From Patiria pectinifera (Eukaryota > Echinodermata > Asteroidea > Valvatida > Asterinidae), in the NCBI GenBank assembly GCA_029964075.1, contig CM057149.1:35980900-36044899 (forward strand): a stretch of 64,000 nt of DNA, read 5' to 3'. Both the position numbers and the translations under genes were made by a program. Below are positions 1-64,000 of the stretch, in pieces. The notes below the pieces were generated by a model, which made no database searches, was not told where the DNA came from, and saw only the letters and a list, made by a program, of their open reading frames with translations. Within the stretch, counting starts at the first letter, position 1; every line of letters begins with the position of its first letter.

Positions 1-737
1 AATAGCCATTCAGTGTTATTTACGTCATCATCACAGCCAGGGGTTAGTGTAAGGAACGAGCACGCGCCCCTGGAGTCGAGGCTGCTGCAAACCCTCACTT
101 TGACCTCTGCCCAGTTCTGTCTCATTTTGCCAAAACACCTCACATTTATCAGGACCCCAGTTGGTATAGGGTCTCTGCATAACTCACACTCAGTGGTACA
201 ATAAATGAATGTAAAACATTGCTGTTATTATCAACAGTCAGGGTTCCAAGTCATTCTCGATATCAGGGAAATAGTTTTTTAGGGAAACCCTTTTTCCAGT
301 TGGGGGAATTTGGGAAAAATGCCAAAAATCAGGCAAAACTCATGGAATTTGACAATGACCAAGAAGGGAAAGGTTTTCGCCAGTTTGGCGTATGTGCATC
401 TTGTGCCATAAGTCCAAGTTGTGTCCATCGACTGACTAGCTATGGTGGCTTTTTAGTGTTCATGCAGTGTGAATATTACACAACTCTCCAGGTGCTACAT
501 CACCTCTTGAAGTGAAAACATCTTCATGGAATTTGGCAAATTTCTCAGGTAAATATCAGGGAAAATGCAGAGAATTTGTTTTCTGGGAACCAGCAGTTCT
601 GTCTTGCTTTTTAACTCAATTGCTTTTCTTTCACACAAGGACAATACAGACAAGAAACTCCTCATTTTATTCTGTTGTTGACCGAAATATAGCTAAACAA
701 ACAACAGTAAGTTGCATGTAATGATTTCTTTCACCAG
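1..737. other. Left-edge intronic sequence, no exon supported
   Basis: No open frame here has credible splice sites or family similarity. Short open stretches are AT-rich and repeat-like: the phrase catggaattt recurs around 340 and 525. It is presumably intron of the gene whose last exons lie at 738-2217. Confidence 0.4.
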
Positions 738-2217
738 GATTAAACAAGTCCAATTCTGTCATTGTGACGTCAGGATCAGGCTTCGTGCGCAGGCCGGGTG
801 TTCCAGACCACACAGGTAGAAAACTGAAAACTTCAATTTCTTTTAATGAAAAAATAAACGATTTTTCTGTACATTAGATATTCATTCCTGATATGCCTGA
901 GTAAGTTCTATCTGCAACATTACTGCTTTACACAAAGTAGAAAAGTCTTGTTTTTATTACCCAAATACAAATAAATTGTCTTCAAAACACGTAACGAGAC
1001 ATTCAAATTAGGTTTTGCCCTTCACCGACATATAAACACTGTATACTCAGTGTGTTACCTCCCGAGTGAAAGTTGGGAAAAAAATCACTCGGGTGGGACT
1101 TGAACCCACAACCTCTTGCTTTCTAGTGCAGATGTCTTACCACCTGACCACTGAGCTAACGGGATCAGTTGGCTTGTTCGAATCTGATATACATAGCAAC
1201 GGGTACTGCACTAACTATTCTAGGAGGTTATGGGTTCGAGTCCCACCCGAGTGATTTTTTTCCCAACTTTCACTCGGGAGGTAACACACTGAGTATACAG
1301 TGTTTATACATCAGAGAAGGGCTAAACCTAATTTGATTTACATCACCCCAATGCAAAAATTCCATCTTGCGAATAAATAAACATTGTTTCCCACTACCTG
1401 TTTGTCCTTTTTGAGCCAGGTTATTTTTCCCTGAACCTAGATACCCAATTCACCCATGTCCTAAAGGCAATGTGAAGAAAGTTTCACCCAATATTTGTTT
1501 TTTATTTTGAACTTTTTCTCATTCTTTGGCCATAGTAAATAAGTGTATGTTTCTTCTTTGTGACATAAACTGGGCAGAGCTTTGAAGTGATATTACCAAT
1601 AAACAATTTGGGAAAGATTTTCAGTTTATGCAAATATATTATCCAAAATATGTTGTATCAATACTCTGAAAGTTTTGGTTGGAAAATTTGTCTCTAAAGA
1701 TGAATTTTTGGATGATTTGTAGAGACACACCGGTTCAAGAAATGTATTTTTCCTGATTACCTCAACAAGAAAGTCACTAAAATTTGTTTTCAATAGCAAA
1801 ATTTTGTCAAGGATAGTCCACTTTCCAAAATTATACCATTATTGCTATTAATTTAGCAAAAGATCTGCATTTAAACAATTTTTGAAAAAAATAATTTCAA
1901 CTAGCTGCCCAGAAGAGTCTGTTTTTAACAGATCATGTTTTAGAACCGCATTCTCTGAGTTAATTACTCCTTGCCCAGTATCATGTCATCTTGAGCTATC
2001 ATTGTTTTTTTTCTCCACAGATACCCAGTACACTCACGTCTTGGTGTGGGACGCCGAGTTCAAGTCCCAAGTCCGCTATCTCCAGTCAGACATGGAGAGA
2101 CGTCGCCAGCCGGAGACCCAAGCCATGAAATCCTGGCACAAGGTGCAGCATTTCATTCGTACCAGTCACGCCTTCCACCTGAATCCTAAAGTCGTGTTCC
2201 CCCATGTCATGCGCTGA
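738..2217 (+). CDS. 3' end of an unrecognised gene (last two coding exons)
   Basis: Two exons join in frame. Exon 738-815 follows a pyrimidine-rich acceptor (ttctttcaccag) and ends at a gtagaa donor; read in its third frame it encodes 25 residues from LNKSNSVIV to RRPGVPDHT. Exon 2021-2217 follows the acceptor ttttttctccacag and gives DTQYTHVLVWDAEFK and onward, ending HVMR then TGA at 2215-2217. The split codon G|AT joins the two perfectly (phase 1). The tail is basic and rich in W, H and R (MERRRQPETQAMKSWHKVQHF). I do not recognise the family. The upstream exons lie to the left of the window. It is read on the plus strand, and the intron carries a large foldback element. The exon structure is fairly convincing; the product is unknown. 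Confidence 0.6.
1004..1335. mobile_element. Foldback element with tRNA-like (SINE-type) arms
   Basis: Arms of about 105 bp (1004-1108 and 1231-1335) are inverted copies of each other; the inner 78 bp (1031-1108 against 1231-1308) differ at about one position. Both arms carry a pol III B-box-like sequence (GGTTCAAGTCC on the minus strand, GGTTCGAGTCC on the plus strand). The central loop, read on the minus strand, adds an A-box-like TAGCTCAGTGG, so the minus strand at about 1087-1168 resembles a tRNA-derived SINE head. It lies in the intron of the left-edge gene. It may be two head-to-head SINEs or a foldback DNA element that captured a tRNA-like module. No clean target duplication is visible. 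Confidence 0.65.
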
Positions 2218-3320
2218 TCAACCAAAATCCTGCTTGAAAAAAAAAAAATCAGCCACTTAAATGCAATGCTTTTCATTTTGATGGGTCCGTTTTGGATGTG
2301 ATATGGGCTCCGTGCGCCAACAAAAGAGGGCGCGTTTTTACCACTTTTGAGAGCCCTGTGGACAGGACACACAGCGTGTGCGTACTGTACTGTGCTGGTT
2401 CGCGCACGAAGTATACACAACTTCCTGAATATGCCAAAGCTATTAGCCACAGCGTCTTCGCGTGAGCATCGGGCGTCGTCCGTGCACGAATACATTCGAA
2501 TTTAACTTGCAATAATCTCCCAGACTTATCCCCACCCCCAATAACTTTGGATCATTCGAAATACGCAGTGGATGGACTGGGAACCAGTCTAGCTCTCCCC
2601 AAACTCTCCTATTCTGGTTGTTGAAGGGGTACTTGTGCACAGAGCCCATATACACCATATAATTATTGGCTTTCATCACAAAATGGCTTTCCTGGATGTC
2701 ATGTGTACACATGAGGATATTGAATAGTCTGGTGCTTGTCATTGGTAGTTGGCGTCATACTTGTCCGTATATAGTATGCAGGGAACTAGTCCAAGATGGC
2801 TACATTGTTTAAAGCTCCATTGATTCCTTGTACTTCATGCAGCTGTTTATATTTTGCTTTGGTTTTTCTGTGGATTTCCATTTGAATCATCTACCATTGC
2901 ATGCATTAGGAGTGACTGTATATATCTTCTGAAAAAACCCGGTCATTTTCGGAATTGTTTTAAAAATCATCATGCATGTGTATTAATATGTATATATTTG
3001 TAACATTTGTATGTATATGTGTATGCACACTCAGATTGTCACTATTTTATTTTACCATATTTACGATTCGGTGAATGATGCATGTATATCACATTTGTAC
3101 TTAATCGATGAGGAACAGTCTCACTTTTTTGTAAACCATCATCAATGGTCGTAATGAATTACTGAATGGAACTCATTCAAAAGAGATCATTTCATGTACA
3201 AAATTGTGTAAAAAGTGTATGAAAGAAAATATAATAGGATTTTCGTATACGTGTAATTAGAAGAGTTGAGCTATCGCTACGATTTTGAATCTGTGTAAAG
3301 ACATGTGCATATCTCCTTAA

Positions 3321-3476
3321 AGCCCGGTTCATACTTCACGCGAATGCGAATGCAAAGCAAATTTGACGTCATGGCACGTTTGCTGCGAAATTCGCCCAAG
3401 TTGAAATATGTTCAACTTTTACGCATTCACAGCGTGAATACTTGCCATGACGTTACAAATTGGTATGAACCGGGCT
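3321..3476. mobile_element. Small foldback MITE-like element
   Basis: It starts AGCCCGGTTCATAC and ends GTATGAACCGGGCT, an exact 14-bp terminal inverted repeat. Subterminal sequence is also inverted (TGACGTCATGGCA near 3364 against TGCCATGACGTTA near 3443). The left flank is TTAA but the right flank is GTAC, so no target duplication is evident. Confidence 0.65.
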
Positions 3477-4258
3477 GTACACAGAATGTGCCGACATCGC
3501 ATTTGCTAGATACCAAGACAATTCCTCAGCATTCAGCAGAAATGTTTGCAACACTGTTCTTTATTTTGAAGTTTTTGCATGTACTCGTGTATGTTGTCAA
3601 GTTGTGATTCTTTTGCCTCGTTCCTTTCATTTTGTTGGCACAATGTGAAATTCGCAAAAGCAAAGTTGGCCATATTTCGTTCGCAAATAAGGGCCCTATT
3701 ATAGGAACTTTTTGGACGACACTTGCATTACAAATATCACGTATATTGAAGAAATTTAGCAGATTTACTACATTTTAAAATTTAAGATTTGACAAATGCA
3801 TATTTTTTTTTTAATATAAGCGACACATAAAGTTTGTACCCCCAAGACTATATCATTATAGCGCCCTTATTTGCTACAAAAATATTACCTACTTTTTTAT
3901 GTTGCCTGTAAAATGTGTTGCTCAATGACAAAAATAGCTTGCTCCCAAAAGTAGTAAAACAACATTCAACTTCTTCAAAAAGAATTAAAGAATTTTGTCA
4001 AAATGTCACTTTTTGCCTCTTTTCTGTCTTTGCCCGATTTTGTTTTTATTAAACTGATTATGTCATTGAAGCCTAAATGATGAAATGATGATTTTTTTTT
4101 TGCTTGGAGGTGCCTTGTTTTCGCATGGGGTGTTCAATCTATGTCAAAAAATGTCTTAAACTATGTTCATTTTCAGCTGGTGCTCGAAAATGTAGTCGCT
4201 TTCCTCTTGTGGAATTGTTAGTTCCTGTAATGTATGGTTTTTTGTATGTTTTTCAACA

Positions 4259-4316
4259 TTTGACATAATGAAACATTGCCTATTTGTTAGGTATGCAATA
4301 CTTTCATTATGTCAAA
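4259..4316. repeat. Near-perfect hairpin, about 58 nt
   Basis: TTTGACATAATGAAA (4259-4273) is exactly complementary to TTTCATTATGTCAAA (4302-4316), and pairing continues inward with CATTGC against GCAATA after a small bulge. The loop is about 15 nt. The size fits a pre-miRNA-like hairpin or a tiny foldback transposon remnant. No direct evidence of transcription. Confidence 0.5.
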
Positions 4317-5227
4317 CTACGTCTGTATGATGTGTCTTGTAGTGATTGCATGATTTGCCAAAATTAAAGTTTGTCCGTCACCATTATTCCTTTTTGACTG
4401 CATATGTGTACACGTAATGATTTATTGACCACATCACCAAAATACAAAACTTAACTAGTAATCCACTTTACTCAGTTGTAGCATGTTTTTGATTGATCAA
4501 TTTTGGCTCACACTTTGTGGTAGGCCAAGCAGTAATTTCCCTCTTTGTAAATGTGGTTTTGCACTCTCTACTTTGTTTGAGTGGTGTAGTCGAGTCTATC
4601 ACAAGTCCATCACGAGTCCATTGCACGTCCAGTCACTTGTAATACTTGGAACAAAGCTGTAACAGTTCATTTTAATAAATAGGTTAATCGACTTGGGACT
4701 GGAGGAATTGTGATGGACTAGTGATGGATTCAACTGCAATAATGATTTTGTTTCTTTATTATATTTGGTAGGGGCAATATAAATAGCAAGGATCGACACG
4801 AATAGGCCGCATTTGCCTCAATTTCTTTCTTTTTTTATAAAGGGTTTATAATGGTTAGGAATATATAATTCAACAGCACAACCGAATCCAATCAGAACCT
4901 TTTTTAGGTCTTGTGTGATTATATGGTTTACTGCAACAAAATCAGTATCGATGCCAAAATTAGTGTCAATATTTTTAGTAGTCGAAATAATCTTGTTCTG
5001 TGTTTATGAAACTTAATTATGAAAATTGTTCACTCAACCTCATTCCCATGGTGTGGAGCAGTACGCAGCAATCAACTGGTCTCTTCGAGGTAGACAGTAA
5101 ACCCGGGGAAAGAGGTCGATTGTTCCGAGTTGAATCCTGGGGAGTTTTTGATTGGTTGAATGAGTCTGTAATTTGTATCGATATTCTGACATTTTCAAAT
5201 TACATTTTCCAGCTGTTCATCTTATAG

Positions 5228-6302
5228 TTGGATTCCATCATGATTATCACAGCACACACCGCCCAAACCAAGGTATGCTTGCTTATCTCATGAATTATGC
5301 ATGCTTATCTCATGAATAATGCATGACACAGATACTGTGTGTGACGTGACTGAATCTCATTCAGGTATCATCATCATCATAGTATTGAACATGGGACAGG
5401 TGTTACCAATGTGAGTATTGGTTATAATGGCAAAATAGACCCACATTTTGAGGAATCATTCACAACTCGACTGTCACCTGCTGATGGAAAGAATGCCAAC
5501 ATGAACAAAACATCGCTTGCAATGTACAAAATTCATTATTAGATGGCATTTCATGGTGTGTCGTGAATGCATAAATAATGAGTGTTGGAATATGCATATA
5601 GCTGAGGTATGATTTAACTTCAACAGATAACGAAACTCTCTTCAGAATCAGTTTTCTCTTATTTCTAAACTTTATGGTCGTTAACCCTGCAGTGACTTGA
5701 ATATTGAAGACAGGGTAAATTTCATTAATACAAACGGACGCTTATATGCCAGTTAAAGTTAGAGTGTTGTACGCAGTTTTATCAAAGGACGCAACTTGAA
5801 CGTTGGCAACTGATATTGTTAACATTGCACTGTCTATAAAGAGCCAACAATGGTGGATGAACTGAAGTGCATAATGATGAACTTCATCCAACAAATTTGA
5901 ATAGGAAAATTGTTAAACGTTATTAAGAGCGAAACAAAATATCGTTTTCCTCCCCGCCCCGTTTATTTATATGAGACAATATCGGAATAGGAGTAGGTCA
6001 ATTCTGCACGGTCTTTGGTACAACAGAGTGTCGTGAATCTCCCATTGTTTCGATATTTAACTGAAATATGGTGTCCTCTTCACTCCGATGTGAATTAAGA
6101 AGTCTGGGTCCCATTAATATGGGCCAAAATTACTACACTCATATTTCCCCTTGCCTCTTTCAATCAGGTTCCGTTGGGTCCGTATCGACATCACCGCGGC
6201 CGTAGGGTTAGCGAGTTCGCCTTCAGCAACGACTTCGAGGATCCGCCGAGCTTCACGTCCAAGATCCGCAGGATGTCGGTGATGCCCCTGATGGTCTGGT
6301 AA
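5228..6302 (+). CDS. Candidate downstream exon pair, unrecognised terminal exon
   Basis: Exon 6168-6302 follows the acceptor ttgcctctttcaatcag and stays open to TAA at 6300-6302. In phase 0 it encodes VPLGPYRHHRGRRVSEFAF and onward, ending MSVMPLMVW. Its third codon positions are strongly G/C (ccg, ggc, agc, gag, ttc, gcc, aac, gac), unlike the AT-rich surroundings, which argues for real coding. A possible preceding exon, 5228-5272, lies between cttatag and the donor gtatgc, is exactly 15 codons, and joins in phase 0 (LDSIMIITAHTAQTK). The pair may be alternative 3' exons of the left-edge gene or the end of a separate gene. The last exon is more likely real than the first. Family unknown. Confidence 0.4.
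5278..5324. repeat. Short tandem duplication
   Basis: Two adjacent copies of roughly GCTTATCTCATGAATAATGC differ by one base. It sits just inside the intron after the candidate exon at 5228-5272. Confidence 0.5.
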
Positions 6303-6812
6303 TTGGCGTCATCAAACAGCCGTTGTTTTCATTAACCATTGGCACATGTACTACATTGTATTAGATTGTACCAGTTGATGGATCAATGCATAGCAAAGGT
6401 TTCCAGACGGTGTGGGGCTATCCATACAGCACAACCATTTCCTTCCAACTGGGTTCTTAACCATAGAGGTATATTAAATTAACCATAAGGTCTATTTTAT
6501 GGCGCTATGGGTGCTACTGGGAACTCTAGAGAAGCAAAGGTACAATGGGATCCCGCAAGTCAGTCGTTAGAAAACTCGGAGTAGGCCTACCCCACAATGA
6601 AACGATATAAGTTTGACATTTCAATTAACAAAGTTGGGACATATAGACCTTTCTACGTTTGGTTGGCAAAGTGAATTTTTGCCAACCATGCACGGGTTGC
6701 GAAATTATGGAAGGTCCAACACTGCAAAAACGAAGAAGAGTTATTACAGATAACCAAAATATTATTTGATTGTCGGAAATCAACACTGTCAACAAAGCTA
6801 CAACATAATTCC

Positions 6813-7150
6813 TAAGGCCAAAAAAAAAGTCTCCGGTTTCTGGTATGGAGCTTGCCCAAAAAGTTGTGCGGCGACGCGGCTTTTTTGCTTCAAAATGTCG
6901 GCCAATGACTGCAAATGGTGCCCGACTAAACTTAGTGCAAATATATGGGAGTCCAGAGAGGCCACATAAAGCTTATTCTCGATCATAACCCCATCTAAAA
7001 ACACGTTAAAATTGTGCAGCAGCAGGATTCCAGTCAAACCAGTTTGGCGGTTTTGAGACATCATCTTTCATTAAAAAAAAAACTTTTTCATTTTGCAGAC
7101 GCGCATGGCTTCGGCGACGCGCGCGCATACCAGAAACCGGAGACTTTTTT
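6813..7150 (+). mobile_element. MITE family 1, copy 1
   Basis: The ends are inverted: TAAGGCC, an A-run and GTCTCCGGTTTCTGGTATG on the left; CATACCAGAAACCGGAGAC and a T-run on the right. The interior has CpG-rich blocks (gcggcgacgcggc, cgacgcgcgcgc) that break the local AT-rich composition. Further copies lie at 19963-20336 (opposite orientation) and 52365-52752, with a partial end at about 7478-7552. It has no coding capacity and is mobilised, if at all, by a transposase supplied elsewhere. Confidence 0.8.
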
Positions 7151-7477
7151 ACTTTGTATTGAGGACGTTATGGGGACTTTTTTCTAGAAAAACATGTTGC
7201 CAACTACGGTTTCAATTTATGCGCTTGCAGCAGCCCATATAAAATGGCGCCAATGTTTACAAAAAAAGAAAGGTCTATAAGGTCTACAATTATTACAGTG
7301 GTGGCCGTATACCTTCAAATATTTTCTGTAGGAACTATCAAGTGATGAAAACCAGGCTATGGTCTGGTTAACAGCACAGTTTCAGGTTAAACGTTTATTA
7401 GTCAAAAAGCAAGAGTATGCAATTTTGTTAATTTTTTTTATCTTTTAAGACAAAGCAGGCTTCTAAAAAAATCTGTT

Positions 7478-7552
7478 AGGCCAAAAAAAAAAATACTCGG
7501 TCTCTGGTCAGCGCGCGCGTCGATTTTAATCATGCGCGTCAACTTTTTTCCC
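7478..7552. mobile_element. MITE family 1, end fragment
   Basis: TTAGGCC followed by an A-run, then CTCGGTCTCTGGTCAGCGCG and ATGCGCGTC, resembles one terminus and subterminal CpG block of family 1. The rest of the element is absent. Confidence 0.45.
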
Positions 7553-10059
7553 TCCAAATTAACACGGAAGCTACAACAGCGCCCTCTATTGCCGCATCTC
7601 CTCAAATTTTGTACCAAGGAATGAGGAAATTGCACCAAGGCAAATGATAAAGGGCACCAAGGCAAATTGTGGAGGACACCAATGTATAATGAGGACACAA
7701 AAAAGCAAAAAAGTACCCACCTTGTCTGTACAATACAAGCTTGAAAAAAAGCCACCAAAAGGGGAATGCATTTGATGATGGAATCAATTTAAACGTGAAT
7801 TCATTTAAACACGCGAAATAAACGCCAATTTAACCAACGGACTCCGTGTACAAATCGACCTACCGCCATTTGCGCTCGAACCTGTACGCGAACGCGCGGC
7901 GAGTCCACAGAATTGTCTTGTTGAAATCTTATGAATGTGCTTTGAAAAGCGTGTTATTTCACAGGTGCGTAACATATTAGTGTGTGATTAATAAAAACCC
8001 AAAGCTTATGATATTGCCATACAGTCTATGCAAATCGAGTATTTTTAAAGCTAACTGCGCCAGAAATATTTATAAAAAATGAATTGCGGGTGTTTAAGAG
8101 TACTACCATTAAGTGTTGCACTGTTCGCCATCACAGTTTATTGGATTGTTTTGGTTCTCTGATAATACATGTAGGCCTAATGTTGAATGTGTAGCTGATG
8201 TAGAGTTATAGCAAGTTCTGAACCTTCTTTACGTTTTTAACATTTCTGACTTAATACAATCTCTTCAGAGCATGGGGGGGGGGGCGAAAATAGAAGAAAA
8301 CAAGAAAGAGGTGTGACGTCGTTATTCGTTTGCTATTCATTTAATACATATTTAACAAAATGGGCGTCTGCAGGGGTGTCAATGGGGGTGGGGTTGTAAA
8401 TGTCCCCGCCGACCCTCGGAAAAAAAATTATACATTGAAAACATGCTTGAGAAAGTACAAGGATCTTGGAGGAAAATGTAATTTGCCCCCCCCCGAAAAA
8501 AATCCTGGCGACGCCCATGCTTCAGAGCCGTACACGTAGTTGCAACGACAGTGTGCTGATGTGTATACCGTGGTTTCTGCCACTGCACACAATAAACATA
8601 ACATTTATCGGACAATTTTAGCCGTTAACCCATATCAAGCTACGACAATTGTTGCAACTCTTTCTGTATGTCTTTTGTTACTTTTCAATATGAAACAAAC
8701 TTCAAAATAGCTGCGGAATGCCTACATCAAAGTTGAAGCAGGCATGAAAGGTGCCCGTCACAAGACGTTTTGTCACAAAAGTTACAAGCTATAAGTACTG
8801 AAACCCAAGTTATTCTTTGCTTCTGTTTATATATTGATAAATAATTCTACGTCTCTCTGTATTAATACATTTCCCATGTACATGTGTATCAGATAATTCA
8901 GTCTAATTGCAACGCAGTTCTAATTTGACACGACGCTGTAATATAACTGTTTGTATATTTTGTTTAATTTTGTAAGAGTAACCATTTGCAAGGCTTTTTT
9001 GTATATCAGCACAGCCAATGTTTGTACTTTAGAGTTGGGCTGCACTTGACAAATATATTTATGACTTTTTATTTAAAAGTTAGCATAGGAGCTTTTTTAG
9101 CAATTAAAATACTGATTGCTATCAATTCATGAATTCGCCTGCATACAAATTATGACAGAAAACGAGAAGCCGTCATGATGAATGCATATTATTACTGATA
9201 CATGTTACCTCATTTCCGATGGCATAAATATTAAACGAATGAATTTCTGCTTATTGTTGTTATTTTGTTACCTTTTTGGTTGGTTTGCAATGATTGCCAG
9301 TTCATACAAGCCTGGTTGAAAATTTCTTTAACCAATTTTATGCACTACATTTACATTAAATATAAAATTGGAGAGAATCACGCAGACATTATGGGTCAAT
9401 ACTATGTAAAACAATGTAAGCCATGTAAGAAAACCTGCATTTTATGAAAGGAAAAACCGAGGGTGTGGGCACCTGTGTCTGGGAATAACAGATACTTTTC
9501 CCCTGCATGTTTGCAATGAATAAAAAAATAACAGAAACAGCATGTTATTTTACCTTCAAATAATTTAAACCAAAATAAAGAAAAAGTTATAAAGAAGACA
9601 TATTTTCACCGAATGTACTATAAATCAACTTATGATCCACATGATTATGACATGGAGTGATCTCTAGATAATTCTGATGCCCCTTCAAGATCATTAACCT
9701 ATTTCGACGCTGCAAGGGTTTATAATGCTGCTTATATATCAAATCGAAAGAGAACAGAGGTTGTTTCACCAGCACTTCGCTCGTACCCAACGTACTACCC
9801 AAGAACGCGCTGGTCAAGAATCTCAAATTATTGTGTAGGAAACGTAAAGCATTGTGGGTATATGGTAGCTTACCGCCGTTATTTAAATTCCGTAAAATCT
9901 GACCAATGGGAGCTTAGAGAAATGAGAAGTCACCAATATCACATATGTGTAAGCTGACTATAAAGCCACTCAAGACACATAGGATCATTTGCATTTATCC
10001 CACAAGTAGCCTACAAAATTAGTATCAGAAAGCTTACTTGGAGTAAGGATCGTACTGGT
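7553..10059. other. Repeat-bearing intergenic DNA without a supported gene
   Basis: Contains the short repeated phrase caccaaggcaaa (about 7636-7672), a polyG tract near 8275, the foldback at 8361-8518 and otherwise AT-rich sequence. Open frames are short and carry no recognisable motif. The right part lies 3' of CYP4 gene A. Confidence 0.4.
8361..8518. mobile_element. Short GC-ended foldback
   Basis: The left end TGGGCGTCTGCAGG and the right end CCTGGCGACGCCCA are inverted with two mismatches; poly-C and poly-A tracts lie inside the right end. It looks like a degenerate MITE. No target duplication is clear. Confidence 0.45.
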
Positions 10060-10285
10060 CCGAAACACCCTGTGAAATTATTCCGTCTGGCTTGATGTCA
10101 TTGAAAAGAAATCAAGAAATGTAGGTGATTTTTAACAATCGGTCAATTGACTGATTTTAGGAGTTAAGAATGCCATATTGACGAAATCATGTTTCATTAC
10201 CAAAAACTTGTGCATGGTTTTCACAATTTTCTTGGAAAGTGAAATATCCACTGAGCTGAAACTTCAACAGGTTAGGTTTTGAACA
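10060..10285. repeat. Dispersed repeat shared with CYP4 B and C introns
   Basis: The stretch from about CACCCTGTGAAATTATTCC through CACTGAGCTGAAACTTCAAC resembles intron-2 sequence of gene B (about 44445-44650) and gene C (about 53735-53935), which read TATTCCGCCTGATATG and CACTGAGCTCAAACTTCAAC. The copies run in the same plus-strand direction although gene A is inverted, so this is better explained as a dispersed repeat than as gene duplication. Confidence 0.5.
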
Positions 10286-10399
10286 TTCTTCTTTGGATTT
10301 TTGAGTGGTATTATTATTATTGGAAACGAACAAAATGCATGAAAAGCAAATGATCATATATGCCTTTAAACACCGAGCAATGGTTATTAATATTTATAC

Positions 10400-13300
10400 T
10401 TAAAACCTAGGCTTCAGTTTAAGCTTGATATCGTTGGTTGCCTTGTAAACCAACTGCAATCTGGCAACCACTTTGTGGTCGGGATCCAACTCGATGTGAA
10501 ATCTTCTCAGAACTCGAGCTAGTATCACCTTCTCCTCATTCAGGGCAAAGTTCTGTCCAATGCAGTTCCTGAACAGTAAAACAATCAATTAATTAATAAG
10601 GATACATTCAAAGAAAACTCTCGTGATATAGAAATTGTCTTTGCAAGGTAAGTGTAACCGTTGAGGCAAATGGTTTTACCCTCCGGAGAGGACAGGATGT
10701 ACGTGTTCAACATAACCACCGAGGACCGACACACAAAGGGAGAACAACAGATCCTTTGAGTCCTCGGGACTTTGGCCTTTTGTTGGAAACGGTCCTCTGT
10801 AGTACGTTTGTGTGCTTAGTCTATGGGGGAGTGTACAGGGACAAAGGGAATTACAAAGCACTGTCCTCGAGAGTATAGTAAAACAAGAGTGTATGCGTGA
10901 GTTTTTTTCTGCGTTCAATAGGGGACGTTGAACAATAGAGGACAATAAGGTCCCCAATTCCCGAAGGTCCCCAATTTGGCAATGTGTACAAAACATATGG
11001 GAGGTCTTCCTAAAAAAGTTAGTACCAAAAAAGAGAGGGACAATAGGGGGTCCCCGGTTGCAGGCAAATACACAATTGTGCGTGTTTGTGTGTACATGTA
11101 CATAAAAAATACATATTCAAATCGTGAACCTTGAACAAGAGAGGACTATACGATTGACCAAAGGTCCACTTTTGAGGTGTGTGTACCAAACGTGGGAGGT
11201 CTTCAACAAAACTTAAAGTCTTCCTAAAAGTTAAAGAAAAAAACAAAAGAGGGACAATAGGGGGTCCACCACTGAGGGTGTTTACAAAGATATGTACGTG
11301 AATCGCATATACCCGAGGACAGACAGACAAAGGGAGAACATGTTCTCTGTTTGCTCCTGTACGGGATATCATATCAAGGAGTTAGCACAGTATTTTACAG
11401 ATACAGATACAGAGAATTCATCTGTTACTGAAAACGGTCCTCGCTCGTGAGTTTGTTTGCTTAGTCTATGTGAGAGTGTTATATAAAACAAATATTAAAA
11501 AAGACAATGCCTTGTCCTCGGGAGTTTTAACACGACTTCTTGTGTATGGGCGGGCGGGGGGAGAGGAGGGGAGGGGATGACGGGACAACACTTTTACCTT
11601 GGACCTGCCGAAAAAGGTACGTAGGCGAATGGATCAATGTTCACCGCATTTTCTGGCGCGAAACGATCTGGAATGAACTCCTGGAATAAATGACATTAAA
11701 TATTCATATTTTGTTATACAAATTGCGTTGTGTGCAAATAGCAGGCCACACGTCGACCAAATGTCAGAGTAAATTTAGGCTCATTCACATCAGTTAATAA
11801 GGACTTTACTTTAATACAGGTTACATCTACACCAGTTTACAGTTTACATCAGAGTGTAAATTGGTCGGATATTTTTTGGCTAGTCCCGTGGCCAGCCCAC
11901 AGTTTTCTTTGCACCTATCTCAATCACTGACTCACTTAATCACTGACTGTCACTTGGGTGCCGGGCAGTGCAGTCGTATTGGATTACCCCGTAATGCCAA
12001 TGAATAGGTTAATCGAATAGGTGTATAATTTTCCCCTTTCTTGTTTTACTAACCATGGAGTTCGGCCAAATCTCTGGATTGTGGTGCAGAGCATAAATAT
12101 TCAGGTCTACCATTGCGCCTTTAGGAATCAACCTGTCGTGGACCATGATGTCTTTCTCTGCAACAATACGCTGGATCATTGGTACTGGAGGGTAGAGTCG
12201 CATGGCTTCCTTGAGACACAGAATCAAGTAGTTGAACTTGCCAAGGTCCTCCCTAAATAGCAAGAGGCAAACACTCATGACTATTAGAGGTGTAGCAAAC
12301 AGTAAATTGCTACAGTTGCTCAACCTAGGCTTTTGTGGTAAAGACAGAGAGCTGAAACATGGCAAATGGCCCAAGTAGACTTACCATTGAATTACCTCTG
12401 ATTCCCTGCCTTCCATCACTTCATCAATTTCCTCCTGGACTTTCCTCTGATGTTCAGGATTGGTTGCCATGGCATACAGCATCCAGGTCAGGCTGCTAGC
12501 CGTGGTGTCGTGACCCTCGAAGAGAAAAGTGTCCACCTCGTTACGGATCTCTAGATCCGTCAGTCCCTTGCCGTCTTCGTCTCGAGCAGCTAGCAAGATA
12601 CCCAAGAAATCTTGGGGCTGGTCTTTAGATTTCACGGGCTCAGGATCGGTCTCTTTCTCTCTCTGAACAACAAACGATTGGAAATGCAGGTATAGCACAG
12701 TAATTAGCCCCTGGATTTCAGGATTGACTAAAAAATGTTTGCTTAACTTTTCAACAACAAAAAAGTAACAAAACTCTTTGTTAAACACTCTGTCCATCGG
12801 ACCCAAATAGAAAAAAGAACTTGCTGCATGCTTACGAGTTTGTCTCGCCGTTTTTTGATAACCTCAGCAGAGATCTGATGCACAAATTCCACATTTTTGG
12901 CGAAAATCTTTCCTACTGAACTCCTCTGGAATATAAAATCTGGATAAAGATAAGGAGTGCTACAGAAAAAGGAAAGAGGAGGGGGGGGGGGAAATGGATC
13001 GGTTAAAAATTCTGTTGTAATTGAAAGACAAAGGGCGAAACTCTACACGTAGCCAAGAAAGGAAAATACGCAACATCAAAGATTGCGTCACCAACGCATG
13101 AACATAAACATTCTTTTCCACAAAATTCAAAAACCTTTAGTCGCTTCCTAGATCAACTCATTAATTCTTGTTTTCTATCCTTCTCTTGATGTCATAAGTC
13201 TGTGAATGATGCACACATTTTTTCGAGGCTTGTGACGTTCTCTTCTTTTGTTATTACTGTTTGGAACAACTTTTTCTTGAAATGTCCCATAAGATTTGGA

Positions 13301-16300
13301 CAAGAAGACTTGATTTCAGATCTTTGGAGTTACTGTTATCCCAGGTAATCCCTTGTTCCACGTCATAACCTGTCCACCCATAAAAGCTGCTATACATGGC
13401 GGTTAAAAAAAAGGACACCGAACTGGCAGGACAAATTAATTAATGAAGACGTGCATGTAGCACTTTCAAAATCTAGGATATGAAAGCCCATGCATTAAGC
13501 TTTCTTTTAGTAAAAGAATCATTGAAAACACTTGTGTACTTTTCAAGTTAACGGAATGTTGAACATAAATACCGTTTGAAAAATCTGTCCACGGATCACA
13601 AGTGTTCTTTCAGCAAAACTAAAACAATTCTTATTGGGATGTTAGTGACTTGTTTTCGTTTTGCTGAAAGAACACTTACTTTTTTTGTGATCCGTGGACA
13701 GAAGTTTAAAACAATCTGTGCGTTCAAAATTCCGTAACTTGAAAATTACATGAGTGATTTGAATGATTCTTGTACTAAATGAGAGCTCATTGATTGGGCT
13801 TTCATATAGATTTTGAAAGTGCTACAGGCAAAACTTCATTCGAAAATTGGTCCTGTCATTTGGGTTCGTTTTTTTGCTCACCTTCTATAGCATAACGTCC
13901 AATTATTATGTTGCGACACACCAAGCTGAATCAAGTTACCAAAACGTCGTTTACCTGTTAAACATCATTCTATATGTTCTGACTTCATATATACACACAT
14001 TTATTAGTTAGTGTTTCCTCTCAGTGAAAGCCAATGTCTATTTTTGAGAAAAAAGCAGGACTATACTTACAAAACACGATCTCTGTTGGCGAGGATGATT
14101 GCATTCACCGCAGTAACGTACGGGTGACTGTCTCTGCAAACAAATCATGTAAGATTATGTTCCGTCATGGAAATCATGAAAATTACTGAAATCATAACTT
14201 ATGTTTCAATTTAAAAACAAAAAAAACAACCTGGAGCTCGGTTGTCCACTAATCTATTACACTGCCTACTGAGGCATGCCCTCTCTTCAAAATATTTTGA
14301 TGTGATAAAATGCATTGGCCAATGAAATTGCATTCTGGAGGTGATTCAAAATGTAATGGCCGAAATGTATTGGAGATTAGTTATTCATGAACACTTCCAA
14401 ATATATTCTGACATAATTTCTGACCAATCAAAATCGCAGACCCAGAATTGACATCCTTCCAAGTAAAATGGCATGCAGCGCGCTGTGCCGTCCTGAAAAG
14501 TGCTTTCTTATTGGCTGAACAGTTATTGCAGACTTGAATATTCAGTGCGTATATCGTCACGAAGCCTACGCAGAGGATCTGATTGGCCGACGATGAGTGT
14601 CAAAATAGTAAAAGACTCAGCCTCGCTTTCCTCCATTGAGCTGTTAAACAGATTTAGCCAGGGCATCTATACGAAGTAAGCTGGTCCCGGTAATAGCGAG
14701 GATGCATGATACACGTACCCGCTTATTTGGCAGCCGGATTCATAAGAACAAGCGCACTTGAGCAAGATATCCAACGTACACAGACTGACGTTCTTTGTCA
14801 CCACAAAACTTTCACCACTTGCTGCACATTCACTCATCTTGTTCTGTAGGCAACAGAATAAATACGGAAGAATATATTGGAGATATTAAATCCCATTTTA
14901 CATTAAAAACCTTAAAGGTGCTGATACCTACCATTCCGGCAAATGGTTAGGCCAAAATCTTGATGGAACTTTTTAGGAAGCTTGCGTTTACCCGAAATAA
15001 TGAGCTTTAAAATGGTTTGCAGAATTCGTACAAACTTCTGTTAATCTTGGGACCCAGTATTATGCTTAGAGACAACATGTACATAATGTTGATATTCACC
15101 AGCAAGATGTCGGTGGCTTTGTTGTAGATTGTCATGTAGGTCTTGAGGATATCAAAGTGGAATGCGTGGGTAATGAGGCGGCGATTGCGAAACCAGGTAT
15201 CTCCACTAGCAAGAAGCAGGCCATACCCCAGCCAAGGCAGAAGAAAACTGTAGCTAGGCATAAATTTCAAGAAAGGCTTCGGATCTGAAATGAATTGAAG
15301 TTTGGAGTTGGTGGATCATCAAAACCTGTTTCTAATTCGGCAACAAAAGAGGCAAGATGATCAAACGGTCGTAACAACTAATAAGAACCCAACAGGAAAA
15401 ACTGAGGGTTTTTGTTTTTGTTTCCTGGACTGCACTTGTGACTTCGAGTGCTTGTACATTTGGTGGACAGAACCGAGCAGTGCTATCGTATAGGATACCC
15501 CGTAATGCCAATGAATGGGCTAAATCTGGCCCAATGAAACAATTCAGATATATTGTAAGGCTTCCAGTGAATGGCCACTCTTGGACAAGCATTACTATAC
15601 AGAATTAGCCTTGCCTCAACTTGTTATCATCCACCTACCGCTTCCCTTCATAACTGCCCGCATTATATCGGGATGGTTGGCCACCACACTCATGCCCAAA
15701 GCTCCGTGGAACCAGCGGTAGCCGCGCGGGAATTTAGCTGTCATTTCCCGCCAAACTCTCAACCCTTCCTCGGAACCGGCTGCTCGTATCTTTGGATCTC
15801 TCATCGGGTTCTGCAAAACAGTAACAACAATGGTTAATTTGATATACATATCTTAAGGGATTCTCAGACTCAGACCTAACGTCTTCGACAATTCTAATGA
15901 TATACCAGGCCGGGTTCACATGCCACTTATAAGATTATGTCATGCGGCTCAGTGATCCGAATAGATGTTTTGTACATCAACAAGGTAAAACTGTAAAAAA
16001 AAAATGTCGAGTTGATTCAACCAAACAACCCCCCAAAAAAATTAATAATAATAAAAAAATCGGACTTAAAAAAATGGCAGTCCAACTTTTGCAAATCTGT
16101 GTCAAACACCAAGGGATATAGGCTACTTCTAGAATTAGAAGGCGCCTCTCGTTAGCTAACGAGAGGCGCCTTCTAATTCTAGAAGTGCACAGGATACCTC
16201 AGTGCTTTCACAATTAAACTGTCATGCTGACAGATCTACGGAATGGTCCACCTTGTGTAATGTGGTATAGTCTACTTTTGTCTTCAAAATTTAAATCAAA

Positions 16301-17038
16301 TACAAATCAATAGCTTATCGAGAAAATTGCACAAAGAATGAACGAGTGAATACTTTACAAAATATCGTACCAGCATAAAAAAAATAACTGCAGCAGGAAA
16401 GGTCAGGGGCAATGGAAGAAATTAATTGGACATGTAAATACAATTAGGCATAGGCCTAACACTAAATCTAAATATCAAGTTGACCAATATTGTCTGCATC
16501 ATGTAGATGTAGTTCTATAGTACACGAACATCCATGTGCATATCCAGCTAACCCCCTAAGGATTCATCAATCAATCAATCAATCAATCAACTTTGGACTT
16601 TATTTCCACATAAAAAAGGAATACCCTGCTAAATCCAACAGGGTCCAATGTTTACTTCCTGCTCAATCCAACAGAATCCAACAGTGCATAATTTTTAGTT
16701 GTCCCAGTGCTGGATCGCCAACAGAGTCCAACTTGGCGTTATTTATATTTATCTCTGAATAGGCCAATGTACATGTACGTTCATTTTTGTACAAGGGGTT
16801 ATGATACAGTTGGATCCTCTTGGATTCAGCAGGGTTAGGGCTCTTTGTCTGGTCTGCCGTAAAAACATCTCACCTGGTGAAGATTACCGTAAAGCCAGTG
16901 GTCTGGAAGTCCCGGCCAGTGTCTTATTAAAATTCCTCGAATTCTGCGCTTCGATTGAACATAACGCACCAAGACACAGACTGCATACGTCAATGCAGCA
17001 ACCAAACCAAGACCCAGAATAGACGCTAGCTCAGCCAT
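10400..17038 (-). CDS. Cytochrome P450, CYP4 clan (gene A)
   Basis: Ten exons, all GT-AG: 17038-16874, 15810-15639, 15284-15100, 14843-14719, 14133-14071, 12959-12836, 12662-12385, 12252-12054, 11680-11598, 10568-10400. They sum to 1563 bp, 520 residues plus TAA, a normal P450 length. Residues 1-28 form a membrane anchor ([20 protein letters not shown]). The I-helix carries the CYP4 signature [13 protein letters not shown] with EGHDTT at 327-332; the K-helix ExxR is E386-R389; the heme loop FSAGPRNCIG is 460-469 with Cys467 as the heme ligand. The Glu in FEGHDTT is the residue that can bind heme covalently in CYP4 enzymes. Expected role: NADPH-P450-reductase-dependent omega-hydroxylation of fatty acids or similar lipids in the ER. 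It is inverted relative to genes B and C. Exons 1, 4, 7, 8 and 10 are far closer to those genes than exons 2, 5, 6 and 9. Confidence 0.93.
10690..11480. repeat. Degenerate duplicated repeats in CYP4 A intron 9
   Basis: Two block types recur. Block one (about 10700-10830 and 11290-11470) has CCGAGGAC.GACA.ACAAAGGGAGAAC and later GTTTG.TTGCTTAGTCTATG. Block two (about 10912-11085 and 11120-11290) has ATGGGAGGTCTTC or GTGGGAGGTCTTC, then GAGGGACAATAGGGGGTCC. The order is block one, block two, block two, block one. It explains why this intron is much longer than intron 9 of genes B and C. Confidence 0.6.
13395..13885. mobile_element. Long foldback in CYP4 A intron 5
   Basis: Arms of over 200 bp read inward. 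Outer left: AGCACTTTCAAAATCTA near 13459; outer right: TAGATTTTGAAAGTGCT near 13808. Inner left: CTGTCCACGGATCACA near 13584; inner right: TGTGATCCGTGGACAG near 13686; between them AGTGTTCTTTCAGCAAAAC and GTTTTGCTGAAAGAACACT close on a loop of about 45 bp. Absent from the equivalent introns of genes B and C. Confidence 0.75.
16125..16186. repeat. 62-bp perfect palindrome without spacer
   Basis: The sequence from 16125 to 16186 equals its own reverse complement at all 62 positions; the centre is GTTAG|CTAAC at 16155/16156, and each arm includes AGAAGGCGCCTCTCG. It lies in intron 1 of CYP4 gene A. No flanking duplication is apparent. Confidence 0.95.
16564..16590. repeat. TCAA microsatellite
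   Basis: About six and a half perfect copies of TCAA in intron 1 of CYP4 gene A. Confidence 0.9.
16624..16834. mobile_element. Foldback element in CYP4 A intron 1
   Basis: CCCTGCTAAATCCAACAGGG (from 16624) is inverted with few mismatches at 16810-16834, which ends GGATTCAGCAGGG. The motif AATCCAACAG also repeats inside (near 16665 and 16675). It lies 40 bp from the donor of exon 1. Confidence 0.65.
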
Positions 17039-17068
17039 GTTGAGTTGTATACTTGTAGGTTATAATGC

Positions 17069-17106
17069 GTCCGTTTTCGTACTGTGGGCACTGTGTGTGA
17101 TATTCA
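17069..17106 (-). promoter_or_regulatory. Conserved promoter-proximal block, CYP4 gene A
   Basis: Read on the minus strand the block has GAATATCAC, a short spacer, CACAGTACGAAA and CGGAC, ending about 30 bp upstream of the ATG at 17038. The same order is found upstream of gene B and, slightly changed, gene C. Conservation across all three genes, where more distal flank of A has diverged, suggests core promoter or 5' untranslated sequence. No TATA box is evident. Confidence 0.5.
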
Positions 17107-17473
17107 ACAAACAGCAGGTGAACAATGTGCTCAGTCAATGCGCAATGTCCGACATTGCTCAGGAAGCGCGTCAATTCCTTCCTCCATGGTCAAAGTCAAA
17201 CGAAGGCCATAGCAGTTTCTGACTGCGATGCTTCGCTTTCATGCTATGCGCAAGACCATGACTATTGCGACCTAACATAACAACCAACGTTGACAGCCCT
17301 GTGTATTCAGTCCATAGATCAGATTGTGACAAACAACATAGCCATGTATGTGTACTAGTAGTAGACTTACTCTCGGTCCATAGATCAGATTCAGTCGGCC
17401 GGTGACTATGATAATCTGTTAGCTATGCATGACAAAGCCAAACTCATATCAGCGTCCGCCGTCATCAGCATAT

Positions 17474-17766
17474 AATGCGCCTATCAATTGTCCCCCCCCC
17501 CACTCCCCCGGGCTGCCACACCCAATACGGTGGGGATTGTCACTTTTGAAGTGACAAAATCCCCACCCCTCGGGCAAAATTTAAGTGACAATCCCCGACA
17601 TGGACATACGTGGGGCGCAATACTTGCATTAGTAGACCAATGGTAACAATATGTAATTTGAGTGACCAAAATCACCACCCTGGGACATAAAAAAAAACGT
17701 GACCAAATTCCGACATCGGACCTGGGGCTGCGGGGGGGGGGGGGGGACATTTTGATAGGCGCATAA
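17474..17766. mobile_element. MITE with poly-C/poly-G inner ends
   Basis: ATGCGCCTATCAA followed by TGTCC and a C-run on the left is inverted on the right, where a G-run precedes GGACATTTTGATAGGCGCAT. The interior has an inverted pair TGTCACTTTTGAAGTGACA. It lies upstream of CYP4 gene A. It is short and noncoding. Confidence 0.6.
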
Positions 17767-17769
17767 TAA

Positions 17770-18830
17770 AACACGGATGTGCTAGACTTGTTTTCTGTCG
17801 GTAGTCGGGATTTGTTCGCCAAAGCCGTTTTCTCGAAAGGAGGGTAGAGAAACTTGGCAGGACACTGTTGAAGTTCATTCATATCTTTGGAATAAATTAA
17901 GCTACAGAAGTAAGTTTGCTTTAACATGATGTACATAACGTGAAAAATAAAAGGTTGGAGTTATTCCTCATTATGCCATGGCAGGTCACACAATTTGAAG
18001 ACTGGACGGGACATCGTCTAACACTCGCTGGAGAACACAACCCGTCGGACGGTGGCTTCGATTACACACGATCCTTCGTACTCCTCTCCTCTGAGGCGGA
18101 GAGGTCGTCAACCTCATCCATAATTATATTGGGAGTCATCACATCCCATACTCCTCAAACAACGTCTTGGACGATTATGAGATCAATGCATGGTGGCGCT
18201 GAAGAGCAAAATACGATCATTGACCGAGTTGAAATCAAGTCTAACTCAATGGCAGATCATTAAATTAAACAAGTGCATCGAATGTCGGTGTAATTCAGTT
18301 AAATTAAAAAGGTATAAAAGACATGACGCTGGCTTAATAAGCAATGTGGTATTGAAATGGAGCCTCAATGATTATCTGTAAATAATTGGGGCACAAAAAG
18401 GCCCAGAGTTTTCTTTCGGCTCGTGTCTACAGTTCCAGGCGGGGGGTGCAACGGGGGCCATGCGGCAATGCCTCCAGGGGGTGGATCGAGGTTTGCTACA
18501 CAGGGTGACACCCAGAAAATGCAACCCTGAAACATTTTGCCCTTTTTTCAAAAACGTGATCTGTGAAATTTATGTTTTGGATATCAGATTAAAGTTGAGA
18601 GCTGCTGCGAGCCAACGAATTCGTGGATTAAAATAAAGACGTACAAGTGCTATTGGAGTACCCGCAAATTTGAATTATTTGCAAATAGATTTCCCGAAAA
18701 AAGATGAAATTGATACATTTCATTTTTTATTGCAAAGGCATAAAAAGAAACCAGAAAATACATTATGAGCATTTATTTCTTAAATTGAAGAATTCTTTTG
18801 GCGCATCGGAATGCCCCGATAGGCATCATG
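17770..18830. other. No gene supported
   Basis: One open stretch at 17940-18263 begins with ATG but has no recognisable motif and no splice context; I treat it as chance. The rest is AT-rich with a purine-rich CpG patch at 18420-18490. Confidence 0.4.
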
Positions 18831-18833
18831 GGG

Positions 18834-19480
18834 CAGGGCGGCGGAACGCTTTTCAAATTGGGGGGGCAACACCAAAAAGTCCCCCAAACAGTGGGTCCAC
18901 ACATTCACGGCGTCAAGGGCGGATCCAGAACACAATTTTGGTCCCCCAAAAAAGTGGGTCAAAAAAATTACGGCGTGGGGTTCGGGGCCCGCTTAAGGGA
19001 CCCGAAAATTTGTTGGATTCTAGATGCTCTGTGGTGCGATCTGAGGCAATTTCTGACCACTTTAACCAGTGTTTTTTTGAGGAAAAGATGGTGGTGTACT
19101 CATTGCCTGCCTTTATTGCGATGTCACATAAACCAAAAAAATGGTTTCGTTTTTTTTTTGGGGGGGGGGGGCCATGGCCCCCTTTGGCCCCCCTCCCCTG
19201 GATCCGCCCTTGCACGGCGTGGGGTCCGGGCCCGCTTTATAAAGTGCCCCGAAAAAATATGGATATAGATGCTATGTAACCAATGCTCTGTTACCATTTT
19301 TTTTTGCATTTTTGGAAAAGATGTAGGTGTACCTATAGTGGCTGCCTTTTTTGTGACTTTTTTTTGGGGGGGGGGGGAGGGCATGGCCCCGTTGCCCCCT
19401 CCCCTTGGATCCTCTCTTGGGCCTTCGGCACACCCTCCGCCCCCCGGCAGTAACCTCTCTGGATCCGCCCATGAATGACT
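18834..19480 (+). mobile_element. GC-homopolymer repeat family 2, copy 1
   Basis: It begins GGGCGGCGGAACGCTTTTCA and ends near GGATCCGCCCATGAATGACTA, with long G-runs and C-runs inside. A related copy in the same orientation lies at 60486-61060, sharing the start, GTGCGATCTGA, GATGGTGGTGTAC, TGGGCCTTCGGCACACC and the final GCCCATGAAT. In this copy a middle segment is duplicated (two versions of a G-run followed by CATGGCCCC). The open frames across it are by-products of homopolymer tracts. Confidence 0.65.
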
Positions 19481-19615
19481 AGTTACGTATAAACAATTTT
19501 TTTGTTTTTAAATTTAAAATACGGAGTATTTTATACCTCCTAATATTTTGAAAAGACTGCGCTTTTCCATTTAAATGTCCTTTTTTCACTAGCGCTTATC
19601 CCCCCCCCAACATTT

Positions 19616-19700
19616 GTAAAGAGGTCCCTTTTTTTCTTAACAAGTTCCCTTTTTTCGAAGAAAGTGCCCTCTTTTCCCGAAAAAGTGCCCTGTAAATTAA
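19616..19700. repeat. Minisatellite, degenerate 20-25 bp unit
   Basis: Four imperfect copies of a unit like AAGTGCCCTTTTTTCGAA (variants GGTCCC, GTTCCC, GTGCCC). Confidence 0.5.
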
Positions 19701-19962
19701 AAGTACCATAATGTTGTGCTTAATCGTCGGTTTTCACAGCGCCCCCATCGGCAGAGAGTAACCCCCCCCCCCCCTAAAAACGGGTCTACATTTCAGGACG
19801 GATGTGCAAGTGCTTATTTTAAGAAATGTTTACCCCCAATAAAAAAAAATGACCGTGCTTCGCCACTGCAATGTCTGATTGCTCTTGATGACTTTGTTTA
19901 CTCCTAGATCCTGCCAATATAATATTTATATTTGAATATTCAGATTTAAAATGGTAAAAAAG

Positions 19963-20336
19963 TAAGGCAAAAAAAAGGCTCCAGTTTCTTGTGTGCGCGC
20001 GCGTCGCCGTAGCCATGCGCGTCGGCAAAATTAAAACCTTTTTTTTTCAATACAAGATGATATCTCAGACCGCCAAACTCACTGGTTTGACTGGAATCCT
20101 GCTGCTGCACAATTCTAAGGTGTTTTTTTTATGTGGTTACGATCAAGTATAAGCTTTATGTGGCCTCTTTGGGTTCCTATTACATTTTGCACAAAATTTA
20201 GTCGGGCACCTTTTGCAGTCATCAGCCGACATTTTAATAAAAAAAAAACAAGTAAAAGAAAAAGAAAAAAAGCCGCGTCGCCGCACCACGTTTAGGGCAA
20301 GCTCCATACGAGAAACCGAAGATTTTTTTGGTCTAA
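19963..20336 (-). mobile_element. MITE family 1, copy 2
   Basis: Same family as 6813-7150 in inverted orientation: starts TAAGGC plus an A-run and GGCTCCAGTTTCTTG, and ends CGAGAAACCGAAGAT, a T-run and GGTCTA. The inner blocks TGACTGGAATCCTGCTGCTG and GGGCAAGCTCCATA match the other copies. It is more diverged than copies 1 and 3. Confidence 0.75.
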
Positions 20337-20339
20337 CCC

Positions 20340-22962
20340 TCCGTTTCTCCATTTCTACAGAAGACACTTGAGGTACAACAAAATCGTGGAAGACTTGACT
20401 CAAAAATTGCTCAGTAACAAAAAAAGAAGAAGTTTTATTTCCATTTTGACGAATCCCATTTGCTTGCCATTGTGTTAGCCTAATTTGACAGCCAGTATTT
20501 ATGCCACTGTTTATCTTATTCTATTATAAATTTCACCCTTAGTAAGTATGATCCTCTTGTTTACTTTTTCGTAACCGAAAACAATAAACACTTGTCACAT
20601 CATCATAAACGTTCACTTTACGAGGTATATTATCACGATATATGAGAAGTATACAAACTCTGAACCCATATAAATCCATAACACTTATACAAACCGAAAC
20701 CACAGATGAAAATTTCAGCAGGGTTAAAAAAAGGTATGCCTTGCTGGTCTTTAATCAGGCCTACTAACACAAAAATGATATATTACTACAGTAATCTACA
20801 CATACTGTCAAAATGATAAAAACGTGAAAAACTTATCCCTTCTGTCGTAAAATTATTCCAGTGAATTCATATCAATAAAACTTCTGGATTCATGGTACGT
20901 GACACGTGTGATCCTTCATATTAAGTGTTCTTAATCTTCGACCTTTAAAAAGTCAAATACATATCATTATGGACTCCTGGTCGTTTGTGGATGTTTCCAT
21001 TTTAGCCGCAGGTATCATTCAAATTTCAATTCTCCTAATGCAGTTCAGTGTTTTACATGTAAAAAATTGACAGTGTGTTTTGATGATTATCAAATTCAAC
21101 GTTTTTAAACAAATCTCTGCGAGTGGAAGGAAAAATACTTTACACGTCTTGTATAACAAAAATTAATATTGCTCATGAAACTGTATTTCAGTATTTCCCG
21201 TTACATTTACAGTTTGTACTCTCTTTTTGAAACAACGGTATCACATGATATCTTCTTGTCTTTGCTTGCGATATATTTCTCTCTCTTGAGATATATATTT
21301 CTTTACTAACATCAATCATCACCAACGTTCGCTAAATTTGTACGTGTTTCAAGTTTCATTTTTTTTAAGCTTCAGGTTGTAATTAAGACATGGCTGATCC
21401 AAATTTCCAATACAAAACCTTCTCTCCATGTCTTCTGTGCGATATACAAAGGATAATCATGAAAATATATGGCTCTCTTCTACAACAGTTTATGAAAAAA
21501 ACTGAAACAATTCTTTAAACTAGAAACATCGTATACATGTATGCTTAATGATCCTCAAACATGACTCATCAATCTTAATTAAATGCAAATAAATGTTATC
21601 CAAATTAAACAGATGTAAGACTATTCCCTAGATTAACGAGGCAATTTCTTTGGGGTACACTCCAATGCATATAATAAAGTCGAACTACGTAACTGCAAAA
21701 TTAATACCAAACACGTTTTCTTACCATATTTTGTTTAAACTAACAAACAACTGAATTACGATCTATATACATTATTTCCAAACATATTTTAAGTGCGTGG
21801 CAGATACATTTTCTTTTAAGCTACACACTAGGCCCTATTTCTTAAGCCATGAATTTCTAAAGATCTTGGTGTAATAAAAGTGGGAAAAGTTACCATTCAA
21901 AAGAACACGTCTGTCGTATTTTGACACTAAAAGTTGGCCATTGCATAGGCCTAATGCTTATGTAACATTTCAATATCGCACGAATGTTTTGTACCGCCAC
22001 AGTTTTTAACACAAACAATTATCGTAACGCTCGGCGACCACTCAACCGAAGATACTGAAAACAAAGTATTCTCTTACTAAGCTACTTTTATTTAAACGAA
22101 ATCTGCTGCTGATATCTATCCAAAACAAAATGATCACGAAACTAAAAAATTATTCCATTTGAAATTCTCATTGTATCAAATTCAGGCGTGGATCGATCCA
22201 CACAACAAACTCTGAGTTCTGTATTACACGCGTCAGACATATGAATGATAGACACTCGAACAAGTATTTGATGGCCATGCTAAGCACGAGATAATTATTT
22301 TTCCTTCTTTTACACCTAGTACTTTTAGTACTTTTACAAAACGTTTACGGACAACATAAATCTTTGAGGCTCTTATCAATGTCCTACATAAATTGCTACA
22401 AATACTAAACAAATGTATACATCCTTGCGCTTCATTATTTTTCTGTCAAGTTCTTTATCGAATATACATTTTTTTAATCCTGCCTCTTGTCAATGTAACT
22501 TAACAAAAAAAAAACACCATCTACAGTTAACAAGCTAAAGAGCATCTCGTTGAACATATCAACGGCTACTTGGCTACGAACAGGCACAAGACAGACTCAG
22601 GCGTAGGAATCTTCGAAAAGCTTTGATTGTGTCAACATTTTATTTCAAAGCAGCATCAGCTCCCTATTTAGTTGCTCACCTATCTCAGTGCATAAATATA
22701 TACAGATGGGAAAAAAAGAAATTAGTCAGTACATCAAAAGCTGCAATGTCTCCTGCCTCGGGTATTTCTGACTAAGAATTATATCAATCGAAGGCACTAT
22801 GTCAGATGAAGATAAAGGCCTAGAGTAAAACAAATTCAAAATACTAAAAACAAAGTGAACAAAATACGCCCGAATTAACAGTTAGGCCCTTCCAGCCTCT
22901 TATTCATATAATTATTTACATAAGGGAATAAGGCTTCTTGCTTCAGCTTTGTATCATGTTGT
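20340..22962. other. AT-rich DNA downstream of sacsin
   Basis: No open frame with coding character on either strand. The part adjoining 22962 must include the sacsin 3' untranslated region; several minus-strand AATAAA-type signals (TTTATT on the plus strand) exist and I cannot choose between them. Confidence 0.45.
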
Positions 22963-23395
22963 CTAAAACAACCTGATACCGATTACGTCTTGGACGAGGT
23001 TCAGCAGGTCTCCACATTTCTCCAAAACGTCCGCTGTGCTGAAATCACTGTATTCCTGTCCACTTGTCTTTGAGTTCCCCTGCGGGTAGCGAGGTTTACT
23101 GAAGTCGCAGTTCAGTTGAACTAGTTCATGTGTTACCTCAGACACTCGGCTAGAAGTTACTTCCCTGTGTTGGCAAACTGCCCTAGCTAGAGATATAAGA
23201 TCGTTACAGTTCATGTCTGGACATCCGTCCAGACTGTACTGAGCTGCTTTGAGAGCAGTTTCTGCGGCCTGATGTACCTGGAAGGCTATCCACTGAGTTG
23301 GGACTGGTTCATGTTGGCTCGTCTGCTCGGCAACCTTAAGGTGTTCCTTGGCCTGACGGAACCATAGCCGTGCTTTTCGTGGATCTGGGGTCTCT
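22963..23395 (-). other. SACS: HEPN domain of sacsin
   Basis: Residues from PDPRKARLWFRQAKEHL to the C terminus match a HEPN fold: an opening amphipathic helix with AKEHLKVAE, a second helix with AFQVHQAAETALKAA, and the sacsin-type tail with NCDFSKPRYP. In sacsin this domain dimerises and binds nucleotides. It closes the protein immediately before the stop codon. Confidence 0.85.
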
Positions 23396-26300
23396 CTAAA
23401 GGACGGCGGCACAAAGTTACCGTATGATCTGTTTGATCTGGCGCTGGACCGACTACGGTAAAACGTCTCTTGATATCGTCTGGCTTCTTCCCTGTCCCTA
23501 TTGACCTCGGATTCCCAGTACGAATACTGATAAGAGCACCGCTGGTTGGGCTCACTACCCCTTTCATGCCTATCTATTTCTTGTTTGAGGAATTGGAAGG
23601 CCCTATTGGCACGTTCCTGCTGGCCTGGATTCTTATCTGGATGCCACTTGCGATAGAGACGGTACAAAACTATCTTGCGTTCCTCCGGTGGCATTCCAAA
23701 TACCTCGTCAACCTCCTTCTTAATCTGCTCGTCGTCTTTCTCCATGTCTTCTGGGAGAGTCCCTTCGAAAACCGCTGCTGGTGGCACATCAGATGTAGGT
23801 TCCCCAGTGAAAGGAACGACTGTCATGTCTGGTTGTTTTGTTGGTCGCAGGAATTTATAAAGTCTCGTCACTTTAACAATGATGGGCTCCTTTCCTCCAA
23901 CATCGATTTTGTATCGTCTCGATAAGTTGACTGTCTCATCACCCTTGTCAATCTGTTCAAGGATTTTGGCATAGATTTGCTCAGTAGCACCATCCGCCGG
24001 TGTTTCTGACGGTACCCTTTCACTGGTTCCCAAGGCAAGGTCGTCACTATCATCATACTGCAACTGGTCTCCTTCGTCAATGTCTCTTTCATAACCTACT
24101 ATCTCATCTACGTGGAAACGGTTGTAGGGGTCATGATCAAGCAGGTGATGAATATCTCTTGGTATTAGAGTACCCGGGCTGTGCTCTTCCGGTTGGATAG
24201 TACTTGTTGTGATATCGTACTCAGGGATGTCAGACCGGGAAATAACTGTATTCATCTCAGCAAGATTCTGACAGTCCAAAGCGTGCGCACAGTGACGTAC
24301 ATGTTCAGGATTTAGTAGATGTCCTAGGAGGGCATTGCAACTGTCTGCAATTTGCCCAAAAGTCAAACTCTTCTGCCGAGAGAGCGAGGAGTGTTCCAGA
24401 TATATTATGCCCGCCAATTTGTCAAAATACGCTTCCCGCGAGTGCATGTGCTCTGCAATTTTATGTCCATTATTGTCGTATAAGCCAAGCTTCAATTCTA
24501 TTTTGCAGACGAAATTGTCGAATTCCTGGAGTTGTGTTATGTGCTCTTTGATGTCAGCACTCAGTTGTTTGTTTTCGAGCTGATGTTTTATAAGTCTGAG
24601 CAACACACGAGTCATCTCCTCTGATTTCACCTTTCGCTTGACGCCTTCCAGATACTCACAGTGCTGTCCAGCGGGGCAGTCTTGATTGGTGTCTAACGGC
24701 TTCTCATTCCATTCATCCCCAAGATTCTTAGGTCGGAGGGACTCTGGAAGAAGTTTAATGAGACGTATTTCGTCCTCAACCAGAAATCCGCACTGCTTTA
24801 CGGGAAAGATGAATTCCCTATCTGTTGGTGCAAGGTTATATTGCCCCATTTTGTTAGGGTCAGCATAATACAGATCAGTCGACCTCCTCAAGACGTATTC
24901 TGTATTAGGTAAATACAGCTCGGATGCGGAAAACGTGGATTGACCGCTCTCATTGTGCAACAGTAGGACAAGCATTGCTCTAACAGCACCCACGGCTGTC
25001 TTCTGCTCGTTTGGACCTAGACGTTGATTGCCACACTCCACTTTCATTGACGCCAGTACTCCTGCCAGCTGGTCAAAGGAACATGAATCGTTGGCTCCAA
25101 GCAGTCTGAGGACAGTACCAAACTTTGCCAATTCTCGTGGTACTTTGTACAAGTACGGTCGCAAAGACGGCTCGAGATTTCTGTCCATTTCAAATACCAA
25201 CTTATCGGCTCTCACCAATACACTTCCTTCTTCCACAAGACATACTGGAGTGCACTTCAACCGTTTAATGTCCTCACCATACTCATCCACGTTTAGACCT
25301 TCCAAGTATCCCAAAATCTTGCCCATGACTTCCTTTAACGTCTTTCTCTGTTCTGAAGGCAGTGTATCTTCCTTGTGAATCGCACTCTTTTTTCCCATCA
25401 CCCCACAAATGTTTTGTGTGTGCAAAACAACTTTATCAACAACCACCTTTTTAATTCCCAGGCAACCATGAACAGTAACACCCTCATGTATTTCCTCGTT
25501 TCTCGGTATGGCAGAAGAAGGTAGTATCATACAAACTGACCATACAAGCCCCAAATGTTCCTCCGACGCTGATCCTTGGTATGCAATGAATGCAAGCGCT
25601 TGGTTGTTGTCACTGCTCGTCAAAGAACATGCAGGATGGATGTCAAGCAGTTCTTTCTCGATTGGCACGGACTGAACGAACCTGATCGTTGCGATTTTCT
25701 TCAGGAAGTTTGGATAGCGGAGCTTTTTCCTGACATTCAGTTTATTTGTCAGAAGACGAGAGTCGCGACACAATGTTTCTCTCTGTTTGTTGTCTTGGAC
25801 TTTACCCGACCTTTTTTCTACCTCCTGTGCAAACTGAAGGAAGTCGGCTTGAGTTACTTTTAAATGGAAACCAATTCTCTTCAGGAAATCTTTCAAGGTT
25901 TCCATGGATTCTGGCAGTAACTTGATTGGGTCAATCAACGCTTTGAAGACAGAATTATCACCGTTGTAAAAAAACCTTGCTTGTCGTGGTATGTCCGTTG
26001 TATCTGGAATGAACGCAATATGGGAAAGACGCTCGAGAATTTCGTTTTCGTCCGGTTCTGAAGCTTGGTGTAGGATGTTATCTCTGATGAATTCGACGTG
26101 CTGTAATTGACCCTCTTTACTGAGCAATAGGAAACTTGGAAGTATGTACTTGAGATACATGCCAGCTTGTGTGATAGGCGTTACTCCTAGCTGTTGGTAG
26201 ATCACATTCAAGCTACGATTGGGCTCCAATATAGCACAGCACATGTTGTCCATCCAGGTCTTGGCTTCATTCATCAACTTTCCGTAGCCATCTGCAGTGT

Positions 26301-29300
26301 GGTAGTGACCAAAGCGGTCAAGATCGGTAGTGTTGTCTTCTCCTAGAAGTTTGAAAACTGGGAGCTTTTTGATAGTTTTCATGATGTCTTCCGACAGATT
26401 CTCGTCAGCTTGAAAATAACGAAGAAGAGTGTCGCACTGTGAGAGTGTCGGATGACCAATGTCTCCCTCTGTTTTTTGCACGAATGCGATCACATCTGCC
26501 ACATCTTGTCTTGACGATGTCAGGGCTAAGTTTTTTTGAAGTAGATCTTCTAGTCCTGCTGGTGCATGCAGTACGTGTTTTTGTACATCACTGCCAGTAA
26601 AGGACGTCTTGAGCTCACACATAAGGTCCCGCGAAATGGAAGGGAGACCAAGGCTGCTCAGTACATCGGCTATTTCCATTCCATGCCCCACTTCGCATGG
26701 CAGCAATAATACAGTTTTGGATAAAGAAGGGGGCACCAGTTTACCCGACATTGTGGGGAACATTGGCCATTGGTTAATGCATTTTAGGGAGCCCTCCTCT
26801 ACTGTCTCACTGCAGATAAATGCCCACAGATGTCCAAGCCACGACTTAGAGGGATGACCATCTTTGTCTGGTGTCCACTCAACGTGCTGATTGCAACCTT
26901 GCCAGCTCTCTGGCAGATGCTTCCCAAGGTGTTGGGCCAGGTCCATTATGGTAAATTGCTTAAACATTCCACTGCTATAAGCAGCCTCGGAATTCTGTTT
27001 CTTAAGCTTCTTGAACCAAGCGATGCAAGATGGAACAAGCTTGCTGTGAAGGAATATATCATTCAGACAAGGTAGTACCCTGGAGTGGTTTGTCACATAT
27101 GAACTATCACACGTTGAAAACTTACGCAATATGCCATCATTCGTCAGACGGATGGGTAAGCCATTCAGCTCAGCTGGATTTTTGATACCTTCAAGGCAGT
27201 ACTCGAACACTGTACGCAAAGTCTGGATGTTCTTGAATTTGGTTTCCTCCAATCGAGCAGGGATGGTCTGTGCCACTGGATTAGATCCAGATGAAAGATG
27301 CTGAACGACAGATTGCGGAGATACAAACTTTGCTCCAACATCGCAAGCTTGAAACGCCGAACATACATCACGGGAGCTGGCCAACAGGTTGAAGTTGACA
27401 CTCAGCAAAAAGGAGCGTATTAACTCCCGTGGTGTAGGCCTACTCACTGGGATCAAGCCGGCATCAGGCAAATCGAGATCAAAGTTATCAGTGAAAGCAT
27501 GACCTTCATCACTGTTTGGATGATGCCAGGTGGTTTTGACATTATCTTCGGGTAGAGTTACAACAGGTAAAACCTTCAAGTTTTTCTCACTGATGTACCG
27601 AAGCGTAGCTTTTGCTAGGAGTTCCCACTCTCCACTATAGCTCTTCAAATGCTTTGGAAAGAGCTCATCATATCGCCAAAGGTGCAGTTTCAAAGACTTG
27701 ACATCAGCTTCCCCAGGTATTATTCGCCCCGCATGCTCAATTAATTTAGCATAAGCTGGGGCGAGTACATGCTCTACCAGTATTCGATTCCATCTATGGA
27801 TGAGTGGGCTCTCGTCTGAAGTATCATCTGATTTCGCATAATCATCGCATTTTGCAAGATTCTTTCTTGCCGAACCCAACTCAAACGTCCCATTCACGTG
27901 CACTGGTAAGTTGGTGTAAACCGGCAGTGGGAGAAAGCAGTAGGCCTTGTGCCGCTGAATTGTTGTCATCTCCGTTCTGCTATCCTTGAGAAGAGCCGCT
28001 ACTCCACCACGTGGAATCTTTAAGCTAAAAGCCCTTGACACCGACTGACATTCAGACTCCATACCTTCAAACCCCAGCGTCTGAGAAATGAGCCATGTTT
28101 GTTCAGCGCCAAGCAAGACACTTGTCACGAGGGTGTACACTTGAGACATGGGCTCAACTGTCTCACAGGGGTCATCTGTGAAAAGCTTGAGGTGCTCTGC
28201 CAGCTTTGAGCGTCGATCTTCGTCTTGTTCTGATAGCTTTGCACTGATGCTGTATTTTGTTGTCAGGTTGTTGGTGTGTTCATCAATACATGAAACACTG
28301 ATCGTTTTGATGTTGTTGAGGAAAAGAAGAGCTTCATCTGACACTTTTTGGAATTCACCAAGCAGCTCCTTTACTCTCCTTGGATGGTAGGTCTCTTCAG
28401 AAAGCCTGGATTGCTGTTTCCTGAGTGGGAACCGGAAAACTGTTCCCCCCTTTCCATTAAAGACAGGTATATCCTCCAGATATCCTCTCAACATGTCCGG
28501 GAATTTTTCCCTGAACCGATCGTCTGCCAACAGTTGTTTCCCGGGTGAATTATTCTGTGTCACTGGAAAAAACATCAACAGCGGATCAAACACACAAAGG
28601 GTGTCACTGTTGCTAAGGAAACTCGGGCAATCAGTCAGGTGGTAAACTGCATTGAAACCGATTCCAAATTTCCCAGTTGTTGTAGTGTCGTCTCTCTTTC
28701 CTCCAACGCCTACCTTTTGAATGCCTTTGATGTCTGCCTCAGTGAATGGCTTGTCATTATACACACAGAGCGATGGAAGGTCTCCTACGGCAGCCCAGGA
28801 ATCACATATGACCTTCTTTGCTTCGTGATGACGTGGATCGTAAACAAAGTGTATTTCTGTTGATCCTGCATCATCGGCATTTTGCAGAAGCTCTTTGAAT
28901 ACATCAGAGACGTTTGGATACAACCCTAGTATGTTATTCAGACGATCCGCTAGTTCTTCACTCTGGCCGAAATGTATTGCAAACCCTTGCAATGGTAGGC
29001 AGCTATCAATGTACTTCTCCCTTTCAGTGATGATACCCAACACCTTAGCATAAACAGGGGACGATACATCTCGATGTGTGTACTTTTCTTCGTCATGACT
29101 TCCCTCCCATTCCATATCGTTGTATGTCAGCTCTTCTGGTGACCGCAAGATCCCGCAGATGTCTGGGACATAGATTAAGCCTTTTGGTAAGCTGCTGTCC
29201 TGGCTACCTTCAGTGTTTTTTCCATGCTTTTCTTCTAACTTTGAGACAATTTCGGACAACATCGACGTCGCGGTTTTCAGGTCTGATTCATTTAGAGGTT

Positions 29301-32300
29301 TCTCGCCATAGGTTTCCTTCAGATGCTGAAGAGTTTCGAGGAAGTCCTCCAGCTGAAAGTGATCTCTTACTCCACAAATCCGCAACAGGTTGCTGAATTG
29401 AGTGAGCTCATGGGAAACTTTGTACAGATATGGTCCATCTTTGCCTTCGTAGTGAAAAGCGAGTTGTCTACACTTTCTGAATTGGCCATCACAGAAAACG
29501 AATCCTTTCGAACGAAGCTTGTTCACAGCAGCACGATGCTCTTCACAGTTTGGAGACTCCACACAGATTTTGCTCTGGAGATATAGGTATATATTGCGAA
29601 CCATTGATGTTTGATGAGCCACCCCAGGTGCTTGATTGATCAAAATAACAAGCTGTGAAATGACATCATTGACTGCAACTTCTTTTCCCGTGAATCCAAG
29701 AAAGGTTTTGACCTTGTCACTCATTGCCTCAGATCCCAATCTGTTCTCGTCCAATAGTGGTCGAACTGACCCAAGAAGGTTCTGGTGTTCTGGTGTATGA
29801 AGCATGTCTGCAGGCATAAACTCATTGTCAGAGTGATACCAATCAAGAGGATAGCCTGGAGGCTTCTCCAGGACTGGAAGGAAAGCTGCTTGTTGGATGC
29901 GTTTCCTTTGATTGGGTGTTGGCTCGTCATACCTTCTGAGCTTTTCATCCATCAGCTTTAAAAGAGTCACGCACCTCTGGACAACATTCTCACCCCCAGA
30001 AAGTGATTGTGCTCTCTCACAAATATCTTCCCAAGATAAGTCATGCGAAGCCATTCCTAGCTGGGATAAAGACAGAAGACGTTCTTGTTTACGGTACAGC
30101 TCTCCATATGGAAACCGGCAGTCAGTCTCGCTATACAGTGATCCAACTGGTGATTTAGGATTCACCAAATCCTGAGGTCTTGCCAAGTCTTCTCCTTCTG
30201 GGGAAGTCGGTATACACTCCGTAGCCTTCAGTAATTCATCATAATCTTCCAGTTTTCTTTCTCCAAGACGAAGGTCTAACATGTAAAGAACAATCCTGTT
30301 TCTGTGGGTAGACTCGATGTCTTGAGGGTTACTCTTCAACATCGGAAATAATACCTCAGATAAAAATCGCTGGATGTTGAAGGTGTTGCTGTCGAAAACT
30401 TCTTGAGCGTCTACTTGTTTGATGCTGTCAACTACATCTCTTTCCAGTTCGACCCATCGTTTCGGATCCTGATTCTTGCTTAGCACAGTTGTTATGCTTC
30501 GTCTCACCTCTTCAGGATCTGTCAATCCCCAATCAGTGAAGAAACATCGATGGACTGATACCCACTTACTTTGGTGAAAGAATACGTCTGGGGCATCGAC
30601 ACAACTCGCTATCATCTTGTAGAAGGCTTTAACGAAAGGATGAAAATCAGTTTCAGACTCACTCCATCTGGGCCACAAACACTGGAAGTTGCGAGCATCA
30701 ACAACATCTTTTTCATGCAACATTTGAAGATCTTTCAGTAAATTCACAAAAGCACGCAACAAGACTGATTCCATGAAGCAGATATTCCAATGGGTTTCAA
30801 ATTCTCCCGTGTCGGAGGAGGATTTGCTCCATAGCTGGCGGCGGTTAGGTTGCAGCAAGAAGTTGCCATTGACGTGAAACGGTAGCCCAGTAGAGACGGC
30901 AAGAGGAAGATAACTAAAGGCCTTGCCCTGGGTGGTTTCAGGGGTCAACCCTCTTTCACCAGATATTAATTGTACAGCAACTCCACCACACGGCATAACT
31001 CCAGCTTTGATGCCCTCTTTGGTAAGGGAGAGATCAAGAGATTCTCCCGTTGCCATGCAGGAGCTGATGATGAAGTGAAACGTTTCTTTCTTTTGTTTCT
31101 TTTTCCCACCCATACCCAATACGCACCTTTCCTGATTCATCTTCACAATCATAGTTGTCTCTGGAACAGGCAAATCAGGATCAGGTAGTTTCACGCGTTT
31201 CGCCGTCGTTTTCAGGATACCTCGTTGGGTCTTCAAGTCGTCAGCTGGAGCTGTCTTCAAGTCGTCAGCTGGAGCTGTCTTCAAATGGTCAGCTGGAGCT
31301 GCAATTGAACGAGGCAGCTGTCTGACCAGTGAAACAGTGACAGACATTACAGGTTTCCTATCATCAATGTTTTCAGACTCAAGCTGTTCCACAGTAACAT
31401 GAACCACGTTCTGTGTAAAGAGAAGCAGAGTAGATGCCGACTTCTGCAAAGCTTCTAACAGTGTTTCAGTACTCTTCTTCGAATCAAAGACAGAATCTGA
31501 GATTTGATTTGGCTGTTGGCCATCGGCTTCCGCTTTTGTCCGCAGTGGTAACCTGAAGAGTGTGTGCCCGAAGTGTGCAGCCTCTGGCAGCTTACAACCA
31601 AAGATGCCATTGTATGGTTGGAACTGGTTCGGATAACTCCCAAGCGTCCGTCTGTGGCTTTCATTTGTTAGATCGAGTTTGATACCTGGCTGTGCCGGCT
31701 TGACACGGGATCCAAGATGGGTTGCTCTTGGATCACAAATAAGCACATACGGTCCGCTCACAACACTGGGAATATCGGTCAAGTGATAAACTGACGTGAA
31801 TCCCAATCCGAACCTCCCAACTTTGTCAAGCTGATCTTTCTTGCTCTGGGCAGCTATATTGCAGATATTTGCAATATCATCTTTTGTGAAAATGCCGTCA
31901 TTAAAAACCCAGAGAGCAGGTCCATGACACGATTTCATTCCTTCGCCCATAAGGTCGTGAGCTGTTTGCTTGTTGTCGCGCCAGTCTAGAAGGAATTTGA
32001 CTTCAGTAGCTCCAGCATCGTCAGCGTTTTGAATCAACTCGTTAAAGATGCCTGGGCCTTCTTTGTACATATCAAGATTACGCTTGATTGCATTCACTGT
32101 CGTCTCGTGTGGTCCGGCAACCTCATATCCATACTCTACTGCTTCAACTGGAGCAATCACGTGACTCAGTGGTTGCAATCCCAATTTCTGAGCAACCAAG
32201 TTGGGTATTAACTCATGAATTAGTGGCTTGTCGAAGTCTTGGGGACCTTCTTCGAATATCTGTCTTGCAAGTCTCTCCTCATCAACATACAGGCATTGCG

Positions 32301-35300
32301 ATGGACATGTCATGTGTAGCTTTCTTTCTCGGCATCTGGGCATTCTACATGGAACGAGGATCCCTGGCATCTTGCTGTCAAATCTTTCTTGGTTAACCAT
32401 GTGGCTTAAGATGTTGCAGACAAGATTTAAGTCTTTCTTGTAATCCTCTTCACTGGAAACCGTGTTGGCTTCATGCTTTTGACTGACAATTTGTAGCACT
32501 TCGCAGAAAGCGCTGTCTTGGAAGGTCTCTTGGACACCCATGCTATTTAGGAAACTGCCGTACTGGAGACAATCCTCTGGAACAAGGCGTAGATAAGGGG
32601 CCAAACTAACACCAAGTGTCCCGTTGCTCATGGCCATCTTGTCAGGAGTGGTGAAACCAGATCCATGCCACACCCATGGTTGTGGAGCACTCATGTGCTC
32701 GTGAAAAAGGTGTCTCACTTGTACATAATTCTCTGCTCTAGTGAAGAAGGAATATATCTCGGACACTGTATGAGAAACAATATGCACATTATCGCGAACA
32801 TTCTGGTAGTTGTTTGCAACATTCTTCAGATGACGCACTACCCGTTCGACGTGTTGGTAGTTGCTCGAATCAAGATTGTGTCTCCATACAAAGGCATTCA
32901 GTAGTTCATCTTGTACGTCATGTAACCTGACGAGAGGGAGCACAGAGCCTTGAAGCAGAGCAGAATCAATAAGTCCTACTTGTCTGGGTGAGTAGAGTGT
33001 ATTGGAGTTTCCAATCCAACCAGCCTTGTTAGGGTAGTCAGCAGGTGGTGAAGCTTCACACGAAACCCAAGACAGATCTTCAAGAAACTTATATAGTGCT
33101 TTACATGTCCTGTTGCTCGTGACCTGTTCACGTAAGAGACTTGGAAAGTGGTTGATGTGTTGTAAAATGACTGATCCCCTTTCAACATCAGCGCAGTTTG
33201 TGGTTTGGGAAACCTCCGTTGCACACATCAAAACGTCACCTGGTGACACGTCTGCCTCTGTTTTGAGTCCGACCCGTTTCAAGTTGTCTAGCAGTCTGCC
33301 TTTGGAATACTGTCCAACTGGAAACCTGCTGCTTCCTCTAAACATCACCTGAAGGGTTTGAGAGGGCTCGAACAGCTCCTCTGGACTTGCTTTGCGTTTA
33401 GAAATTGGAATAAATTTTAGGCCTGTCACCAAGTGGTCAAATCTTGCTTGCTGCAAGACCCACTTTATGATCTTCAATGATTCGTTGTCACTATAGAATC
33501 CTTCCTGTACTGCAGGGAGGACGTTTCCTTGTAGAAACTCAACAACAGATAGCTTTTTAACCCCAAGTTGTAACAGTAGGTTGTCCGACTCATCAGATCT
33601 TAGCATAATACATCGACGTCTCAGAGCTCTCACTGGTAACTCAAAATAGTCACCAGGAATTGAAGTTGGACATGTCCTGACTGCAATATATTTCCCATCA
33701 CTTCCAAGAAAGAAAGAGAGAGACTTCAAGATGTCACTTTGTCGGGTCGTTAAGTGCTGGAGTTTTGCGAGGAATGCACATAGTTCGTCTTTTGTGCTTG
33801 CAGCCAAACCTTGAACATGTACATCGAGGTTGTTGTGGCTGCACGCCTCTAGAATGGCCATTACTCCTTCAGGTGTCGAAGTACCAACAAATCTGTTGAC
33901 ATGTGGGTGATCACTTACATAAGACGGGAGATCCCGTATAACAACGGCCTCAACAGACTCAAGAAATGAGCAGATGTTATCTGACAAGAGTGCTGGATAA
34001 CGCCCATAAGAGCCCCCCTCCTGCACCTGGCAAATTAGCTTACTCTGTTGCAGTCTGGCAATGCGACCGTGTTCTACCGGAATGAGGGGAATACCTTTGA
34101 ACGCCTCAAGGTCTGTTTTTGCCAACCATCTCCAAAACTCCTCTAACCACTCCTTTGTTGGTTGTTGGTCCTGTCCCGGGGTCCATGGCATGGTATCATC
34201 TGTTCCTCCTCTCCACGTGCTTGGAAGCATCTCTTTCAATAGAGGTGCAACATCATTAACGCCAATGCGTTTTAGCTGTGTGTGCTCCTCTATTGTCGGA
34301 TCTGTTAGCAATGTTGATGGTAGGTCACTTGCAGCGAATTTTGACGCCCCATTTGGGATCAGAGAACTTGAATTCTCTGTGGTCGCAATGTATACTATTG
34401 GCGCATCTTTACAAAACGCAACAAAATCGCCACTCTGCAAGGGAAGCAGACGCAGGTTTTTCAGATCACAAACTGGTTCATTGGTCACGTATTTAAGAAG
34501 CTCAAACTTCTCGTCACGTGACAGGAACTGCAGTGGATCCCCTCTGATCCAGTCACTCACAAGTGCAGGTGTAACCGTGTTGTAAGTCACACCTGCCCAT
34601 TGAAGAGACTCCAGAACGTGGTGCGGAGGCTGCGCAACTGGACAACCTTTGATTCTCAGCACTTTTGAAACCAAGGGGCTTCCCTCGGGGTCAACATACA
34701 CGTCCATTGGCTTTTTCCAGGAGCCGCCATTATGCTCTGTGTAGAAGATGGGCTCGTTCGCTAGCAGCTGCAAGAATTTCTTGACCCCAGCTGACCAATT
34801 TGCGTGTATGTGCTCAATGGAAGGCCACGCTTTATACACATCCAACGGCTTCGTCGGATCAGACAGATCTTTACTCTTCTTTATAGCAGCCTGGATGACC
34901 TTTGCATAAACTTCCGGAAAGACTTTCCGTGTAAGGAGCTTGTTCCAGAGTGCCTTGTTGTCATGCTGGGACTCTTGATCTGGCCACTTGATACTACGAC
35001 GGTTGTCTCCAAGACCGAAGTAGCCGTGTACGTGGACTGGCAATCCAGTCTTCTCACTCTCTGGCAAAGGTAGGAAGCAAAACACACGGCCACTTCGCTG
35101 TTCGTCATCTAAACCTGCTGTAGAGCTTATTAGGAAGGACATCCCCATCCATGGCAGCAACTTCAGTTCATCATCTTTGCTCAGTTCTTGGAGACGTCTG
35201 GATGTGCTCTTTAAGCTGTTCAAGATGATGTATCTGCTGGTCGTTTGAGCTGTCTGTGATCCAGTTTGCTTCTGGATTCGTACACAGCTCATTGTTTGAA

Positions 35301-36773
35301 TGTCTTGATTCGAGATAATGTGGCTTAGGAATGTTGTTCTGTCCATACGAAGCTGATGACGATCGTCTTCGTGAATCTGTACCTTACAAATAAGTCTAGG
35401 ATTCTCATACATATGATCTCTTTCATACACGGCTATGGATTCTACATGCTTGAGAAACAACAGAGAGATCTCTGCATCTCTCTGGAATGACGCAAAGAGG
35501 TCATGCACACGGGCATGATCAGTGAACACCGACTTACTGACCAGTGATTCCCTGGTTCGCAATGGAAATCGAAAAACAGTACCCTCTAATTTACCGTTTT
35601 CAAAGTTGTGTTTATTACAGTGAAACAAGTCAATCAGGTATGGTGAAAACTGGTCTGGAAATTCAGCCAGAAGATCGGCTGTCATCTTCCACTTCTTACC
35701 ACGCCTGCCTTTGTATCTTGTGTTGGTGTGAGGGTCATGGATGAAGTTCTTCTCCAGTGGGTCCAAGAAACCGATTTTGTTGCCACTGATGATGCAGGGC
35801 ATGTCTGTGAGGAAAAGAAAAAATTGAAAACCTTGATAATCATGACTTTTGTGTGAAATTAAAAGTACGCTAATGTAAAGAGTATGTTGATAAAAAGGAG
35901 GTTGTCAGTAAACATGTTACTCACCTGTAAGATGGTAGACGGAGATGAAGCCCAGGCCGAACCTCCCAACCTTGGTAAGATCTTCCAGCTTCCCACTCTA
36001 CTCAGGGTGCTGGATGTTGTACCAGTCTTGCTTCTGAAAGGTTGCATCATTGTAGGCATACAGAGCTGGTCCTTGGAAGTCCTTCAATGTCTCAGACCAC
36101 AATTGATGGCTCGGATGTTGTGTCTTGTCGTAAAGAAAAATCACATTCTTTGCTTTTGCATCATCTGCATTCTGCACAAGCTCCTGAAATTGACAGATAT
36201 TTATATTCAACAGGACAGCTTTAACTTCGTTTTTCTATTCACAACGGTCAAACCCGTGATTAAAAAAACACAAAAGGTTGAAATTAGGTTTTTTTTATAT
36301 ACAAAATTGAAAACACATTTTGTAAAATTTCTAACGATAGTCTTTCTGCATCGTGTACAGACGAATATTCCTACCTTCAAGATCTGTCCACCTTCCGGGT
36401 ATTTGTCCAGAACCCTCTTAAGGTAGATGTGTAGCGGTGGCAACTGCTGCCCAAAATCCCCGTCCTCTGCAAAATGAAAAATACGCTTTAAGGATTATTA
36501 ACATAGGTCTAATCAGCATCATTTATCAAGGGGACTATTTTGTTCGTTTTTAGGACCCATATCTCGCCATCATCACTCGAGTTGATCATTGGCGTAGTCA
36601 GGATGCCGTTTTTACCAAGACCAAGAATACTAAGATACCTCTTACAAAAACTGTGGTTCTAGTGTGGCTCAAGTTCACGTTGCTTTTATATGAGAATACA
36701 TCATTAATGATAGAGTCTTTAATAAAAACAGGTCATTTCACTGATAGGACTTACCATCACTAGAATCTGACAT
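22963..36773 (-). CDS. SACS: Sacsin (SACS), giant-exon gene with an internal TAG
   Basis: Coding exons: 36773-36755, 36466-36375, 36183-35925 and 35804-22963 (12,842 bp), all GT-AG and in phase, 4403 codons before the stop; human sacsin is 4579. The start ATG at 36771-36773 has an in-frame TGA 9 bases upstream (36780-36782). Three sacsin repeats, each opening with a GHKL/HSP90-like ATPase N-box: ELVQNADDA (residue 38), NELIQNADDAG (about 1378), KELLQNADDAG (about 2428), each followed by a GRFG or GKFG loop and GF.[SA]VYHLTD. A DnaJ domain carries HPD at about 4178 and a HEPN domain fills about 4260-4400. This order is diagnostic of sacsin, a co-chaperone-like protein of mitochondrial and cytoskeletal quality control. 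The N-terminal ubiquitin-like domain of vertebrate sacsin is absent. Codon 99 is TAG (35998-36000); otherwise the frame is intact, and the 12.8-kb exon alone could encode 4279 residues from the Met at 35802. Confidence 0.95.
23560..23735 (-). other. SACS: DnaJ domain of sacsin
   Basis: The segment EVDEVFGMPPEERKIVLYRL then RKWHPDKNPG has the helix II/III organisation of a J domain with the HPD tripeptide encoded at 23635-23643. HPD is required for stimulating HSP70 ATPase, so this J domain looks competent. Confidence 0.9.
31229..31300 (-). repeat. SACS: In-frame 24-bp triplication inside sacsin
   Basis: Three adjacent 24-bp units (31229-31252, 31253-31276, 31277-31300) encode three versions of APADDLKT, the outermost reading APADHLKT. 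The first two in plus-strand order are identical. The unit is a multiple of three and keeps the frame, in a charged linker within the second repeat module. It is a candidate length polymorphism. Confidence 0.9.
35998..36000 (-). other. SACS: In-frame TAG in sacsin coding exon 3
   Basis: The exon reads ...WYNIQHPE-TAG-SGKLEDLTKVGRFGLGF... and aligns without a gap to human [26 protein letters not shown], with TAG opposite an Arg. One base change from CAG would give it. An intron removing it would have to be about 30 bp or less, too short for animal splicing. Downstream sequence stays in the same frame through the splice into the giant exon. Confidence 0.85.
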
Positions 36774-37180
36774 TGTGTTTCAATTCTGCACTAGATGAGC
36801 TCGTAGCAAATGTGCATACTATAGTCGGATTTATTTCCTCTCTCCGCAGACGAAGTCTGTAAAGTGACGTTTGTTATAAAAACATTCATTATACAGACCC
36901 TAAATATACAGGATTTGGGATAACAGCATTTGTTATCGCCATCATGCAAGAGAAAACTTAAAATTTGACTTTAATATGGAATAAACAATAAAGCTGAAAA
37001 TTATGACAAATCAACCTTATTTAAAGTGTGGATTAAGAACTCAGTGAAGATGGGTTAAGTACGAAAACTTATATTTTCCTACTGTTTTTGGCTAAACGGC
37101 ATTATATGTTGATTTTCTTATATATTATATGCGTGCTTTTGTCAGGCACTCGATGTCTCAATATGACATCAATTTAATTT
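36774..37180. other. Sacsin 5' flank
   Basis: Immediate upstream region of the sacsin start codon. No TATA box or CpG island is visible. It is AT-rich beyond about 36900. A noncoding upstream exon cannot be excluded. Confidence 0.35.
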
Positions 37181-37183
37181 TAT

Positions 37184-37727
37184 AGCTTTTCCCGGCAAAT
37201 TTCCTAAAATGTTCATTCACTTCTGAAAATCTGAAATTCACTTCGTCTGAACTTGAGAATCGCTCTGAGTACGCGTTTCATTTTCGCTACCAGAGCATTC
37301 AATTCCATTTCAGTTCAATCGATTAAGTGATTGAGCAGCACCTTTCGTTTATGTCAATTCATATTCGTTGACAAGACTTCTTTTTCGTTTTTAGATGGCG
37401 ATTTTAAACATTCTTCATTCTATTTCACTTTACTTTAATGACATTGCATGGCACCAGATACAATTAGGGGTTTCTTTTTCATTAACCGTCAATCAAATTA
37501 GCTATACCTGAAATCAATTTAGAAAAGGTATGCTTGCGTAAATGAATGCACAGGTAACGTATAATTGGCCGTCTGTTTCTCAATAAAAGTGAATGTTCGG
37601 ACAATGAAAACGGTTTAACTTTCGTTGAATTGAAATTGGATTCAAGACGTGCATTCAAATCCAGACCAAAATGAATGACCGATCTTTAGAAGTGAATGAA
37701 CATTTCAGGAAATGGGCCTGGAAAACC
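37184..37727. mobile_element. Foldback element upstream of sacsin
   Basis: Left arm: AGCTTTTCCCGGCAAATTTC and ATGTTCATTCACTTCT near 37210. Right arm: AGAAGTGAATGAACAT near 37689 and GGAAATGGGCCTGGAAAACC at its end. The arms stay related for about 100 bp each and enclose roughly 350 bp. Confidence 0.65.
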
Positions 37728-37911
37728 CGCTTCACTAAAAAACCCAGCCCATAGCGAATTTCTTTGTACTGCGTTGAATGATAATAACCATAACAAAAGA
37801 TATAGATTTATATAGCGCACTTATCCGGAAACTATGCAATGAAATACTGGATACGGATTAAAATGATACCAGGAACAAAGAAAATACGAATTTCGTGCTA
37901 AGGGTCTGTCC

Positions 37912-38416
37912 TTAAAGGGATTATACAACATTTGCAAACATCAAAAACAAAACTACCAGGTTATCACGAAATACCTTACTGGACTGTTAGTGAGTGTCAA
38001 TTTAAAGCATTCCGAAACTCATGGCCCCGTGGTGTGCTGACATTTTCAACAAAAGTGGAATTTTTGTATCAACTTCCAACGCTTGTCGGCCGACCAGCGT
38101 TGTAAAAACTGGCTTTTTCAAATACTGCTCCCAATTTATCATATTTAGTTAGTTCGCATTTTGTTTGCAATCGATTACACACCTATGCACGGGTACACGC
38201 CAGCAAGACAGATTCCCTGCCTTAAAATTCCACTGGTGTCTATATTGTTCCGTATCATCTGAAGTGGGGTCATGAGTGTTTTTCTTGGCTTTTTCCAGCA
38301 TCTACAATGCCAAAACTTCAAGCAAGTCAGTGTAACAATTTTGCTATATTCATAATAATCCCCAAATCCATCCATTCCTGAATATTACAGCATAGCAAAT
38401 GTTGTATTCCCTTTAA
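37912..38416. mobile_element. MITE-like element flanked by TTAA
   Basis: TTAA at 37912-37915 is followed by AGGGATTATACAACATTTGC; the right end reads GCAAATGTTGTATTCCCT followed by TTAA at 38413-38416. The 20-bp ends match except for a 2-base gap. TTAA flanks fit a piggyBac-type target, but the terminus is not the usual CCC start, so the class is uncertain. Confidence 0.6.
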
Positions 38417-38439
38417 ACACTTAACAATAGCTTGTTTTC

Positions 38440-39160
38440 GGAATAGACCTAGGCCAGCCGAATGAACCGAAACCAAATACAATACAAACAATTTATTGAG
38501 TGCTCTGGGTTTTTCCCTCGGTACGCAAAACCATTCGAAGACATAGGAATCACGCGCCCAGTTCGTGCACCCGCGCATTCGGCTTGGAACTCCAACTGCG
38601 CATGTGCACATCAAGACTTTACGATAGATACAACTGAGCACCAGAGTGCATGTATCCTATGGTAACCGAATATGAAATCTGCATGGTTTTTTTTTCATGC
38701 AATCGAACAGATCGTGAAAACATGTGTATGGGACATAATAAATACAAAGAATACGGGTAAAACGGGCTGAATACAATACCATAGTGTTATCGAACAGGGT
38801 TGAAAACGTTTGCATACCATCATTTGAGAAGAATAAGAAAATAAAGTGATATCATCCATCGAGACTTCTTCGAATATTAAATTCGAAAGTAACCGGAGAT
38901 CAACAGATTTGGGATCAAGATTATGGAGAGATTTTAAAGGGATATTACGGTCTGGAATGCGCCCAATTTGGGCTACATAACGCGTTTACAAGGAAATTAT
39001 ATTACATGACGTTTTTGTGTTATTCTTGCGAGAACCATGCAGGAACAAATTTCGTTTCGGGGGTCACAATTTTGTCCCCGAAAAATCGAGGTGTTCAGTT
39101 CTATTTGTGATTCCAACCGCACCGACCTACCTTTGTTCACATTTTACGGACGTGTAAGAA
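38440..39160. other. No gene supported
   Basis: AT-rich sequence with short chance frames. A CpG-richer patch (38540-38620) holds no recognisable motif. A TTAAAGGGATATTACGG string near 38935 resembles the end of the preceding element but its partner end was not found. Confidence 0.35.
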
Positions 39161-39169
39161 ACAAATTAT

Positions 39170-39533
39170 CAGGCGCGGTTCTACGGGGGCTGTAGCCCCA
39201 AATATTTTTTTGTCTAGCCCCCCAAAAATAAATTCCGTAAAAAAAAATTGCATTAGCAAAAAGAAGGATTGTGATGTACATGCGAACGGTCTCCCCCTAA
39301 GGAAGAAATAGCCGTGACAAGGGTGCATTAGTTAATATAGTGTGAATGATTTTAGGATTTTATTGGCGCTCCTAATTGAAATATGGCATGACCCCCCCAC
39401 CCCACCCTATTGATTTTCGGAGGCCTAAGTGTCTGGAAAAAATAACCGGTCAACATTTCAGCACGCCTCCCTGAAAAAATTCTGGATCCACCGTGCTAGC
39501 CCCCCAAAAATATTGCTTCTAGAACCGCGCCTG
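39170..39533. mobile_element. hAT-type MITE
   Basis: Terminal inverted repeats CAGGCGCGGTTCTA (39170-39183) and TAGAACCGCGCCTG (39520-39533) are exact. The flanking octamers CAAATTAT and CAAATTCT match at 7 of 8, the 8-bp duplication expected for hAT elements, and the CAGG terminus also fits. A second inverted pair lies inside (CTAGCCCCCCAAAAATA occurs at both ends in related form). It has no coding capacity. Confidence 0.8.
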
Positions 39534-39772
39534 CAAATTCTGTGTAACGGTGCTGTGTGTAATTTATGTGACACACACACGTGTATCGTACATTGAACGG
39601 AAACGATATGAAATACGTATGCGTACTCCGTCGTGTCGATGCAAACAACCTGCTGGCCGTTTTTAGTACTCTTTTCTCGGAAACGGTAAGACATTAGGTA
39701 AGTTTCTTTTCAACTAGAACTGAAAAAATAGTATATTAAATATACAATCCAAAACATGCCTGGGAAAAAAAT

Positions 39773-40461
39773 GTTGCAACCTGACGCCACTTCTGCTCTT
39801 GTATACAAAGTCTATGGAGAGTCAAGAACATTTTTTAAGTATTCCCTAACAAAATTGGTAATATTTCTCAGTCCCAGATTCATGTCTTATCATCATTTTT
39901 GCAATGAATGAACTTTATTGAGATGATATATAAAGAAAGAAATGGCGTCAGGTTGCAACACTTTTTCCACGTGCCTTTTGGGGGATTTCAAGCCGTAATG
40001 CCACTTTCAGAAACCCGAAACAGCATACTATTCTATAGTAAATATAATGAAAAATAATCATTAAATTCTCCATCTAAAAATGAAAGTTGTAACTGGTACT
40101 CGGCCCCCTAGGTTTGTGCACGAATTGCCCGGTTTGTTTGTCATCCAATCCCAAGATGTAAATCAGACAATTGAGGGGCGTAGTACTTCATTGTGTTTTT
40201 TTTTTATAAGTGTTGTCATAATTAATCGCAAGATCATGGTGCATTATAATGAAGCTAACAACAAATGAAAAGAATGTTGCAACCTGACGCAATTTCTTTC
40301 TTAATATATCATCTCAATGAAGGTCAGTCATTGCAAAAATGATGATAAGACACGAATCTGGGACTGAGAAACATTTCCAATTTTGTTAGAAAATACTTTA
40401 AAAATGTCTTGACTCTCCATAGACTTTGTACACAACCGCTGACGTGGCGTCAGGTTGCAAC
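39773..40461. mobile_element. Two inverted copies of a 187-bp palindromic element
   Basis: Copy one is 39773-39959, copy two 40276-40461. Each begins GTTGCAACCTGACGC and ends GCGTCAGGTTGCAAC. Copy two is the reverse complement of copy one: TACAAAGTCTATGGAGAGTC in copy one reads GACTCTCCATAGACTTTGTA in copy two. The 316 bp between them is unrelated AT-rich DNA. The arrangement resembles a composite transposon made from two MITEs. Confidence 0.8.
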
Positions 40462-41084
40462 ATTTTTCCCCCCGAACAAATCACCCTACCACCTAGTCAC
40501 TTGCATAAGATGTGTCAATAACCCCTCGTGTGTCCATATTTTGTGATTTTTTTTTTAGGGGCAAACAAAATTATAACTCACCAATCATGCCAACAAATAA
40601 TGTAAACCATTCATTGTGAGTGGTTGAAGACATCGATGGAAGCTACATGTACATTATGACCATGGAGGAACACGACTCGTCTATAGCCTCGTACGGGATT
40701 GTGGAGTTTCCAATCCGATGAATTTGAAAACGCAACAGCGTATCCACTGTTCCAAGCGGAAATGATGGCGGAAAAAAGTAGGAACTTAAGGGTTGAATAA
40801 TTACACAGAGTACGTACGTGTACATGTATGTTTGGCCTACAATGCGCACGCGCATGCCCCCGCCAAGCCTCACTTTATTGTAGTATTGCTCATTCCAGAA
40901 ATCCTAGCAGCCATCACGTGTCTGTCAACGGGCTGCGGCGCTTATATTTGCAGCACACATCGTCAATGATCATGACGATGTTTATTCGATGTTTCTATGT
41001 TTATTCATAAGAAAATAACTATAACGTCATACCATTGCTATCACTCAGTCATGCATGTACATTTAAACATTTCAAAGAACGGCT

Positions 41085-41262
41085 TTCGTCGAGCTGCCAC
41101 AGTGGCCTAGTGGATAGTGGAATGAACACAGTAGATCGCAAAATGTGTGGTTCGAACACCCATTGTTTGTTGGTTGGGATAAGCTTAATTGAAGGGAAAA
41201 AACGACGAAAACCCACTAAGTACTGTCTTCCGTCCACACAGAGTGATAAATATTCATGTTAG
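41085..41262 (+). mobile_element. tRNA-derived SINE-like element
   Basis: The head has an A-box-like TGGCCTAGTGGATAG (about 41102) and a B-box-like GGTTCGAACACC (about 41150), spaced as in a tRNA-derived pol III promoter. A body of about 100 bp follows, including GGGATAAGCTTAATTGAAGG and GTACTGTCTTCCGTCC. It is present only in unit B, so it either arrived after the duplication or was lost from C. Confidence 0.65.
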
Positions 41263-42244
41263 GGTGCGTGATGTGTGATTGGTTAAAATACGATGTACAC
41301 TGCAAAAAAAATGCAATCTAATTTTCTATACCGAGTGGTAAACACTCAAATTGTATTCGTGTAAACATAGTAAAGAAGAAAAGAAAAAGAAAGAACCAAA
41401 AACGAAAAGAAAAAATAAATTCATCAAATCAACGAATGAACTGGCACTTTTTGTTTTCACCATTTCTTAAAAAGAAGAAGAGAAATCATGGATAGCGGGG
41501 CACTCATGCACTACATGTATTGACTATTTTGAGGAAACCTTTTCCAGACAATAAACTCGATGAAGTACACAAGAAAAACCCGAAACTTAAAAAGCGAGAC
41601 TTAAATTGTTTGTTATTTATTATTTTAATTGTTTATTGCAAACTTGCAACTCCCAACCCACTCAACTCGTCGCCAGTGCTTACTTTATTTCCAACCACGT
41701 TTCCAATAGTAATTAGCCCTGAGCAAACTTTCGTCCTGTATCCTGATTCGATACCATAATGGATTTATATCGTGTACTTGGTGTTGTTTTTTTTCCAACG
41801 TGCATTACGTGTTTTCACATTCATTGTAATTATTACATCCACACCTTCTTAAAAATAATCATTTATTTTCCAATTTATTCACTGATGAAATGTGATACTG
41901 CATATTGTCTGGATAAGATTGTAACATTTTAATTTTGAAAAAATAATATGTGTTTTGGTAACTCACGCCATGCTCACGTCTCAACGAATTGATGTTGTTT
42001 TTACCCCAGACACCGCATACAGAAACAAGCGCTTATGTGACGCATCATTGTGACCAGACCATTCCTCATTTGCATAAGTGTTCAAAAATCTTGCACATGC
42101 AAATGATCCAATACCAGGGTGAGAGAGCAAGTAGTGGTGGGCGCGTACTGCTCGGCACCCTGGGCACGAGGTTGCAACCCACTCTACAATGTAGATACGC
42201 AGGCCCTGGTTCATGTGGTTGGACGAGAGAAAACGCGTTTCAGC

Positions 42245-42258
42245 TTGCGCATGCGCAA
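42245..42258. promoter_or_regulatory. NRF1-like palindrome upstream of CYP4 gene B
   Basis: TTGCGCATGCGCAA contains the NRF1 consensus core GCGCATGCGC and sits about 555 bp upstream of the ATG. It is kept upstream of gene C (50552-50564). A related TTGCGCATGCGTAA follows near 42329. Function is inferred from the motif only. Confidence 0.4.
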
Positions 42259-42720
42259 AGCACTCCAATGCTAATAAAACAGGTGTAGCGTGAATATCCC
42301 ACTCCATTATGGACTCGTTGGTAGTATTGCGCATGCGTAATCATGATAATAGCCTTTAAATAGACCTATTTATAGAAGAGTGACCTGTCACGCGCGGGAT
42401 TAATCAATAATAGGGAAAAGAATTCTGATTTTCATCGGAGTCGATTTTCATAGGACACCGGGTTATTTTTAGACTTGAACTCAAGTCCAAGGCCGTGTCA
42501 TAAAGGGACTCCAGACGGCGCTACTACGTCTTGTCTCTCTACGTCACGCAGTCGTATTTTTTACATAAACCTTGACCAGCCTACCTGAAATGACTTTGGA
42601 CTTGTAGAGTAATTGGCCTGATGCATTGTTTGATCCAGGCAAAAGACGTTGATGATTCACTGAAGACACGTGTTCGGATGTTTGATGTTTACATCGTATC
42701 GGATTTTCAAATGTTTTGCT

Positions 42721-42753
42721 GAATATCACTGTAGCACAGTACGAAAGGCGGAC
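42721..42753 (+). promoter_or_regulatory. Conserved promoter-proximal block, CYP4 gene B
   Basis: GAATATCAC, then CACAGTACGAAA, then GGCGGAC, about 60-90 bp before the start codon. It corresponds to the blocks upstream of genes A and C. A perfect CACGTG E-box lies at 42667-42672; the equivalent site in unit C reads CACTTG. Confidence 0.5.
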
Positions 42754-42811
42754 GTTATGTTTACACCCACCATTATTATCTACAGAAACTATATTACTAC
42801 AACAGGCCAAC

Positions 42812-45800
42812 ATGGCTGAGCTAGCGTCTATTCTGAGTCTTGGCTTGGTTGCAGCATTAGCGTATGCAGTCTGTGTCTTGGTGCGTTATGTTCAATCACA
42901 GCGCAGAATTCGAGGAATTTTAATAAAACACTGGCCGGGACTGCCAGACCACTGGTTTTACGGTAATCTTCACCAGGTGAGAGATTCGTTTCATGTTAAC
43001 CCAGACAGAATAGTACAGTTTTGTAAGCGAGATTTACGTCAAGTACGAGCAGTGCCATCGTGATCGTATATAGGATTACCCTGCTACGCTAATGAATGGG
43101 CTAAATTTGGCTTATTGCGTAGAGCAAGGTACCGTACAGTATAGTTGAAACTCATGCTGGATCAATAATTTGAATATAATTTTATGAGCTTTGAGAACAG
43201 GTTTACCAGGCTTTGCTTATTTTGTTGATGTGAATGTAACCTTTTTAGTGAAAACTTTGAAAATGCACCTTTGAATGCTAATGTAAATTTCCATATCCAT
43301 GAGCAAAAGTGTGATGTCATTTTAGACAGAAACCTCAATATTACAGCTATTCAGCACCATCATTCGCCAGCATTTTGGATATTGTTTTTTTTTTTGGCGG
43401 GGGGCGGGGGAGTGATTAGTTGTTGAGTACTAGTAGCAGTTTGTTAAACCATGATCACTGCAACAGTGCCCTCAGTTGTTAGGAAATTTATGGGGGGGGG
43501 GAATAAGTAACGAAAACTTAGTGCACTTTTCAAATAAAATTAAACGAAAAGGAACGTCATATAGTTTTCATACATGAAGAGTAGAAAGTTAGAATGCGTA
43601 CCTTAGAAAAAATTATTGCACAAACCATGGGAATGATCCTATTAGTGTTCTTGGGAACCGAAGCATATCTTTTCTGAATTTATAGTAAAATGCTTACAAT
43701 GTTAACTAAAATTAATTGTCAAGCTAATTATCTTTACGCTTTTGTAGCACCCTATGAATGATCCCAAGGTTCGAGAAGCCGGTTCCGAGGAAGAGTTGAA
43801 ATTGTGGCGGGAAATGGATGCTAAATTCCCCCGTGGATTTCGCTGGTTTCACGGGCCTCTGGCTATTGGTGTGACAGCCAACCATCCTGATATAATGCGG
43901 GCAGTAATGAAGGGGAGAGGTAGGTATATAGACCACGTTGCGGCCATCTTGATTTTTCCCCATTCAAATCAACTTAAACGAGTTGAGGCTGGAAGGAAAA
44001 ATAGTCTGGTTCCCTTTCCTTTTACACAAAGTCTATAGCAATAGGTAACAGATAGGTGGAATGTGACCATGTAGAGTGTCATTATAGGTGACGTGACACG
44101 ATCTCATTTATATCAAATCAACGATTCCTGAAGCAGCTGTCGTGGCATAGTTTAAAGGTAGAGTAAACCATTTTGAAGCTATCCAAAAAGTAACCGACCG
44201 AGTTACATCAATTGTGAAAAGGTTAATCAAAATATGGCTCGGCAACTTTATCGAAATCTTTTTCTCGAAATATACAGCAAGCACAGGGCATCAGGTTAGT
44301 TCTTATAAGCATTCGTCTTTAGATTTTGAGCACTTTCGTCAACTCGAATGAAAATAAATCTTCAAATTACAAGTATAGGAACCTATGAAATCACACGGAA
44401 ACGGTATACATGTACCACTATTTAACACCCTTGCTCATGGTGAAGATAGGACTAGTACCCTAGTACCCTGAGAAATATTCCGCCTGATATGAAAGTCATT
44501 CGAAAGAAAACTATCATTGAAAATGGTTTAAGGAATATGTGCCGGTGGATGCAGTTTTTTTAAACTGAGTAACGAGACCCCAGAAAGTGCATAGACGTTT
44601 TCTCTGTTTTCTCAATCATGCACTGAGCTCAAACTTCAACAGATTTTGAGCAATTTTGTCGAATCAAAGTTGAGGACAACAAATTGTAGAAAAACCAAGG
44701 GATCCAACTTACCTTTTAATCACACATGTTTGATTTGTTATACGCAAACATTTTCCTGAACAATTTTGTTTAGAAACCGTATTGTTTTATAATCTACCCA
44801 TCTTTCCTTCAAATCCCTACAGATCCCAAGCCTACTACGGCATTAAGTTCTGGTTACCGTTTTCTTCTGCCTTGGCTGGGGTATGGTCTGCTTCTTGCTA
44901 GTGGAGATACCTGGTTTCGTAATCGCCGCCTCATTACCCACGCATTCCACTTTGATATCCTCAAGACCTACATGACAATCTACAACAAAGCTACCGACAT
45001 CTTGCTGGTGAATATCAACATGTGTAATGTGTATATAGAATCATTTTACGCAATAGCGCGGGGAACGATATTAATCATATACTGCTAAAGTTGTTGCTAG
45101 CATCTCAAGATTAATAAAACATTGTACGAATTCTGCAAGCCATTTTAAACTTATTTCAGGTAAATACTGCCAAAAGGACTTTTATCCAGATACATATACC
45201 CATTCATCTAGCAGGGATAAACATTTTGAAGGGTTTCTGTTCTTCCGAATTGATTCTGTTGCCTACAGAACAAGATGAGTGAATGTGCAGCAAGTGGTGA
45301 AAGTTTTGTGGTGACAAAGAACGTCAGTCTGTGTACGTTGGATATCTTGCTCAAGTGCGCTTTTTCTTATGAATCCGGCTGCCAAATAAGCGGGTAAGCT
45401 TATGTCTGTCGACATACCATCTCGTTCTTATTTATAATTATGTAGGAAAAGAAACTTTTTGTTTGCTATTACAATTTTGGTATCCCTTCCCGAATGGAGT
45501 TTCATCGGTCGATGTGAATGCATCACTTCAAAATAATTATTCCAAAGTGATGGCAACTTCTCTAGATTGAATATTTTACCTCACTTGATGTTTATTGCTG
45601 AGTTCTATTTTTCGCAATTATACTAACTTTATTTATATTGAAAGTGTTGTAACATAGTCTTCAATTGTTTTTTTTTATGTGCAGAGACAGTCACCCATAT
45701 GTTACTGCGATGAATGCAATCACTCTTGCAAACAGAGAGCGAGTATTGTAAGTGCTTGTTATAACTTTTAATAATAATCTCAAAACACTTTGCTCTGCTT

Positions 45801-47882
45801 TGACCTTTGTTTTTTAATTATTTGCATGATTTGTCAATCAAACACGATCATGAATACATAGAATAAAGTTTAATAGTATAAGAGCTTTAATATTTCACCA
45901 TGTGTGAGATCAAATCCTGTTGTCCCATGCACAACGGAACACAAAATGGTGTATACGTTTTTCTTTCTTCTATTAAGTGAGTTTCACTCTTATAGCCATG
46001 GGTCTTATTCACGAGTCGGCCATATTGAATTGAAAGTGAGGTAAAATCTTATTGGAAGATAATTATCTTTTTGGAACTTGCGAAGAGAAATGAAAGCAAG
46101 TTAATTCCTCATTAATTCCAGTCTGCTTCAATGAATAATTGTAAATTTGTAATTTTAAATTCGATGTTTAAAGCCAGATTTTTAAAAAAAAGACAGTAAA
46201 ATAAGGCTGCATTGCATAAGTAGTCTGGCGCCATCCAATCGAACAGTTAACACTTTAAATGAAATACGTTCAGTGAACTCGACAAAAATGCCCAACTCGT
46301 GAATAAGGCCCATCATCTTTCAGCTTCAAAACACTGATGCAGTTCTTTGTTTACCTACATCGTTTGTCTTCCCTTCTCTAGCAATCCTTTTCTTCATCCA
46401 GATTTCATATTTCAGAGGACTGCAGTTGGGAAAACATTTCTCAAAAATGTAGACTTTGTGCACCAGATCGCCGATAAGGTTGTCAAAGAACGGCGAGACA
46501 AACTGGTAAGCAAAGTTGTCTTTGAAAGTTCTTTTTTCTTCTTCTTCGTGTGTTCGATGGGTTGAATGTAATTTGGACATGAAATTTTTTTTGAAAAGGT
46601 GAGCAAATATTTTGGATTCAAGTCACACATTTTGTGTCTTCCAATCGGTTGTTGTTAGAAAGAGAAAGAGGCCGATCCTGAGCCCGTGAAATCTAAAGAC
46701 CAGCCCCTGGATTTCTTGGGCATCTTGCTAGCTGCCCGAGACGAAGACGGCAAGGGACTGACGGATCTAGAGATCCGTAACGAGGTGGACACTTTTCTCT
46801 TCGAGGGTCACGACACCACGGCTAGCAGCCTGACCTGGATGCTGTATGCCATGGCAACCAATCCTGAACATCAGAAGAAAGTCCAGGAGGAAATTGATGA
46901 AGTGATGGAAGGCAGGGAATCAGAGGTAATTCAATGGTAAGTCTACTTTGGCAATTTCCGGTGTTTCAGCCCTCTGTCCTTATCACAAAAGCCTACATGT
47001 GTAGTAGGTTGAGCAACTGCATTAATTTACTGCTTGCTACTAGTCGTGAGCGTTTGCCTCTTACTATTCTAGGGAGGACCTTGGCAAGTTCAACTACTTG
47101 ATTCTGTGTCTCAAGGAAGCCATGCGACTCTACCCTCCGGTACCAGTGATCCAGCGTATTGTTGCAGAGAAAGATATCATGGTCCACGACAGGTTGATTC
47201 CTAAAGGCGCGTTGGTAAATTTGAACATCTACGCCCTCCACCACAATCCAGAGATTTGGCCAAATTCCATGGTAAGTCACGAAAATATTGTACCCAAAAG
47301 AGGCGTTTTACACTCACTCCATCTTGTGAATTTTAAATCACAATCTACAGTTCTGTTTTAACAACCAGGTCATTACAACTTACTTATACTTATATTTATT
47401 CCTTTCCATGTATACAGGAGTTCATACCGGATCGTTTCACACCGGAAAATACCAGGAATATGGATCCCTTCGCCTACTTGCCATTTTCGGCAGGTCCAAG
47501 GTAACTGTGTCCCCCTCTCCCACATAAAAACGATATAGCCACACTCCCCGAGGGTAAAGCGTTGATGATTTTCATGTTACAAGAATTTCTAAGAGGGAGA
47601 CCTTCCATATACATTTTGTATCCTTATTAATTCATTTTGTATCCTTATTAATTAATAATAAATGTTCTGTTGAATTGAATTGAATTGAATTAATTGATTG
47701 TTTTACTGTTCAGGAACTGCATTGGACAGAACTTTGCCCTGAATGAGGAGAAGGTGATACTAGCTCGAGTTCTGAGAAGATTTCACATCGAGTTGGATCC
47801 CGACCACAAAGTGGTTGCCAGATTGCAGTTGGTTTACAAGGCAAACAACGACATCAAGCTTAAACTGAAACCTAGGTTTTAA
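42812..47882 (+). CDS. Cytochrome P450, CYP4 clan (gene B)
   Basis: Ten GT-AG exons: 42812-42976, 43748-43919, 44823-45007, 45269-45393, 45685-45747, 46382-46505, 46659-46936, 47073-47271, 47418-47500, 47714-47882. They total 1563 bp, 520 residues and TAA, and every exon length equals that of genes A and C. N-terminal anchor [25 protein letters not shown] hinge near 41-45; I-helix [14 protein letters not shown]-helix KEAMR; heme loop FSAGPRNCIG with Cys467. Expected reaction: reductase-dependent monooxygenation of lipid-like substrates on the cytosolic ER face. It lies in the first of two tandem duplicated units, and a MITE sits in intron 5. No frame damage was seen. CYP4V or CYP4F type cannot be decided by eye. 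Confidence 0.94.
46000..46311. mobile_element. MITE in CYP4 B intron 5, absent from C
   Basis: GGGTCTTATTCACGAGTCGG on the left is inverted as CCCAACTCGTGAATAAGGCC on the right (few mismatches). In gene C intron 5 the surrounding sequence runs straight through (TGAGATCTATCTTTCAACTT), so that locus is an empty site. The target duplication is at most 2-3 bp. Confidence 0.8.
47660..47692. repeat. TTGAA microsatellite in CYP4 B intron 9
   Basis: About five copies of TTGAA just before the exon 10 acceptor; gene C has no expansion at this place. Confidence 0.8.
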
Positions 47883-48475
47883 TCCAATAATCTGGGCATT
47901 CAAATTTCCTCGGATCAGCTGATTTCCTCTTAAATTCACCTGCCACTAAATATTAGACTAGATGGCACCCGTTCACGGATGTGCAACCAATTGCAAACAA
48001 AAAGGTGAACTAACTAAATTTGGTAAATTTTGGGCAGTATTGGAAAATAAGCCTTTTTCCAGCGATGGTCAGCCGACCATCGTCGGAAATTGCTACAAAA
48101 TTGTAACTTTTATTATAAATGACGGCACACCGGGTGCCAGGATTTCACAGGGTCCTTGTAACTATTATTCACTTACAGTCAAGTAAAGTTATTTCATATT
48201 AATTTGGTAGTTTTTTGTTTGCAAAATGTTATAATTACCTTTAAGGTATGTATTTACTGATATTGCCAACTTAATGCTAATTTGTTCAAATTTACTGATT
48301 TAGGACCATTGTCAGCTAAAACATGTGTCGAGTTCTAAACTGGTACCAGCGACCTCTATTTTCTTTGATTTCTTATTGGATAAACTTTGCCTGAGAGAGC
48401 AAATACGCAAGCGCACGCCTGCACATGATATGTAAATTATGGTGATGAGGCTGAACTAACCACAATGGACGGCGT
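47883..48475. other. 3' flank of CYP4 gene B
   Basis: Likely 3' untranslated region and downstream DNA. A 74-codon open stretch (47962-48186) occurs, but the homologous stretch in unit C (about 57500-57670) is out of frame and interrupted, which argues against coding. The end of the duplicated block falls near 48475. Confidence 0.5.
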
Positions 48476-48599
48476 GCGGTGTTTTTTATCTGCAGCACAT
48501 ATCGTCAATGGATCGTGATTATTCAGATATTTATTCATGAAGAAAATTACAATAACGTCACACCATCGGTATTGCTCAGTCATGCATCATAAAGGGTGC

Positions 48600-49148
48600 A
48601 CGCCTGTAAATAGGCCAAAAATCCGTCCGCCGAGGTCATGAATATATGTTATACCCTCATAATATTCTTTATTAGAGAGTTATGAGAGCCATAAAATTGG
48701 AAAATTGAAGAGATATGGCAACGAACCTCAGGCCCGGACTTGGGGCTTTCAATTCTGAGCATTTTAGATGCGATTGGGCTCGAAAGTGGCACTATTTTGC
48801 CAAGTTGTGGAGGGATTGTTTTTCAAGATGGCTTCTTTTCCGCTTTGGGAAAAATAAGGGTTGTCTTCTTTGGGTGAGAATTCCTCGAAAGTCAATTGTC
48901 AACCCGCCAAAAAATGAAAAGAAAATGAAAGATGACATGTTGATCATCATTTTCCTGTGCAGCTTAAATACCTGTGAGAGTTTTGAGTATTTTAAAAAGA
49001 TTTTTAAAGTATGGGCATTTAGCAATAGTGCATTTGGGAATTTTAATGCAAAAAAAAACCAAAATAAAAAATACGCCAACGGGCATTTAATATTTTCAAA
49101 ATGAGCATACGTAAATGTTTTCCTGGCAAACGACGATGCTTGTTGCTG

Positions 49149-49179
<31 letters not shown>

Positions 49180-49630
49180 GCAGACGACACGAAGCTGATG
49201 AAGACGAAAACATTTAAATAATATAATAGACTCAAATGCAATGTTTTAGTTTGACAAAAATTATCATTTAAAATGGGATTGGGTTCAATACATAACCTTT
49301 TTAATTTGTTGACGATTTCATTACTGCTAATTATAATGAGAGGCTTTAAGTTCAGTTTCAGGTTGCAAAAAATTCAAAATTGTATTTTTTTTCGTGAACT
49401 AATGCCATGTCCTTCCAAAATATCATTTTCCCAGCAACAATTAGAGCCCCCGCTGAAGTAGAAGGTGAACAAAGTAATTCTAGGACGGTATTTTTTACTC
49501 CGGCACTTTCAAATTTTTTTTTCTCCAAAGAATATGAGTTTTGAGAAGCTGGCATATTAATGTCGAAAACCGTTGGTGAATAGTCTGGTTCCAGGACCCT
49601 AGGAACTATCTGCAGAGATGGAAACTAATC
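48600..49630. other. AT-rich spacer with poly-T tract, no gene supported
   Basis: Contains a 27-base poly-T run near 49150-49176. The 129-codon frame at 48715-49104 is Lys/Phe/Asn-rich and lacks any recognisable motif; the opposite strand is equally open, as expected for low-complexity AT-rich DNA. Confidence 0.4.
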
Positions 49631-49634
49631 TTGC

Positions 49635-49770
49635 TAGACAACGTGGTTTCACGTCGAGTACACTGTGACGAGTCCGCGTCCAAAGCACTGAGTACGAGTA
49701 CATCAAGGCCGAGAACTGGGCCGAGTCCGAGTACCTAAGCCCGAGTCCGAGTCCGCGTCCGAGTACACTA
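49635..49770. repeat. Minisatellite of GAGTCCG/GAGTAC units
   Basis: Irregular array of CGAGTCCGAGTA-type units (6-bp and 12-bp registers), for example CCCGAGTCCGAGTCCGCGTC. It has no counterpart at the same place in unit B. Confidence 0.75.
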
Positions 49771-50141
49771 CAGAAATAAATAAAATAAATAAAATATACT
49801 ATTAAATAAAATAAAAACAACACAACATGCAATCCAATCAACACATTTTATTAGTGTTAAAAATGCAAAAAACAAAAACAAGAATGAAATCAATGAATGA
49901 ACTGGCACTGTTTGTTTTCATCATTTCTTAAAAAAAGAGAAGAGAAATCATGGATAGCTGGGCACTCATGCAGTACATGTATTGACTATTGTGAGGAAAC
50001 CTTTTCCAAGTAACAAACCCGATTAAGTACACAAGAAAAACCCGCGAGACTTCAAAAAGCGAGACTTCAGTTGCTGGTTATTTGTTATTTTAATTTTAAA
50101 TTTCAAACTTACAACCCCCAACCTAACTCAAGATACGCCAC

Positions 50142-50489
50142 CAGTAGCGTATCCAGCTTTTTTGGGGGGAGGGGGAGGGGGCAACCGCACATCCGCGCTG
50201 AAATGTTGACATTTTTTTTCTCCGGACACTTTGGCCTCCGTAAAATCAAAAATCGGAGGGGGAGTGGGGCTGGTACCTATCTTCCAAATGGGGGCGCTCT
50301 TCAGTACTGAGCATTATTGTGCATACTAAAGTCTATGCCGATTTTCACGCCGGCATTGTAATGGTTTTTAGCTGGTTTCCTTTTTTTGGGGTTGATGTCA
50401 GAACTCTCCACCATTTATGGAAATACTTACTAAAAACATTCTTTCAAAACAATCTGCAAAATCCCCCCCCCCCGCTGGATACACCACTG
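50142..50489. mobile_element. hAT-type MITE upstream of CYP4 gene C
   Basis: It starts CAGTAGCGTATCCAGC and ends GCTGGATACACCACTG; the flanking octamers TACGCCAC (50134-50141) and CACGCCAC (50490-50497) match at 7 of 8. G-runs and C-runs lie just inside the ends. Unit B shows the uninterrupted locus near 41669 (TCGTCGCCAGTGC). It ends 386 bp before the gene C start codon. Confidence 0.8.
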
Positions 50490-50551
50490 CACGCCACTGC
50501 AGCGAGGTTAAATAGGTAGGCCCTGGTTGGAACGAGATAAAGTGCTTCAAC

Positions 50552-50564
50552 TTGCGCATGCGCA
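50552..50564. promoter_or_regulatory. NRF1-like palindrome upstream of CYP4 gene C
   Basis: TTGCGCATGCGCA, retained from unit B, about 310 bp before the ATG. It is closer to the gene than in unit B. Confidence 0.4.
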
Positions 50565-50792
50565 CAGAACGTAACTGGCGATTTTGAACTCAAGGCCAAG
50601 GCCGTGTCATGCGGGCTATATGTCACGCAGTCGTATTTGTCTAAACCTTGACCAGAATTAGCTGAAATGACTTTGGACTTGTGGAAATTTGGCATGATGC
50701 ATTGTTTGAGCCAGGCAAAAGGCGCTGTGGATTAACTGAACACACTTGCTCGGCTGTTTGAGTTTACATCGTATCGGACTTTTAAATGTTTT

Positions 50793-50830
50793 GCTGAAAA
50801 TCACAGTAGCACAGTACGAAAGGCGGAATT
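50793..50830 (+). promoter_or_regulatory. Conserved promoter-proximal block, CYP4 gene C
   Basis: CTGAAAATCAC, AGTAGCACAGTACGAAA and GGCGGA, 45-80 bp before the ATG. GTTTACATCGTATCGGA just upstream is also shared with gene B. Confidence 0.5.
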
Positions 50831-50874
50831 TATTACACCATTATCTACACTAAACTACACAAGTACAAGCCAAC

Positions 50875-53800
50875 ATGGTGGAGCTAGCGTCCATTGTGAG
50901 TCTTGGTTTGGTTGCTGCATTGACGTATGCAGTCTGTGTCTTGGTGCGTATGGTTCAATCGCAGCGCAGAATTAGAGGAATTTTAATAAAACACTGGCCG
51001 GGACTTCCAGACCATTGGCTTTACGGTAATCTTCACCAGGTGAGAGAATCGTTACATGGTGATCATAAAGTTTTGTAAGCGAGTTTTACGACCTGTAGTC
51101 TGAGAGATATTTGAAGACATTATTCGTCAGATCATTGTTGTTTTTGTCCCAGAACGAAACCAACCTAGATTGCGCCAGACTGATTCACTGATTGACTGTC
51201 ACGTGTGAACCTGGCAGTGCTTTCGTATAGGATTACCCTGCTACGCCAATGAATGGGCTAGATTTGGCTTATTGTATAGAACAAGGTAGTGGAAACTCAT
51301 GCTGTATCAATCATTTTAACCCTAAAAGGGCCGGATTATTTTGACCATCTCTCAGCCGGGGGTCCGCCCCCCCCCCCCCCCAAAGATCTCGGCCATCGAG
51401 TGACGAAAAATTTTGAAACTCTGTGCATGCATTTAGCAACTCTTCATAAACATACCCAAGAAATTTCATGACTAAAGGTCAAAAGATTTTGGAATTATGG
51501 CTGATTAATTATTCATATGTGCGAATGGTAATTCTGGTCTGTGTACACGACGTATATGGGAAAATGAAGTTTTCACGGCGCGTAGCGCCGGAAAACTTTT
51601 CGCTACGCGGCAACCCGTGGTCCGATTTTTATGTTTTTGGTATCAAAAGATGCGCAAAGCTCGAGGCTAAAAAGTCATAACAGCTCGGGTCGCGAAAAAA
51701 AAATTGCAAGGCTATCGCGGAAAAAGTTGAAGGGGGAGGGGGGTCGGATTCCGCCCGGCCCTTTTAGGGTTAATATAATTTTATGAGCTTTGAGAACAGC
51801 TTTACTAGGCTTTCCTTGTTTTGTTTATGTAAATGTAACTTTTTAGCGCAAACCTTGAAAACGAACATATGATACATCCCATTGTCATTGTTTGTATTGC
51901 CAAGGATATTTTGTGGCTTTTGGGTGTTCATGCTAATGAGAATTCCATATCCATGATGTCATTTTAGACAGAAACCTCAATACAGCTATTTCAGCACCAC
52001 AATTTGCCAGAATTTTGGACTTTTTGCGGCTGTAATTTTTTTTTTTGGGGGGGGGGGGATTCGTGCTTGGGTCAGTAGTAGCAGTAAAACCATAAGCAGA
52101 TGTTTTTAATGAGTACATTTTTGAGGTTCACATTTTGAACAGAAACCACCTCAAGTGAAAAGTTTCTTCCTGAAAATGACATCACAGCAACATCACCCTC
52201 AGTTGTCAGGAAAAGCATGGAACATAAAACTAATGTTTAAAGAAGACTTAGTGCACTTTTCAAAATAAAACTAACCAAAAAGGAACGTCGAATGGTTTTC
52301 ATACATGAAATGTAGAATGCTATATGAAATGCGTCCCCAGGAAAAAAATTATCGCATAAACCCTTTAGGCCAAAAAAAAAAGTCTCCGGTTTCTGGTATG
52401 GAGCTTGCCCAAAAAGTGGTACGGCGACGCGGCTTTTTTTTTACCTGTTCTTTTTTTTCTTTCCTTTTTTTTGGCTTCAAATGTCGGCTAATGACTGCAA
52501 ATGGTGCCCGACTAAACTTAGTGCAAATATATGGGAGTCCAGAGAGGCCACATAAAGCTTATTCTCGATCATAACCCCATCTAAAAACACGTTACAATTG
52601 TGCAGCAGCATGATTCCAGTCAAACCAGTGAGTTTGGCGGTTTTGAGACATCATCTTGTATTGAAAAAAAAAAACGTTTTCATTTTGCCGACGCGCATGG
52701 CTACGGCGACGCGCGCGCATACCAGAAACCGGAGACTTTTTTTTTGGCCTTAGCTGGTATAGGAATTTTCACATTAGTGTTCTTGGGAACCGAAGCTATA
52801 TATATCTTTTTTTCCTTTCGGATTTATAATTAAAATACTTTACAGTAAAATCTAAAATTATCCTACTTGTCAAGCTTATTTTCTTCACGCTTTTGTAGCA
52901 CCCTATGAGAGATCCAAAGGTTCGACAAACCGGTTCCGAGGAAGAGCTGAAATTGTGGCGGGAAATGGATGCCAAATTCCCGCGTGGTTTCCGCTGGTTT
53001 CAAGGACCTCTGGCTATGGGAGTGACAGCCAATCATCCTGATATAATGCGGGCAGTTATGAAGGGGAGAGGTAGGTATATAGAACATTATCATGTTGCGG
53101 CCATCTTGATTTTCTCCCATTGAAATCAACTTAACCAAAGCGAGGCTGGAAGGAAAAAGAGTCTGGTTCCTTTTTGCACAAACACATTGTCACTCAGTAC
53201 TGTTATTGGATACAGGGAACACGACTGAAATGGTGGCAGCATGATAAAGGTCTATAGCAATAGGTCACAGATAGGTGGAATGTGACTTCACAATGTGTGA
53301 CGTGACACGATCTAATATTTATCAAATCAACGGTCCCTTAAGCCGCTGTCGTGGCATAGTTTAAAGGTAGTGCAGACCATTGAAGCTATCCCAAATGTAA
53401 CCGACCGAATAACATCAATTGTGAAAAGCTTCTCAAAATATGGCTCGGCAACTTTGTAATCGAAATCTGTTTTCTCGAAATACAGCGTACACAGAACGAA
53501 AAGTTCATCAGGTTAAGTTGTTAAGCATCCGTCTTAAGATTTTGAACACTTTTGTCGGTTCAAATGCAAAGAAATTCACAAATTACAAATGGTATACTAG
53601 GCTATATACAAGTAGAGAAAGCAAGTAGGAACCTGTGAAATCACACGGAAATGGTACACCATTATCTAACGAGAACAACCTTGCTCACAGAGTACACATG
53701 ATCATGTCTACTCTGTGAGCAATGTTGGTACCAAATACGGTGTGAAAAAAATTCCGCCTGATATGGAGTCATTCGGAAGAAAACTATCATTGAAAATGGT

Positions 53801-56800
53801 TCAAGGAATATGTGCCAGCGATGCAGTTTTTGTTAATTGCGTAACGAGCCCCCAAAAAGTGCATACATTTTCTCTGTTTTCTCAAAATATATCATGCACT
53901 GAGCTCAAACTTCAACAGATTTTAAGCAATTTTGTCGAATCGAAGATGAGGACAACAAATTGTGGAAAAATCAAAGGATCCTACTTACCTTTAAATCACA
54001 ATTTGTTGATTTATTATACGCAATTTTTTTTTCCTTTAACTGAATAAATTTGATTAGAAACCATATTTTTTGTTATACCCATCGTTCCTTCAAATGCCAA
54101 CAGATCCCAAGCCTACTAAGGCACTCGGTTCTGGTTACCGTTTTCTTCTGCCTTGGCTGGGCTATGGTCTGCTTCTTGCTAGTGGAGATACCTGGTTTCG
54201 TAATCGCCGCCTCATTACCCACGCATTCCACTTTGATATCCTCAAGACCTACATGACAATCTACAACAAAGCTACCGACATCTTGCTGGTGAATATCAAC
54301 ATTTATACATATTTAGAATAATTTTACGCAGTGGCGCGGGGAACAGTGTTAACCAAAACCGCTAAACTTGATGCTAGCGTCTCAAGATTAATCAAACACT
54401 GTGCGAATTCTGCAAGCCATTTAAAAACTTAATTCAGGTAAATACTTCCAAAAAGAGTTTCATCAAGATATACATACTATTCATCTGGATGGTAGGGATC
54501 AACATGTGAAGGTTTTCTGTCTCCAACATATTCTTCCGTATTGACTCTGTTGCCTACAGAACAAGATGAGTGAATGTGCAGCAAGTGGTGAAAGTTTTGT
54601 GGTGACAAAGAACGTCAGTCTGTGTACGTTGGATATCTTGCTCAAGTGCGCTTTTTCTTATGAATCCGGCTGCCAAATAAGCGGGTAAGCTTATGTCAGT
54701 CAATATAGCATCTCATGTGTATTGATAATTATGTTGGAAAAGACTTTTTTCGGCTATTACTTTTCTTTTATGCTTTCCTGCATGGAGTTTAATCGGTCGA
54801 TGTGAATGTATCACTTCAAAATATTCGAAAGTGATGGCAACTCCTCTAGGCAGTGGGCAATAATTTACTTCGCTGGGCAATTATTACAAAGCGCTAGTTT
54901 ATAACTTTATAATTTATCTCATCCGCCAAGCAAGGCTTATATTATTCAAATGACTTTATTTATTTACATTGAAAGTCCTGTAACGTAGCTTTCAATTTTT
55001 TGTTATGTGCAGAGACAGTCACCCGTATGTTACTGCGGTGAATGCAATTGCTCTTGCCGGTAGAGAGCGAATATTGTAAGTCCTTGTAATCACTTTTAAT
55101 AATACTCCCAAAACAGTTTGCTCTGCTCAGACCTTTTTTAAATTCGAGTAGGAATTGCCAATCAAAATATGATCATGAATAATTAGAATTAAGTTTAATA
55201 GTGAAAAGAAGCTTTAATATTTCACCATGTGTGAGATCAAATCCTATTGTCACATGCATAACATAATACCAAATGGAGTAACATCTATAATGATTGAAAA
55301 ATAGAATTAGCTGTTGCAAACTGCTTACCAACCAAAAGGACCTATGGTATAAATGCAAAAAAATAGTTAGTGGCCTGACGTTTCAACCCTAGCAGAGTCT
55401 TTCTCGAAGGCTTTTTAGCCCTCAAGAAAGACTCTGCTAGGGTCGAAACGTCAGGCCACTATCTATAATGATTGGTACACGTTTTTATTTCTTTTACTAC
55501 ATTCAGTGAGTTTCACTTTGAGATCTATCTTTCAACTTCAAAATACTGATCCAGTTCCTTGTTTACCTACTTCTCTTTCTCTAGCAATCCTATTCTTCAT
55601 CCAGATTTCATATATCATAGGACTGCAGCTGGGAAAACATTTCTCAAAAATGTAGACTTTGTTCACCAGATCGCCGATAAGGTGATCAAAGAACGGCGAG
55701 ACAAACTGGTAAGCAAAGTTGTCTTTAAAAGTTTGTTTTTCTTCTTGTGTTCGATGAGCTGAATATAATTTTGATAGTATTTTCTTTTAAAAGGCGAGCA
55801 AACATTTTTGGTTCAATCAAGACATCCTTTGTTACTTCCAATCGTTTGTTAGAAAGAGAAAGAGACCGATCCTGAGCCCGTGAAATCTAAAGACCAGCCC
55901 CTGGATTTCTTGGGCATCTTGCTAGCTGCCCGAGACGAAGACGGCAAGGGACTGACGGATCTAGAGATCCGTAACGAGGTGGACACTTTTCTCTTCGAGG
56001 GTCACGACACCACGGCTAGTAGCCTGACCTGGATGCTGTATGCCATGGCAACAAATCCTGAACATCAGAGGAAAGTCCAGGAGGAAATTGATGAAGTGAT
56101 GGAAGGCAGGGAATCAGAGGTAATTCGATGGTAAGTCTACTTGGGCCATTTGCCGTGTTTCAGCTCTCTGTCCTTACCACAAAAGACTAGGTTGAGCAAC
56201 TGTAGCAATTTACTGCTTGCTACACCTCTAACAGCCATGAGTGTTTGCCTCTTGCTATTCTAGGGAGGACCTTGGCAAGTTCAACTACTTGATTCTGTGT
56301 CTCAAGGAAGCCATGCGACTCTACCCTCCGGTACCAATGATCCAGCGTATTGTTGCAGAGAAAGACATCATGGTCCACGACAGGTTGATTCCTAAGGGCG
56401 CGTTGGTAAATTTGAACATCTACTCTCTCCACCACAATCCAGAGATTTGGCCAAATTCCATGGTAAGTCACGAAAATATTGTACCCAAACAGGCGTTTTA
56501 CACTCACTCCATCTTGTGAATTAAAAATTACACTAGATAGTTTTGTTTCACCACGTCATTTCATACTTCATTTCCATTTATGCAGGAGTTCATACCAGAT
56601 CGTTTCACACCGGAAAATACCAAGAATATGGATCCCTTCGCTTACTTGCCATTTTCGGCAGGTCCAAGGTAAATGATTGATGGAGTTGTGTCCCTTAATC
56701 CCCCCCCCCCCAACAAACACACATCAGCAGATATTATAGCCACCCTCCCTTCGTGGTAAAGTGTTGATGATTTTTTTTTGTCACGAGAGTTTCTAAGAGA

Positions 56801-57027
56801 GAGACCGGCCATGTACATTTTGTACCCTTACTAATTCATTGATTGTTTTACTGTTCAGGAACTGCATTGGACAGAACTTTGCCCTGAATGAGGAGAAGGT
56901 GATACTAGCTCGAGTTCTGAGAAGATTTCACATCGAGTTGGATCCCGACCACAAAGTGGCCGCCAGATTGCAGTTGGTTTACAAGGCAACCAACGATATC
57001 AAGCTTAAACTGAAAGCTAGGTTTTGA
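50875..57027 (+). CDS. Cytochrome P450, CYP4 clan (gene C)
   Basis: Ten GT-AG exons: 50875-51039, 52899-53070, 54104-54288, 54560-54684, 55013-55075, 55585-55708, 55853-56130, 56264-56462, 56586-56668, 56859-57027. They total 520 residues plus a TGA stop. Membrane anchor [21 protein letters not shown]-helix [13 protein letters not shown], ExxR in KEAMR, heme loop FSAGPRNCIG with Cys467. It differs from gene B by a few dozen residues at most, including [34 protein letters not shown] and the final KARF. Intron 1 (1.86 kb) is enlarged by a piggyBac-type MITE and a family 1 MITE; intron 5 holds a retroposed hairpin. The same biochemical role as gene B is expected; substrate differences cannot be judged. 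Intact. Confidence 0.94.
51320..51769. mobile_element. piggyBac-type MITE in CYP4 C intron 1
   Basis: TTAA target copies at 51316-51319 and 51770-51773 bracket exact 15-bp inverted ends CCCTAAAAGGGCCGG and CCGGCCCTTTTAGGG. The CCCT start and TTAA duplication are characteristic of piggyBac. Gene B has the empty locus, reading AATTTGAATATAATTTT near 43170 where C has TTAA plus insert plus TTAATATAATTTT. It is 450 bp and noncoding. Confidence 0.92.
52365..52752 (+). mobile_element. MITE family 1, copy 3 (best preserved)
   Basis: Ends TTAGGCC, an A-run, GTCTCCGGTTTCTGGTATG and CATACCAGAAACCGGAGAC, a T-run, GGCCTTA. It lies in intron 1 of gene C; gene B has no insert between AACCATGGGAATGATCC and its neighbours near 43625. 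The duplicated target is probably TA or TTA. Confidence 0.85.
55297..55460 (-). mobile_element. Retroposed element with terminal hairpin
   Basis: The 14-bp sequence ATCTATAATGATTG occurs at both 55283-55296 and 55461-55474, a long target duplication of the kind made by target-primed reverse transcription. The insert, read on the minus strand, opens with AGTGGCCTGACGTTTCGACC and a long hairpin (55368-55461, about 37 paired bases per arm) and ends with a T-rich tail. It is absent from gene B intron 5. Confidence 0.7.
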
Positions 57028-58240
57028 TTCAATAATCTGGCGTCAAATTTCCTCGGATCAGCTGATTTCCTCTTAAATTGCCATATCTGCATTTAAAAAT
57101 TTAAAGAAAAAAAACCCGCTGTGTAAATCTTCTGAAGTCTTAGTGGTAGTTTATTACAATTGTATGCCTAATTTATGTAAGATAAAGATCATTGCTCATG
57201 TGGACAAATGAACGCCTCCTCCCTGTCATGTTCATTACGGTTTAAAGGTAGTATACACATGAAGGTAGTATATACATGCATGTACTTTAACATTTTGCTT
57301 TTGCTGCAATTTTCAGAAATGGTCGGATTTGGGGGTTAGTACTTTTTCAGCAAATATTGTTACACTGACCTATATTTAAAGTTTTGTGTTTACCGATTCT
57401 AGAAAAACCAAGAAGAAATGCTGTCCTTGTAGCCTGGGTTCCCTGGCCCTACTTCAGACGAAACGGAACACTTTATATACGTCAGGGAATTGTCCTGTCA
57501 AGGAACCAGACAACTGAATTTGGTAAATTGGGGGCAGAATTTGAAAATACGTCAGTTTTCCAACGATGATCAGCCTACCATGGCATAGTGGAAATGGCTA
57601 CAAAATGTCCACTTTTCGTGAAACTGACAGCACACTAGGTGCCAAGACTTCACAGGATGCTTGAGACTATTATTCGCTTACATTCATGTAAGGTACGGTA
57701 TTTCATAATAATGTGGTAGTTTTGTATATTTTTATCTTTGCAAAATGTTCTAATTACCTTCAAGGTATGCTTTTACTGATGTTGGCTACTTCATGCTAAT
57801 TTGTTGCAACTTACTGATTTAGGAATATTGTCAGCTTAAAAATGTGTCGAGTTCTAAACTGGTACCAGTGACCTCTACTTTTTTTATGATTTCTGATGGG
57901 ATAAATTTTACTTAACCAGTGACCGAGAGAGCTCCTACGCAGGCGCATGGTATGTAAATTATGGCGATGAGGCTGATGAGCTAACCACAATGGCCAATGG
58001 ACGGAATTATACGTCCACATGCCACAAAATAATAAAACACTATGTCACTTTGAAGTTAATCATTCTGCATTTTATTGAAATAATAGGCCTATACATGTAG
58101 TTCATTTCCAAAGCTGTTCATTTAATAAGTACATAAACAATATCAAATCTGGTTATACATGCAACTATAATTATGCACACTGCTGAATTGTCCCCCAAAA
58201 GAGGTTACACTGTTAACTGTTCTGAAGGGGCAAAATATCA
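57028..58240. other. 3' flank of CYP4 gene C and unit boundary
   Basis: Presumed 3' untranslated region, then sequence homologous to 47960-48475 until about 58000. Beyond that the sequence is unique AT-rich DNA. No gene supported. Confidence 0.45.
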
Positions 58241-58244
58241 CAAT

Positions 58245-59052
58245 GCGTCACCGTTCAGGTTCCACGAAGAGCCACACGTCTGAAATGACCATTTGTACAT
58301 GTTCTCCCGATTTCGATATTTTTCACCATTTCGCTTTAAAACATCGTGCTTAACCATTTTGACATAGCCATATGCTCTGTAAGCAAAACGTCATGAATTT
58401 CTTTACTGCATTAATGATGCAAGGGGCAGGCATCTCAATCAATTAGTGCATTTTGCGTGTTCACGAAGAGACACGAACATTATTTCCCGTTTGAATGCGT
58501 ACAAAACTGGAAGGAAAGGCGTATAAGAAGGTTTAGTGAGGTTTTCGTTTTCACCAAGAGCCACACATCTTTATTACGGGGCCGTATCATAAGTCCGACG
58601 CCTCATAGGTCTGACGCCTCATAAGTCGTCGGACTTATGAGACATAACATTGATTTATTCCGCCTCATAGGTCCGACGTCGGAAAAACGAGGCGTTTAAT
58701 TTGTCGGACCTACGAGGCGTCGGAGCTATGAGGCGTCAGACTTATGAGCGGACCCCTTTATGACATTTGTGCGTGCGTATTAAGGGTGCTCCTTCCATTC
58801 CGATGGAAAACACATTGGAACAGAAAGGGCCTAAAATTAATGTAGGGAAACGTGGATTTTTGTTTTTACTAACAGACATCTTTACTTATTAATTTTGGCT
58901 AATTAATTATTGTGGTGATTCTAAATACTGGGTTTACTAAAAGTTTAACTTTTACAATAGTAGGAACTTCTCTTGCGATTATCTCGAAAAAGTTTGTTCT
59001 TTCTTTAAAATACACATGACTTTGTGTGGCTCTTCTTGAAAACGGTGACATG
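58245..59052. mobile_element. Foldback element with AAGAGCCACA ends
   Basis: GTCACCGTTCAGG then CACGAAGAGCCACA on the left is inverted as TGTGGCTCTTCTTGAAAACG and GGTGAC on the right. Extra internal copies of the subterminal motif lie near 58457 (CACGAAGAGACACG) and 58548 (CACCAAGAGCCACA). A second foldback is nested at 58579-58757. No target duplication was recognised. Confidence 0.6.
58579..58757. mobile_element. Nested palindromic element of GTCCGACGCCTCATA units
   Basis: At least seven short units of the form CATAAGTCCGACGCCTC or its complement appear in both orientations within 180 bp. The outer ends are GGGGCCG and CGGACCCC. The unit makes hairpins at several scales. It is embedded in the foldback at 58245-59052. 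Confidence 0.7.
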
Positions 59053-59367
59053 AGACTGTATTACATGTATAATATTGGGATTTACATGTCGAGATAATTT
59101 ACATTTAGTATTGGGCAATCACATTTGCATAATTATTTTCGAATGTATACATTTAATTTTTAAATAGTACAGCGTATGTTGTGTATAAGTTTAGCTGTAA
59201 AAAGGGCATAAGAAACAATTTATTAGCCTAAACTAGAAAAGAAACCACAAATAAATAATAGATACATGTAGGCTACATGTATAATACCATTAGTTTGGCC
59301 TGCTTTTTCAACAGTTGCTTTATTTGGTAAACTAAAAAAATAATTCAAGTACAAACTCGTCATTTAT

Positions 59368-60252
59368 ACACCCAGCGCATAAAAGACCGTCACGCTTAAG
59401 TGTTTCTGACCAAAGTTCGTCCATTAACGTTGGCTGGCAAGGGCGGCAATGGTTCATGATGAGAAAGATCAATACTATAGATCATAGATAACGGTAGAAG
59501 CCAATTGTCAAGGTCTTTTGATGATCAATGGTTTATCTGGGTAAAGGTGCGTCAGGAAATGTCAAAGTCATGATCGAAGACGCGTTGCGACCCTTGGTAC
59601 ATGTATAATAGGCCTATACCCTACTTACTTATGAATTAGTCTGGTTCGTTATTTAGGCTACACAATGAACACCCAGCCTAAAAGACCGTCACATTTGAGT
59701 GTTTCTGACCAAAGTTTGTCCATGAAACGTTGGCGGGCAAGGGCGGCTCTGGTTCATGATGAGAAAGATCAATACTATAGATCATAGATAACGGTAGGAG
59801 CCAAGGTCTTCTGATGATCAATGGTTTATCTGGGTAAAGGTGCGTCAGGAAATGTCAAAGTCATGATCGAAGACGCGTTGCGACCCTTGGTACATGTGCA
59901 CTATACCCTACTTTGTACTCATGAATTAGTCTGGTTCGTTATTTACGCTACACAATCAACACCCAGCCTAAAAGACCGTCACACTTGAGTGTTTCTGGCC
60001 AAAGTTCGTCCATGTAACGTTGGCGGGCAAGGGCGGCTCTGGTTCATGACGAGAAAGATCAATACTATACATCATAGATAACGGTAGAAGCCAAGGTCTT
60101 CGATGAACAATGGCTTTTCTTGGTAAAAGTGTTCGTCAGAAAATAATGTCAAAGTGACTACAAAGACGTGATGCGAAGTTGCGAACCTTGGTATACATGT
60201 ACACAAGGCTATACCTTATACTTTGTACTTACATAAGTTAATCTGCCTTCTT
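59368..60252. repeat. Three tandem copies of a 0.3-kb unit
   Basis: Units start with ACACCCAGC at 59368, 59669 and 59959 (spacing 301 and 290 bp) and share AAAAGACCGTCAC, GTTTCTGACCAAAGTT, GATCAATACTATA and GTCAAAGTCATGATCGAAGA. The first two are closest; the third is more diverged at its 3' end. Confidence 0.9.
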
Positions 60253-60485
60253 TGTTTCCCGGACCAAACGATTCCGACTATTCAGTCCGATGAATTTTAG
60301 GTCATGTAGCCGTCAGTGTCACGTGACAAAAACGGGCAGAAATGCCTACCGTTTCCGAAATGCATTTCGTAGTCTATACTCTCGGATAGCGCCCTGGTAT
60401 TTCCGGGTATAAAACTGGTTTTATTTACCTGACATGTTTATCAAAAATTAAAAAAAGAGCTGATAATTAATATTGGTTGCATTCA

Positions 60486-61060
60486 GGGGCGGCGGAACGC
60501 TTTTCAACCTGGACGGTGGGGGTAACACCAAAAAGGGCACTTATCCAGAAAAAGTGTGAAAATGAGAGCCCAACCTCGTCCCCAGGGTGTCGAGCAGTAC
60601 GTGCCCACCACTACCTGCTCTCTCACTTAGAAACGAGGTTGGAAATAATGTAAGCACTGGGGACGAGGTTGGTGAGAGCCCTTCGGCCTCCGCACTGGTG
60701 GATCAAGAACTCATTTTTTTTTTTTTTTGGGGGCATTTTTTTGGGGGGCGGGGAAACACATTTTTTCCCCCAAAACGTGGTCCACAAATTCACAGCGTGG
60801 TTCGGGCTCCGAAAACAATGGCTTAAGATGATGCTCTGTGGTGCGATCTGAAGCATGTTTCTGAACACTTTTAACCATTCTTTTAATAGATGGTGGTGTA
60901 CGTAGCTGCGTTTATTTTTTTGCGACGTCACTAGAATTTTTTTTGGGGGGGGGGGCATGGTTCCGTTGACCCCCTTGAATCCGTCCTTGGGCCTTCGGCA
61001 CACCGCCCCCCCCCCCTTTCGCCCCGGCAGTATACCTCTCTGGGTACGCCCATGAATTTG
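60486..61060 (+). mobile_element. GC-homopolymer repeat family 2, copy 2
   Basis: Same family and orientation as 18834-19480: GGGGCGGCGGAACGCTTTTC at the start; GTGCGATCTGA, GATGGTGGTGTACG and TTGGGCCTTCGGCACACCG inside; ACGCCCATGAAT at the end. It carries a nested 103-bp MITE at 60570-60672. Confidence 0.65.
60570..60672. mobile_element. Nested 103-bp MITE with target duplication
   Basis: Exact 16-bp inverted ends CCAACCTCGTCCCCAG and CTGGGGACGAGGTTGG. TGAGAGCCC occurs at 60563-60571 and 60673-60681, giving a 7-9 bp target duplication depending on where the ends are drawn. It is inserted into repeat family 2. Confidence 0.85.
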
Positions 61061-61089
61061 ACTAATTATGTAGAGAGACCATTTTTTTT

Positions 61090-61530
61090 AATCGCGAGAG
61101 GGGCACTGTTGCTTTTGATGGCCAGCTCCGACAGTGGCCATTTTCTTCGCAGGAGGAGCACTACTATTATTTTTAAAGGCCACTTTTCCATGTGAGGTGG
61201 CACAGGTTTAATGGTGCGAGCGGGGCACTGATAATATTGTGCTTTCGAGGGGCAGTTTTCCATCTTGAGAATGTATCGCGAGAGGAGTACTATTGTATTT
61301 TATGGCCAATATCCCATCTCGAAAGGGGCACAATGTTATTATTACGAGAGGGGTATTTGTACTTTCGAGGGGTAGTATCTCCAGAAGGTGCACAACGTTA
61401 AGGCAAGAGGGGCAGTTTTCTATTACAACAGAGGAGACAATTTATTTGTAGCGCGCGATGATTTCATACGTGTGCGTTTGAGGTACAGTGTTGTTTCCAT
61501 CTCGAGGGGGCACAATAACCGTGAGTGGGA
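61090..61530. repeat. Degenerate GAGAGGGGCA-type repeats
   Basis: Variants of CGAGAGGGGCA recur about every 30-60 bp (GCGAGCGGGGCAC, TTTCGAGGGGCAG, CGAGAGGAGTAC, CTCGAAAGGGGCAC). They look like a decayed minisatellite. A CA microsatellite follows at about 61580-61600. Confidence 0.5.
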
Positions 61531-61929
61531 CACTTTTGTAGGCCTGGGAAAATCTGGGGTGCAAGTACCCCTCCCCCAACCACACGCACACACACACACA
61601 GTTCTGACGCCCCTTGTTGCATTGGGGAAAAAACCATGAAAGTCAATGACGACTTTCACTCGGATCGTACGAGGGACGAGCTTTGCTGCGTCATGTACTA
61701 TTTTGAATCTGACGCAGTTATAGAGGTTTTCCAACACTCGGTGTCGTCTCCTGCTATGTGGGTCCCTAGCTTTGAAGATTCCAGCTGAACATTAGTCAAT
61801 GTTTTCTCATAGAAATATCATACTGTATGATAATTGAAGCAAGTGTTTTTTAATTCATTTTTTAAAATTTAATTATTCCATTATAGCCCAGGGTACAAAT
61901 GCAAGCATACGTATCTCAGAAATATTAAA

Positions 61930-62230
61930 GAAAAAAAGAGAGGATGCAAGCCGATCATGACAGAGTGAGGGAATGGCTGGGAACGATTGCACGCCACCAG
62001 AAGCGGACATGATGATAGGGGCACCAAGGAGGCTGCCTATGAGGTGGAGAAATTCGTGTTCATGTTCAACCCTGCTAAGAAGAAAAGCGTCTCTCCTAAA
62101 CTCATGTCCCACTGGGAAGGCCCTTATCTAATCCTCAAGCGGTTGTCTGTCTTTACCTTCAGAGTGCAATGAGCACAGGGGGAAGCAGGTGGTGCATGCC
62201 GACGGCCTCAACCTGCTGAGACCTATCAGC
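61930..62230 (+). mobile_element. Ty3/Gypsy-type LTR retrotransposon fossil fragment
   Basis: Residues such as SPKLMSHWEGPYLILKRL resemble the C-terminal (GPY/F-type) part of a Ty3/Gypsy integrase. Only this end of the polyprotein is present; no LTRs, gag, protease or reverse transcriptase were seen nearby. It is broken, with several breaks, and looks old. Confidence 0.65.
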
Positions 62231-62239
62231 GAGACAAGA

Positions 62240-62970
62240 CTTGAACCAATTCATCATCAATCCACAAATCCCATACCTAATTTCTGTAAGAGAACACAGT
62301 GATTCACACGAGATCGGTGATTCACCAAGAACTAAAGAACAACGTAGGGTCAATGGTAATTCGTCGCATATCTGACGAACCGACGAATACGCGCGATTAC
62401 GCGTAAACGCAATTCTGAGAAAAACGCGTTTAAAGTTGAACACATTTTACGTGTCCCTTTTCGATGCTACTTTCCCCTTTTGTACATTCTTAATTTATTC
62501 AAGGTAGTTATTTGATTGTTAAAATATATCTATTAATTTGTTTTTTGCTCGTAAGACTAAAGGTTTGTCTAATTTTTGCTGTGAAACTTATTCGTCACTT
62601 CGCGAGATAGATTTAAACGTCATTGTGCTTATTCGCCACGTAAAAATGTCTTATTCGTCACTTTGTAAGATAACATTTTGACTGTGCGCGCGTTTTTGCA
62701 TCACAAATCCATTGCATATTCGTCACTTCTTTACAACACTACGCGCATTTTCAAAGAAATGTGTATGTTTTACAAACATTTTCTATTTTCTTTTAAGGAA
62801 AAAATATGGTAACACTTAAACCCCACGTTCAAATCCAAGTACTTGCTATAATGTTTTAATAATATACAGTAGCCTAATAAAAAAGTTATTAAAAAGGAAA
62901 ATATCTCGAATGGACGCAACAAAATAGTAGGAACACAAAACTGTGAATGCGAACTAACAACGAACAACAC
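62240..62970. other. No gene supported
   Basis: AT-rich sequence with repeated TTCGTCAC phrases (about 62589, 62650 and 62719) suggesting a decayed short repeat. No coding frame recognised. Confidence 0.35.
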
Positions 62971-62971
62971 T

Positions 62972-62997
62972 ATTTATTCATTCATTCATTCATTCAT
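62972..62997. repeat. ATTC microsatellite
   Basis: About six perfect tetranucleotide copies (TTCATTCATTCATTC). Confidence 0.9.
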
Positions 62998-63089
62998 GTA
63001 AGACAGCAATTGTTTTCAAAACAATCAGTTTTGTCTCAAAATCCCATAATTATTGTCTTCCAGGGTACAATAATCTCAGTAACGGCTTG

Positions 63090-64000
63090 TTATCCTTAGG
63101 CATTCTGCTTTCATTAGCCGCTTAAAGGGCTCCGTTTTCGAGAATACAAAACCTGTATCTCGAAATGCAGTATTTTGGGTATCCTATAAAACGTCGTCTT
63201 TGAAAGAAAGTGTACCGCACACGTTGAAATAATTTATATTTTTATTTCATTATCCTAATCATCACTCACCACCTAGGGCACACGTTATTTCAGTATAGGC
63301 TCATTCCAATGAGGTTTTTCTGCTCTAATTAGCCACTTAAAGAGGCTCCGTTTTCGAGAATATCTCGAAATGCAGTGTTTTGGGTTTCCTTAAAAATTAC
63401 GTCTTTGAAAGAAAATCTACAAATAAAACATATTTTTATGTCATCATCCTAAGTATCACCTTCCTGGGCACTCTTCATTTTCATTGTGGGCTTATCCCCA
63501 TGAAGTCTTATGCTCAAATTAGCCACTTAAAGGGGTTCCATTTTCGAGAATACCTCGAAATGCAGTATTTCGTACAGAAAGTGTACCGCATATGTTTTGA
63601 ATAAATAATATTTTTATCTAATAATCCTATTTTCACCTTCTAGGGTGCACTTCATTTCAGTATTGGTTTATTCCAATAAGGTATTCTGCTTTAAGTAGCC
63701 GCTTAAATGGACTCCGTCGAAATGCAGTAATAATGCTTTCCTGTAAAACGCCGTTTATGAAAGAAAGTGGACCGCACGGTTTAAAAAAAATCCTAATTTT
63801 CATCCCCTAGGAGGCACTTCATTTCAGTATGGGCTGATTAAAATGAGGTTTTCAGCTCTTATTAGCCACTTAAAGGAGACCGTTTTCGAGATTTTCTCGA
63901 AATGCAGTAGACCTTTTGTGGAATTCCTATAAAACGCCGGTTTTGAAGGAAAGTATATCGCACGTTTTAAATGAATCCCAGTCTGTATAAGCCTGTCCGT
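63090..64000. repeat. Satellite-like tandem array, unit about 165-205 bp
   Basis: Five degenerate copies, each with AGCC.CTTAAAGG.G.TCCGTTTTCGAG, CTCGAAATGCAGT, AAAACG.CGT.TTTGAAAG and GTACCGCA. The CGAAATGCAGT core falls near 63162, 63367, 63556, 63718 and 63897. The array continues past the right edge. Confidence 0.8.

Follow-up and report, generated by a model that had tools for sequence, protein, structure and literature searches.

Three CYP4-like genes, A, B and C, lie within the window (the whole 64-kb stretch of DNA that was analysed, which is free of any N), and comparing them raises the question of why some of their exons have stayed almost identical while other exons, and nearly all of the introns, have drifted far apart. 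Each gene is complete, with ten exons, GT-AG introns and an intact frame across a 1563-bp coding sequence (Table 1). Gene B matches the Pfam p450 family (E 1.5e-107), and its best match among solved structures, where solved relatives alone were compared, is CYP4B1 (E 5e-114). The heme-cysteine motif PFSAGPRNCIGQ and the ExxR motif KEAMR are common to all three genes. The CYP4 I-helix signature is EVDTFxFEGHDTT, and the 13-residue I-helix stretch pairs with EVDTFMFEGHDTT in the CYP4B1 alignment. A 13-kb sacsin-like frame separates A from B and C, and A has the opposite orientation to both.

Table 1. Genes, divergent exons and homogenized tracts in the window; differences are counted per aligned base or column.
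Feature	Position	Strand	Partners	Remarks
Gene A, CYP4-like	10400..17038	-		ten exons, 520 aa, intact frame
Gene A exons 1-5	17038-16874, 15810-15639, 15284-15100, 14843-14719, 14133-14071	-		
Gene A exons 6-10	12959-12836, 12662-12385, 12252-12054, 11680-11598, 10568-10400	-		
Gene B, CYP4-like	42812..47882	+		ten exons, 520 aa, intact frame
Gene C, CYP4-like	50875..57027	+		ten exons, 520 aa, intact frame
Divergent exon 2 of A	15639..15810	-		A-B 35/172, A-C 34/172
Divergent exon 5 of A	14071..14133	-		A-B 10/63, A-C 13/63
Divergent exon 6 of A	12836..12959	-		A-B 25/124, A-C 30/124
Divergent exon 9 of A	11598..11680	-		A-B 15/83, A-C 15/83
Tract 0 in A, exon 1	16868..17042	-	B 42808-42982, C 50881-51045	~6-7% from B, C
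Tract 1 in A, exon 3 base 37 to 14 bp inside intron 3	15086..15248	-	B 44859-45021, C 54140-54302	A-B 3/163, A-C 4/163
Tract 2 in A, exon 4 and end of intron 3	14716..14872	-	B 45240-45396, C 54520-54687	A-B 3/157, A-C 4/168; includes 29 bp (A-B) or 40 bp (A-C) of intron 3, before exon 4
Tract 3 in A, exon 7, intron 7 and first two thirds of exon 8	12115..12683	-	B 46639-47210, C 55855-56395	A-C 15/541, A-B 32/564; intron 7 part near C and E alone, not B
Tract 4 in A, exon 10 and 26 bp of intron 9	10400..10594	-	B 47688-47882, C 56832-57014	A-B 3/195
B-type tract in exon 8 of A2, place on A	12060..12150, outer limits 12052-12178	-		

Between A and either B or C, 16-24% of bases differ in exons 2, 5, 6 and 9, versus 0.8% in exon 4, 2.5-2.9% in exon 7 and 1.8-3.0% in exon 10. 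The by-eye A-B counts of the sequence-only reading, which had proposed patchwork gene conversion among these genes, proved exact (25 of 124 bases in exon 6, 7 of 278 in exon 7 and 1 of 125 in exon 4). For A and C, it had correctly called exons 5, 6 and 9 divergent, but its quoted range of 15-20% was slightly low (13/63, 30/124 and 15/83, or 18-24%). In exon 1, the differences are 10/165 for A-B, 12/165 for A-C and 16/165 for B-C. With the exception of intron 7, the introns of A show an apparent difference of 28-55% from those of B and C and are barely alignable; when pairs are aligned freely, there are 12-27% mismatches together with many gap positions. The limits of the homogenized tracts were obtained from a two-state HMM on A-B and A-C, and the columns outside them differ at 1319 of 2952 (A-B) and 1520 of 3427 (A-C). 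In both comparisons the exon 3 tract opens at base 37, reproducing the sharp break that had been read after the first 36 bases.

Exons 4, 7 and 10 show the same low divergence outside of the window. A fourth locus with an intact frame, E, is located ~1 Mb away. The block itself is present a second time in inverted form, with one further copy each of A, B and C (A2, B2 and C2), which, from the assembly structure, are probably their alleles on the other haplotype. The earlier description of three loci is corrected in extent by these four additional copies, which share the low divergence. A further candidate, A3, is a composite at a contig edge; it was rejected as an independent copy and excluded from the silent-site, run, permutation, outgroup and tree tests.

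Intron 7 departs from the other introns. Aligned pairwise, A and C differ at 6 of 132 positions plus one gap position, matching the by-eye estimate of about six differences and one indel, and at 7 of 132 in an eight-sequence alignment (~5%), whereas they differ at 40/137 in intron 6 and 52/109 in intron 8. C is as far from its own second copy, C2, as it is from A (7/132 each). The intron 7 of B is 11-13% off those of A, C and E (A-B 16/124, B-C 15/125, B-E 14/125); homogenization of this intron is limited to A, C and E, and B lies outside it. The argument drawn from intron 7 is upheld for A-C (7/132); between A and B (16/124) this intron is not homogenized.

The contrast between segments extends to silent sites. 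Between A and B, 10 of 182 silent sites differ in the homogenized segments compared to 56 of 120 elsewhere (Fisher P = 2.5e-17), with both classes set after the alignment was seen and exon 1 placed in neither. We also permuted codon order, which is free of predefined classes, and evaluated the longest run of identical codons for the same amino acid; this run is 81 for A-B (P = 0.00035), 56 for A-C (P = 0.024), 56 for A-E (P = 0.033) and 84 for B-C (P = 0.046), and is not significant for B-E (P = 0.2) and C-E (P = 0.096). A Sawyer/GENECONV-type run test on within-family silent polymorphic sites, a kind of test that the sequence-only reading had proposed, yielded no globally significant pair among the six pairs of A, B, C and E (lowest P 0.08), and none among 21 pairs with A2, B2 and C2 added (lowest P 0.22). 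In both sets together, only A-C, A-A2, A2-B and A2-B2 fall below 0.05, all uncorrected. This null result may arise because homogenization of the tracts extends to every copy, so that they contain few polymorphic sites. Significance in a GENECONV-type test is a usual, not a defining, line of evidence, and it is weak when all copies are homogenized.

Tree comparisons favour conversion in one of the two data sets. The divergent exons (2, 3a, 5, 6 and 9) reject the tree of the homogenized segments (AU P = 5.5e-05), and the homogenized data do not reject the divergent-exon tree (AU P = 0.097). In the divergent exons, the branch leading to B, C and E has a length of 0.126; A is separated from the rest by 0.009 in the homogenized segments. 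Where they have drifted apart, A differs from B and C by a silent divergence of ~0.7.

One tract differs between the presumed alleles. In exon 8, A and A2 have 13 differences, 11 of them silent, and A2 carries the base of B and B2 at all 13; C matches 11 of these sites, C2 matches 10 and E matches 9. The differences are clustered (P = 5e-05, codon-order permutation) within a tract of 91-127 bp that has A-type sequence on either side, and the window's copy of A retains the diverged version. Both B and B2 are B-type, as would be expected of an unchanged donor. With B as the apparent donor and A and A2 as apparent alleles, the exon 8 of A2 has the form of a near-textbook B-to-A conversion tract.

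Recurrent ectopic gene conversion among A, B, C and E is very probably the best explanation for these observations, and the patchwork first read from the sequence is upheld by low-divergence tracts that include silent sites and intron 7 (A-C) and by the break inside exon 3. The four genes would be old duplicates, whose introns and some exons have since drifted apart, and short ectopic conversions, using a sister copy's genomic DNA as template, would repeatedly overwrite exons 4 and 10, the part of exon 3 that starts at base 37, and exon 7 together with the beginning of exon 8. Among A, C and E, intron 7 would be overwritten as well; exon 1 was perhaps overwritten at an earlier time than the other tracts. 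Because the tracts enter introns (14 bp of intron 3, 29-40 bp before exon 4 and 26 bp before exon 10) and the A-C tract spans intron 7, the template would be genomic DNA, and cDNA-mediated conversion was rejected. Inverted pairing is unnecessary for conversion, since B and C share their orientation. Diverged introns would halt the tracts, and therefore homogenized islands would last where similarity is high, while the small, isolated exons 5, 6 and 9 would escape. We infer that intron divergence, not selection, fixes the tract boundaries.

Alternatively, the same conversions may have occurred with their boundaries set by selection for distinct substrate-contact exons, a variant that is compatible with recurrent conversion and that we consider rather unlikely. 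Consistent with it, and with one part of the earlier functional reading, A diverges from B, C and E over the opening 36 bases of exon 3 and in exons 5 and 6, which in the CYP4B1 alignment run from what we take to be the F helix to the G helix. However, exons 9 and 2 and the final part of exon 8 are roughly as divergent, yet presumably lie outside of the classical P450 contact regions, and the converted segments themselves contain what we take to be substrate-contact parts (the I helix, the residues following ExxR, the beta region at the C-terminus and most of the B-C loop, ahead of WFRNRR); the functional reading is only partly supported. Across paralogue pairs, the class-average dN/dS of the divergent exons varies from 0.2 to 0.7 and never exceeds 1 (~0.2 for A-B and ~0.65 for C-E), although single small segments attain a dN/dS of 1 (C-E exon 5, 4/47 versus 1/16). 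Selection for difference was therefore set aside, as the A-B value of ~0.2 does not show it.

It is very unlikely that purifying selection, acting on both protein and silent sites, has kept exons 3b, 4, 7, 8a and 10 alike without any exchange. The low dN of the homogenized segments (7/661 between A and B) agrees with such constraint, and a control comparison was made with outgroup CYP4 copies O1a, O1b and O2, obtained by tblastn with each match confined to one exon. Exon 4 of A differs from O1a at 24/26 silent sites and from O2 at 25/25, and exon 10 differs from O1a at 28/35, so that these two exons are near saturation; the A-O1a counts are lower in exon 3b (21/35) and exon 7 (22/52). As a class, the homogenized exons have a lower outgroup silent divergence (0.62-0.70 versus 0.70-0.91, with P < 0.05 in 8 of 12 class comparisons). 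Because this difference comes mainly from exons 7 and 3b, chiefly exon 7, some added constraint is likely there. Constraint alone is insufficient, since exons 4 and 10 are nearly saturated against the outgroups (exon 7 only partly so) and the contrast between classes is at most ~1.3-fold to the outgroups versus ~8-fold between A and B. Moreover, no excess of codon identity with B was seen along the I-helix stretch in seven CYP4-like exon-7 segments located on other chromosomes. The A-C intron 7 is as similar as the exons, and the B bases in A2 are mostly silent; exons 4 and 10 already contradict purifying selection without exchange, as do intron 7 and the exon 8 tract. Third-position GC is 0.58-0.60 in the converted exons versus 0.45-0.51, and we make no claim of GC-biased conversion because the outgroups show a like contrast between converted and other exons (O1a 0.69/0.53, O1b 0.67/0.57, O2 0.66/0.62).

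Mosaic genes could also be generated by unequal crossing-over or repeated re-duplication, instead of non-reciprocal conversion, and the clustered duplicates and complex copy structure of the region would suit such a history. We regard it as highly improbable: gene A has four or five short tracts amid diverged sequence, each requiring a double crossover, and crossovers between inverted copies invert the interval between them, whereas A lies inverted relative to B and C across the 13-kb sacsin-like frame. An assembly or polishing artefact, by which one copy was written from another's reads, is scarcely credible. In its favour, the second block sits in inverted order between 500-N gaps, A3 is a contig-edge composite and frame-breaking indels occur in A3 and exon 7 of A2; against it, the window is N-free, the frames of A, B, C, B2, C2 and E are intact, the low divergence of exons 4, 7 and 10 recurs in the second block and in E, 1 Mb off, and reads would not be expected to be misplaced across such different introns.

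With recurrent conversion as the preferred explanation, the locus unites exon-sized conversion, near-saturation at silent sites when two of these exons are compared to outgroups, and a tract that is not alike in the presumed alleles. For P450 clusters of this kind, trees, dates and dN/dS values based on the whole CDS mix histories, and a within-family run test can overlook tracts that are homogenized in every copy. More tentatively, exon 7, with its I-helix, might be a conversion hub for this chromosome's CYP4 copies, namely A, B, C and E (within 1.1 Mb) and copies ~4.7 and ~8.5 Mb off, with the CYP4-like genes of other chromosomes outside of it; this is a doubtful possibility, and, if true, a catalytic module would be held common across a dispersed family while each gene's access region evolves separately.

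The process itself is ordinary and known, including in P450s, and has previously been suggested for CYP4. In mammals, CYP1A1 and CYP1A2 underwent regional gene conversion, with the last event in the simian line, prior to the divergence of Catarrhini and Platyrrhini (PMC3199271). There, too, some exons of P450 paralogues are homogenized, others are far diverged, and substrate recognition sites are discussed; unlike that pair of head-to-head genes, the present family has four loci, a homogenized intron and a tract differing between presumed alleles (PMC3199271). In the gastropod Cyphoma gibbosum, the study of CYP4 genes allows for fewer loci than indicated, whereas introns, tract ends and outgroups are on hand here (PMC3022543). 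Conversion between P450 duplicates is also described in an arthropod, for the CYP6B genes of Helicoverpa zea, where it is polar toward the 5' end, in contrast to the patchwork along the gene found here (cited in PMC7830528). In the copepod Tigriopus californicus, the GOT1 paralogues belong to another gene family and were compared across several populations, but they share with these P450 genes that conversion is mostly confined to exons once the intron has become unalignable, and that islands of divergence last (PMC3728101).

In all three CYP4-like P450 genes, A, B and C, gene models built from a three-way alignment and splice signals have ten exons with identical phases, a coding sequence of 1563 bp and an intact frame. 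B matches the Pfam p450 domain (E 1.5e-107), and a search against solved structures gives CYP4B1 as the nearest (E 5e-114). All comparisons were made within one 613.5-Mb genome assembly, where eight near copies are found over exons 7-8: A, B and C; their second copies A2, B2 and C2; a further A-like copy, A3; and a fourth locus, E, at 37.04-37.07 Mb. Gene A runs opposite to B and C, from which a 13-kb sacsin-like frame separates it. A 3-kb piece of that frame has ten matches, itself among them: one at 94% (in the inverted block that holds A2, B2 and C2), six at 85-87% and two at 67%. The window also holds several repeats, of which the three inverted ones look like short fold-back elements.

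Features in the window and on C21 (window positions unless prefixed C21, where the window occupies 35,980,900-36,044,899)
Feature	Position	Strand	Remark
Gene A	10400-17038	-	
Gene B	42812-47882	+	
Gene C	50875-57027	+	
Sacsin-like open frame	22963-35904	-	4313 codons, between A and B; sacsin (SACS) domains, C-terminal HEPN domain
Exon-8 tract, minimum	12060-12150		
Exon-8 tract, maximum	12052-12178		
Locus E	C21:37041552-37063667		third intron 22 kb, other introns short
A2 exon 7	C21:36507546-36507821		two bases shorter than other copies, frame broken
First 500-N gap	C21:36,248,300-36,248,799		
Stretch between gaps	C21:36248800-36530327		read in part
Second 500-N gap	C21:36,530,328-36,530,827		
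A3	C21:36530828 onward		head of contig after second gap
Inverted repeat	1003-1336		113-bp arms, 94%, upstream in window
Inverted repeat	13407-13875		nested arms, intron 5 of A
Hairpin without loop	16104-16207		intron 1 of A
Dispersed repeat	6815-7150; 19963-20336; 52365-52752		about 340-390 bp, 80-86% identity; one copy in intron 1 of C
Tandem array	59368-60144		290-bp unit, 2.6 copies, beyond C

The sequence-only reading had proposed patchwork gene conversion among these paralogues from counts made by eye, which proved almost exact: A and B differ at 25 of 124 bases in exon 6, 7 of 278 in exon 7 and 1 of 125 in exon 4. Intron 7 of A and C differs little, as that reading had it, with 6/132 differences plus one gap position pairwise and 7/132 when aligned jointly. 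Copies A, C, C2 and E are 6-9 differences apart in this intron over 132-133 bases, and that of B stands apart from the group (14-16 in 124-125). The other introns are hardly alignable, since A differs apparently from B and C at 28-55% of positions in the joint alignment and freely aligned pairs differ at 12-27% with numerous gap positions; exons 2, 5, 6 and 9 of A differ from B and C by 16-24%. A two-state hidden Markov model bears out the sharp break claimed within exon 3. Its A-B tracts are exons 1, 4 and 10, the part of exon 3 that begins at base 37 (3b), and a stretch from exon 7 to base 138 of exon 8. We did not count as tracts three other segments that it flags, which span 23-43 columns and lie in exons 2, 5 and 8. 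Outside all tracts, A and B differ at 1319 of 2952 columns and A and C at 1520 of 3427.

Silent divergence is likewise non-uniform. Comparing homogenised segments (exons 3b, 4, 7, 8a and 10) with divergent ones (exons 2, 3a, 5, 6, 8b and 9), silent differences are 10/182 against 56/120 for A-B, 12/182 against 58/121 for A-C, 12/181 against 47/120 for A-E, 6/183 against 21/122 for B-C and 10/182 against 20/121 for B-E; for C-E, 10/182 against 14/122 is not significant (P 0.08), and all Fisher values are descriptive because the classes were set after inspecting the alignment, with exon 1 in neither. A class-free statistic, the longest identical run under permuted codon order, gives P 0.00035 for A-B, 0.024 for A-C, 0.033 for A-E and 0.046 for B-C, and is not significant for B-E (0.2) or C-E (0.096).

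Three more distant CYP4 copies served as an outgroup control for selective constraint, each hit being limited to one exon. All are on the chromosome that carries the window, O1a and O1b close to 27.5 Mb and O2 at 31.2 Mb. Between A and O1a, exons 4 (24/26) and 10 (28/35) are silently as divergent as exons 2 (32/38) and 9 (14/19), and divergence is lower in exons 3b (21/35) and 7 (22/52). Against the outgroups, silent divergence is 0.62-0.70 in the homogenised class and 0.70-0.91 in the divergent class (P < 0.05 in 8 of 12 comparisons), a contrast of at most about 1.3-fold, compared with about 8-fold for A against B. Consequently, some degree of constraint is likely in exons 7 and 3b, yet it is not the main cause and alone fails to explain the pattern.

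Other tests were less favorable to conversion. A GENECONV-type run test, a check that the sequence-only reading had proposed, was globally significant for no pair within the family, neither in a set of 6 pairs nor in one of 21. The tree of the homogenised segments, which places O1a beside C2, is rejected by the divergent exons (AU P 5.5e-05); the divergent-exon tree is not rejected by the homogenised segments (AU P 0.097).

A single event can be followed in exon 8, at 13 sites where A2 and A3 depart from A, 11 of these changes being silent. All 13 equal B and B2, whereas C agrees at 11 of the sites, C2 at 10 and E at 9, a pattern that makes B the likely donor. Because A-type sequence returns on both sides in A2, upstream at site 12179 and downstream in intron 8, the tract has a length between 91 and 127 bp. 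Window copy A carries a diverged version there, about as far from B as its adjoining exon 9, and so is most simply the unconverted state. Judged from these sites, the tract appears as the direct trace of one conversion event.

A2, B2 and C2 belong to an inverted second copy of the window region, situated between the two 500-N gaps. Matching pieces of at least 400 bp are 89-100% identical, and three pieces sampled beyond the window 92-98%; the sequences flanking the first gap match in inverted order (93% over 515 bp). They are probably an unmerged haplotype, carrying alleles of the window genes. If so, the animal sequenced is heterozygous for the exon-8 tract, and two C alleles differ in intron 7 as much as C and A do (7/132 each). 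A third sequence is also present, which makes the allelic reading slightly less probable: A3 is the same as A for some 1.9 kb (a single difference at 16718-14815), continues through an error- or indel-rich stretch, equals A2 from 12410 to 4816 (most blocks with 0-2 differences per 500 columns, 5-7 at 11259-9762), and is about 8% from both near 2854-2354; farther out this third contig shows 91% where the block has 98%. The shortened A2 exon 7 may be an assembly error, since A3, otherwise identical there, has full length.

The conversion template was genomic DNA, because the tracts take in intron sequence: 14 bp at the start of intron 3, the 29-40 bp ahead of exon 4, the 26 bp ahead of exon 10 and, for A-C, the whole of intron 7. 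Tracts end where introns are no longer alignable. On the simplest reading, conversion would require near-identity, similar stretches would keep converting, and the short exons 5, 6 and 9, between diverged introns, would escape. Distance and orientation matter little, since the inverted A and the 1-Mb-distant E share exons 4, 7 and 10 as low-divergence exons; nor is exon length alone decisive, because exon 2 (172 bp) is divergent and exon 4 (125 bp) homogenised.

The claim that the divergent segments cover substrate-contact regions holds in part. Protein regions were placed by alignment with CYP4B1. Exons 5 and 6, which span the F to G helices, are divergent, as is the start of the B-C loop (exon 3, bases 1-36). 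Substrate can, however, also be contacted by parts that lie in homogenised segments: the larger share of the B-C loop, the I helix, the residues following KEAMR and the C-terminal region. The divergent exons 2 and 9 and end of exon 8 are not known as classical contact regions. Averaged over the class of divergent exons, dN/dS is about 0.2 (A-B) and 0.65 (C-E). A functional partition is suggestive for the F-G region only.

Over codons 305-348, picked after inspection, B and the outgroups have a high fraction of identical codons at same-amino-acid positions: 33/39 for B-O1a (109/243 elsewhere), 32/37 for B-O1b (104/197) and 28/38 for B-O2 (66/166). Scanning all positions gives P 0.0001, 0.00075 and 0.015 for these pairs and 0.063 for A-O2; seven CYP4-like exon-7 stretches on other chromosomes share 7/25 to 14/27 codons with B there. 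Either additional silent constraint acts on the I helix in this group or, on a bold reading, older conversion extended to copies up to 8.5 Mb away.

Literature matches listed for gene conversion with P450 or CYP4, tract length and echinoderm CYP4 named no such locus. GENECONV detected no conversion among bee P450s (PMC8670302), conversion is suggested for invertebrate CYP4 copies (PMC3022543), 5'-polar conversion is cited for CYP6B (PMC7830528), and a median of 7-8% of codon substitutions in 164 teleost duplicates is ascribed to interlocus conversion (PMC10503786). Conversion confined to exons next to a diverged intron is also described (PMC3728101). CYP1A1 and CYP1A2 underwent regional conversion, and their exon-wise contrast is similar to that of A, B and C (PMC3199271).
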